From Acanthamoeba castellanii str. Neff (taxonomy: Eukaryota; Discosea; Longamoebia; Acanthamoebidae), in the NCBI RefSeq assembly GCF_000313135.1, contig NW_004457291.1, positions 68,183 through 127,879 on the forward strand: 59,697 nucleotides of DNA. The letters are read 5' to 3'. Below the pieces are notes generated by a model. That model was not told the DNA's origin. It ran no database searches and saw nothing but the letters and a program-made list of their open reading frames with translations. A program made the translations under genes and the position numbers. Below, in pieces: positions 1 through 59,697 of the stretch. Positions within the stretch are counted from its first letter, which is position 1; every line of letters begins with the position of its first letter.

Positions 1-2
1 GT

Positions 3-99
<97 letters not shown>

Positions 100-141
100 G
101 ATGCTGATAATAATGGCGCTCACTACGATCGTGTTGCACAG
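1..141. repeat. (CA)n microsatellite in an intron
   Basis: Bases 5-97 are an almost pure CA dinucleotide run. A short tail follows and ends in a CAG acceptor at 139-141, after which 5'-nucleotidase coding sequence begins. The run is therefore read as the 3' part of an intron cut by the window edge. The run length is what the sequence shows; the intron assignment rests on the reading frame resuming at 142. Confidence 0.85.
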
Positions 142-1544
<1,403 letters not shown>

Positions 1545-1862
1545 ACAAACAATGGAAGGGGAAACTGGCAATGCCCTACGCGTGCGTGCATGTGTGCGGT
1601 GTGCGTGTGCGGTGCGCAGCAGAAAAAAAAGATTTCCTTTCTTTTTTCTCAAGTTTTACGCTTTTCGTTCGCCTGTTCTTGGTGCTCGCCGATACGAATT
1701 AGACTTCATCGATTGTTGAGTGATTGAACACGCGATTATACACAATGGCCGTACGTACAGCTTAGTCTTGATGGATTTGCGGGATTGTGCAGGAGATCGC
1801 CTGGCGTTTAAACGATTTCTTTCGCATTTCTGGCATTTCTCGATTAGGCTAATTACGATGAC
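1545..1862. other. Intergenic region between 5'-nucleotidase and RagC genes
   Basis: This 318-bp stretch separates two same-strand genes. It holds GT-rich and A/T-rich short runs (around 1585-1650) and no convincing coding frame. I read it as the 3' UTR of the left gene plus the promoter and 5' UTR of the RagC gene. I see no clear TATA or polyadenylation signal. Confidence 0.5.
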
Positions 1863-3530
1863 ATGTACGGGAGCTCGTTCACCAACGATCTTGGGTACGT
1901 TCACATGCCCTCTTTCAATCAACTGCCACCCCCGCATTCTGAATGTTGGCCTCGCATCCGTGCATTTTTACGCTGTCGATCCTCAATTCAATTCAGAATG
2001 GCTTATCATTTCCACTATCGAAATGATTTTCTTCACATCTCTTCCCCCCCCCGCTCCCAGCATTCGTTGTTCCAGCATGTGCCTGGCACGTCATCGTCCA
2101 GCCCTCCTCACCCATGCATTCCCCAATTATCGTTTTTTCCATCCGTGCAGCTACGGCTCCGAGGTCGCGCAGAGCGTCGCCGCGCACAGCGAAAACAAGG
2201 CCGGACAGCCTCGCATTCTCCTGATGGGTCTCCGTCGGTACGTGCGCCCGCGCAGCCTTCGTCCCGGGAACGCCGTCTGCAGCCAACTCAACTTGTGTCA
2301 TGCGTGTGTCGTGCGTGTGTCGTGCGTGTGTCGTGCGTGTTGTGTGCGCAGGAGCGGTAAGTCGAGTATCCAGAAGGTGGTGTTCCACAAGATGTCTCCC
2401 AACGAGACCCTCTTCCTCGAGACCACCAACAAGATCGTCAAAAACGGTTCGTTCTTTCCTCTTTCTTTCGTGTGAGTCGTGCGGCGTGTGTCGTGTGTCG
2501 TGTGTCGTGTGTCGTGTGTCGTGTGTCGTGTGTCGTGTGTCGTGTGTCGTGTGTGCTTACATGTGTTCGTGTGTGCGCAGACATTTCGAACAGCTCGTTC
2601 GTGCAGTTCCAGATCTGGGACTTCCCGGGCCAGCTGGACTTCTTCGACCCGGCCTTCGACTCGGAGGCCATCTTCGGCGGCTGCGGTGCCCTCATCTTCG
2701 TCATCGACGCCCAGGACGAGTACGACGAGGCCCTCCGCAAGCTCCACATGACCGTCACCAAGGCCATCAAGGTCAACCCGCGCATCTCGTTCGAGGTCTT
2801 CATTCACAAGGTCGACGGTCTCTCCGACGATCACAAGATCGGTAAGTGCGCACTCACGCACACGCACCACCGCACACGCACCACCGCACACGCGCGTGAT
2901 GATGACTTACGACACGACACGACAGAGGCACAGAGGGACATTCAGCAGCAGGCGCTGGACGACCTGGCGGACGCGAAGCTGGACGTGCACCTGAGCTTCT
3001 ACCTGACCAGCATCTACGACCACTCCATCTTCGAGGCCTTCTCCAAGGTCATCCAGAAGCTCATCCCCCAGCTCCCCATCCTCGAAAACCTCCTCGACAT
3101 CCTCAACACCGTACGTACCCTCCCTCCATCGCGCGTGTGCGATCAGCGTGTGCGGTGTGTGCGGTCGCGTGTGTGCGGTCGCGCCTGTTCGGTGTGAACT
3201 CACACACACTCACTCTCTCTCACTTGACACAGAACTGCCGATTGGAGAAGTCGTTCCTGATCGACGTGGTGAGCAAGATCTACGTGGCGACGGACAGCTC
3301 GCCGGTGGACATGCAGACGTACGAGCTGTGCTCGGACATGATCGACGTCGTGATCGACGTCTCGTGCATCTACGGCATGAAGGAGGACTCGGACGGCCTG
3401 GCCTACGACGACAAGTCCCAGTCCCTCATCAAGCTCAGCAACGGCATGGTCCTCTACCTCCGCGAAGTCAACAAGTGCGTGCCACTCCCCTTCCCCCACA
3501 AAGTTCACTCTTCACACCACGAGTCTGACA

Positions 3531-3562
<32 letters not shown>

Positions 3563-3786
3563 CACACACACTCGACACGATGATCAGGTATCTTGCCCTT
3601 GTGTGCCTCCTGCGGAAGGAGAACTTCGATAAGCATGGTATGTCATTGCACGACAAGACTTGAGAGAGATTATGATGGTGAGCTTAGCGTTTATTGGTGT
3701 GCGCTGCAGGTCTGCTCAACTACAACTTCCAGTGCCTCAAGCAGTCAATAACAGAGGTCTTCCAGGCCAGCAACACTGCCAAGTAA
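1863..3786 (+). CDS. RRAGC: Rag-family small GTPase, RagC/RagD (Gtr2) type
   Basis: A nutrient-sensing GTPase that, as a RagA/B-RagC/D heterodimer, recruits TORC1 to lysosomal membranes in known systems. Eight exons (1863-1894, 2151-2237, 2352-2446, 2581-2841, 2926-3110, 3233-3474, 3588-3637, 3710-3786) give 342 residues. Visible G motifs are the P-loop GLRRSGKSS split by intron 2, WDFPGQ (G3) and HKVD (G4). The C-terminal roadblock-like dimerisation domain follows, including [18 protein letters not shown] and [20 protein letters not shown]. The IEAQRDI stretch after HKVD is characteristic of the C/D subclass rather than A/B. The ATG at 1863 was chosen because [11 protein letters not shown] joins in frame to YGSEVAQ. 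The human orthologue has longer terminal extensions; this one is compact. The C/D assignment is confident, but RagC and RagD cannot be told apart. Confidence 0.92.
2472..2566. repeat. Short tandem repeat (TGTGTCG) in RagC intron 3
   Basis: About ten head-to-tail copies of the heptamer TGTGTCG lie inside the intron 2447-2580. A shorter run of related GTGTCGTGC units sits in the preceding intron (about 2295-2345). The array makes long spurious CRVSCVV-type frames. Confidence 0.85.
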
Positions 3787-3821
3787 TCACACCAACTTCA
3801 GCCACCAACCTCTGCCTCCTC

Positions 3822-3827
3822 AATAAA
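3822..3827 (+). terminator. Polyadenylation signal of the RagC gene
   Basis: A canonical AATAAA lies 36 bases after the TAA stop at 3784-3786, a usual distance for a cleavage and polyadenylation signal. Confidence 0.6.
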
Positions 3828-5056
3828 TGCAATTACAATTGTCTTCATCATCTTCATCTTCAGAAAAAAAGCTCATTGGTTGAGTGTAGTCCTTTTAAGG
3901 CTGAACATGGTGCAATGGTCATTATTCTTTACAACCTACACACAACAACATGAGTGACAACCTTACCCAGTCCACAAGTGGCATTCTGTCCATGGTAATG
4001 ACCTGCCATGATGCAGCCAAGCAAGTGGATGGTCAAGCAACTGGAGTGGAAGAAGTGGAAGGAGAGACCTCAAGAAGAAGAACTGTGGTGATCTTCCAAA
4101 TATGTGCATGGTATGTTGATAGTGCAGTTGGTTTAATGAAAGTAATGTGATAATGATTTAATGGATTCATGTGTCTTCAAATTACTTTGCAAGTGTGGCA
4201 GAGGTGGAGAAGAACAAGACAAAACTGGGTGAATTGGTATGCACCATCCCATTGTGTATGTGTATGTGATGAACTCTTATTAGCATTATTAGATACAATT
4301 TCATTGTGTATGTGTACATCCATCATGGAGATGTCACAAGACTTGATGCACCAGAGGTAAGTGTTGGATTTTGAATGAAATGTAGTCCTTAATAAATCTC
4401 ACCAATCCTGTACTTCCTTCAGGTTGATGTGACAGCCCAAACAAGACCTGCCAGCAAGTACCCTGTCAACTGCTGTGGCCACTGATGAGGAGCTGTTGAA
4501 GCTCCTGAAGGTGGTATGCTTTTCATGCTGTTTGTGAAGCTGATTTTGCTACACAACTTGTGTGACAGAAGTTTGCTAATTCATCTCCTCCTAGCCCACA
4601 GAAGAGGAGCTCTCCATGCCTCCTGAGGAGGCCCTGCTCAAGCATTATCCTGTCCTCTGTGCAGATCATGTGAAGATGAACACTGTGACAATTTACATTG
4701 ACTGAATGATGAAGAGTGGCACTCACCATCATTCAGTCACAGAGTCACAAGACCACTCACCAGTTGGTGACCACAGAGTTCTCTCTACATTGATGAACAA
4801 GATGGGCATTCTGACAGTGGAGTGTCTGCTTGTTCAAGAGCTGCCTCCCTCTCAGTGCATCCTCAAAGATGCCATGCCTGAATACTGCATCATCAACAGC
4901 AATCATTGTTTTCAGACTGCAAGGCGCCTTTTCTCAGGGAAGTCTTTCAAGTGGTGTTGTGACATTGTTGATGTACATTTTGCTTTTTCTAAGGTACTTT
5001 TTTGATGTCCCTGCAGACAGGTCATTGCAGCGTCTCAGATTCACCTCCTCATGGAT
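3828..5056. other. Lower-GC island with exon-like fragments, no intact gene
   Basis: Base composition drops clearly below the flanking genes and TG/CA-rich words dominate. On the plus strand there are short splice-bounded stretches: about 4188-4236 (reads VAEVEKNKTKLGEL before GTATGC), about 4313-4357 (YIHHGDVTRLDAPE before GTAAGT), 4424-4510 (ending DEELLKLLK only after a frame slip) and about 4596-4704 (PTEEELSMPPEEALLK, then a stop). The P-P-E-E-x-L-L-K pattern is faintly like the linker before fimbrin/plastin CH domains, but this is weak. I cannot assemble an open gene. I read it as a decayed gene or insertion. Confidence 0.4.
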
Positions 5057-5600
5057 TCATGTAATCAGCAATGACAACAAAACGCCAGCAGGATCATATT
5101 CCAGCTCCCACTCAGGACCATGCATTATGCTGTACAGGCACTCATCATTCTTGCAATCAATGAGCACCAACTGCATGTGGTGGGGCGCAAACATGAAGGC
5201 ACTAAAGTGTGAATGCCTGGCCACCAGCATCTCCACAGGGTTTGGGTGGGGGTTGCATGTGGATGACATGACTGTGAAGCAGTCATCAGCAGGCAGTCCA
5301 TCAATGAAGGCCTGGACGCTGCCTTCCTTGCTGCTGTAGCTGTTGAGCTCTTCCTGCCATTTGTAGATGTTGGGTGGTGCTTGGCAGAGGTGTGTCACTG
5401 TACCTCTGGCATCCTTCTGTGGGGTGTTGAACAGTGTGTTGATGAGGGAAGTGTAAATGCGTAGAGTGTAGGTGATGTCTCACTTTCCATTGGCGCCTGT
5501 GACCTGCTTGGCCTTGGTCTCAGCAGTGATGAGGGGGCGCTTCTTCTTGGATTGCAATTCCGTGCTGGCATTGCTGTTGGACTTCCAGCATCACGAGAGT
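5057..5600 (-). pseudogene. Decayed reverse-strand coding remnant, function unknown
   Basis: The minus strand is open from 5398 to 5057 (113 residues from a Met). The same frame is protein-like further upstream to about 5590, interrupted by a TGA at 5480-5482 between ...KQVTGANGK and DITYTLRIYTSLINTLF. Composition is that of a folded protein (Trp, Cys, His and hydrophobics mixed, e.g. HLCQAPPNIYKWQEELNSYS and HSHFSAFMFAPHHMQLVLID). I recognise no family and see no promoter or clean splice pattern rescuing the TGA. A missed intron is possible. Called a remnant because of the stop and the surrounding unusual composition. Confidence 0.35.
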
Positions 5601-5909
5601 GTGATTGAACAGATGATTGGTCTGGACCTCATGGAGGTGGACGCAATGTTGTACTCCACAGCGTTGGCGAGGGCGCACGATTTAGGGTACCCCATCTACG
5701 ACACCGCCATCACGGCACTCAAACACCGCAGAAGCATGTGGTTCTACGAGTCAGGTGGGAAGATAAAGAGTTGGCTTTATAGCCAGCGTTGCCGTCAAGT
5801 GCATTCGTTGTTGTGGCTAACGGCGCGCGTTGTACGGAAGCACGCTCTGGCATCGTACGAGGCGCTGCCCGTGCCGGTGGAGTTGATCGCCATAATAAAG
5901 TCTGTGTAA
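5472..5909 (+). other. Weak plus-strand open frame, 145 codons, unrecognised
   Basis: An open frame overlaps the start of the reverse-strand remnant. Its middle (about 5600-5755: GLDLMEVDAMLYSTALARAH and onward to MWFYESG) is protein-like. The start and the end after a possible GTGGGA splice donor near 5756 are not. It may be one exon of a lost or misassembled gene. I recognise no domain. Confidence 0.2.
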
Positions 5910-5918
5910 CCGAGTATC

Positions 5919-6419
5919 CTAGACATAGCGCACAAGCCTCTGCGGTCCACCGTAGGCGGATTCCACCCCCCGTGGTGGGACGCGCTTTACCTTGCCGTGT
6001 GCGCACCAGAAGCCCATGACGTTTTTCCACGGCAGACCCGCGCCGGCATCGATGTTGGTCGTAGTTTGTCGCACGATGACCGCGATGCCGGGGATCATGG
6101 CCGCCAGGGAAAGATGATGGAGTAGGTCGCGGCGGTCTGGGGATGTCACGCGATCGTCCGTCATGTCAAAGTTGCCCGACGTCATTGCACTCGCGTATTG
6201 CACGACCTTGTGCACCCGATCTCCTCGAGCGTCGCCATCAACGCATCCGCGTGGGGCAAAATCGCGAGGCGGTGGCGTTTGCGTGGTGTGCTCATGGAGA
6301 AACTCGATTAATGTAATAAAGTCCGAATAGACAGGAAACAATCCCTCCCTGGGTTGCGCATGTGGATTCCGGCACATATGCGATGGAAATTGCGCCCATA
6401 ACAAGATCGAAGCAATCAA
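5919..6419 (-). CDS. Hypothetical protein, up to 166 residues, unrecognised
   Basis: A minus-strand frame beginning at an ATG (6417-6419) runs through plausible soluble-protein sequence (YSDFITLIEFLHEH; GLPWKNVMGFWCAHGK). A GTAAAG donor-like site follows CAHGK, near 5992, so the last ~25 codons may be intron. GC is higher than in the island to the left. No family is recognised. It lies head-to-head with another weak frame at 6453 (33-bp gap), so at least one of the two is probably spurious. Confidence 0.25.
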   Translation of the reverse strand: MIASILLWAQFPSHMCRNPHAQPREGLFPVYSDFITLIEFLHEHTTQTPPPRDFAPRGCVDGDARGDRVHKVVQYASAMTSGNFDMTDDRVTSPDRRDLLHHLSLAAMIPGIAVIVRQTTTNIDAGAGLPWKNVMGFWCAHGKVKRVPPRGVESAYGGPQRLVRYV

Positions 6420-6452
6420 TCATAACGACAACCGCCGCGCGTCCCTGATGCT

Positions 6453-6713
6453 ATGAAACAGCAATTCTTCGACCATTTCGTGTCCGCCCGTCGTGGTGCC
6501 GATTTCCCGCCCGAGTGGGACCCGGCAACATGCAAGGAGTACGACCTGTGGTATCGCAAGATGAAGGCGTCAGCGAAGCACGTTCGGCGCGGGAAGATGC
6601 CCTTTGTGCGGCCTTTCATCCGTTTGCCCATCGAGAGAAAATCTGCGTCGAGGAGGACGACGCCATACCCCAAGTGTATTCACTGGTCACTAACGTCCAG
6701 AAGATACAAGTGA
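6453..6713 (+). CDS. Hypothetical basic protein, 86 residues, unrecognised
   Basis: An open frame with many Arg/Lys residues, starting MKQQFFDHFVSARRGADFPP. It has some regularity (EYDLWYRKMKASAKHVRR) but no motif I can name, no signal peptide and no TM segment. It ends 35 bp before the stop of the convergent quinone-reductase gene. It could be an exon of a larger disrupted gene spanning the anomalous region. Confidence 0.22.
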   Translation: MKQQFFDHFVSARRGADFPPEWDPATCKEYDLWYRKMKASAKHVRRGKMPFVRPFIRLPIERKSASRRTTPYPKCIHWSLTSRRYK

Positions 6714-6748
6714 CTAGGAAGACATATCTCCGTTGTCTGTTGTCATCA

Positions 6749-8080
6749 TCACGGCAAGAGGACAATCTTGCCGGCATGCGCACCATGAAGGATCTCGTCG
6801 TGTGCTTTTGGTGCATCCACCAGGGCGAACTCCTTGGCGACGATGGGTCTCAGAGAACCGTTGGTCAAACCCGCTCCGATAAAGGCGCGCTGCTCAGCTA
6901 CTTCATCTGGCGTCGAACGGTGCAAAGCAAAGCCGATAACGGTAGCGTCCTTCATCATAAGAAGCCTGTTGTCCAAGGAGGGTTCCAATTAGTCAATCAA
7001 TAGTAGAGATGCCATGGGGATGGGGTACATACCCTGGTGCCAACTTATCGACCTCTCCACGGCTGCCCACCACCACCACTGTACCTCCTACTTGGATGAC
7101 ATCGAGATCCTTCACCAAATTGACATCGGCCAGCACCTCGATGACGATGTCGACGCCAGCACCGTCCTTGGTGACCAGCTTAACGCGTCCAATGTAGTCG
7201 CTGTCTCTGTGGTTGAACACCTGATGGGCGCCTTGTTGGGTCACCAGGTCCCTGCCTTCCTTCGTGCTAGCCGTGCCGATGACCTGAAGGCCGAGGGCCA
7301 CAGCGATTTGCACTGCTGCAATGCCCACACCGCCACTTGCTCCATGCACGAGAACCGTCTGCCCTGGTCTGGCCTTGGCCTTTTGTACCAGCGCTCTGGA
7401 AACAAGCATTGTGTCGTGAGCATCGATGCGAGGTATGGATGGGAGTATACGGCCTTACCTGTAGGCGGTCGAGTAGGCAGCGAAGACGCCTGCGCCTTGG
7501 CTGAAGGTCACGTTATCGGGCAAAGGATGGACTTGGTTCTGAGAGAGAGTTTGTTTTCACGAGTGGTAAGCATCTAAACTTGTGCAGGATAGGCCTGGCC
7601 AGAAGAGTACCTCTTGTGCAAGAGCATGCGAGGCATAAGTGCCTGTTAGTGCGCCGGCCAGATAGACCCTATCACCTTTCTAGTATGAATAACATCACAA
7701 TATTGATGTAAGCGGCGATCAACAGTTGTCTCACCAATCCAATTCACGTCAATGGAGAGTTAGGCACCTTGAAGCGTGTGGAGGAGGGAGCGTCTACGAC
7801 CACTCCGGCACCATCAAAACCGGGTGTGTGGGGTAGATTGACGGGAAAGTCCTTGGAACCGGCACGAATGTCAGCGTCCAAAGGGTTCACGCCGACGGCT
7901 TTGATTTCAACAAGCACCTGCGTATGAACAAAGTAGTCACTTAGCAGAATGAACATCTCACACTCTCAACACAAGAGAGGGAGAACATACTTGGCCGGGG
8001 GCGGGAGTGGGGACGGCCAAATCGTGCTTGAGTTCCAGCACCGACGGGTCGCCAAACTTGGAGATCACTATAGCGTGCAT
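6749..8080 (-). CDS. CRYZ: Zeta-crystallin-type NADPH:quinone oxidoreductase (MDR family)
   Basis: A zinc-independent medium-chain reductase expected to transfer electrons from NADPH to quinones or related enones in the cytosol. Six exons on the minus strand (8080-7991, 7917-7768, 7679-7611, 7538-7459, 7395-7033, 6965-6749) give 322 residues, close to the usual ~329. The start MHAIVISKFGDPSVLELKHD matches the family N-terminus. The GroES-like part contains EIKAVGVNPLDADIRAGS and KKGDRVYLAG. The Rossmann NADPH site reads VLVHGASGGVGIAAVQIA, followed by HQVFNHRDSDYI and ADVNLVKDLDVIQVGGTVVV. No catalytic-zinc cysteine cluster is seen. The 368-bp gap to the divergent gene at 8449 may be a shared promoter. 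Confidence 0.9.
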
Positions 8081-8448
8081 GTTGTTCTTGTCTTTGTTAG
8101 CTTACGGCCAGGGTTTGTTGTGGTTGTGTGTGTCTTTTTTCTTCTTCTTTTAAATTGCGCAGGCCGGCGGTGAGAGGCTATCGGCGATTGGCACCGGGCC
8201 GCAACAATGGGCTGTGATTTCTTTCCGTTGAGGCGAACTCAATTGCGCCCGTCGCAACCTAACCCTGCCGTTGCCCTTCTGTTGCGCAGATAACATTTCA
8301 TAGAAGCGCCCCTATTGGTTATTCGGCCCGTCGTGATCGCCGATACTTTAATACATGTCGGCGCACGGCAGGAATAAAAAGAACAAACAGGCACACAGAA
8401 GCATAACAACGCCCGCAAGAAGAAGAAGAAGTAGCAACAATTTACAGC
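8081..8448. promoter_or_regulatory. Divergent intergenic/promoter region
   Basis: This 368-bp gap lies between two genes transcribed away from each other, so it must hold both 5' UTRs and probably both promoters. It contains a pyrimidine run near 8130-8155 and a CCTATTGGTTATT segment near 8310 (inverted CCAAT core). I see no strong TATA box. Confidence 0.5.
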
Positions 8449-9845
8449 ATGTCGTTCCCAAGAATTCTGGTAACTGGCATAACGGGCTACATGTACAGGC
8501 TACTCTCCTTCTCTCCTCCTTTGTTCCTTCTTCTTCTTCCTGCATAGATGTCTAATCATGCTTTCTTGATTCTTCCATAGTGGAGGCTCAATCTTGACGA
8601 CACTCCAAAACAGCACTGACGTGGACATCAAGAACACCCAATTGTTCGGTCTTGTGCGCAGCGAGGCACAGGCAAACGCCCTTAAGAGCAAAGGTACACA
8701 GGCTGTGCTCTTTCCTGGACTGCACGACAGAGACTCTCTCCGGAAGATCGCTAGCGAGTATGACGGTATACTCCACCTACCATGTCCAACCCCATCATGA
8801 CGTTTGTCGAGTGACCCCCCCCCCGTTCATGGATACACACAGTTATCATCGATTCAGCGGCTTCTTTGGATCCGGAGGCCGCAAGAGCGCTGGTTCTTGG
8901 CTTAGCTGATCGCAAGAACGGCACCGGCAAACAGACCTACTTCATTCACGTACGTCCATGCCTCCATCATCATCAACCTCATCACCATCGTCGTCATCGT
9001 CATCATCATGGTGTTGGCTTACCACGGGGCAATTGCAGACTTCCGGCACGTCCAACCTGAGCGATCGTCCCATCTCTGGTCAGTACCTCGAACCAGTGCC
9101 AAGATTCTTTTCGGACAAGGATGACATCTACAGCTACGAGAAGGAGAGAGAAGCGAAGGAGGAGTACGACCAACGAACGACAGACATGGCCATCATTGAT
9201 ACGGCGAACGAGGTCGGCGTAAAGACATACATCATCGTCGCACCCACCATCTTCGGCACCGGCACTGGTCACTTCAACAAGTTTTCGATTCAAATCCCCG
9301 TCATCACCCGCCAGGCGATCAAGTCCGGCCAGGCGGAGGTCATCGGCGAGGGAAAGGGCGAGTGGGACCACGTCCATATCGCGGACTTGGTCCTCCTCTA
9401 CGAGTTGATCTTGGCGAAGGTCTTGAAAGGTGAGGACCTGCCTTGCCTCCAGCGAGGAATCTACTTTGCCGAGACAGGCCGGCACACTTGGTTCGAACTC
9501 TCCCAAGGCGTTGCAGCTGCAGGACTCCACCTGGGCGCTTTGAAGACCGACAAGGTGAAGAGCGTCACTCTGGAGGAAGCTGCACGCTGGTTCGGAGGTA
9601 GTGCTTCCTTTGCTGAACTTGCATTCGCTTCCAAGTACGTAACATGTTATCCTTTTCGATCTCAGCGTGCTGTTGGCCTCATCACTCATTAACTAACTTT
9701 CGCTCTGTCTGACTCTCGGATCAGTTCTCGGACGAGGGGTGATCTAAGCAGAGAGATTGGTTGGAAGCCCTCCAAGACCGAGGAAGATTGGCGATCGACC
9801 TTCCGTGCCGATTTCAGTGCGCTCCTCAAAGAACAGCAAGCGTAA
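8449..9845 (+). CDS. NAD(P)-binding SDR/epimerase-fold protein
   Basis: An extended short-chain dehydrogenase or atypical NmrA/epimerase-like protein. Five exons (8449-8492, 8581-8765, 8843-8949, 9039-9634, 9725-9845) give 350 residues. The start MSFPRILVTGITGYIGGSIL carries the TGxxGxxG dinucleotide-binding motif, with the first intron splitting GYI. Later landmarks are VIDSAASLDPEAAR, FIHTSGTSNL (the usual Ser/Thr strand) and a YDQRTTDMAI helix lacking an obvious YxxxK catalytic pair. Also visible are APTIFGTGTGHFN and HVHIADLVLLYELIL, a typical late epimerase-type element. Substrate unknown; similar proteins in fungi are annotated only as NAD(P)-binding. A GTAAGC overlapping the stop could be a donor, so a slightly longer C-terminus is possible. 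Confidence 0.85.
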
Positions 9846-10270
9846 GCATGTCTCTCTATGTGCTGTGCCGCGTTTCTCGTGCGCGAAGACCCATAATAAT
9901 GACCCTTTCCCTTCGCCTTGGGTGTGCACACACGCAAACACCAATACGCCTGAGAAGATAACATGCTCGTCTTGAACGGAGCAGACGGCGGTCGCGATGC
10001 CGAGTCCATGGCGGCCATCGCGAGGCCAGAGTTGGAACGGCATGCGCGCCATCATTTAGCGTCGCGCTCATAGTGCGAACCGATAGTGGCATGCCGAATG
10101 GTCCTTTTTATTGGTCTTCATCAACGTCCAGCTTGCGCCGTTTGTTGCTGTTGCTGACGAAGAAAGGACCTCCCTGGGATAAATCAAAAGATAGAGAGTA
10201 CATCAATGGGTGGGGGGGGGGTTGTAGAGAACAGAAGAGGAGGAAGAAGGAATGGCCCTCCTCAGGCAGA
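9846..10270. other. Convergent 3' intergenic region
   Basis: This 425-bp gap separates the 3' ends of the SDR gene (+) and the giant gene (-). A TTTATT at 10107-10112 reads AATAAA on the minus strand, 159 bases past the giant gene's stop, and is its best polyadenylation candidate. A G run occurs at 10209-10219. I see nothing that looks coding. Confidence 0.5.
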
Positions 10271-13200
10271 TCAGAAGTCGGCGGGACCCATGTAGCCGAC
10301 GTTGGTGGTGGCGTGCGTGACCTCGTGGAAGGGATTACTCTGCACGGCCACGCTCACGGGCACCTCGGAGAGCTCCACATCTTCGGTCGGGATCACGCGG
10401 CGCTGCTTGAAGCGGAGCAGGATGAACGCGCCGGCGCCCACGCAGCAGCACGCGCCCACGGCCATGAGCGCCACGGCGCCCATGGTGCCGCCGACGATGG
10501 CGCCGATGAGCTTGCCCTCGTCGTCGCTGGTGGTCGGGCGCTCGACGGGAATAGAGCAGTTGGAGCCCGTCCAGCCCGACTCGCACACGCACGCGCCGTT
10601 GAGGCACTTGCCGTGCAGCGAGCAGAACTCGCGGCAGAACTGGTAGTCGGTCTCGTTGTTCATGTTGCCGCTCACCTCGCAGTACTCGAGCCAGGCCTGG
10701 CCGTTGAGAATGGCCGAGTCGCGCTGGCCGTTGGTCGTGTTCCAGTCGTGCAGGCACGATTCGTACCAGAACGTGGGCGGCAGGTGCGACTGGCTGCACT
10801 TGGAGATCGTGTCCGGGTCCAGGGTGGTCAGCTCGCACTGGTCCTCGCCGCCGCCGCCACCGCCGCCGCCGGGCGTGCCGCCGGGGGTGACGCTGCCGGG
10901 CAGGGTGGGCGGGATGACCGAGCAGCCGCAGCCGCAGTGGCACGAGTGGTCGATGTCCCAGCACTGGCTGTAGGCGTCGGCCAGGTCGGCCGTGGGCAGG
11001 TAGTAGGTCTGGCCGTTCGGGCACTGGAGGCCGAACCCGGGCGCCTCGCCGCCGTTGGAGCCGCACAGGCCCTCGAGCTGGTCGAAGTAGGCGCTGGGCG
11101 TGCCCACCGTGACCGTGAGCCAGCGGATCGTGGCCGACACCAGGAGCGAGGTCTTGATGCGCAGGCCGCTCGCCAGCACGAGCTCGACCGAGCGCGACGT
11201 GGTCGTCACGCGCACGCCCGAGGCGGAGGTGTAGGTCATCGACCCGTTGACGAGGCTGCCGGCGGGCAGGGCCTGGCCGTTGAGGGTGACGGTTATGGTC
11301 TGGAGCGAGTCGAGGTACACCACGAAGGTCTCGTTGGCGTCCACCGCCTTCACGCCCACCGCCGCCAGGCACGACGCGTTCGCAAAGCACTCGGCGAACC
11401 GGCCCTGCACGATCACATTCTCGATGGTCGTCGTCGCACGCTTGCTGACGCTGCTGCTGTTGGTGGCGATGATGGGCGCGGCGGCGCGGGTGCGGGTGAT
11501 GACGTAGTCGCCGGGGCGGCGGAAGCTGAAGGCCGACTTCTGGTCGAAGGTAACTACGTGCGGGTCGCCGAAGATCTGGCAGAAGTTGTTCTCCGGCGCG
11601 CTGCAGTCGAAGCCGTGCCACGTCGGGTCGCACACGCACTGGCCCGTGGCGCTGTTGCAGGTGCCGTGGCCCGAGCACTCGTTGGGGCACGCGGTGCTGA
11701 TCTGGCACGAGGCGCCGGACCAGCCGGCCTCGCACACGCACACGCCGTCGCTGCCGCAGGCGCCGTTGCCGCCGCAGTCGGAGCACTGCTGGTCGGGGGT
11801 CTGCTGCTCGCAGGCGGCGCCGGTGAAGCCGAGGCCGCACACGCACACGCCGGTGCTGGTGCACGCGCCGTTGCCCGAGCAGCCGCCGGCGCAGGTCGGG
11901 GGCGCGATCGAGCAGTCGGCGCCGGACCAGCCGGCCTCGCACACGCACACGCCCGCGCTGCAGGTGCCGTGGCCCGAGCAGGCGTTGGGGCACGCCACGA
12001 TCGGCTGCGCGCAGTCGGCGCCCGTGAAGCCCGCGGCGCACTGGCACGTCGCCGGCTGGGTCGCGCTGCAGGTGCCGCGCAGGGAGCACATCGCGGGGCA
12101 CGAGGCCGGGCCGGTCGGGCTCCAGGTGATCGAGGTGCTGGTCGTGTTGTCGATGGCCGTGAACGAGCCCTGGAAGGTCTGTGAGCCGATGCCGGCGTAG
12201 GAGCCGGTCGAGCCGGTCATGGTGACGACGGTGTAGACGAGGCTGCTGTTGGCCAGCGGCGCGTAGCCGTTGACCAGCACCACCTGGATCCAGCCGCCCT
12301 TCGTGACGCTGCCCGTGCAGGCGATGACGTTGTAGTCCACCACCGGCACGCCGCCGCCGATCTCGAACTGGAGCACGGCCGTGGTAGGGTGCTGGTGGAG
12401 GTCGCCGTCGATCACGAGCTTGCCGCCCGCGGTGCCGCCGGTCGGGGCGATCACGCCCGAGTTGACGATGCTGCCCACCACCACGCCCGAGCCGGAGATC
12501 GTAGAGCCGTAGTTGTTGACGATGGGCACGTAGGTGACCACGCTACCGCCGCCCAGGTGCAGGCCGCCGCGGGTCTGCTCGCAGCCCTGCTGCAGCGCGA
12601 CCGTGGCGCCCTGACCGATCTGCACCAGGCCGGAGTTGATGATGCGCACCTCGATCGTGACGGTCTGAACGATGGTGATGGTGATGCGGCCGACGTTGGT
12701 GATGGGGGACGTGGCGGGCGAGCCGCGGCGGCCGCAGGTGATGGCCTGCGCCGCCTGGGAGACGGTCCACAGGCCCGTGAGGTCGTTGGTGATGGTGGCG
12801 TTGGCCTGGAGGTCGATCACGCCGCCGACCCACTCGAGCGTGCCCTGGTTGAGCAGGTGGCCGCACTTGACCACGAGCCCGGCACCGCCGATCGTGGCGC
12901 GCGCGCCGGGGGCGATGACGAACGTGCTGCTGCAGCCGTCGAAGGTCGAGCCGTTCACGGCCAGGGAGCCGTTGCACTCAACGCGGCCGCCGCCGCCCGA
13001 GATGACGGTCGAGCCGTTGCCGATGGTGACGCTGCCGGGCAGGGTCACGTTGTGGGCGGTGGTGTTGAGGCACGCGGCGTCGAGGCGCACCACGGCGCCG
13101 AAGGCGATGGGCGACGCGCTCACGGTGAACTGCACGCAGCCGCTGGTGACGATGATGATGTCGACGTTCCACGAGCCCGACACAATCGTGGTCGAGTTGA

Positions 13201-16200
13201 CGATGGTCGTGGAGCCGCCGCAGTTGTACTCGGAGCCGGGGCCGTGGCAGATGTCGGCGGCGAAGGTCACGCTGGCCGACTGGACCACCACCATTGCGCC
13301 CACGTTCAGCGAGGCGCGGCTGAAGGTCGCCAGCGCGCCCGAGGCCACCGTGAGCGAGCCGTAGTTGGACCACGTGGCCACGAACGCCACGCGGCAGTTC
13401 ATCGTCACCGTCGCGTAGTTGATGAAGGTGGCCTGGGTGCTGGTCGCGGTGAGGCAGCCGCTGCTGGCCACGCTAGAGTCCACGAGGGTGAGCCAGCCGC
13501 TGGTCACGCTGGCGCTGCAGCTCACGGCCACGCCGATGATGAAGGTGCCGTTGTTCTGGCACGTCGAGCCGCCGATGAGAACGATGGTGCCCTCGTGCCA
13601 CTCGACGGTGCCGGTGTTGATCAGGGTCGGTCCGTTGCACTGCTTGTCGCCGGGGCCGCTGATGATGGTCGAGCCGCCGAGCCACACCGAGCCGCCGCCG
13701 ATGATCTGCGAGCCCTGCCAGCCGCACGAGCCGCCGATGACGATCTTGCCGCCGCAGTTGACCTGGCCGCCGATGAGCACGGTGGTCGACGAGACGACGG
13801 TGGTGAAGGTGCCCTCGATGATCAGCACGCCGCTCACGATCTGGATGTCGACCACGATCACGAGCTCGGCGCACGCGGCCACGACGTAGGTGCCGCCGTT
13901 GAACTGGAGCGCGGCGAAGCGGTAGGCAGTGCAGGCGGGCCACTGGACCGTACAGTTGTCGCGGGTCTGGATCGGCGCGCAGGTGTCGGTGGTGTTGGTG
14001 CCGGCGCCAAAGGTCACGTTGGCGCTGTCGCGGATCACGATGCTGCCGCCGGTGCCGATGTTGAACTGCGTGTCGATGGTGACGAGCACCACCTCGTTGC
14101 GTACGATGAGCGAGCCGGAGCCGATGACCGACACGCCCGTGGTGAAGGTGAAGCTGCCAGTGCTGAGCACGAGCGTGGCCCCGATGTTGATCTGGATGAC
14201 CACCACCACGCTGCCGCTGCCGCAGCCGCACACGTGGCCGCCGCCGTTGAGGACCAGCGAGCCCGCGGAGACGGTGATGGAGCCCGTGCTGTTGACGAAG
14301 GCCTCGAAGGTGATGGTGCCGGTCGAGATGATGAGCACACCGACGTTGACGAACACGCCGGTCTGCAGGGTGAGCGACGAGGAGCCCGCGGCCGGTGCGC
14401 ACTGCCAGGTGCCGCTGTTGACGATGGAGCCGGTGCCGGGGTAGATCGTGCCGCCGATCCACTGGACCGAGCCGTAGTTGATGAGCTGGGTGACGGTGAG
14501 GCTCACGGTGCCGTTGATGATCGTCGTGCCGCGGAGTTGGAACTCGACGACGACGATGACGCCGCTGGTCCAGGTGAAGCTGCCGGTGCTCACGAGCACG
14601 CCCGAGCCGCTGATGACCGTGCCGGAGCCGACCAGGACGAGACTGCCGGCGCAGGTGGTCTTGCCGTTGACCACGAGCACGCCGCCGACGATGGTGATGC
14701 GCACGGTGATGACCACCTCCGCGCAGGCGCTTACCACGAGCTGGCCGCCGAAGAGCTCCACCGTGGAGACCGAGTAGGCGAAGCAGTCGACGAAGGACAC
14801 CACCGACGCGTTGTAGAGCTGGAGCGGCGAGGCCGGGTTGGTGATGTTGGTGTGGGTCTGGCACGTCACGTTGGCGCTGTCGCGCACGATGATGGCACCG
14901 CCGGTGCTGAGGTTGATCTGCGTGTAGGTGAAGACCACGACGACGGTGTTCTGGACAACGAGCGAGCCGGCACCGGTGATGACGACGCCCGACGAGAAGG
15001 TGAAGCTGCCGGTGTTGAGGACCAGGCGCGCGCCGGTCACGATCTGCACGCTGGCCGCCGCGCCGCCGCTTCCGCAGCCGCAGACGTGGCCGCCGCCGTT
15101 GAGGACCAGCGAGCCCGCGGAGACGGTGATGGTGCCCGTGCTGTTGACGAACGCGAAGAAGACCACGTTGGCGCCGCTGACGGTGAGGGTGCCGCTGTTG
15201 ATGAACACGCCGGTCTGCATGGTCACGCTCGCACCGCTGGCGAGCCAGGTGCCGGTGTTCTCGACCACGGAGCTGCCGTTGATGAAGAAGATGCCGGACA
15301 CCCACTGGAGCGAGCCCGAGTTGATGAGGTGGCAGTCGAGGAGCGTGGTCGAGGTGGTGCCGTTGAGGTAGGCGGTGCCGGTGAAGTGCACCTGGGCCAC
15401 CGCCAGCACGCCGCTGCTCCAGGTGACGCTGCCGCTGGTCACGAGCAGGCCGGAGCCGTTGACCAGCGTGCCGGCGCCGATGAGCTGCGTGGCGCCCGAG
15501 CAGGTGACTTGGCCGTTGATGGTCAGGAGGCCGCCCACGATGGTCAGGCGCGTGACCACGGTCAGCTCGGCGCAATTGTTGACCACCACCACGCCACCGT
15601 AGAGCTCGAGCGTGGCCAGCGAGTAGGCGTAGCAGTCGGCGAAGGTCACCACGCCGCCGTAGACCTGGAGGGCCAGCGAGCCGAAGGTGGTGGCGTTGTG
15701 GAAGCTCACGTTGGCGCTGTCGCGTACGACGAACTTGCCGCCGCTACCGCTGAGGTCGAACAGGGTCTCATTGCTGGTGACTGTGGCGCCGGTGTCGATC
15801 ACGAGCGAACCCGAGCCGGTGACGGTGACGCCCGCGCTGAAGGCCAGCGTGGCGGTCGAGGTGATCTTGACGGTGGCGCCCGCGGCGATGTCCACGGTCG
15901 ACGCACCGCCGCAGCCGCACAGGTGTCCGCCGGTGGTGAGGCTGAGGGTAGCGCCGGTGGCCACGGTGATGGCGCCCGCGCTGCCGTCCAGGAGCGACGA
16001 CGCGGTGACGTTGCCCACTACGGTCAGGTGGCCGGCGCCGGTGTTGGACAGGGTGCCGTTGACCAGGGCGAGGGTCGACGAGCTGTTGCCGGCCGTGAAC
16101 GAGCCCGTGTTGGTGATCACGGACCCGTTGGCGAGGGTGAGCTTGCCGCTGGACCAGGCGAGCGTGCCCTGGTTGACCAGGGTCCACCACGTTAGGAGCT

Positions 16201-19200
16201 TGTCGGCGGCGCCGCTGATGGTGCCGGTGCCGCGGGTGATGATCTGGCCGTGGCTGCCGCTGCCGCCGAAGGAGCCGCTGGTCCACTGGAACGTCGAGTT
16301 GGCCACGTAGTCGCCGGAGCCGACCAACGAGCCGCCCTGGAGCACGAAGCTCGTGTTGGCCTCGACGACGAACATGTTGGTGAGCGTGCCGCCGGACACG
16401 ACGAGGCTGTTGACCTGGACGTGGGCCGTGGGCGAGACCAGCACCGAGACGCTGTTGCTCATCTGGATCGAGTTGAAGCGGTAGACGAAGCCGGCCGGCG
16501 CCTCCTTGACGATGACCGAGCCGCCGAGGAGCACGAGGTTGCGCAGGGGCGCGTTGACGCACGTGGAGTTGGGCCAGATGATGAGCGTGCCGGAGGTGAG
16601 CGTGAAGTCGGTGTCGGTGTCGTTCTGCGCGCAGTTGTACTCGACGACGGCGCCGTTGTTGCCAAAGTAGCCGTCGCCGTCGACCACCAGGTCGGGGCCG
16701 ATGGAGACGGTGCCGTTGATGAAGTCCACCGCCGCGTCGGGGCAGATGTACATGTGGCCGTGGAGCGAGGCCGACTGCAGGAGGTGCAGCTGGGCGTGGC
16801 ACACGTAGATGTAGCCCGTGGGCGCGTTGGTGAGGTAGACGGACGCGTTGAGCTGGCCCGAGGTGAGGTACAGCGAGCCCTCGTTGTCGTAGCGGCACAC
16901 CGACGAGTCGTTGGTGCGCAGGCTCAGGGTCGATCCCGACGTGCCGTTGATCAGCGCCGAGGCACCCAGCGCGTTCTCGAAGACGCCGCCGTTGCGGCAC
17001 CAGACGTCGCCCTGCCACCAGGTGGCGTTGCCCTCGTTGACGATGCGGCGCGCGTCGATGTTCTTGGAGCCGCCGCGCATGGTCAGAGTCTTGAGCGCGG
17101 TGGTGGAGCCCGAGCCGCTCATGAGGCCGCCCGTCCAGAGCAGATCGCCCTGCACGGACAGCGAGCCGCTGCCGGTGATGACGTCGCCGCTGAAGGCGTA
17201 GTCGCCATCGACCACCATGTCGCCGTCCAGAACCAGCTCGCCCGAGGTCTGCGTGACGCTGCCGTTGACGTACACGGTCTCGCCCGCTGCACGCTTCCTG
17301 GTGTTGCCGGCCGACGAAGGGAAGACGTTGATGCGGCCGCCGGTGAGGGCGATGCTCTTGACGTTGTACACGAAGCCGTTGCCGGCCGAGAAGTTGAAGA
17401 CGCCGCTGCCGATCTGCAGCTGCGTGTTGGGCAGGGTGAAGTTGGGCACGGCCACGATCGAGCCGCCGCTCACGAGCACGGTGCCGTTGGTGGTCAGCAA
17501 GGCGGCGATGGTCGTCACGCCGCCCACCACCTTGAAGGTGCCCGCGTTCTGCACGTCCGAGGTCGACTCGACGCTGAACTCGCCGCTGGTGAGAACCTGC
17601 GCGCCCGCGGCGATGTTGATCGCGCTGGCGAAGGTGCCGTTCTTGGTGAAGAGCATGGAGCCGCTGGTCTGGTACCAGCCCTGGCCGCCCACCCACACGC
17701 TCGCGCCGATGGTGACGGTGCTTGCCGCCGCGTTGCTGCCGACCACCTTGCCGTGGCTCACCAGGTTGCACCGGCCGCTCGAGAGCGTGAGCGCCAGGCT
17801 GGACGCGGTCGAGTTGATGGTGAGGGTCGACTGGTTGGTCACGGTGATCGAGCCATTCGAGTCGCACAGCACGTCGCCCGCGCTCCAGTAGCCCGCGTTG
17901 TTGATCTCGAGCGCCCGTCCGCTCAGCACCTTGTTGGCCCCGCTCATCAGCAGAGTGCCGTTGGAGATGGTGGAGCCGGAGCCGCGCATGGTGCCGCCGG
18001 AGAAGTAGAGGCTCTGGAGGACGGTGAGGGAGCCCAGGCCGTCGACGACGCCGGTGCCGGTGAGGTTGTAGCACTGCGCCTGCATGGTGCCGTTGACGGT
18101 GAAGGTGCCGCCGGTCTGCTGGACGCAGGCGGGCACCTGGAGGTCGGGTCCGGCGGTGTTGGAGCCGCCGCCGATGACATTGATGTTGCCGCCCTGCTGC
18201 ACGATGGCCGGCACGGTGTACTGCCAGGTGACGTTGATGACGACGACGAAGTTGACGGTGCCGCCCTGCACGATGAGCACGCCCACCGTGAAGACGAAGC
18301 TGGGGCCGCAGTTGACCGTGCCGCCGATGACCTGCACGATGCTGATGGTCACCTGGGCGTTGATGTTGACCACGCCGGTGGTGACGGTGAGCCTGCCGCC
18401 GCCCTGGACGAGGCACGTGCCGGGCAGCGCGTAGACGCCGCCGGCGAGGTCCACCCGCGAGCCGGTCGCCACGGTGATGACGCCGTAGAACACGCCGCCG
18501 TTGGGAGCTGTGGTCACGAACCACACGTTGCCGACGTTGATCTGCAGCACGGCGTTGAAGGTGACGTTGATCTGGATGGTGACGTCGATGCTGACGCTGG
18601 GCGACACGAAGAAGTCGCCCGCGCTCTGCAGCTGGCAGATGGCGGCAGCGGCGTTGGCGTTGGTCAGGGTGACGCTCGCGGAGGCGTTCACGGTGAAGGG
18701 CGTGCCGGCGGCGGTCGAGATCACGGCGCCGCCGCTGCAGGCGATGTTGCCGCCGGCCCAGAAGCCGGTGTAGTTGCTCACGAGGCCGCGGTTGATGAGG
18801 GTCTTGACCGAGCCGTCGAGGAGGAGCACGCCGTTGGCGATCGTGGAGCCGATGTCGGTCATCGAACCGCCGGTCCAGGTCAGCGTGCCCTGCACGACCA
18901 CCACGCCGGCGCCGGTGAGCAAGCCCGCGGTCTGTGTGTAGTAGCCGATGACCACGAGCTGGCCGACGACGGTGCAGGTGCCGCCGCTGATCTGGACGTA
19001 GGCGGTGACCCGCACGGTGATGCCGGTTTGCACCACCACCTGGCCGCTGGCCTGGAGCACGATGGCGTAGACGACGTAGACGGAGGTCGACGCGCCCGGG
19101 ACGAAGGTGACCACGCCCGTGTTGTTGACCCGAAGCACCGCGGCGGCGATGTCATAGCTCGAGTTGTAGTACACTTGTCCGCCGGTGACCAGGATGACAC

Positions 19201-22200
19201 CTGTGAGGGTGTAGCTGGCCGACGTGGTGACGGTGCCGCTCACCACCAGCCACGTGCCGGCGCCCTGGACGACAGCGGTCGAGGTGGCGGTGTAGGTGCC
19301 GGAGAGGCTCACCACGGCGATGGCCGCGATCTCGGTGACGCTGGTGAAGGTGCCGGTGCGGATGAAGGCCACAGTGCCGATGTTGACCTGGAAGAAGCCG
19401 GAGAACTGGACCACGGCGTCGATGGTCACCGTGATGCTGACCGAGGTGACCACCTTGAAGTCGCCGTAGCTGTTGAGGCTGCACGCGAGGCCGGCGCCCT
19501 GGTTGATGGCGACGTTGGTGGTGGCGTTGACTGTGAACACGCTGGTGGCCAAGCTGGTGATGGCGGCGCCGTTGCTGCAGGCCACCGACCCGGAGGTCCA
19601 GTAGCCGAGGTAGTAGTTGACGATCGTGCGCTGGGTGAGGGTCTTGACCGTGCCGCCCAGGACCAGAACGCCGTAGATCACGGTGGAGCCCGTGCCCGAC
19701 TGGGTGCCGTTCTGCCAGGTGAAGGTGCCGTTGGTGCTGACCACGCCGGAGCCGGTGAGGGTGCCGGTGCTGAGCCAGAAGTCGAGCACGACGGTGAGCG
19801 TGCCGGGCACGGTGCAGGTGCCGCTGGTGATGACTACGGACGCCGACACGTAGACGACGCCCGAGACCGTGACGCTGCCGGTGCCGGAGAGGTTGATGCC
19901 CAGGACGACGTAGGTGTAGCCGGGCGCGTTGGCGAAGGTGACCACGCCGACGGTGGTGACGACGAGCGTCGTGGCGGGCAGGGTGAATCCGTTCTGGCAG
20001 GCCAGGGTGCCGCCCACGACGATCATGGTGCCGGTGAAGGTCCACGAGCCCTGCGTGGTCACGGTGCCGCCGGAGACGCGTACCAGGCCGGTGCCGGTGA
20101 TCGAGGAGCCCAGCACGAAGGTGTAAGGGCCGTTGAGGTCCACCAGCGCGTTGCCGCCGCCGAGGTAGATGACGCTGTTGAAGGTGCCGCCGCCCGTGGC
20201 GAAGTACACGCTCGTGGTGGTGCCGACGTTGACCACCGCGTTGAAGACGACGGTCACGGTGAAGGTGATCTTGGCCGTGGCGCCGAAGTTGACGACGCCG
20301 TTGTTGGTGAAGGTGCACTGCTGGCCCTGCGACGAGTAGAGCATGCCGCGGTCGGCGGTGCCGTTGACCAGGAGCGTGGTGTTGGCGCCCACGCTGAGCT
20401 GGCCGCCGTTCGAGCAGGTGATGTCGCCCGCCTCCCAGATGGCGAGGCCGTTGGACGAGGCGCCCGTGACGGTGATGCCCACGTTGCTGATGGTCTTGGT
20501 GCCGCTGGTGACCACCTGGATGGAGCCCGCCACGATCTGGCCCGTGCCGGAGATCTGGCCCTGGGCGAAGATGAGCACCACGGTGACCTGGAGGCTCGCG
20601 GCGCCCTGCACGACCAGGGAACCGCCCTGCAGGTTGTACGACACGGTCACGATGAGGGTGACCTGGATGTTGACCACGCCGGCGTACTGCACGATCGACG
20701 GGATCGACCGCTCGACGACGCCCTGGTAGGGCAGGAAGAACACGTTGCCGCCGTTGACCGTGAGAACGAAGTTGGCCGCCGGGAACGAGGCCGACGCGTA
20801 GAAGTTGACCGCCGCCGGGTTGAACACGATCACCTGGCCGCCCACCATGGCGATGGAGCAGTAGATGTAGACCGTCGTGTAGATGCGGATGATGCCGGCG
20901 CCGTTGATGACCACCGTGGTGCCGAAGGTGTAGGTGCCGGTGGTGAAGTCGATGATGGCGCCGGCGCGCACCTCGATGGTGCCCGCGCCGGTGAAGTCGC
21001 CCGAGCCCACGAACACGATGACGCCCACCACCACGGTCAGGTTGCCGCTGTGGGTGACGCGCGCGGGAATGGTGAGCGTCGTGCCGCCGGTCTTGATCAG
21101 CGTGCCCTCGATGTTGATCACCGACTGCGGGCCGCTGGTGACGAACTGGCCGTTGCCGGCGACGATCCACGAGCCACCGACGATGACGTTGATGGTGACC
21201 GAGTTGGCCAGGGAGATGTTGCCGTTGAGCCACTGCACGGCGCCGCCGAAGGAGACAGTGCGGGTGTCGATGTAGATCACCGTCGTGCAGTCGATCACGC
21301 CCTGGCCGTTGATGTAGGTCACTCCGCTGCCGGACATGATGCCGCCGTACCAGTAGAAGTTGATCGTGATGTAGATGTTGCGGTCGCCGGTGAGCGTGCC
21401 GGCGTAGAAGTAGAACACGTGCACGTTGTTGTTGCTCGAGCCCACCGTGAAGGTGCCGCCCTGCAGGCGGATGGTGATGATGACCGTGACCGAGCCGTCC
21501 ATGAGCCACACCGAGCCCGAGGGGCCGTTGATGACGATCTCGTTGATGTGGTATCCCGTCGAGCCACCGGGCGTGGTGCCGAAGGTGACCTGCGTGTTGA
21601 CGATGAGGACCGTGCTGCCGATGAGCTGCGCCGGGTCGATGAAGTTGATCAGGCCGCTGTCGCACACCACCTGGCCGCCGGTGCTCAGGTTGAACGTGCC
21701 GCCGATGGTGGCCGACCCGTTGGCGAAGCGCACCACGCCGGAGCCCGTGAAGATGACGGTCGACGAGAACGAGTAGAAGGCGTCGAGGAAGTGGATCCAC
21801 GTGCCGACGCTGATCACGAAGCTGCCCGTCATGGTGCCCGAGCCGTGGAGGATGATGACGCCCACGTTGATGATCACGGTGCCGTTGTTGTTGAAGACGG
21901 GCCAGATGTGCAGGTCGCCAGGCGAGTTCTTGATGAAGTCGCCCGAGCACACCACGGCGCCGCCGCCCACGCCGGTGGTGATGTTGTACGAGCCGTTTAC
22001 GACGAACACGGCGCCCACCTGGATGTTGAACGAGCCGCCGTTGGACAGCTGGATGTTGCCGCCCTGCCAGTCGACGGCACCGTAGACGATGACGACGCGC
22101 ACGTCGATGATCTTGGTCGAGGGGCCGGAGATGACGACGGGACCCTGGAAGACGGTGCTGCCGAAGCCCGAGAAGATGGTGTCGACCCACACGACGACGC

Positions 22201-25200
22201 CGATGACGGTGATCTGGCCGAGGCCGTTGACGTTGCCGCCGCTGAAGGTCGCGTTGCCGTTGACCACCACCTTGCCGTCGCCGATGGTGAAGTTGCCCTG
22301 GATGATGGTGATGGAGACGTTGACCGTGACCGAGCCGTCGACCTGGATCGAGCCGCCGTACTGGGTGATGACGTCGAGCGCGTAGGAGCCCGAGGCGAAG
22401 TTGACCTGACCGCCGGTGAGGTTGAGGTTGGAGACCGAGACGCCGCCGCTGAACGAGAGCGAGCCGCCGGTGTTGATGAAGGCGCCCGAGCTGCCCTGGT
22501 ACTGGCCGCGGAAGTCGATGGCGCCGCCCTGGTTGATGTACGAGCCGGAGCCCGTCAGGGTGGCCGACACGTCGATGTAGTAGCTGCCCTCCACGAAGTA
22601 GAAGTTGCTCGACGGCCCGGTGTTGATCTGGCCGGTGATGGTGCCGCCGCCGTGGAGGTGGGTGACGCCGTAGCCGCAGTCGAACAGGCCCTGGTTGTAC
22701 AGGTAGGCGTACATGTTGAACTGGGCCGGCACGCCGATGAGCAGCGTGCCCTGGATGATGAAGATCGAGTCCGGTCCCGAGCCGTAGAAGTTGGCCACGG
22801 GCTGCTGGATGGCGAAGCTGCCGCCCACGCCCACGGTGAAGGTGGCGCCGTTCTGCAGCTGGATGGCGCCGCCGGTCCAGCTGGCCGTGCCCGTCGGGCC
22901 GATGACCAGGTTGGACCCGTTGACGGTCTTGGTGGCGTTGCAGGCCAGGTCCATCTGGCCGTTGACGGTCATCGACAGGCCGGTGATGGCGCCTCCGCAC
23001 CAGGTCGCGTTACTGCCCGGCTGCGTGGTCACGTTGCCGCTGCCGACGAGGTTGCCGCCAGCCAGGTGCAGGCGGCCGGCGATGAGGAGCTCGCCGTCGA
23101 CAATGAGCTGGCCGCCGTAGAGCCAAAGGTCGCCCTCGACGATGACGCTGCCCTGGATCCAGAGGGTGCCGCTGCGGATGTCCACGTTGGCCAGGCGGTA
23201 GAGGTAGTAGGTGAGCGGCTGCGTGACGATCACCTGCGCGCCGTTGACCACCATCGGCGTCGAGGTCAGGTCGACCTGCGCCTGCGGGACCAGGTTCACC
23301 GTGCCGGAGCTGAAGATCACCGAGCCGTTCTTGGCCATCGACACCCGGGCGCCGAACTGCGCCGCCGTGCCGGCGAATGTGACGTTACCCTTGCCGTTGA
23401 GCACGGTGCCAATGTCGAGCGTGTACGAGCCGCCGACGAAGTTGAGGTTGCCGTCGGTGGCGAACATGCCGTTGCTGCTGCCGCCGCCATAGAGGTCGAA
23501 CTTGGCGGTGGAGGTCACGTTGACGAAGCCGCCCTTGTTATTGAAGTCCACGCCGGAGGCCACGGTGGCGCTGCCGCTTGCCGAGCCGTCGCAGGCGGCC
23601 AGCGACTGGCCCAGGTTGGCTGAGTCCTCGAAGCCGTAGTAGGCCACCAGGCCGGTGGTCGGGCCGGTGGCCGACGCGTTGGCGAGGGTGGACACCTCAC
23701 CCGCTGCGAGGGCGCGGTTGAAGAGCCGCACCTCGTCCACGGAGCCCGAGAGGCACGAGTCGCCGCTGGTGACGGAGCAGCCGATGCGCAGAGGCGCGCC
23801 CGGCACGACCAGCGAGCCGGGGCCGACGTTGGTGGCGACCTTGGGCTGGCCGTCGACGTAGATCGTGCGCTGGCCGGTCGCGCCGTCGTAGGACATGGCG
23901 TAGTGGACCCACGTGTTGGCCGTGCCCGCTGCGGTGGTAGTCACGCACGGGCTCGAGTAGTTGCTGCACTGGCTGGTGCCCGTGTAGAACTGCACCAAGC
24001 CGCCGCTGGTGGTGCGCGCCTCGAAAGCCGAGCCGAGGCCCGAGCCGAGACCGATGATCTGGGCGTTGGCCGGGCTCGCGGCCACGTTGGCCCAGAAGGA
24101 GACGGTCATCGCCTGACCCAGGTTGTAGTTCACGAACCCGTCGGCGCTCACCGCCGTCGAGGCGCCGTTGCTGATCACCAGGGCCTTGCCCTTGGCGCCC
24201 GCAGTGGTGCTGACGGCCGCGCCGATGGCGTTGCCCGAGAAGAGGATGGCCTTGCACATGCCGGGTGCGATCTGGTAGTCCGAGGGCAGCACCACGACGG
24301 TGCCCATCACGTTCATCTGGCCGTTGGTGTAGTTGGTGCGCAGGGTGACGCCCGAGGTGACGTTGAGCACGCCGCCCTGGAGCACGTTGAACGAGGCGCC
24401 GTTGTCGAGGTAGAGCGCGCCCGCGGTCCACTTGCCGGTGCCCGAGTGCTGCATGGTGCGCGCCGAGAGGTACTTGTTGGCGCTGCTCACCATCTCCAGG
24501 TTCTGGGTCATGAGCGTGACGCCCGAGTCGGTCATGACGCCGCTCTGGAAGTAGAGGTCCTTCGTGATCTGGAGCGTGCCGGCGCCGCCCACGGTGATGG
24601 TGCCGGTGTAGGCCAGGTAGGCGCAGGCCATGGTGCCCTCGATGGTCACGTTGCCGGCCACGAGCGCGCACACGGTGGCGACCTCGAGGCGCGCGCCGAA
24701 GGGCACCGACACGCTTCCGCCCAGGAGACGCAGCGAGGGCAGGCCCACGGTGACGCCCGCGGTGGCCGACGCGCTCAGGGTGCCCGAGGTCATGGCGAGC
24801 GTGACGTAGGGGTTGACCCACGAGAGCGACGGCATCACGACCACGGTGCCGCCGGCGACGGCGATGTAGCCCTGGTTGAACACGTTGATGGTGCCGGCGA
24901 GCTGGGTGGTGCCGCCGGTGAAGAGCAGCGAGCCCTGCACGTTGAAGGTGGTGGCCTGGAGGTCGAACACGCCCGCGGCGAGCGCGACGGTGGTGCCCGG
25001 CAGCACGTTGAAGGTGCCCGCGCCGCCACCGCCGCCCTGCAGGCTGAGCGAGGCACCGGCCGACAGGGTGAGCGTGCCGTCGTTGGTGAAGCCGCCGGTG
25101 AAGGTGGCCGTGCCGCCGATGAACTGCAGCGAGCCGGCGTTCGTGAAGGCCGCCTGCGAGGAGACCGAGGTGCCGGTGACGTTGAACGAGCCCGCGGCGC

Positions 25201-28200
25201 CGTTCTTGATCGACGAGGTGCCGGAGGTGAGGATGATGGGTCCGTCGAGCCAGGTGGCCTTGCCCTCGTTGATGAGGATCACCGTGCCGTCCATGTAGTG
25301 CCGGGCCGGCGAGAGGATGATCATCTTGCCCTGGATGATGAGGTTGCCGGCGCCCCTGACGTAGCCGCCGTACCAGTAGAAGGTGCCGGTCACGATGATG
25401 TCGCCGTCGAGGGTGAGCGAGGTGCCGTCGACAAGGGTGATGTCCAGGAAGGCCGAGTTGGAGCAGAAGAAGTTGAGGGCGCCCGACACGAAGTCGAGGG
25501 TGCCCATGTTGAGCATCTTGCTGCCCTTGATCACGTTCACGGTACCGCCGGTGATGGACGTGTTGCCGCTGATCTCGTAGGTGCCGGACATGATCGCGGT
25601 CACGTTGCTGCTGTAGCGCATGATGCCGCTGCCCTCTACGTTCGAGTCCACCTCGAAGCGCTGCGTGCCGGCGTTGAACTCGGCGATGGCGGTGACGTCA
25701 GCCGTGCGGACGAGGCCCGTGTGGGTGCCGCCCGCGGTGAAGAGCGCGCGGCTGCCGGCGGCCACCTCGAGCGTGCCGTTGTTGGCGTAGCCGCCTGCAA
25801 AGGTCGACGTGGTGCCGCTCTGCTTGAGCCAGCTGGCGTAGTTCTGCACGAAGAGGCTGGCGACGCTATTGGCCGTCGCGACGAAGGCGCCGTTGTTGAT
25901 CAGCCGGGCGTTGTCGGAGCCCACCACGTCGCCGTTGATCCAGTTGACGGTGCCCTGGTTGCGGATGGCGCGCGTGGTGATGGTCTTCTGCGCGCTCGAC
26001 GTGATGTTGAGTACGCCGGTGACGATGGTCGAGCCGGATTGCGTAGTGGAGCCGGCCACCCACACCATGTCGGCCACGCTGACGTTGGACCTGCCGGCCA
26101 GCACACCGTTGGTGTGCCTCAGCACGGGCCACACCTGGTTCGAGCAGCACGTGTCCACCACGCCCGCGACGATGCTGACCCGCTCGAGCGCGAAGTCGTT
26201 GGACTGGAACTGGATCGTGCCGGTCTGCGAGACGGCGAGGCCCTGAGCGCCAAAGTCCTTGAAGTCGCCGTCGAGCACGTTGAGCACGCCGCTGGTGGCA
26301 CCGAGCGTGGCGGCGGGCGCGACGGTGACGTTGCCCACGAGGTCGAGCTGACCGCCGGCGACAACGGTCGAGCCGGTGGCGGCGACGGAGAGCGTCGAAC
26401 CCTTGGCGACTGTGAACTTGCCGCCGGTGAACGAGGCCACGCCCGAGACGGTGATCGCGGCGGTGTTGACGCCGCCGTTGGCGAAGGTGGCGTTACCCAG
26501 CACGTTGACGCTGCCGGCGTTGCTGAGCGGACCGAAGGTGAACGCGCTGCCGGTGGGGATCTGCACGGTGCCCGAGTTGACCAGCGAGCCCGGGTTGAGG
26601 GTGATGGCGCCCGCGACGCTCTTGGTGATGAGGCCCAGGTTGCGGAACACGGAGAGCGCGCCGGTGACGGCGTCGCGCAGGAGCTGCTGGCCGGCGCAGG
26701 CGATCGAGAAGGTGGCGCTCTCCTGGTTGATGAAGGTGGCGCGGTTGGCGAAGGTCAGGTTGCCGTTGGTCCACGAGGTGGTGGTGCCGGGCGTGTTGAT
26801 GATCGTGGCGCCGGCGATGGTGCTGCTGCCGTTGAACTGCAGCGCCTGCGTGTTGACCACGGTGAGCGGGGTGCCGATGGTGCCGCCGGAGACGAGGCCA
26901 AGGCCGCTGACAGTGAGCGTGGACAGGCCCGTGAGGGTGCCCGAGGCCAGCTTGACGGACGGCAGGGTGACGTTGGCCACCAGGTAGACCGAACCGCCGC
27001 CGATGCTGAGGTCGCCAAAGGTCGGGGTGGCCAGGAGCACGCGGAGGTTGCCGCCCAAGCTGCGGGTCTGCGCGGTGGTGAAGGTGGCGTTGGCGCCGAT
27101 GACCAGCGCGCCGCCGGTGACCTCCACGTTGCCGCCCGACAGGGCCGATCCGTCGACGAGCTGCACCGTGTTGGCGGTGACGCGGAGCAGGCCGGTGCCG
27201 GTGACCTGGAGCCCGGTGCCGTAGTGCAGCGCGCCGCCGCCAAGTGCGAGCACGCCCGAGGGGACGCTGATGGCGGCGTAGTTGACGACAAACACGTTGA
27301 CGGTCGCGGTCGCGGCGCCCACCTTGTTGATCTGGCCGTAGTTGACGAGCCTGCCGTCGTTGACGCCGGTCAGGGTCCCGGCCGACTCGAGTGCGAGGGT
27401 CGCCGACTGGTTGTTGAGCAGGACGCCCGAGTTGGCAAAGGCCACGTCGCCGGCCACCCAGCGGGTCAGGTTGGTGTTCTTGACCACGACGGCGTCGATC
27501 GTGAGCGCGCCGGTGGTGACGTTGAGGTACAGGGTGCCGCTGGAGAGGACCTGGCCGTAGCCGGTCACGGTGCCCGAGCCCAGCTGGATCCACGTAGGCA
27601 CGGTGAGGAGGCCGTCGACGATCAGGGTGCCGGTGCCGGACATGGTGAGCGAGGCCAGCGAGGTGGCGAGCTGCGTGTAGTCGAGCTGACCGCCGTTGAG
27701 CACCACCGTGGCGTCGGTGTCCGGGTTGGTGTAGAGACCCACGTAGCCGCCGGACACGGTGAGCGCCGCACCGAACGAGGTGACGTGTGCGTCGGACATG
27801 ACGTAGAGCGCGCCGCTGGCGACGTTCGTGGCGCCGGTGCTGCTGAGCAGACCGCTGAGCACGGCCACGGCCGAGGGACCCTGCACCAGGAACGCGCCTG
27901 CCGTGTTGATTCTGGAGGCACGCTCGAACGTGTGAGTGCCGGCGCTGACCTGGAGCGTCGAAGCCGAGTTGGCGACGGAGAGGAGACCGCTGTAGGAACC
28001 GCTGCCGCCGAGGGCCAAGGTGCCGCTGGAGACGGTGATCGTGGCCTGCTCGTCGAGCACGTTGGAGAAGCTGAGCGTCGCGAGCACGGAGCTGGCCGAC
28101 TTTACGATCTGGCCGTAGACGAGCAGCTGGGGCGGCGCGGCGACGGTCTCGGTGGTCATGGCATAGCCGGCGACAGTTGCCTGAACATTCCACGTGGCGT

Positions 28201-31200
28201 TGGCCCGCACGCGGATGACAGCGAAGGTCGAGCCGCGGATGTTACCGGCCACCCAGCTGCCGCTCTTGACGATGTCGAGGAGCACGCCGGTGATTGCCTT
28301 GTCCGCGGGCGTGTCGGCGATGAACTGCGACTGGGCGACGATGGAACCGTTCACCGGCGAGACCATCGAGCCGCCCGACATGCGGTAGGTGTCCGTCACC
28401 GTGAGCGTGCTGGTCAGCGTGACCGTGCCGCCGGTCTGGGTGAGCAGCGGGATGGTGAAGTCGGTGTTGCCCAGGTCGAGCACGCCGCCAGTGACGTTGA
28501 AGGGCACGACCGGCTGGGGCAGCACGTTGTTGCGGAGCTGGATGGTGCCGGTGATCACCTGAAGGTAGGCACCCAGGTTGACCAGTTGCGAGGTGGCGGC
28601 GAACGAGAGCAGGGCGCCCTGGCACACGGTGGCGCCCGTGTTGTCGTAGAGACCGCCGTCGCCGACCCACATAAGGCCGCCGGTGAAGCTCGAGGCCTGC
28701 AGGTGGAGCTGACCGTAGACCTGGAAGGTGCCGCCGACCACGGCCAGGCTGCCGGTGACGACGCCGGTCCGCGTGAGCACGACGGTGCCGGCGGCAACCT
28801 GCATGACACCCGAGCCGGTGGTCTGGACCTGGCTCTCGACGAGGTGCAGGCCGCCAGTAAAGGCGAGCGAGGCGGCGTTGCCCACGGTGAGCGGGGTCGC
28901 GTAGGTGCCACCACCGGCCAGGCTGAGCGCGCCCTGGGCGACGTTGAGGGTGGCGCTGTGCTGGAACGGCCACTGGATGGCGTTGGTGCTGGTGCCGGTC
29001 TTGGTGAACACGCCCTTGTTGATGAAGGCGCAGTTGGTGCCCGCGCTGGCGAGCCAGTTGTAGTTGGCCGCCATGTTGGCCGTGAACGTGCCCGTGGCGT
29101 TGTTGAGGAACACGCCGCCGGCCAGACCGGTGACGTGGCCGCTGGTCCAGGTGGCCGTCGCGCCGTTGAAGAGGATGCCGTCCTGCAGGGTCTTGGCGCC
29201 CGTGGTGCTGATGACCAGGTTGGTGGTCGAGACCAGCGTGCCGGTGCCCTGGAGCGTGCCGGCCGCCCACTGGAACGTGCCCAGCACCTTGACAAGGCCC
29301 AGCTTGTTCAGCACGCCACCCGACATGGACAGCGAGACCATGCTGATGTCGTAGGTCGAGGTGTCGAGCGTGCCGGCGCTGATAGCGATGGGCGGGAAGG
29401 CTGCGTTGAGGTTCGACGTGTAGATGCCCACGAAGCCGCCCGCCACGATCACGCCCTGGCCGATGTTGGCCAGGTGGGCCGGCTCGGCCAGGTAGAGGGT
29501 GCCGCCAGTGGCCAGGGTGAAGCCCGCGCAGTCGAAGAGGCCCAGCACGAAGTTGATACCGCCGGAGCTGGTGAAGTTCGAGGTGGCGTCGATGGTCACG
29601 CGGGTGGTCGGCATGAAGGACTGACTGCCGAGGCCCAGCTGATTCGCGTTGGACAGCTTCAGGTTCGACGCCGACGTGATGGCGAAGTCGCCCGTGTGGA
29701 TGCCGCCGCCGTCGATGCTGAGCATGGCGCCGTTGGTCACGGTCACGAGGCCGTGGTTGTCGAACTGGGTGGCGACGCTGGTGCCGGGGCTGCTGAGGAC
29801 GCGGAAGTTACCGTTGTTGGTGAACACCGGCAGCTTCATGCTCGTCGCCGGGTTCGCGATGTTGCACGACGCGGCGCAGTTGACGAGGAACGTGCAGTTG
29901 GCGCTGTTGACGAAGTCGGCGCCGTTGGTGAACGCGATGGTGCCGCCGAGCAGGCTCACGCTGGCCTGGCTGACCATTCTGCAGTTGTCGACCGTCTTGG
30001 TGCCGGTGCCGGACACGGTGAGGGCGGCCGTGGGCTGGAGGGTCACCAGACCAGGACCGGTGAGGGTGCCGCTGGTGAGCTGGTACTGGCCGGTGACGCT
30101 GACGTTGCTCTGGAGCGCGAGCGAGCCGCCCGACTGGGTGACGTCGGAGAGGCTGATCATCTGGCCCTGGAGGTCGACGAGGCCGCTGGAGATGGTGAGC
30201 GGCGGGAGGGCGACGACGCTCGCGGGCAGCGTGGCGAGCACCAGGCTGCCGCCGGAGACGACGATCGGGTTCGCGCCGAGCAGGACCGACTGCGCGGTGG
30301 CGAAGGTCAGCGCGCCCGAGGCGACCTGGGAGGTGCACGACGAGCAGTTGTAGGCGCCCGAGACGGTGACGCTGCCGCCCGTCACGTTGAGGTTGACGTT
30401 CTTCTCGGCCAAGAGCGACGAGTTGGCGGCGAACGAGTGGGTGCCGGCGGGGAACTGCAGCTGGCTGCTGCCCGCCAGTGCGCTCACGGTCGAGCCGCTG
30501 TCGTAGAAGCTGTCGGCGCCGGCCAGCGCGAGCGAACCGCCAGTCACGGTGAGCGCGCCCTTGTGGTCCAGGTCGCACGAGAGCACCGTAGCGCCGCTGC
30601 CGCTCTTGACGATCGATCCCAGGTTGGCCAAGCGGCAGGCACCAGGCGCGCTCGCGCTCATGTCGGTCGCGGCGCTGACGGCGATGGTGAAGACGCCGGT
30701 GTTGCGCACGAGGCCGCCCGCCGAGCCGGCGATGGAGCCGCTCACCCACTGAACGTTGCCCGCGGTGTTGAGCGTGGCGGCCTGGAGGGCCTTGGCCGAG
30801 CCGCTGAGCGTGACGGGTCCGTTGGCCTGGACGGTGATGCTGGACAGCGCGCCGCCGTTCCACACCAACGCGTTCTTGACCGTCACGACGGCGGGCGACG
30901 AAGCGCCGGTGCCGGAGAGGGTCGCGCCGGCGTCGACGGACAGGGTGGCCAGGGTCAGCGGAACCTTGACGTAGGCCAGGCCGCTGCCGGACACGGCCAG
31001 CGTCTGGTTGCTGTCGATGATGTTGGGCGCAGCGATGGTGAGGTTGCCGCCGCTCACGCTGGCCGCGGAGACTTGCCACGCGGCGGAGCTGGTGGAGTTG
31101 ACCACGACGACGCCCGAGGCGACGCTGACCGAACCGGTGGAGCGCAGCGCGGCGCTGTCCATCACGGTGAAGACCTTGCCGGTGCTGTTGAAGGACAGCG

Positions 31201-34200
31201 TGCCGCTCGAGCTCACACTGACGTTGCCACTGGTCACACCGCCGCCGTTGATAGCCAGCTGGGCGCCGGAGAGCACGCTGACGGAGCTGGTGCCGGTGCT
31301 GATCAGAGGCCAGCCGATGACCGCGCTGCCGCTGGAGACCAGCGAGCTGAACAGGTTGAGCTTGGGCTGCGTGGCCACAGGGGCAGAGGTCGAGAGGGTG
31401 GCCTGCTGGGCGGTGAAGTTGCCGTAGCTGTTCCACGTCGCGCTCAGCGAGCCGGTCATCGCGCCGCTGGTCCAGCTCACCGTGGACTGGGTGTTGAAGG
31501 TGCGCGTGGCCAGGGCCACGTTGCCGCTGATGGTCACAGAGCCGGTGACGTTGGTGAGGCCCACGCCCTCGTGGCTACCTCCCGACCAGGCGAACGCGCC
31601 ATTGACCTGCACCTGACCGCTGCCCGTGATCGTGACGCCGGTCTGAGTGAGCGCGGCGGTGGTGAGGGTGACGCGGCGGGTCGGCAGGACGAGCGAGCCG
31701 GAGCCGGAGAGGACGAGCGCTTTGACGGTGGTCGCGGCGGGCAGGGTGACGGGGCCGGTGGCGCTGACGATGGCCGTGTCGGTGCTGCGCGGCACGATCG
31801 CCGGGCTCCAGCAGGAGGCCGTGAACCAGTTGCCGCCGGCCGGACAGATCCAGGTCACGTTGGTCGCCGCGACGTTCGACGAGCAGGTGGAGCCGTAGTA
31901 GGGCGGCGTGCAGACGCACGTGTTGTTGACGCAGGTGCCTTGGCCGCTGCACTTGGACGTGCAGGTGTCGGCGCAGGCCGTGCCCATGGCGTTACCGCTG
32001 CAGGTGCAGATGCCGGTCGCGACGTTGCACGTTCCGGCGCCGAAGCAGTTGTAGGGGCACACGTAGGCGGCGAGCGACAGCTGCGTGGCCTGGTAGGTGG
32101 GCCACAGCGTGAGCGAAGTGCCCTGCACCTGGCTGTTGACCGTGCGGAAGTCCTCGGTCGACGAGGCGTAGGTGATGAGTCCGTAGGTGTTGGAGGGCTG
32201 CGGGCGGTAGTCCTGCGTGTAGGTGATGCCCAGCGTGCCGTCAAAGTTGGCCACGCCGCCCGCCAGGATGCGCGGGTAGTGCAGGTCCGGCGTGAGACCA
32301 CCGACGGGTATGTTAAGCTGCCCCGAAGCACCCAGGCTGAGGTTGCCGCCGATGCTGATGGTCTTGCTGACAGTCCACGAACCACCGGCCAAGTTGAGCG
32401 AACCGGCGATCCCACCCGTCGGCGTGTTGGCTGGCGCGAATATAAAATGAGAGACCTGAGGTCAGCCACAGACAGCACGTACTACTTCTTGGGAAAAACA
32501 GAAAAGAAAAAAACTGGAGAAAATACGCACCCGCATTGACTCCGTTGCCGTTGATGCTGAAGGTGCCGGCCATGAGCGAGTGGGTCGCGGCGGCGTTGGT
32601 CAGCGAGAGCACACCGGCGTGGGCCTGGGACAGGTTGCCGCCGCGCATGGTGACGGCGCCCTGGAGCCACCAGTAGGCGCGGTGGGTGTCGAGGCTGCCC
32701 GAGTTGACGTCCACGTCCCAGTCGATGTAGGTCGTGCGGTAGTTGCTGTACTTGCCCGCCTGGCCGAACACCACGATCTTGGGGCTGCCGCTGCCGACGT
32801 ACATGCGGTAGTAGTCGAAGCAGTTGTGGCACAGGTTGTAGAAGCACGCGCCGCACGGGTAGGTGTACGAGTTGTAGATGTCGAACGTGGCCGTCGACGC
32901 AACGATGAACTGCGCGCCGGCATAGCCGTACCAGTGGCCGCGGGTCCAGCGCGCGTAGCCGGTGAGCTGCAGCACGCTGAGGAACAGGTGGCGCGGCGAG
33001 GTCGAGTCGAGCTGCAGCGTGTTGACCGTCCAGTTGCCCGTGCCGGTGACCGACGACGCGACCCAGTTGGCGTTCGTGGTGTAGAACAGGCCGTTGACCT
33101 CGAGATTGCCAGTGCCGGAGATGGTGAAGCTCGTGGCCGACGCGGCGTAGGTGGAGAAGCTCAGCCAGCCGGCGCTCAGCGTCATGGTGGGCACCTGCAC
33201 GACGGAGCCCAGCTGGAAGTAGGCGTAGCCGCCGACGACGTTCGAGGTCGCCACCGTGTAGCTGCCGTAGGCGTTGACCAGGCCGCCAGTGGCGTAGCTC
33301 ACCGTGCCGCTGCCGCTCACCGACGACGTTGCCGTCAGCGTGCTGTAGCCGCCGGCGAACTCGAGGGTTGCGCCCGCGGCGACCTGCACGACGCCGTCGA
33401 GCGTGGCGTTGCCCGTCAGGGACAGATCGCCGGCGTTGATCTGCACGAGGTTCTTGTTGATCAGCGGGAACGCCCAGACCGAGCTGCCCGCGTTGGCCAC
33501 CACCAGCGTGCCGGAGTTGATGAACGCGCACTGCGTGGGGAGCGCGGCCCGGAAGACGGTGTTGGCCGAGGCGGTGAAGTTCTGGAAGTTGTAGAAGGAC
33601 TGGGTGCTGGACATGTAGATATCGCCCGACGACCAGACCACCGAACCGATGTTGACGGTCTTCCTGCCGAGCAGGGTGGTCGACGCGCCGCTGGTGAACG
33701 AGGAGGTGCCCGCGAGGATCGTGGCTCCGCTGCCGGCGTGCGAGCCGCCGCTCATGACAAGCGTCTGGCCGATGGTGATGTTGTTGGCGCTGGTCAGGGT
33801 GCCGGCGCTCTGCGTGAGGTTGGGCATCGTGAACGTGTTGTTGCCAAAGTCTATCACGCCGCCGGCGATGACGAACTGCGGCGGGAAGGTCGCGGGCACG
33901 GTCTCGAAGATGGTCATGCCGCCCGGGGCGCTGAAGGTCGTGCCCAGGCTGGTCCACGTCGTGCTGCGCTTGAAGGTCACCAGACCGCCGCTGACGGTGG
34001 TCGAGCCGGTCACAGCGTACGTGCCGCGGAGCTCGACGCTGGGCGTGGGCGAGAAGAGCACGGCGCCGGAGCCCTGGATGGTGCCCGCGACGTCGAGCGC
34101 GTAGTAGCCGCCGACGAAGTTGATGGTGCCGGCCGCGCCCACGTCGAAGGTGCCGAAGTTGGTGCCCGTGGACGCCGAGGAGAAGCCCAGCACGCCGCCG

Positions 34201-37200
34201 GTGCAGGACAGCGAGCCGTAGTTGTTGAGGGTCACGTACACGATGTTGGACTGCGACGACTTGATGATGGTGCCGTTGTTGACCAGCGAGGCCTGCGCGG
34301 TCGACGGGCTGGGCGACCAGGCCGCATTCTCCTGCGGGTACGGGTACTGCGGGTAGACGATGCGCGGCGAGTTGAGGTACAGCGTACCGTTGGGCGTGTT
34401 GTCAAACACCGACGCGTCGTGTTGGTAGAAGTGACCACCCGCCCACGAGACCTGATGATGTTGTGTTGATTTCGCGTCAGTCAAACATATTCGAACCAAA
34501 TCAAGGGAGAAGGACGTCACGTACGTTGCCATAGTTGCGGAGAAGGCGGGCCAGGTGCTTCTCGCCGATGGTGGTCAGCGTGAGCGTGGTGCCGATCACG
34601 AGGGTCTTGCCGGTGCCGGTCATGTAACCGGAGCTCCACGTGCTGGGCTTGACGAGCGACAGCTCGCCAGAGCCGGTCAGCTCGCCGCCGTCGAGGGTGA
34701 GCGCGGGCAGCAGCAGGTCCCACTGGGTCATGTCCACGGTGCCGCCGGAGACCTGCAGCGTGGAGCCGACGCTGTCGCTGGCGAACACGACGCCGGGCGA
34801 CAGCACGTAGTGGTCGCCGTCGATCTGCATGCTGGCCTTGGGGAACTTGGTGTAGCCGCCGGTGACCCAGAGTCGACCGAGGTTGATAAACGAGCAGTAG
34901 ACGTTGTTCACGCCGCTGGCGAACTCGATGGTCGACGCAGCATCGCCGCGGATGGTGGCGTTGACGTCCACCACAGCGTCGCCAAACGCAAGGATGCCGC
35001 CGGTGAGCGCCTGGTAGTCGCCCTCAGCGCTGTAGCTGCCGCCGAAGAGCTCAAGGCGTCCGCTCGTGACCTCGGTGTGGTTGAAGTTCTCGAAGCTGAG
35101 GCCGATGCGAGCAGACACTGCCGCACCGCGGCTGCGCACGACACCGTGGTTCTCGAAGCGGGCCTGGTTCGAGCCGGAGAGGGCGATGCTGAATCCGGTG
35201 CCCGCGGGCTGCACGATTTCGAACAGGGCGTTGGGCGAGTTGACGAACACGCCGGCGTCGATGCCGACACCGTTGCCGCCGATCCACTGCGTCAGGTTGT
35301 TGTTGATGACCGGGCGGCTGAAGCCGAAGGCGACCGTGCCGGGGAGGATCTGCAGCGTGCCGTCGAACACGGTGGTGCCCGCGCCGCCCATGTTGCCGCC
35401 GCTCCAGGCGTAGGCGCCGGGAATGGTGACCATGCCCGAACCCTGGAGGACACCGTTGGACTGGGCGCCAGAGGGGATGGTCACGTTCCAGTCCTCGAGG
35501 TCGAGGGTGCCGCCGGTGAGCGCGATCGGGGGGAAGGGCACGGGGAGCTGCTCGAAGTTGGCCGCACCGGCCGACACCTGCAGGGTGGGACCGAACGAGG
35601 TGAACTTGACGCCGGCGCGGAAGTTGACGACGCCGCCGTCGACGATGGGGTCGTTGGTCGACTGCAGGTCGGCGAACACGTTGCTCACGCCGCCGGTGAA
35701 CTTGAAGTTGCCGCTGCCCGTCAGGCGGCAGGTGGTGGCAAGCGTGTGCTGGTCGGTGTTGTCCGAGCCGTCGAAGGAGACCTGACCGCCGGTGCCGGCC
35801 TCGTAGCGCGAACTGGCGCAGCTGCCGCCGGCCGCAAGCGCCAGATTGCCGGCCGTCGAGCTGACCAGGGCGCTGGCGCCGATGTTGTTGAACACCATGG
35901 TGAAGTAGGACCGGAAGGTCGCATAGCTGGACTTGGTCACCAGACCGAAGTTGTCGAACACGCCGGGCGCGTTGCCGGCAGTGGTGCAGAAGCACTGGCC
36001 CTGGGCGTTGGGGTCGGCCTGGAAGGTGGCGTTGTTCCAGTTGACGAACCGCGCGCCGCTGCTGGCGAACGCGCTGCCGCTGGTCCACTGCGTGAGGTTG
36101 TAGTTGACGATGTCGCGCGCGAAAGTGGTGCTCGAGGCGCTCGAGACCAGCAGCTTGCCCTGCACAACGGTGGTGCCCACGCCGGCCATCGCACCGCCTG
36201 TCCAGCGGTAGGTGCCCCAGATCGTGGCGTTCTGCGTGCCGGTCAGCGTGCCGCCAGACTGGGTGACGTCCTGGATGGCGTGCATGGCGTCGCCCAGGTC
36301 GAGCGTGCCGCCGCCGATGAGGAGCGCCGGGTGGTCGAGGTTGATGCCGTAGTGGAACAGCAGCGTGCCGCCGGTCACTTGCAGGCTCTGTGTGGCGGTG
36401 TTGGTGAAGCTGACGCCCGACAGGAGGTTGGCAAGACCACCGGTGACTCGCAGGTAGCCGCTGTTCTGGAAGCTGCTGCGCACGTTGACGACGCCGCCCG
36501 ACACGACGACCACGCCGCTGGTGATGCTGGAGAGCGAGCTCAGGGTCGACGTGCCAGACTCGAAGACGATGGGCTGGGCGCTGCCGGGCTGGAACACGCC
36601 GGAGCTGTAGCCGCCGTTCGAGATGTAGAGGGCCTGGCCGGCGGTCGTCACGGTGCCGTTGTTGTTGAACGGAATGCCGATGTGGCCGATGTCGGAGCTG
36701 GCCGACGTGGTGACCAAACCGTAGTTGTCGAAGGAGGCGGTGGCGCCCTGGAGGTTCATGCGCCTGTCCCGTCCGCTGGTGTAGCTGTTGCAACAGCTGA
36801 GGCTGATCGTGAAGGTGGCCGTCGGGTTGTTGGTGAATCCGCCGCTGTAGGCCTGGATGTTGCCGCCGGACCACGTGAGCTGCTGGTTGTTCACCACACG
36901 GCAGTTGAGGGTCTGCACAGAGCCGAAACAAACTCTTCGTTAGCATCAAGACAATCGTTGCGCTGGTGTTGCGTGCCTGCGTGCGCGCGCCCTACAACAA
37001 AAAGTCGTGGCGCAGACGTACCTTGTCGGAGTAAGCATAGAGGTAGTCGTAGACACTGTTGGACGCTGTTCCCGTGAGCGCAGCCGTGCCGTTGTTGATA
37101 AGCTGACCGCCTTCGAGGGGGCAAGACACGGTGCCCCGGTTCCAGGTCAGGGTCTGCAAGACAGTCACTGAGCCCTCGATGTTGACCGTCGCCGTGGATC

Positions 37201-40200
37201 CGTAGATCTCGTTGGCACCGACCGTCAGCGAGCCAAGAACGTGGGCGTACTGGCCGAAGTTGATTACGCCATTGTACGCAGCTGCGCGTGGGTGATAACA
37301 AAGAAATGTTAGCAGCTGCACCGAACAAAAGAGAGCGACTCAAAGAGAACACAACAAGGCCCTGGTACGCACCAATGGCAGGCACGTTGTTAGTGGCGAC
37401 GTCGGCGAAGGTGAGCGCGCCGGTAGTGGGGGAGACACCACCGATGCCAACGTTGATGGCGCCGCCAGCGACGAACCGGGTCGCCGACTGCACGGTGGTA
37501 AGGCCCGTAACAACAATTGTGCCCGCGCCGGTGAGGGCCACACGGCCGCCCAGGTCGACAATGTTGGGGAACTGGAAGGCGCCAGAGCCGGAGATCGTGG
37601 TCGAGGGGTCGAAGTAGACCGACGACCCGATCAGGTTGAGGGTGCCCGAGCTGGCGGCGCTGAAGGTGCCGTTCACCTGCGTGCCCACGGCATTGATTGA
37701 GAGCGTATTCGCCGAGACGGAGACTGCGCCGGGAGAAACAAACAGAGTGAGTAAAGTTGAACAATGCAGTGTGTGTCGCGTATAGCGCGAGAAGGGAGTG
37801 CGTACTCGTGCCGTAGTTTACGACGCTGGTGCCAATCGAGGCTCCGCTCAGGGCACCGGCTACCTGCGAAATGGTACCGTAGTTGATCACCTGGCCGGTG
37901 AGGGTCGAGCCGGTGATGCTGCCGTCGGCGGTGATGGTCAACGCGGAGGCGGGGTCGACGATCAGCGACGCGCCGCTGGACATGGCGATCGGGCCGCTGG
38001 TCCAGCTGGACGAGGGACCGCTGAGCTGCAGGGTGTGCGCATCGATCGCCTTGCCCGTGAGGGTGGAGAACACCACGCTGCCGAGCACCTGCGTTCGTCC
38101 ACGTCCTGTGCAACACAACAGTTGTGAGCGCAAGAGAAAGAGAGGGGGTGGTGCAAAACAGCTGGTCGGGGCTTGGCTCGTACCCTGAAGGGAGCCGGCG
38201 TAGAAGTTGAGGTTCTGGAGGACAGTGATCAGGCCATCGGCGATCACGGTGCCCGAGAATTCGCCGCCGGAGGTGCCCAGCTGCATGGAGGACAGGGTCA
38301 CGGTGCGACAGTTGAAGTTGGCCGTACCGCCCTGGGCCTGGAAAGGAGCGCCCAGGTCGATCACGGTCGCCTCAGCTCTGCAAAAAGACAAGCCAACGGC
38401 GCATAAGCGATTGTTATGTAATGAACAAAAAGTTGAGTAGAGCGTACCTCACGTCGAGCGTGCCAGAGACGACGGTGGTGCGGCCGCCAGAAGCGTCGTA
38501 AGTGCTGGACACGATCAGGGAGCCGCTGTTGACCAGGAGCTGGCCAGCCACGGTCACCTTGGACGAGCGGTCGAAGAAGTAGGAGGCCACGACGCCATTG
38601 CTGGGCGAGTCGACGCTCAGGATGCCGCCGCTCTGCACGGAGATGGTGTTCCAGTTGGTGCCCGCAGCGACGGCCAGTGTGCCCTGCGCCACGACGATGC
38701 TGCCGTAGTTCTGGAAGTCGACCAGCACGCGGCTCTGCGCCGACGCGCCCTGTCCGGTGATCAAGCCCCTGTTGACCATCTGCACGCCGAGCGATCCCGT
38801 GACGGTGCCTACGGCCGAGAACACGAAGCTGCCGCTCACGTCGTTGATGAAGGAGGCCGAGCTCATCAGGACGATGTTGCCGTCTGTCCAGCTGCCCGTG
38901 CGTTGCTGTGTGGTGGCGCAAGTGGTGGTGGTTAGTCCTGCCTCCCCCTTTTGTAATTGCCAGTTGATGGTGAGCAAGCGCTTACATTGTACAGGGTGGC
39001 CATGTTGAGGGTCTTGACGTTGGAGCCAGAGATGGCCGTCGTGTTGAGCACGGTTACGGAGCCGGAGCCCTGGATCGCGCCGCCAGTCTATAGAGAAATA
39101 ATGAATCAAACGAAACGGTCAGTAACCAACACCAGTGGCATGCGGTGGCCCACGGTAAGCGAGGGCGTACCCAGGTGAAGAGCGTCACAGGCATGTCGAC
39201 GTTGGTGGAGAAGGCGCCGCCGGACACCAGAAGCGAAGGAATGGTGAAGTTGAGGCAGTGAATGCGCATCAGACCACCGCTCACGATGAACTGCGACGGC
39301 ACGCTCTGCGGCTGCACGTAGAGATCCGCAATACCACCGCTCACTGGTGGAAAAAAGGAGAGGGTCAGAGGGAGCGGCCAAGAGCGAGCACTGAGAGAAA
39401 GCGAGAGAGAGTGGGTCGGATACCGGTCAGAGGGTTGCCGAAGTTGGCCAGCGTGGCGTCCAGGTTGAAGTTGGTCTGACCGTCGCTAACTTCAGTCGAA
39501 CCGGAGACGTTGAAGAGCGAGTCGACGTTCACCGTGCCCGAGAGGACCGCCTTGCCCGAACCCGCGAAGGTCGAGTTGGGGAGCAGCGAGAAGACGCCGC
39601 CAAGCTGCACCGTGGCCGCCGGGCCGAAGGTCGCCGTGCCGTTGTTGTAGCCGCCACCGGCGAAGTAGACCAGGCCGGAGCCCGAGGCGCGGAGGGTGGC
39701 ATTGTCGTTGTTCTGGAAGGCGAACTGCAGCGTGGCCGCGCCGGCGCCGATCGAGTCAAAGGTGGCGTTGTTGACGAACACGGAGGGCTGGCCGCCGGCG
39801 TTCAAGAAGCTGTAGGGCGAGGCGAAGTTGAGCGTGAAGGTGGCAGTCGAGGGCGAGTTGATGATGGTCGCGCTCGAACCGGCAATGCTGCCGGCAAGCC
39901 ACACAGCGTCCTGTGTCACACGCAGAGAGAGAGAGAGAGACGTAAGTAACCATAGCCGGCGCCGAAGGCGAAAACAAAAGGCTGCGTACGGCGAAGTTGT
40001 TGAGCGTGGTGAGCGTGATCTGCTTGGTAGCCGCTGAGTCGATGGTGACGCCGTTGAGGCACTGAACGCCGGAGACCAGGTTGTAGAGCACACCGCCCAG
40101 CCAGTAGAAGCGCTTGCTGGTGATCAGGGGCGCCGTGCCGGTGAGCGTGCCGGCCGAGAGCGTGAAGTCCTCGTTGGCCAGGAACTGACCGCTGACTGAG

Positions 40201-43200
40201 TGGGTGCCGCCCAACACGTAACCGGGGCAGTTGACGTTGACGGTGCCGCCGATCTGCAGGCCGGTGTCGCGCAGGTAGAACCCGGTCGAGGCGGTGAGAT
40301 TCTGGGTGGTGCGCAGCGTGCCGGCGATGTCGAGCACGGTCGCGTCGATGTTGGCATCGTGGAAGTCGGCCGTGCCCGAGGTGATGTTGAAGTAGTGGCC
40401 GATGTTGGTCAGGATCGAGCCCGCCTGCAGATCCAGCAGGTTGCCGCTGATCAGGGTCGTGCCGCTGACGTCGAGCACGGCGCCGGACTGCACGGCCACG
40501 GTGCCGTTCCAGACCTTCAGGGTGCCGGCCACCGTCATCACGCTCTTGGCGAGCAGGTTGTGCGTCACGGCGCCGGTGAACGTCAGGGTCGCGCCCGCCG
40601 CCACGTCGAACTGACCAGCGTTCTTGGTACCGTAGCCGGAGATCTGCACCGTTCCGCTGGCGATCGAGAAGTTGCCGGACTGATCGAACAGCGCATTGAT
40701 CACGTTCGTGTTCGTCCTGTGGGCCAAGGAACACAGACTGTAAGTCGGCGGCCCATGAAGTAAAAAACAACTGCGCGAGAGAAAAAGCGTACCCGTTCTT
40801 GTACATGCGACCGGAGTTGGCAAAGTACAGCGAGGTGCCTCCGATCCAGTTCAGCGAGCCACCGGGCACGAAGTAGAACTGGCCCGAGCTGACAATCGAA
40901 CCACCGCTCGTACCGGCAATGTCACCCTGGTAAGAGAGAAGAATGGGTGAGTAACCCAAGTGGCGTGTGCGGTTGCGAGGTTAGCGTAACGTACAGCGAT
41001 CCAGGAGGCGGTGCCCGCAACATTGATGCGACGAGAGTCGAGCGACTTGACAGTGGGGGTGTCGATGACCAGGCCACCGGAGCACTGCATGACGCTCGGG
41101 CCACCAGCGATCTTGCCGCCCAGCCACTGCGTCTGCTTCGACACCACGATCTGACCGCTGCCGTCCAGCCGACCCGCGTCCTGGAGCGTCAGCGCGCCCT
41201 TGATGCTGGCGTAGGCGTTGAAGATCACTGCTCATAGCAAACATGCATGTGTGTTGTTAGTCATAAAGGCAAATATGTGGGTGTGTGTGTAGGACGTCAA
41301 GGAACGAACCTGATCCGGTGGAAATGATGTTGAGCTGGCCGGAGAAGACGATGTTCTGGAAGGTGGTGAGGCTGCCACCCGAACACGTGGTGTTGGGCAG
41401 GATCACGCCGAGGCTGCTCACGCTGAGCACGCCAGAGCTGATGGCGACGGTGGCGCCGAGGCTCTGGATGGACGACAGCGAGCTGAGGTAGACCTGGCCG
41501 CCGGCGACGATGGTCTGGCCCAGCATGTTGACCTGCGACACGATCGTCGTGCTGCCGCCCGTGAACGACAAGGTGCCGTTGCCCTGGAGCACGCTGCCCT
41601 GGTCGAGGCTGGTGGTGCCCGCCGTAAATTCCAGCGCGGAGCGCACGGTGAAGGTGCCCGTCGACGAGCCACCACCGCTGAGAGACAAGGTGCCGGCGAA
41701 GGCGTTGACGGTTCCCGTGTTGCTGTGGTCAACACGCACCCCCGGAGAAAGTCAGGCATTGCTTGACAACGACGACGAATAATTAAGAAGTGGGAGAGGG
41801 TGGTAATGAACCTGAGCACGGCGGCGATGACGGAGATGTCGGTGCTGTTGACCTTGGTCAAGGTGCCGGTGTTGACGATGGTCCACGCCGAGCCCAGAAG
41901 GTTACCGTCGGTGATGAGGCTGATGGTGGCGTTGTTGGAGTTACGGATCTGCGCAGCGCCCGATCCCGTCAGCGTGCCGGACACCGTGAGGTAGCCGTAG
42001 TTGTTGAACTGGTGGCCGTTGGAGATCGTCGAGCCGGCGCCCGTGACCACGGTGTTGTAGGCAACGATCGTGCCACCGCCCAAGTTGCCGCCTGTCGTAT
42101 GGTAGTGCGGTAAATTCAATAAAAGATGGCAAGATGAGCTGACGTAAGAGGTCCTCATTTGGGAGGGTTAAGGAGTAGGGACCACGCACCTTGCCAACGG
42201 AAGGTGCCGGTGACAGTGGTGAGACCAGAGCCGGAGAGCACGGCGCCCGAGGCCATGGTGAAGCCGGCGTTGAGGTTGAGACGAATGCCAGCCTTGACCG
42301 AGATGCCGGCCTGCATGAAGAGATCACCGGGAATCGTGACGTCGGCGTTGAAGAAGTGGGTGCCGCCGGTGATGTTGAGCGCGTCGGGGAAGCGCATGGC
42401 GGTGTTGAGCACCAGGCTGCCGCCGAGGAGCGAGGTGTCGGGCAGCTGCACGGAGAGCGCGTTCACGGTGAGCGTGCCGGTGCCCTGCACGATGAGCTTC
42501 GAGCCGAGTGACGCGATCGACGCCGAGGCAGCGAGCGTGTGGCTGCCGCCCTGGACCGTGGTGACGCCGAGCACGTTGTAGCTGGCGCTGATGGTCGAGG
42601 TACCAGCGCTGAAGTTCACCGAACCCGCACCCGCGATGGACGAACCGGCATTGAACTGGGCGTTGCCGCCGGCGATCTGCAGCGCAGCCGGGGACGCTAC
42701 GTTGACGGGACCGCTGAAGACACCACCGCCCTGCAGGGACAGGACACCGTTGGCGACGTTGATGGTGCCCGTACTGGTGAAGGCCGGTGCGAGCGACACC
42801 GTGATGGCGTCGGGGAGGACCATGGATCCCACGTTGTTCAGCGACCAGCTCGAGCCCGAGAGCAGCGCGCCCGTCTGCAGCACCATGGTGCCGGAGTTCT
42901 TGAACGTCGCCGAGCCGCTGCCGGCCAAGGCGCCGGAGATGGTGCAGTTGCCGTTCGAGTTAAGGTTACCGCCGGTGATCATCGAGCTGCGCACGATCGT
43001 GAACGACTGCTGCACGTCGATCCTGGTCACGGAGATGGTGCTGCCGCCGAGCGTGAGGTCGTTGACGAAGGTGGCGATACCGCTTCCGGTGAACACGCCG
43101 CCGTTGAGGCTGTTGTTGAAGCCCGTGGCCTGAAAGACGTTGCTGATGGTGATCGTGCCGCCCGTCTGGCTGAACGAGTCCGTGACCTGGACGGTGCCGG

Positions 43201-44684
43201 CGAGCGTGAGCGCACCGCCGGCGACGCTGAGCTTGCTCAGAGTCAACGAGTCCGCCGAGCCGAACAGGTTGAGCTGGGCTGAAGCGCCCGATACGAGGAC
43301 TTGCGAGCCGAGTTTGGTGATCGACGTGCCGATGCCGATGTTGAGCGGCGCAGACACCACCGCCAAACCGGCGTTGTCCAGCTGAGAGTATCTGTTGTTC
43401 GAGAAGACCGAGACAGAGACAGATTAGAACGGGAACGCATGTGAGGGGAGGAGTGGGGGTGGTCGACGTACTGGTAGTATACATTGCCTCCGGTGTAGTA
43501 CATCGTTCCGCTGCTCACCACGTTGGCGCCCACGTTGACGGTGTGTGTGGCCACGCCGGCAAAATTGATCGCTCCCGTAGTCGCGATGGTGATAGGCGCC
43601 CACGAGTCGCTGCCGCCGGAAACGGTGAGGTTGCCCTGGAGGATGTTGAGCTTGCCCCTGTGGCTCATGTAGGCCGACACACGGGCCACGCTGCTCGTGC
43701 TGGGAAGCGAGATGTTGAGCGTGCCGTTGTTGGCAAAGAGGGCCGTCGTGCTCGCCGAGCTGAGATCGACCGCGTTGGTGATCACGAACTCGCTCTGCGT
43801 GTTGGAAGAAGAAAAAATGAGAAAGGAGAGTCCAACGAGGAGCGAGATGTGCGCAGTGGGAGGAGTGCGGTAAGAAAGTGTACCGCCGGAGAGTTCATGA
43901 AGGTTGAGCTGGCGCTCAAGACCAGGTTACCGTTCTTCCACAGGCCACCGCCGTTGGCGCTGAGGGTGCTGCCGGTGCCGAGAGTGCGGCCGGGGCAGGT
44001 GGTGCAGTCCAGTGTGAGAAGACCGTTGATGTTGGTAGTGCTGGTCACGCTCAGCTGACCGCCGCCCCACAAGAGAGGGCCATTGACCTGTACGCCAGCG
44101 TGGTGGAGGTGGTCTCAGGGTGAGTAACGCGAGTTTTATTTCGGGCGGGTTGTGGGGGTTGTGGGGGGGGGTTGGGGGCGTACAATGAGCTGGCCAGGGC
44201 CGTAGATGTTCGACGCAGCAGTACCATTGTAGATCAACGATGCCACAATCAACGAGCAGGGCCTGTTCACAGATTGAGCGCCGTCGAGTGTATTAGATTT
44301 TTCAATTGAAACGAATCGAGCGCGCAATTCAAATTCAGATCGAGGCTGAACTTTGATTGCTCTGCGCTGGTGGGGCACGTACGCGGTGATGCGGAGGCCG
44401 CCGGCAGTGATCGTGAGCGACTTGGCTTCGAGGCTCGCTCCGTTGATGTCGATTGTGACTCCGGTGGTGGCGAGGAGAACATCGTCGTCGGCAGTGGGCG
44501 CGGTGCCTGTGTTCCAGTTGGAGTTTTCGGTCCAGGCTCCCAGGTTGGGCCCTTGCCAGGTGACCGTGGCCGCCGCTGCCGGCTGCTGGGCCGCGATGGC
44601 CAAGACCACGATCAGACACGCCAAGAGTACGTGACCGAACTGTTGTGCGCGACCTGTATGATACGAACCACCGGTCGAGAACAA
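10271..44684 (-). CDS. Giant membrane-anchored beta-solenoid repeat protein, 10,896 residues
   Basis: One gene of 34.4 kb in 21 exons, the last being 10271-32430. From 5' the others are: 44684-44383, 44262-44184, 44087-43884, 43794-43472, 43391-42190, 42091-41812, 41722-41310, 41227-40995, 40926-40793, 40716-39990, 39910-39424, 39343-39171, 39087-38986, 38905-38448, 38377-38184, 38105-37806, 37723-37373, 37281-37022, 36912-34525 and 34451-32531. Coding length is 32,691 bases and all phases agree. Order: signal peptide (1-40); W-x-NW start module (VTWQGPNLGAWTENSNW); solenoid repeats to ~3600; EGF-like modules ~3634-3695; second W-x-NW module ~3703; more solenoid with a LamG-like domain at ~6240-6450; Cys-rich EGF-like cluster ~10286-10458; VWD-type domain (CQIFGDPHVVTFDQ); poly-Gly; one EGF; TM helix ~10818-10849; 47-residue tail with SNPFHE. 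Surface location is well supported. A role in adhesion or phagocytosis is inference. Confidence 0.85.
10415..12110 (-). other. C-terminal EGF cluster, VWD-type domain and TM anchor of the giant protein
   Basis: At about 12105-11590 there are five Cys-rich EGF-like modules with repeated C-x-x-x-C-x-G-x-G-x-C and VCVCEAGWSGADC-like spacing. At 11585-11030 the sequence CQIFGDPHVVTFDQKSAFSF opens a von Willebrand factor D-type domain with GDY following, ending near the LCGSN motif. Then come a Cys-rich patch (CHCGCGC), a Pro/Gly-rich spacer with eight consecutive Gly, a further Cys-containing segment and a last EGF (CSLHGKCLNGACVCESGW). The hydrophobic stretch LIGAIVGGTMGAVALMAVGA and onward is followed by RFKQRR, the expected stop-transfer charge. 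This layout is typical of eukaryotic cell-surface adhesion proteins. Confidence 0.85.
13960..16010 (-). repeat. Three tandem ~840-bp units within the giant exon
   Basis: The sequence encoding GGGHVCGCGS-like peptide occurs at 14223, 15075 and 15912 (offsets 852 and 837 bp, i.e. 284 and 279 codons). The first two copies are nearly identical over at least ~75 bases from the anchor; the third (GGHLCGCGG) is more diverged. The protein between anchors repeats in the same order: solenoid strands, a VIxRDSANVTF-like segment, an aCAEL segment, then the marker N-x-G-x-x-x-W-x-x-G. This is a segmental tandem duplication younger than the rest of the array. Confidence 0.8.
23600..24270 (-). other. LamG/concanavalin-like domain embedded in the giant protein
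   Basis: About 215 residues (roughly 6240-6455) break the solenoid pattern. Landmarks are VSFWANVAAS, an FEARTTSGG segment, TWVHYAMSYDGATGQRTIYV, LRIGCSVTSGDSCLSGSVDE, VRLFNRALAAGEV and GLVAYYGFED. This is the usual order of a LamG-type jelly-roll domain (F-W, W-H-h-A, I-Y-V-D-G, D-E-V-R-L-F-N-R-A-L). Such domains bind glycans or extracellular matrix in known proteins. Residue positions are estimates from the predicted splice model. Confidence 0.8.
31870..32070 (-). other. Internal EGF-like modules ending solenoid block 1
   Basis: The Cys-rich stretch CPYNCFGAGTCNVATGICTC and the following GQGTCVNNTCVCTPPYYGST form two EGF-like modules at residues ~3634-3695. They follow a segment (ILAGGVANFDGTLGITYTQD) that resembles the cap preceding the C-terminal EGF cluster. 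A new W-x-x-W start module (VTWICPAGGNWFTASCW) follows at once. This marks the boundary between two successive solenoid blocks in one polypeptide. Confidence 0.75.
32431..32530 (-). other. Last intron of the giant gene
   Basis: Donor GTGCGT (minus strand, beginning at 32530) and acceptor CAG (ending at 32431) bound a 100-base AT-richer stretch with stops in all frames. Splicing joins ...NGNGVNA to ANTPTGGIAG in frame. This join ties the 20 upstream exons to the 22-kb exon. Confidence 0.75.
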
Positions 44685-45651
44685 GTCACTGTGAGCTTGT
44701 ACACCAGTTGAGCCGATGGCGGAACAAGTTCACGATCACAACATTAAACGTGAACATACACACGCCATCGCGATATAGTACATATGAATTTCAGGTAAAG
44801 TGCCACTGGCATGTGATCACCGTTTTCATACATACGGTATTAGGTGAAGGGATCAAAAAAGCGGGAAAAGGCAAAGAAACCCCACACGGCGAATAAAAGC
44901 TGCGCTGGCGCGATTGGAGGGAATGCGGTAGCCCATAATTGAAATAAAAGGCCATCTCCTGGGCACCGGTTGGCGTGCTCGCCAGGGAAAGATGTTGCAC
45001 CCGTCGGGCGGGACAACGAGACGGAGAAGAAAGGGAGGGGAGGTGGAGACAAGAAGGACCACGGAAAAGAACTGATCGTGTGCTATGGTGAAATGATAGA
45101 AGAAGAAAAAGAAGAAAAATATGAATGGATGGTGGGTTGCGTACCCATCTTGATGGAGCTGTTTTCACTACGCTTGAACGCACTAGAAGCTGGCGGGATG
45201 GTTTCCAGTGGACTCGGTTGGTAGTACAACTACGGCCAAGGGGGTAACTTTGGTCGTAGCAGCTCGCGATGGTGGCGGCGGGGGTGGTATGAACCGTAGG
45301 CCGCGAAAGTTTGAACAAAGAACCGTAGTACGTCGCCTCGGCTTTTTGGGCGTGTTCGCCGTCGCGAAGGCCGAGCTTACTCCGGAATCGACGCCCATTG
45401 GCCATATCTCTCGGTGTTAAGAAAAACGCACCAACCGCGCAACTTTCATTTGGCTGCGCCAATGGGCGATAGGGAGATAATTTTATTGTGAACACACAAC
45501 GGGAGCACAACAGCCAGAACATTTTTTCCCACCTCGCGGACGGTTGGTTTCCAACCTACTCCAGTTCCTACGTCTCTCTTGTGCCTTGCGGCTTGTTCTG
45601 CTTTTCAAACTGGCCTTGGACACACATCGAACCTTGATCACCACCATCGTC
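44685..45651. promoter_or_regulatory. Divergent promoter between giant gene and secreted-protein gene
   Basis: This is 967 bp of lower-GC sequence between two outward-facing genes. An 11-bp perfect inverted repeat, CGCCCATTGGC (45392-45402) and GCCAATGGGCG (45458-45468), carries CCAAT cores. A TATA-like ACTATATCG (minus strand, near 44772-44780) lies about 90 bp upstream of the giant gene's ATG. A 243-codon open frame on the minus strand through this region has no protein-like features and is not called as a gene. Confidence 0.5.
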
Positions 45652-46825
45652 ATGAGGGCGGCCACAAAATTTATCAGCTCGGCTCTTCTTTTGGCGCTCG
45701 CACTGGCGGTGGGGACTGCCTGGGCCGACACGGAACCACGGCAGTACTTCACCGCGTCCCTCACCATCACTACCACCCAAGACGAAATTGAAAACCGGCC
45801 CGACACCACATCCTCCGGCGTCCTCTACTACGACTCGACCTACCCCGGCGTCCGCTTTGAGGCGCACACCACCCCCGACCGCGCCGGCGATGGTATCCCC
45901 TCCCACAACCCTCTTACTTCCCCCCTCCCCCCGTTGTACCCAACATCCATCGCGCACTCCCGTACTACCCGCGGGATCCAAGCACAAAATTAACAGGGCC
46001 ATGGTTGGTCGGGCTTGTGTTTTGTAAATACCCGCACTGAGCGTTCTGCTGAACTTTTGATGTGTGTGTGTGGTGCGCTAATCCGTGCTAACCCCCCCCC
46101 CGCAAACAACAGACCCTGACTGGGTTCACATATGGAACTACAAAGCGGTGCGTTCATTTGGGCAGCTTCCCTTTCTTCTCACACCCGTGGCTGTCTGCCT
46201 CACACTCCTTTCTCAACAACCATCGCACTGCTATGTTCGATACTACAGGGAACCAAGTACATCTTGTTGAAGGAGAGGGGAGGTGTGGAATGCCTCAACC
46301 AGACCGGCACGACCGCGTTGCAGAAGATTGTGTGTCCCACCTATCAGTCCTGCGGCACCTACTGCCAACAGGACTGCATGTCTTACAGCTGCGCCTCCAC
46401 CTACACGTCAGTCACTCGCCGCACGTACACGTCTTCCACTCTCTTTGATGTGTTGACGTTCTCCTTCTTCATTGTCGCTGGCTACTGACTCAGGCCTCCA
46501 CCATTGGTATGCGCACACAGGTGCTACTACAATGGCGACGGGACTGTGGCGAGGATAGACTTTGAAGACGGTAAGCGACTGCAGCTCCCACTTCCTTGCA
46601 ACTCTCTCCACGAGTCGTGGGTGGGTTGTTGCTCACCACACGCACTCACTTCATGCTGCGCGTGGCCATGCAGGCAATTACTACTACTCCAACTGGAACT
46701 ACTACTGGAACCGCCAACGGCTCACAACGTGGACCTTGTCCAACTACGACCTCACTAAACCCTCATCCGCCCTCTTTGGCCCTGGCTTCCCGTGCGCGCC
46801 CAGCGGCATCTCGGATTCCGTGTAG
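45652..46825 (+). CDS. Small secreted Cys/Tyr-rich protein, unrecognised family
   Basis: Five exons (45652-45892, 46113-46147, 46249-46406, 46521-46570, 46674-46825) give 211 residues. The N-terminus MRAATKFISSALLLALALAV, ending GTAWA|DTEP, is a clear signal peptide. The mature protein opens with a beta-rich part (GVLYYDSTYPGVRFEAHTTP, then DPDWVHIWNYKAGTKYIL). A Cys-dense core follows (eight Cys from VECLNQTG to TCYYNGDG and FPCAPSG, an even number suited to disulfides). It ends with a Tyr/Trp/Asn-rich strand (NYYYSNWNYYWNRQRL). The order reporter-like strand, WxYKxGxxY, Cys core loosely recalls ependymin-related secreted proteins, but I would not assign it. The ATG is chosen because it opens the signal peptide; an upstream in-frame ATG at 45544 would hide it. 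Confidence 0.75.
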
Positions 46826-47133
46826 TGTAAAACCGTCTCAAATCGGACCAATTTTGATGATGATGATGATGTGTTGCGGCTTACCCCCAGCGTTTTATCG
46901 TAGAGTAAAATCAGATCTCAGCGAATCTATGTGGTGCACCAATTCACTTCTTTGATGGCCCATCAATTAACGGCAAGCGCCGAAAGATGTGGTTTTTCGC
47001 GCGGGGACGGCAACGTGATCACTCCTTTTTCCTTCACCTTGGTTTCCTTCATCTTTTCCTGGCCTGCTCTTCTGCGTTGGACTTTGTCGTTGCGGGTGGT
47101 CCACCAGACGACCTCCACCACAACAACAACGCC
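46826..47133. other. Intergenic region, no feature identified
   Basis: This 308-bp stretch lies between two same-strand genes. It has a short GATGATGATGATG run at 46856-46870. An in-frame extension of the next gene to 46987 is open but not protein-like. No polyadenylation signal is obvious. Confidence 0.4.
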
Positions 47134-48409
47134 ATGGAGCACGCTGCTGCTGCAACAACTACGACGACGGCAGGGAACACGACGGCCCCCATCTACCACC
47201 AGGTCGCCGATGATGGCGTGTGCGGCTTCACGCCAGCCTCGGTCGGGCTCATGCTGGCGAGCGCCCTACTCTTCACGGTGGTCTACAACGCGAGCTCGTT
47301 CGTCTTCTTCAGGCTGAGCGCCACCTACCGCCACCTGCCGGCCAAGCTGCAGCTGCGATGGGACAACCGCGTAGCGTCGACCCTCCACGCGCTCATCATC
47401 GTGCCTGGCTGCCTTCACGCCTTCTTCTTCGCCTACGACACCCAGAACCTTACGCCCCACACGGCCATCCTCGGCTGCAACAGCGGTTCGCCCCCCCCCC
47501 CAAAATTCGAAGCTAATTCCGAATGCCGATTAGATGGAGATGAGATCCTGCAAGTGCTTTTTAATTGATCAATTGATGATGCAGAGGCGATGGTGTGGGC
47601 GTGTGTCAGTGCGGGCTACTTCACGTGGGACTCGCTAACCTACTTGCTCTACGTGGCGGCTCGCCGGACCGATGACGTCGAAGTGGGCGAGTTCGTCCAT
47701 GCCTTCGTACCATTTCCCCCTCTTCTTCGTTCTTTTGGCCGGTGTGTTTGTGTGGGCTCTAACCTTTGAACAACAACGTTTGGGTGGGGCAGGTCTGTTG
47801 GCTCGCGTATCTCCTCACCATGGTACGACCACGCCGCTCCCTCATCATCATCAAGTTGCGTGTTGTGTGTGTGTGTGTGTGTACGCCAAGCCAAACACAA
47901 TCACGTATTCACGCGCCCGCCCTTTCTTCCGCGCGGGTGTGCTGTGCAGAGCCCCTTTGTACAGTACTACGCCATGTTCTTCCTCGCCTACGAGCTCTCC
48001 ACGCCCTTCGTCAACTTCCACTGTACGCCTCCCACTCGCGCTGTAACTCTACTGCAATCGAGAACTGAACTGTGTGTGGTGTGTGCGGTGTGATGAACGT
48101 AAAGGGTTCATGGACAAGTACCTGGTGCCCAACAGCAACCCGATCAAGCTGCTCAACGGCATCCTGCTGGTGGTGTGCTTCTTCCTGGCGCGCATCGCCT
48201 TCGGGTTCTACTACTCGTACGCCATCGTGCGCGACCTCTACATCGTGGCGGCCGACAACATCGCCGCCCACGGGCCGTGGTCGCTCAACGTGAGCGCTGT
48301 GACCATCTCGCTCATCATCCTCACCATGTGCGTCCTCAACAGCCACTGGTTCTTCCTCATCATCAGCTTCGTCCAGAAGAAGCCCCGGACCACCAAGAAG
48401 AAGGAGTAG
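47134..48409 (+). CDS. TLC-domain multi-pass membrane protein (TLCD4/TMEM56-like)
   Basis: Five exons (47134-47485, 47585-47706, 47793-47822, 47950-48022, 48105-48409) give 293 residues. The protein has about six to seven hydrophobic helices typical of the TRAM-LAG1-CLN8 fold. Landmarks are LRWDNRVASTLHALIIVPGC (the usual R-x-x-S-x-x-H-A helix), GYFTWDSLTYLLY, FVHAFVCWLAYLLTM, and ELSTPFVNFHWFMDKY, the strongest family signature. The doubled HH of ceramide synthases is not seen, which favours the TLCD/TMEM56 group over Lag1-type synthases. The C-terminus -TKKKE fits a dilysine KKxx ER-retrieval signal. Predicted ER or endomembrane protein affecting lipid composition; substrate unknown. Confidence 0.85.
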
Positions 48410-48803
48410 TAGTGCCTCGGTACATTCTTTTCTATCCGAATAAATATTTAATTGTGTTATTTTTTATTGTTGTGTACGCACACCTTCGCGAGAGTGTTCT
48501 TCTTCGGCAGCCAGTGGTGGCCGTGGTGCTCTTTGGGTTGTGAGTGAGTGAGTGCGGTAGGTTGCCACACTACCCAGAGCCTCTCGAAGGAAGTGAAAGG
48601 GGCCTATCCCCTTTGCACACGGCACGCCGAACATGGCCGCCACAGCAGCGCGAGAGAGAGATAGAGACGCATATCTGTACACTGCACGGGGAGAGAGCAC
48701 CGTAAGCAAAAAGTGGGATATGTGGTGCATAAGGGGGGGGGGGTTGAGAGCCTGACGCACCTTTGCAACGCACGAGTCGCGCATTCATTCGGTGGCCCCC
48801 GGC
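48410..48803. other. Convergent intergenic region with poly(A) signal
   Basis: An AATAAA at 48439-48444, 30 bases past the TLC gene's stop, is a good polyadenylation signal. A G10-type run lies near 48731-48740. No coding frame is supported. Confidence 0.55.
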
Positions 48804-49118
48804 TTACGGGGTCACGGAAGCGGCGGGAGCCACTTTTTCTTCGTGGGTGGCGAGTGCACCGCTTTCGGAGGGCACCGAGGGGTCGGGGTCGTTGTCGGAG
48901 GAGGAGGGGAGGACCACCCACTCGTCGGACTGGCGCTCGTCGTGGTTGCCGCCGAGGTCGGCGGTGGCGGTGATGTCCATCTCGCCGGTGAGGGCGAAGG
49001 CCACGGTCAGGGCCTGCTGTGACTTGCCGCGCACCACGGGCACGTAGGCCAGAGCAACCAGCGTGGCCGCCACGACCACCACCCCCACCAGCATGGCCCA
49101 TGTGCGCTTCGTCAACAT
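48804..49118 (-). CDS. Small signal-anchor membrane protein, 104 residues
   Basis: Single exon starting MLTKRTWAMLVGVVVVAATL. A basic N-terminus precedes one hydrophobic helix, then a ~70-residue polar, acidic tail rich in Asp/Ser/Pro (DERQSDEWVVLPSSSDNDPD). Topology is probably a type II anchor, or an uncleaved signal. No domain is recognised. A longer frame upstream to 49304 is open but lies over likely promoter sequence. Two GCCCATTGG elements occur 221-287 bases upstream of this start. Confidence 0.6.
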   Translation of the reverse strand: MLTKRTWAMLVGVVVVAATLVALAYVPVVRGKSQQALTVAFALTGEMDITATADLGGNHDERQSDEWVVLPSSSDNDPDPSVPSESGALATHEEKVAPAASVTP

Positions 49119-49529
49119 GTTTGTGTTATGAGTGACTCTTTTGGTGGTGCAGGCGTGGGTGGTGTGGTTGTGTGTGTGTCGGTGCCAAAGTAAAGTCTGG
49201 TCTTGTGGTTTGGTGGCCGGCCTTTTGATAGTCAGCGAAGAGTGGTGCGGTGTCACGGTGGGCGAGATACACCAACGCACGGCAAGAAACTGGAAGAAAC
49301 GCACGTTTTATTTCGGCCCGAAGAAAGTGGTCTGAATTGCCCATTGGTGGACCAGACCCATGAAATGCCGATCCGCACCATTTGGCGCCGAGTTCCGCCC
49401 ATTGGAGATTATTGTGGCATAAACTCCCCTCTCGGTACTTTTCCCTCCCCAACGGCAGATTTCCAGCAGCTCAATCTCCAATTTATATTCGGCAAATAAA
49501 GTAAAGTACAGCGGGGCTCACGACGAAGC
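49119..49529. promoter_or_regulatory. Intergenic region with two CCAAT-type elements
   Basis: GCCCATTGG occurs at 49339-49347 and CGCCCATTGG at 49396-49405, both on the plus strand and therefore reading CCAATGGGC on the minus strand, the strand of the gene at 49118. The rest is the likely 3' UTR of the receptor gene. No coding frame is convincing. Confidence 0.45.
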
Positions 49530-52500
49530 TCAGAGGGCCTCGTCTTGGAGCTCGCCGTTGAGGTACATGAGGACGTCGTCCATGGTGGGTCGCTTGTGCG
49601 GCTTCTGGTGCCAACACCGCCGCATGACCTCGGCGAACTTGGGCGGACAATCGGCGGGCACGGCCGGGCGCTTGCCCTGAAGGACATCCATCGCGACGCT
49701 CATCATGTTGCCCTCCTCGTAGGGCACACGCCTCGTCAGCACCTCCCACATCACCACTCCGAAGCTGTACACGTCCGCCTTCTCCGTGTGCCGCCCCTTA
49801 GTCTCCGCCTTCTCACCATCGCCGTCATCGTCGCCGTCGTCGTCGCCGGTCTTCTTGGCGAGCGTCGGGTCGAGTACCTCGGGCGCGGTCCACGATGGTG
49901 TGCCGCAGCGGGTCATGGTGCCGTTGTCCTGCTTGGCCGTGGCGAAGCCAAAGTCGCCCACCTTGACGCTCATGTTGTCGTCGACGAGCAGGTTCGATGA
50001 CTTGATGTCGCGGTGCACGATGCCCTTGGAGTGGAGGAAGGCGATGCCCACGGCGGCGTCGCGCAGCATGGCCAGCCGCTTGCGCCACTTGAGGCCGACT
50101 GACGCGTTGGAAAGCAGCGCGCGCAGGCTGCCGCGCGGCACGAGCTCCATGACCAGCAGCAGGTTGCCGTCGGCCACGGAGAGGCCCATGAGCTTGACGA
50201 TGCGCGGGTGGTCGATGCCCGACAGAATGGCGGCCTCCTTGCGCATCTTGCGCATGCCGTCGTCGTCCAGGCGGCTGTTGAAAAGCCGCTTGACCGCCAC
50301 CTTGCGCCCGTGGTAGACGCCCTCCATCACCATGCCGAACGTGCCCTCGCCGATGCGGTCGCCGATCTCCACCGTGCGCGTGTTGATGATCCACGGACAC
50401 ATATTCGACGAACACACGCCGGCCTCGCGGTCGCGTCGCTCGTCCGCCTGGCTCCGCCGGCGGTGCTGCTCGTCGTCGTCACTGTCGTCGTCGTCGTCGC
50501 TGGAGTGGTGATCGTCGTCATCGTGGATGGCGCTGCCACCAGCGCTCTCCTCTTCGCCCTCACGCGCCATGATGAGGAGCGAGCCGTCCCTGCCGCGCGG
50601 GGCGAATACCACGCCGCTGGCGCCCGGCTGGCGGCTAAAGTGCTCGCGGAAGGCTGGCGAGCACACGACGGCTCGGGGTGCGCAGGCGGTGTTGAGCCGC
50701 AGCACGTCTTCGTAGTCCCGCGGCTCGTAGGTGGTCCGCGTGCGGTCCTCGGCCGGCGCCATGCTCAGCCCCGCGCGGAAGGCCACGCTCACCCGCGAGT
50801 GCTCCCCGAGCAGCGGGTGGGCGCCGCCGGCCTCCTGACTAGTATTGGACGCGATGTCGCCCTGCAGACCCAGCGCAAAGGCCGCCGCGGCCGAGGGTTT
50901 GCCAAAGGCCAGCATGAAGGTGCCGCCGCTGTGGAAGCTGGGCTGCGAAAAGACGTGGCCGCCGTGGAGGCCACCGTGGTGCCGCACCAACCGGCCGAAC
51001 TGGTGGATGGCCCGGTCGGCGCCGGCCGGGTCGCGGCGCCACACGTCGTCGAACCGGGCCAGGTCGCACACGACGAAGCACACGTCACGCCGCGGTACGC
51101 CGGCACCATCGCCCCTGGCCCCGCCCGCGGCGCTGACGCCCCCAGTCCGGGCGAAGCCACCATAGTCGTCGCTCTTCGACGCCGTCGACGATGTGGCCGA
51201 CGAGTGGGAGCTCTTGCTGCCGTGGGTGAGGGCGCCTCTAGCGGCCGCAGAGTAGGTGGTGCTACTGCTGGTGGCCGAACTGCCGTAGGTGCTCGACGAG
51301 AAGATGTTTCCGCTGCCGCTGCCGCTGCCGCCGCTGGCGGCGTTGCCGATCTTGACCAGCTCGTTCATGATGTCGAGGAAGACCGGCCGGACCGTGGTGT
51401 CGCGGTTCCAGCACATGACGGCCAGCTCGACGTAGAGCCGCTCGGCCTCGCTGAGGGCGTCCTGCCGCGGGAGCGCCGGGCGCAGGTCGTCGCGGATGAC
51501 CGCCACCGCGATCTGCGGTGCGCTGTAGCCGTCGAAGGGCTTCTTGCGCGTGAGCACCTCCCACATGATCACGCCAAAGGCGTAGACGTCGGCCAGCACG
51601 AAGTCGGGGTCGGGCAGCTCCTGCAGCAGCTCGGGGGCCATCCACGGCACGCTGCCGGCCACCATGCCGTCCTTCTGGTTGTCGGCGGCCTTGCGGCGGA
51701 TCGAGTCCTTGAAGACCGTGAGGCCGAAGTCGGCCACCTTGACGTTCCACTTGGCGTCGAGCAGCAGGTTGAGCGACTTGAGGTCGCGGTGCGCGATGCC
51801 CGAGGAGTGGAGGAAGTGCATGCCCTTGGCCGCCTGGTACATGAGCTTCAGCTTGAGTGGCAGCGGGATCTCGCTCACCAGCTCGTTGTGCAGCAACTGT
51901 GCACGGTCGTTAATGAAAATGAAAATGAAAATAAAAATGAGGATGAAAATGATGAAAATGAAAACGAAAAAGAAAGCAGCCAACAAGGCGCCGGCGCGAG
52001 GGTTGGGCTGGGCGAACGTACGTCGTAGAGCGAGCCGAGCGCCATGTACTCCATGACGATGCACATGAGAGGCGGTTTGGTCGAGGCGGCCATGAACAGG
52101 ACGGTGTTGGGGTGCCGCAACCGGCTCATGATGGCGGTCTCCTCCTGGAACGACTTGCGCATGTCGCGCGTGATGTGTTCCGCGCTGATGGTCTTCACCG
52201 CCACCTCGGTGCCCTTCCACCGGCCTTTGTGCACCTCGCCGTACCCTGTGGATTATTGCACACGACACGCGACACAATGAGTGACTGCACTGAGTTGTTG
52301 TTGTTCAGTTGATGGGAAGGCAACTGTACCTCCGCGACCGAGAAGGTCCGTGATCTCGAGCTCCGCGAAGTCGATCATCCACTCCTGCTCCTGCGGCCGC
52401 TTGCGCATGGAGGCCAGCACGGCGGTAACGATGATCGCCAGCAGGAGTACACAGAGGCCGCCGACCGCCGCGCCCACGACGATGCCGGCGATGGCACCGC

Positions 52501-54372
52501 CGGTGAGCCCATCCGACGAGCCCGACGACGACGACTGCGCGTCGAGGCTGCACAGCGGGCCGGACGCGCCCGCGGCAGTGCACTGGCATATGCCCATCAC
52601 GCACGCGCCGTTGCCGCTGCAGAGCTGGCCGTCTGGTGCGACGCAGGTGCGCAGGGTGAGGCTGGTCGCGTTGAGGCGACCTCCGTCGACGTTCGTGAGG
52701 GGCTTCTGGCCGAGCGAGGTGATCCAGATGGTGCCGCTGGTCTTGCCGGTGGACTTGAGGTTGGTCAGGTTGTCGCGGATCATCGTGTAGCCGTCGCCAC
52801 CGATGCCGGAGAGCCACGAGAAGGAGACGATGAGGTACTCGCGGGCCTTGTCGATCGCTTCCCACACGCCGGGCGAGGTCACGATCTCGATGTGCACCAC
52901 GCGCCAGCCGACCTGCTCGTGCGGGTTGTAGAGCACGCGCATGCCCGACACCTGCAGGAAGCGGCCGATGCCCTGGTTGATGTTGAGCGAGGTGTTGGTC
53001 ACCAGCAGGAGCGAGTTCTCCATGGCCGACCACAGGTGGTCGCCACGCAGGTTGTAGGTCCGCAGCTCGCTGTTCTGGAACGGCAGGGCCGTGCGCAGAG
53101 CGCCGAGGGTGATGTTGCCGGCCGGGATCGCGGCGTACATGGAGCCGCCGTTGTACAGGCCCACCTGCGCGCCCGTCGTCTCGCGCAGCACGTCGGTCGA
53201 CCAGGAGCCCAGCGTGCACTCGCCGAACATGCAGTTGTTCTCGAAGCCCAGCGGCACGGTGGTCGAGCCCACGATCAGGTCCGAAGCGTTGTCGACGACC
53301 ACCTGGCGCACGAGTATGTCCTCCTGCATGTCGGTGTCGATGGGCGACGCGTCGTCCAGGAGTATGGGCGCGCCGCTCCACTCCTGATCACGCCCCAGTC
53401 GTCGAAGACCAGGTTGAGCCGCCCCAGGAACTTGCCGTTGTTGATGCCCGTGCCGACGACCAGCACCGGCTGCCAGGGCAGCTGGCGCACCGTGGGGTAC
53501 GGCCCAGCCGACGGGCTCGAGGTGCCGGTGAGGTTCGTGCCGTAGAGCTCCGAGACGACGATGATGACGTCAATGCCGGGCACCTCCTCGAGGATGGCGT
53601 CGACCACGTTGGGGCCGCTCACGGAGGCCACGATCTTGTTGATGCCCTGGTTTTGCAGCTGAGCGACCACGCTGCGCAGGGCCGTGAGCTCCACGGTCGA
53701 GTTGATCAGGCCCGGGCTGCCGAACATGTCGTTGACCCCGACCGCCATGGTGCCCACGAAGGCCACGCGCGCGTTGGGCGCACCGCTCCCGTCGGCGTCG
53801 ATGATGGCGTAGGGCTGGACCTGCGACCCGCCCCCGAGCTCGACGAAGCGCGTGTCGTTGTTGAGGTTGACGACGTTGGACGACACCAGCTGCGTCGTGG
53901 GGGCCAAAATGCGGGAGAAGTTGGCGACGGCCGTCACCAGCGACGCGAAGTCGTGCACCTCGAGCTTGACGGCGTCGTAGGCCATGGCCGAGTAGTAGGT
54001 GCCGATAATCTCCGAGCTGAAGGAGAGGTAGTAGAGCGAGCCCATTAGCGCGTTGCCGGCGTCGACTAGGACCACGTTGGCCCCCTCGTCCCGCACGGCC
54101 TTCACCACTCCGCTGCGCCGGGCCAACCCGCCGACACACGCCGAGCCGGCCGTGACGGGCTGGTAGTAGGGGGTCGTGTTGGTCGGCTTGCACGGGTTAT
54201 TCCCGCTGTCCTGGGGCACCACGGCGCCGTAATTGTCCTGTGAATGTAGGAGCGTGACGTTGAAGTCCGCGCTGCACGGGCGGAGAAGGAGGGCGAGCAG
54301 CGCGAAGATGACCACGAACACACCCGCGAGACGAGCCGTCGCTGACGCAGGAGAGGTGCGCGGCTGGGCCAT
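49530..54372 (-). CDS. Receptor: pseudo-5'-nucleotidase ectodomain, TM, kinase, cyclase-like, kinase
   Basis: Three exons (54372-52330, 52245-52022, 51896-49530) encode about 1,544 residues if one base is missing near 53381. Signal peptide 1-35; 5'-nucleotidase-like ectodomain ~37-560; EGF-like CSGNGACVMGICQC ~585; TM ~625-655 (GIVVGAAVGGLCVLLLAIIV). TKL kinase 1 ~671-930 keeps GRGGYGEV, EVAVK, HRDLKSLN and ADFG. A Ser-rich linker leads to the cyclase-like domain ~1027-1207 (CDLARFDDVW, GGTFMLAF). TKL kinase 2 ~1254-1535 keeps GEGTFGMV, KVAVK, HRDIKSSN, GDFG and APEV. Both kinases look catalytically complete. In the ectodomain the metal sites are lost: D46-N-Y48 for D-x-H, AGN107 for GD, V139-H-D for N-H-E, VSG for GHSG, VVSE for GGHS. 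Most likely an extracellular ligand sensor; the ligand (nucleotide/nucleoside) is inferred from the fold. Confidence 0.85.
51897..52021 (-). repeat. (GAAAAT)n-rich intron in the receptor gene
   Basis: Plus strand 51911-51975 is a run of imperfect GAAAAT/GAAAAC units within a 125-bp intron (minus-strand donor GTACGT, acceptor CAG). The intron interrupts kinase 1 between GSLYD and LLHNELV. It is strongly A-rich compared with its exons. Confidence 0.8.
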
Positions 54373-55330
54373 GTGGTGGCTTGCTTGGTGGCTAGCTGTG
54401 GTGTGGTGTGGGGGGAGGAAGCGAACGACGAAATGGTTGTGGCGGTGTCGACGCCGCCCCGTCCGACCTCATCATGATCACGGTGCGATAGCAGCAGGCG
54501 CTGGCGGCTATTCCTGACCACCATCATCTACACCAAAAAAGAGTGCGGGTAAGGCGGAGGCCAATCAGTGGACGCCCCGTGGTCTCAAACTAGTTCGGGC
54601 CAATCAGCGCAACATACCTGTGCCGCTTTTATGGGTCCCATCGCAAAGTGCAACCGTTGAGCGCTCTGAGTGGCTGGCCGGTTATGGTCAGAGGAGAGGG
54701 GAGCTCTGCGGCCTTGGCGCAAAGGCGCACGTTGAGGCCAACGACAGGCGCACCGTCACCGCCATGTTCGCCCTCCCCCCTCGGTGTCGCTGGGCCTTTG
54801 AGAAAGGTAGGGAAAATCAGATTTGCACACAAAGTTTTGAGGCAACAAGAGAGGGCACCACAACACTTTCGAGGACTGGCCAACGTCCTTGAATTAAGGC
54901 TCGTTATCCGATTTGTACAAACACCCACAAAAGAATTTGCGATTCTTTGCAAATCAAATCGAGCAATTGCGATTTGTACAAACACCCACAAAAGAATTTG
55001 CGATTCTTTGCAAATCAAATCGAGCAATTCTTGTGTACAATTTCGCTGTCAGTGCCGTATGCGGGTAGCGAGGGGGGGGGCAGTAACCTTGGTGCAGGTC
55101 CATGCGGGAGCACCGCGGGTTGGTGGCCGCCAGGCAGCACGCTGAGTGGTGAGCTATTTTGCTTCTTCTTTGGTATTCAAGTCACTGCAACATGGGCGGC
55201 AACCAATGGGCAACTCGGCGCTGACCCAAGCACAAAGCTCAGTGTGACTCCGGCCCCTCCGACGCCCGCATTCACTCTCTTTCTTCTCAGCTGCCACCAA
55301 CACCGCTTCTTCCTAACCAACCTGTCCTGT
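54373..55330. promoter_or_regulatory. Divergent promoter of receptor and P450 genes
   Basis: This 958-bp gap holds two GGCCAATCAG elements (54559-54568 and 54598-54607) about 190-235 bp upstream of the receptor ATG. A CCAATGGGC at 55203-55211 lies about 120 bp upstream of the P450 ATG. There is a 61-bp tandem duplication (54910-55029) and a G8 run near 55071. No protein-coding frame is convincing. Confidence 0.5.
54910..55029. repeat. 61-bp direct tandem duplication
   Basis: The unit starting GATTTGTACAAACACCCACA recurs 61 bases later (54910 and 54971) and runs through GCAAATCAAATCGAGCAATT in both copies, essentially identical. It is AT-rich in a GC-rich genome, lies in the divergent receptor/P450 promoter, and contains a short inverted element (AAGAATTTGCGATTCTT). 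Confidence 0.9.
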
Positions 55331-57834
55331 ATGGCCCTCACGATGCTCGTAGCCGCGGCTGTTGCTGCCTGCCTCCTTGTTTTCCTGCTGATGCTCAACC
55401 GCACCAGAGCCCAGGTAAGTCCCCTTCTCCTCGGTCTTCATCAAAGCAAGGTTGTACGAGGCTCACTCCCAAAGAAGAAGCAGGCCTCTTCTCTGCTAAG
55501 AGAGCCGCCCAACGCCACTGCAGGGCTGCCTGTCGTGGGACCGCTGATTGCGTTCTCCACCACCCCACGACAATTCCTTACTCACGCCTACAAGGAGGTA
55601 CTCGCCCCCCCCCTCCCCTAGTACCCCATTCAGTTTGGGAGGGCTCATAAGTCCAGAGCCGTGTGTCCTTTGGCTAACCACACAGCCTAACCCTCGTTCT
55701 CCGACCATGGTAGCTGGGTCAAACGTTCACGTTGGACCTGCTGGTCTCGAAGATAACCGTCATCATGGGCCGCGAGGGAAGCAAGCAGTTCTTTGAGGTC
55801 CCTGACCAAGTGCTCGACTTCAATAAGTAAGTGCTTAGTTCCTCCATTTGAGGGCTGGGTTGTGTGTTATTCTGTGGTGTTTGCGAAGGGCTAACCACAC
55901 ACGTGCCGTTCCATTTCCCTAAAAGGGCCATCGCTGTTGTTGCGCAAAACGTGCTCGGCACGAAGGGCTTCGCCGACAGCGAGTGGCTCGCCAAGTCGCC
56001 CGGCTACGTGGCCCAGGTGGGTGGTCATGCCTAGCACCGGTGCACCAGTGATTACACGGAACAATTTACACTGACCCGAATCACATGCGTGTTGCTGTGG
56101 CTTGGGTCCTCAGGGCTTCATGCGTCACGACAAGCTCAACAACTACAGCCTGGTTATCCAGGAGGAGGTTACCAAGCACATGCAGCAGTGGTACGCCCAA
56201 CCTACACTGACCACCTCTTCAATTGTATGTATCGAGGTGGCCTGATTCATCGCCATCAATCCCGCCAGGTTCAAGGAGGAGAAGGTGGACATCTTCGAGG
56301 TCATGTCGCACTTGGTCACGTGCATCAACATCCGGTGTATTCTGGGCGAAAAGGCCTACAAGGACCACGCCGACGAGATCTCCCGCATCTACTTCCAGCT
56401 GGAGAACAACGGTATGGACTCTCCGCTCTGCGCTTCAATACCACCATCACATATCTTCACGAATTGCTTGCGGCCTGGGTGACGCACTGCAGCCGTGAAC
56501 ACGTTTTCGATGATGTTTCCCAACCTGCCGAGTCCCACCAAGATCAAGAACGAGAAGGCCAGGGAAAGACTGGTCGAAATCATCACCAATCTTCTCACTT
56601 CGGACGAAGGAAAGGTACAGCTGCCTCGACCTCAGGTGCCTCCCGCCCGTGCGTGCGGCGCTCACTTCCTCGTTCTGTTACATTAAACAGGAGGCCAAGG
56701 ACTACGTGGCCATGATCTACCAGAGCGAAGGCGACAACCATGCCATCATCAACTACGTCGTGCATGGCCTCGGCCTCATGTTCGGCGCTCACACCAACAC
56801 TGGTACTATTGTGATCTTGTCCTGGTACCATTTTCACAGTTGGCCTATTCTGATCCTCTGTATCATTTGTGGCGTCGACGCTCAGCTGGCACGTTGGGCT
56901 GGGTCACTGCTGAATGGGCCAACGACAAGGCTCTGAGGTGCGACACAGAGGGTGACTTGTCATGTTATCCTCCATCACCGGTCACTCACGCCTGGTCGCG
57001 CTTTCTGCAGGGATAAGGCAAGGAAGGAGCAGGAGCAGCTCGCCGCCGAATTGGGCGAGGAGGCCGAGCAGATGTCGTCCAAGTTCATCTCCCAACTGAA
57101 CTACATGGACGCCTGCATGAAGGAGAGCGTGCGCAAGTACAGCACGCTCCTGCTGGTCCGATTGGCCATGCAGGACGTCTGCTTCACCACTGCTGATGGC
57201 CAAGAGTTCCTCCTCCCCCAGGGTACGCTCCCGCACACCAGAGACTGACGTACAAGGAGAATGCAGGGTCGTGGAATGAACTCACGCTTTCTCTTTCTTC
57301 TTTTACAGGCCGCACAGTGGCATTTTCCCCATTCCTGACGCATTACAACGAGGAAATCTACCCGGACCCCTCCCGCTATGACCCCGAGAGGTTCACCGAC
57401 CTCGAGAGGAAGCTATTCCTCACCAGCAACCGCCATTTCGTCCAGTTTGGTGCTGGTGTACACAAGTGCCCGGTACATCACATCCCTACATTCTCTCATC
57501 GCAATGATGATTGTGTGCCAGCGAGGAGAGGTGATGAGGTAAGGCATCAGTGGTTACTGACGGCGCTCTCATCATCTTGGCCATCAGGGCGAGCGGTTTG
57601 CCAATCTGGTCATCAAGTCCACGCTTTCCCTGGTTCTCCGTTCCAGCCAGTTTGAGCTCGTAGGCGCTGAACTCCAGCCGCCTGACTATCAGAAACAAGC
57701 TGGGACACCAAGCCCTGGTACGCACCATTTCTGTCCTATTGTGTTGGTTCTCTCTGACTCACCCTGCCTTCTTGCTACAACGCTTTGCAGTCGCTCCGAT
57801 CTGGGTGCGATTCCGCCCTACCACTACCGTGTAA
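55331..57834 (+). CDS. Cytochrome P450, CYP51-like
   Basis: A haem monooxygenase anchored in the ER by its N-terminal helix (MALTMLVAAAVAACLLVFLL). Thirteen by-eye exons (55331-55414, 55484-55597, 55714-55826, 55926-56016, 56114-56190, 56269-56411, 56493-56614, 56691-56802, 56886-56937, 57011-57222, 57309-57472, 57588-57717, 57791-57834) give 485 residues, a standard length. Visible motifs are GLPVVGPLIAF after the anchor, I-helix GLMFGAHTNT, K-helix ESVR (ExxR), YDPERF, and haem loop FGAGVHKCPGERF. HT in the I-helix, the -IQEEV- segment and the PDYQ...TPSPVAPIWVRFRP ending recall sterol 14-demethylase, but the CYP51 YxxF/FG B'-C signature is absent. I therefore leave the family open. Confidence 0.88.
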
Positions 57835-58306
57835 GTAGGTTTTGGTGTCGCTCTCATTTCGTCACGCCGCCACTGTCGTTTGCCAGAAGCCAAAACGAAA
57901 AATTAGAACTTTAAATTGTTGTTTGAGAGTTTCCGAAAAATTACAGCGAAATGGACAACGGCGGCAGAGTTGTACACTTTTCAACTTCAGGCCTGCTACA
58001 CGACCGCAGCATTAAACGTTGCCGTGGGGCCGTTTGTCCTCACGCTTGCCTCTTGCCCCACCCCCAACTCGCAGCACCCATAAGGTCGTGAATCTGCAGG
58101 TACGTCTCTATATTACCCCCCCCCCGCTACTTGATGCTTTTTCATTTTTACTGTGCTACTTGGGATAGAGTCGGTGCGTACTACCTGGTTGATATTTTTT
58201 TTAAAAAATGACAAAATTGTTTTTACTTTTATTAATCTCATTGTCGTTTTGATTGTTCGGCCTTAGGTCGGCAGTCTGCTGTGGTGTGCGAAGGGTTGAG
58301 ACACAA
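57835..58306. other. Intergenic region, AT-rich
   Basis: This 472-bp stretch between two same-strand genes has a C9 run near 58118 and a T/A-rich segment at 58190-58230. It should contain the P450 3' UTR and the promoter of the next gene. No reading frame is supported. Confidence 0.4.
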
Positions 58307-59697
58307 ATGGGCAACGAGCACTCGAAGCCGCGCCTACGGCGGCGCTCTACGGTCGGCAGCAACGAGCACCAGGGCAAGCAGGCACGGCACCGGCAAAGGC
58401 GTCAACAGCACCGCGAAAGCGGTGCCCTGTTAGAGGAGGGCTGGGTCATCTTGGACAACGGCGGCAAAGGCCTCAACGACGGCAACGACAGCGTCATCAT
58501 CAGCGTGGCCGCCCTGGAGCCTCTCGGTGGCGATGGCAGTGGTGCCGAGGAGAGCGAAGAGCACCGAGCCGAGCCGAGCCCGAACAAGGAGAAAGGAAAA
58601 GAAAAGGAGAAGGCCAAGGAGAATCGACGTTCTGGCGATGAAGGAGACGCCGGCGGTGTGGGACACAACGATGGCGACGACTTCATCGCTGTGGGAGGTG
58701 ACGATGTGGGAAGCAACAGCGCGGCGGAGAGGAAGGCCAAGGAGCGGAAGGAGGGAGCCAAGGCGAAGAAAGGACACAAGAAAGGCAAGAAGAAAGAGCA
58801 CAAAGAGCACAGAAAGGAAAAGAAGAGCAAGAAGGTGGTCACCACGACGCCGAGAGCGAGTCGCGATGTCGCCGCGGCAGATATCATGCCGGACCACCGC
58901 GGTGGCGTTGAGGGCGAGGTGCACAGAGAGTACGACGACCTCCCAGAGCTCGTGGCAGAGTTCGACGACAACGATGCCGACCGGCTTGGCGACGCTGCAG
59001 CGGTGTCTATTGAAGAGGAGAAGAAAGAAGAGCAGAAGAAGAAGAAGAAGAAGAAGGAAAAAGAAAAGGAGAAGGAACACGATGAGTTCGACATCGTGAG
59101 CGAAGAGGAAAAGAGGAGCGAAGAAGAGAAGGAGTCTGCAGGCTTGGAGCTACTCGTGCCCTCTCCTCTCGCGCCCGGCCAGCACGATCCCCTCGCGGCC
59201 ACCGACGAAGACGACGAGCTAAAGAAGGGAGCCGAGAACATGGACGAATCCTTCATCGAACGCTACCTCGCTCAACTCGTCGAGCCGAGCCCGGACCGAG
59301 CCGCGAAGGAGGAACAGAAGGAGGAACGCGCCTGCCTCTCCTGTGACCGACACTTTCCCGCTTCTTCTCCGGTATGTGGACACGCTCCGCGTGTGCGTGT
59401 GTGCGGTGTTCCGTGTTCCACTGTGCGTGTGGCTTGGTGCGTGTGCGTGTGCGTGTGTTTGCCGATATGTTACTCACGCCAACTCCAAATGTGTGATCTT
59501 CGATGCGGGCATCAGGCGTTCTATCCGCTGGCGAATTGTGTGCATGCCTACTGTATAGATTGCCTCTACAATCACCTCGAGCAGCAGTTGATTCGCATGG
59601 AGGCGGAGAGGGACGACGAGCCGTGCGTCGGAAAGGCCAAGGAGCTCGAGGCCGACGTCGTCTCCGACGATTGGATGGTCGCCCCCAAGCAGCAACG
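58307..59697 (+). CDS. RING-finger protein with N-myristoylation motif (3' end outside window)
   Basis: Exon 1 is 58307-59371 (355 codons); exon 2 starts at 59516 and runs off the window. The N-terminus MGNEHSKPRLRRR fits the M-G-x3-S myristoylation consensus followed by a basic patch, suggesting membrane targeting. The middle is a long charged, low-complexity region (K/E/D runs such as EEKKEEQKKKKKKKEKEKEK). Across the intron the zinc ligands CLSC and C-x-H-x-x-C-x-x-C (LANCVHAYCIDCLYNHLEQQ) form the first part of a RING domain, so this is probably an E3 ubiquitin ligase or RBR-type protein. The remaining ligands lie beyond the edge. The intron (GTATGT...CAG, 59372-59515) happens to stay open in frame; I treat it as intron because of its GTGTGC repeats. 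Confidence 0.72.
   Translation, partial: MGNEHSKPRLRRRSTVGSNEHQGKQARHRQRRQQHRESGALLEEGWVILDNGGKGLNDGNDSVIISVAALEPLGGDGSGAEESEEHRAEPSPNKEKGKEKEKAKENRRSGDEGDAGGVGHNDGDDFIAVGGDDVGSNSAAERKAKERKEGAKAKKGHKKGKKKEHKEHRKEKKSKKVVTTTPRASRDVAAADIMPDHRGGVEGEVHREYDDLPELVAEFDDNDADRLGDAAAVSIEEEKKEEQKKKKKKKEKEKEKEHDEFDIVSEEEKRSEEEKESAGLELLVPSPLAPGQHDPLAATDEDDELKKGAENMDESFIERYLAQLVEPSPDRAAKEEQKEERACLSCDRHFPASSPVCGHAPRVRVCGVPCSTVRVAWCVCVCVCLPICYSRQLQMCDLRCGHQAFYPLANCVHAYCIDCLYNHLEQQLIRMEAERDDEPCVGKAKELEADVVSDDWMVAPKQQ

What the first reader, a model, noticed from the sequence alone, without database searches (positions are those of the whole stretch)
10271..44684. A ~10,900-residue eukaryotic surface protein of bacterial-adhesin-like solenoid repeats
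Seen: 21 exons with consistent phases, signal peptide, solenoid repeats, EGF-like, LamG-like and VWD-type domains, TM helix and tail. Known: W-x-NW-initiated Gly/Thr/Ser-rich solenoids resemble bacterial autotransporter/filamentous-adhesin passengers, while EGF/VWD/TM is eukaryotic. Inference: a giant adhesion or phagocytosis receptor, possibly from an ancient bacterial-type solenoid captured into a eukaryotic scaffold. A solenoid of this length could extend far beyond the cell coat.
Basis: partly seen in the sequence, partly recalled or inferred. Interest (0 to 1): 0.9.

Follow-up and report, generated by a model that had tools for sequence, protein, structure and literature searches.

The report
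Giant amoeba protein with bacterial adhesin rods
An amoeba gene appears to encode one enormous cell-surface protein built mainly from a rod-shaped module that is otherwise known here from bacteria, fixed to the amoeba's membrane by animal-like parts; it looks like a long grappling arm, but its role is untested.

Summary
One minus-strand gene, 44768-10271, can be spliced in silico into 22 exons encoding 10,881 aa (1.1 MDa): signal peptide, solenoid, EGF pair, solenoid with a LamG insert, EGFs, VWD, TM helix and tail. The genome is Acanthamoeba: its profilin II equals a PDB profilin II chain over 125 residues (organism recalled).

The solenoid is 38 tandem copies of a ~261-residue module with no Pfam family of its own. 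AlphaFold2 gives confident beta-helices for one module and across a module boundary (pLDDT 92.7 and 93.6). The module is homologous to a bacterial one: 97 further proteins match, best E 3e-124; the ten with an organism name are all bacterial. Of 58 relatives with one N-cap and one C-cap, 55 show the order N-cap, modules, C-cap. The amoeba protein carries this set twice; some relatives do too.

Best reading: bacterial passenger modules were acquired and re-anchored on a eukaryotic membrane base as a roughly 0.2 micrometre adhesive stalk. Origin is well supported; adhesion or prey capture is inferred. Bacterial-like adhesion proteins were already reported in A. castellanii (PMC4053784, passages), so this is a new variant, not a new kind.

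The parts
10271..44768 (-). whole gene: 22 exons, 10,881 aa
   Evidence: spliced in silico, no transcript evidence
44565..44768 (-). putative signal peptide (aa 1-28): exon 1 (44768-44760) and start of exon 2, intron between
   Evidence: start codon inferred
44409..44564 (-). N-cap 1 (aa 29-80), W..G.W...NW..G..P...D type
   Evidence: N-cap model 34.2 bits
32216..44069 (-). solenoid 1: units 1-13 (aa 122-3567); holds 18 of the 21 introns, the other 3 lie upstream of it
32147..32416 (-). C-cap 1 (aa 3501-3590)
   Evidence: C-cap model 38.0 bits
31874..32059 (-). EGF-like pair between the two solenoids (aa 3620-3681)
   Evidence: Pfam EGF_2 over cut-off, EGF_TEN below
31706..31858 (-). N-cap 2 (aa 3687-3737); G8-like below cut-off
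   Evidence: 40.5 bits; G8 18.1 bits against cut-off 22.9
12206..31594 (-). solenoid 2: units 14-38 (aa 3775-10237), no introns
23552..24256 (-). LamG (Laminin_G_3) insert in solenoid 2 (aa 6221-6455)
   Evidence: PF13385 86.9 bits
12200..12493 (-). C-cap 2 (aa 10142-10239), overlapping the end of the last unit match
   Evidence: 42.6 bits
11582..12100 (-). EGF-like array (aa 10273-10445)
   Evidence: EGF_2 5 stretches, EGF_Teneurin 6 stretches in the C-terminal 1,299 aa, juxtamembrane EGF included
10937..11581 (-). VWD domain (aa 10446-10660)
   Evidence: PF00094 32.6 bits, cut-off 22.9; the one VWD match found in an exon-wise search of the genome
10511..10636 (-). juxtamembrane EGF-like domain (starts aa 10761)
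10409..10510 (-). transmembrane helix (aa 10803-10836)
   Evidence: hydropathy 2.35, second after the signal peptide; coordinates
10274..10408 (-). cytoplasmic tail (45 aa) with the only NPF tripeptide of the protein
   Evidence: NPF as endocytic motif is recalled
10271..32430 (-). last exon, 22,160 nt, no intron: end of solenoid 1 to tail

Best explanation
An Acanthamoeba gene, the only intact copy found in its genome, encodes a type I membrane protein of about 10,900 residues. Its ectodomain is two bacterial-type 'N-cap, tandem ~261-residue modules, C-cap' beta-helical passengers in series (13 and 25 modules), hinged by two EGF-like domains and seated on a eukaryotic EGF-VWD-EGF-TM base. SHOWN by computation: gene structure (in silico), module array, homology of modules and both caps to bacterial proteins, predicted beta-helix that continues across a module boundary, host-type anchor. 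INFERRED: the passenger came by lateral transfer from bacteria of the kinds that carry it now (Verrucomicrobia, Planctomycetes, Chloroflexi and others); the C-terminus is anchored and the N-terminus points outward; the rod is roughly 0.2 micrometre long; the surface of the solenoid and the LamG domain grip bacteria, biofilm or other surfaces; the short tail links it to uptake.
For: Gene and open frame. 38 modules. Homology: the A2 profile finds 97 other proteins plus a 96% identical fragment P0002; one window stretch on its own finds 14 proteins at E <= 0.001 among 7,990 scored candidates, best E 1e-70. The amoeba module model finds 406 units in the 98 hits, 168 near full length, and 0 in 490 shuffles; the hits were chosen by a related profile, so the shuffles, not the 98 of 98, are the test. 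Caps: models seeded with the second amoeba caps and then trained on bacterial and unnamed relatives find exactly two N-caps and two C-caps in the amoeba protein, at the ends of the two solenoids. Order N-units-C: 55 of 58 proteins with one of each cap. Two or more complete cap-to-cap sets in order are also seen in 6 of 7 relatives with several caps of both kinds, such as P0019 and L037. Reverse test: P0003, an unnamed bacteria-like protein, against the amoeba genome gives 22 matches, all 22 in this gene, caps included. Structure. Anchor: the EGF-TM stretch weakly matches 21 other host places, 22-41% identity.
Against: No transcript, protein or binding data. Only 10 of the 97 database relatives and 3 of the 14 carry an organism name, all bacterial, and the genome collection holds no eukaryotes, so a wider eukaryotic distribution is not excluded. 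Modules are 16-29% identical to the reference module, near saturation; no tree was built, and donor and date are open. Foldseek E-values to solved structures are all above 0.3 for the unit model; only the second-look aligner gives high Z, and its note warns that repeats reach middling Z easily. Pfam PATR and G8 matches stay below cut-off. With single amoeba caps as queries only 8 and 28 (N) and 14 and 29 (C) of 97 relatives match.
Confidence: 0.68

Rival explanations
1. It is a structural coat or cyst-wall component, not an adhesin or receptor: the solenoid is a stiff spacer that builds a glycocalyx layer.
For: Length, 171 N-glycosylation sequons and few cysteines, Gly/Thr/Ser-rich rods; nothing in the sequence names a ligand.
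Against: TM helix, short tail with NPF, EGF/VWD/LamG set common in adhesive receptors (the last point is general knowledge).
Confidence: 0.25
2. Convergence: any Gly/Thr/Ser-rich beta-solenoid would match; no common descent with the bacterial proteins.
For: Biased composition; module similarity near saturation.
Against: 0 matches in 490 composition-preserving shuffles; module and both caps share order; the A1 profile finds only two PDB sequences below E 0.01, neither an autotransporter passenger, although such passengers are in the PDB; BLASTP of the two consensus sequences gives E 8e-39, an inflated figure because both are consensuses and the bacterial one was aligned to the amoeba model.
Confidence: 0.07
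3. The direction is the other way, or the module is an old shared family: an ancient eukaryotic or universal protein that is also in bacteria.
For: Eukaryote sampling here is poor; no tree.
Against: Bacterial carriers span Verrucomicrobia, Planctomycetes, Omnitrophota, Chloroflexi, Deltaproteobacteria, Nitrospirae, Acidobacteria, Armatimonadetes and others, against one intact gene found in this amoeba.
Confidence: 0.1
4. Two or more genes: the spliced 5' part and the 22-kb exon are separately transcribed.
For: All 21 introns lie before the last exon; solenoid 2 has its own N-cap; no transcript seen.
Against: The last intron lies before C-cap 1, so one frame runs through C-cap 1, EGF pair and N-cap 2 without a stop; decayed copies elsewhere in the genome span the same junction.
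Confidence: 0.08

Closest known systems
Unnamed bacterial cap-to-cap beta-strand repeat proteins (for example L033, L037 in Verrucomicrobia records; P0003, P0019 unnamed)
   Same: module, N-cap, C-cap, their order, sometimes two or more cap-to-cap sets in one chain
   Different: at most 12 units in one chain among those fetched, several of them cut by contig ends; PEP-CTERM-like ends in 13 of 98 hits by a simple pattern; no EGF-VWD-TM base seen
Type V secretion passengers (VacA p55, TibA, Ag43, EtpA)
   Different: no beta-barrel or TPS domain found; their sequences are not matched by the module profile
Bacterial-like adhesion proteins of Acanthamoeba castellanii (Genome Biol 2013;14:R11, PMC4053784; passages seen)
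   Same: bacterial-type adhesins reported in the same genus
   Different: that text names integrin and hemagglutinin domains; whether this locus is among them could not be checked
Candida glabrata Awp1/Awp3b A-domains
   Different: cell-wall proteins (title of PMC8746771 in the listing); no module array or TM base known to me (recalled)

Membership tests
bacterial cap-to-cap ~260-residue solenoid proteins | tandem module | tested here: met
   38 units; same model finds 406 units in the 98 hits and 0 in 490 shuffles
bacterial cap-to-cap ~260-residue solenoid proteins | N-cap before and C-cap after the module array | tested here: met
   two N-caps and two C-caps at solenoid ends
bacterial cap-to-cap ~260-residue solenoid proteins | bacterial export or anchor (PEP-CTERM or similar) | tested here: not met
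   ends in EGF-TM-tail; Pfam scan of the last 1,299 aa shows no such domain
type Va autotransporter | C-terminal beta-barrel translocator | tested here: not met
   none in Pfam scan of the C-terminal 1,299 aa
type Va autotransporter | PATR repeat | tested here: inconclusive
   below cut-off, 14.4 bits against 27; 1 of 20 units at E 0.005
two-partner secretion haemagglutinin | N-terminal TPS domain | tested here: not met
   first 330 aa have no Pfam match at E <= 0.01
G8 domain proteins | G8 domain over cut-off | tested here: inconclusive
   17.0-18.1 bits at N-cap 2, cut-off 22.9; relative P0083 has 30.9 bits
VWD proteins | VWD domain over cut-off | tested here: met
   32.6 bits against 22.9
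right-handed beta-helix fold | continuous beta solenoid | tested here: met

The most novel reading that the evidence does not exclude
A predatory amoeba has taken over a complete multi-module bacterial surface adhesin, cap to cap and perhaps already as a two-module chain, enlarged it by tandem duplication to 38 modules, and mounted it on its own EGF-VWD-TM base with an uptake tail as a roughly 0.2 micrometre grappling arm that holds bacteria with a bacterial tool.
Probability: 0.35. Interest if true: 0.85.

Novelty: new variant of a known kind. Interest (0 to 1): 0.72.

Why it matters
If right, it is a clear case of a whole bacterial surface architecture, both caps included, working on a eukaryotic membrane, in a very large single-chain protein of a protist. 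It gives a concrete candidate for how Acanthamoeba touches bacteria and biofilms. It also defines a bacterial repeat module found in records of more than eight phyla, with two caps and no Pfam family matching the 20 modules scanned over cut-off, that can be searched for elsewhere.

Tried and rejected
Considered and set aside: antisense genes on the plus strand (shadow frames); an '11,008-residue frame' at G000:C78 (its frames in the fetched stretch are almost all masked N); contamination of the assembly (spliced exons upstream in the same frame, decayed copies on another contig); a PHROGs match (0 of 20 units); a Fimbrial match in exon 20 (25.4 bits, cut-off 25.6) and dapD-like matches there, taken as chance. 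The structure aligner's silence on other folds means nothing by itself.

Led nowhere: P0001 region 200-5199 timed out. P0001 region 180-900 found no relative at E <= 0.001 among 657 scored candidates, which by the tool's length rule lie between about 4,100 and 12,900 aa. Two-unit alignments A3 and A4 were badly aligned and not used. A relaxed splice search gave a worse 5' end, and a first hand model had a wrong exon 4 end. Paper searches listed no paper that describes this protein; only listings and openings of abstracts were seen (at most 12 rows each), plus passages of PMC4053784. Supplements were not available, so a locus tag there is not excluded. No tree was built.

Results against or weakening: Foldseek E-values to the PDB are poor. 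The LamG insert matches none of the 97 relatives. 12 of 107 N-cap hits do not lie before the first unit; 11 of 99 C-cap hits end before the last unit (with another rule put 64 after the last unit and 34 inside). 12 of 143 relatives show neither cap. 16 of 38 amoeba units have their best single match in a relative's unit and 22 in another amoeba unit, with 262 units of relatives against 38 of the amoeba. The 143-protein set (97 database proteins, 46 ORFs from loci) is not freed of duplicates and includes an ORF from one viral-contig record. Pfam was not run on exons 7-19 one by one (searches cover other parts).

Full report
1. The gene. The minus strand has one open frame of 7,396 codons (32461-10271). 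Simulated sequences of the same length did not exceed 1,293 codons in 40 runs at each of three Markov orders. GC3 is 0.964, and TTA, CTA and TCA together occur 3 times in 7,397 codons, which explains the long plus-strand shadow frames. A splice-aware dynamic programme trained on this frame joined 21 exons. After hand refinement of the 5' end the model has 22 exons, 21 of 21 GT-AG introns of 68-120 nt, and 10,881 aa with a calculated mass of 1,098 kDa. The first exon (three codons) and several splice sites are choices, not facts.

2. The organism. The genome (38.4 Mb, 250 contigs) encodes a profilin identical over 125 of 125 residues to PDB chain 1f2k_A, named profilin II. That this entry is from Acanthamoeba castellanii is recalled. 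The window is therefore taken as Acanthamoeba, species not fixed.

3. The repeat. Ten columns are conserved at 80% or more, nine Gly and one Trp. Pfam has no family for it: 1 of 20 modules touches PATR at E 0.005. PHROGs gives 0 of 20. NCBIfam autotrns_rpt reaches 14.5 bits against a cut-off of 19.85 in one stretch.

5. Relatives. A profile of six multi-module segments finds 98 proteins at E <= 0.001 among 7,996 scored candidates. The first, P0002, is 96% identical and looks like the same exon from another assembly of the same or a near species (inferred; no name given). Of the other 97, ten carry an organism name, all bacterial. The amoeba module model finds 406 units in these 98, 168 near full length, and none in 490 shuffles. 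A single window stretch finds 14 proteins at E <= 0.001 among 7,990 scored candidates, best E 1e-70; the three with a name are bacterial. A scan of bacterial and archaeal genomes with an alignment of relatives' modules gave 45 loci, all in bacterial records, many of Verrucomicrobia and Planctomycetes kinds; viral contigs gave 1. The amoeba model exceeds 30 bits in 43 of these 46 loci, with at most 12 units in one ORF. As a specificity control, the module profile finds only two PDB sequences below E 0.01. In the reverse direction, P0003 finds 22 matches in the amoeba genome, all 22 in this gene, N-cap 1 and both C-caps included (counts there are lower bounds).

6. Caps. With single amoeba caps as queries, 8 and 28 (N) and 14 and 29 (C) of 97 relatives match, 0 of 490 shuffles. 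Models seeded with the amoeba's second caps and trained on 143 relatives match 107 (N) and 99 (C) of them, 0 of 490 shuffles. They match the amoeba protein exactly twice each, at the ends of the two solenoids, although the first pair was not in training. Of 107 N-cap proteins, 95 have it before the first unit; of 99 C-cap proteins, 88 have it end at or after the last unit. Of 58 proteins with one of each, 55 show N-units-C. Seven entries have two or more caps of both kinds, and six of them show at least two complete N-to-C sets in order, so two passengers in one chain also occur outside the amoeba.

7. Eukaryotic parts. EGF-like domains, VWD and Laminin_G_3 pass Pfam's cut-offs. The juxtamembrane EGF-TM stretch resembles 21 other places in the genome at E <= 0.001 and 22-41% identity; one of them is followed by what reads by eye as a kinase. 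The anchor therefore looks native. The tail holds the protein's only NPF tripeptide, an endocytic signal elsewhere (recalled).

8. History. All 21 introns lie upstream of the last exon, in the first 3,500 residues or so, none in the last 22 kb. At the density of the first part a gap of that size would have a chance near exp(-44). Later acquisition of the second passenger, or intron loss through cDNA, would both explain it; neither was tested. GC3 is 0.905 before and 0.964 after. Neighbouring modules 34-36 and 30-32 are close tandem duplicates. Three decayed, partial copies with DNA matches of 67-92% identity lie on contig C9; two of them have matches on both sides of the junction between the passengers, so that junction is probably older than the copies.

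9. Mechanism and novelty. The anatomy points to a membrane-anchored rod whose bacterial-type surface or LamG domain binds targets; binding is inferred. The A. castellanii genome paper (passages) had already reported bacterial-like adhesion proteins in this species, so the idea is not new. New here, as far as the searches listed under Tried and rejected reach, are the whole cap-to-cap architecture, its doubling, its size and the shared module; those searches cover only an open-access library and listed no paper on this protein.

Noticed in passing
G000:C9:865-867 kb, 961.9 kb and 1008.6-1009.9 kb (L014, L016, L015): Three decayed partial copies of this gene; the one in L014 lies next to what reads by eye as a copia-like element.
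   Followed up: partly
window 49533-52304, strand -: Open frame of 924 aa with a tyrosine/serine-threonine kinase domain (PF07714, 303 bits) upstream of the giant gene.
   Followed up: no
window 52256-53569, strand -: Frame with a 5'-nucleotidase C-terminal domain (PF02872, 98 bits).
   Followed up: no
window 54909-55029: Two exact 61-bp tandem copies, and long AC/CA runs at 5-97 and 380-528.
   Followed up: no
window 32430-10271: A 22-kb exon without introns in an intron-rich gene and genome; cause open.
   Followed up: partly
L090:5345-5492 (G000:C122): Short fragment 73-87% identical to the stretch between VWD and TM, probably another decayed copy.
   Followed up: no
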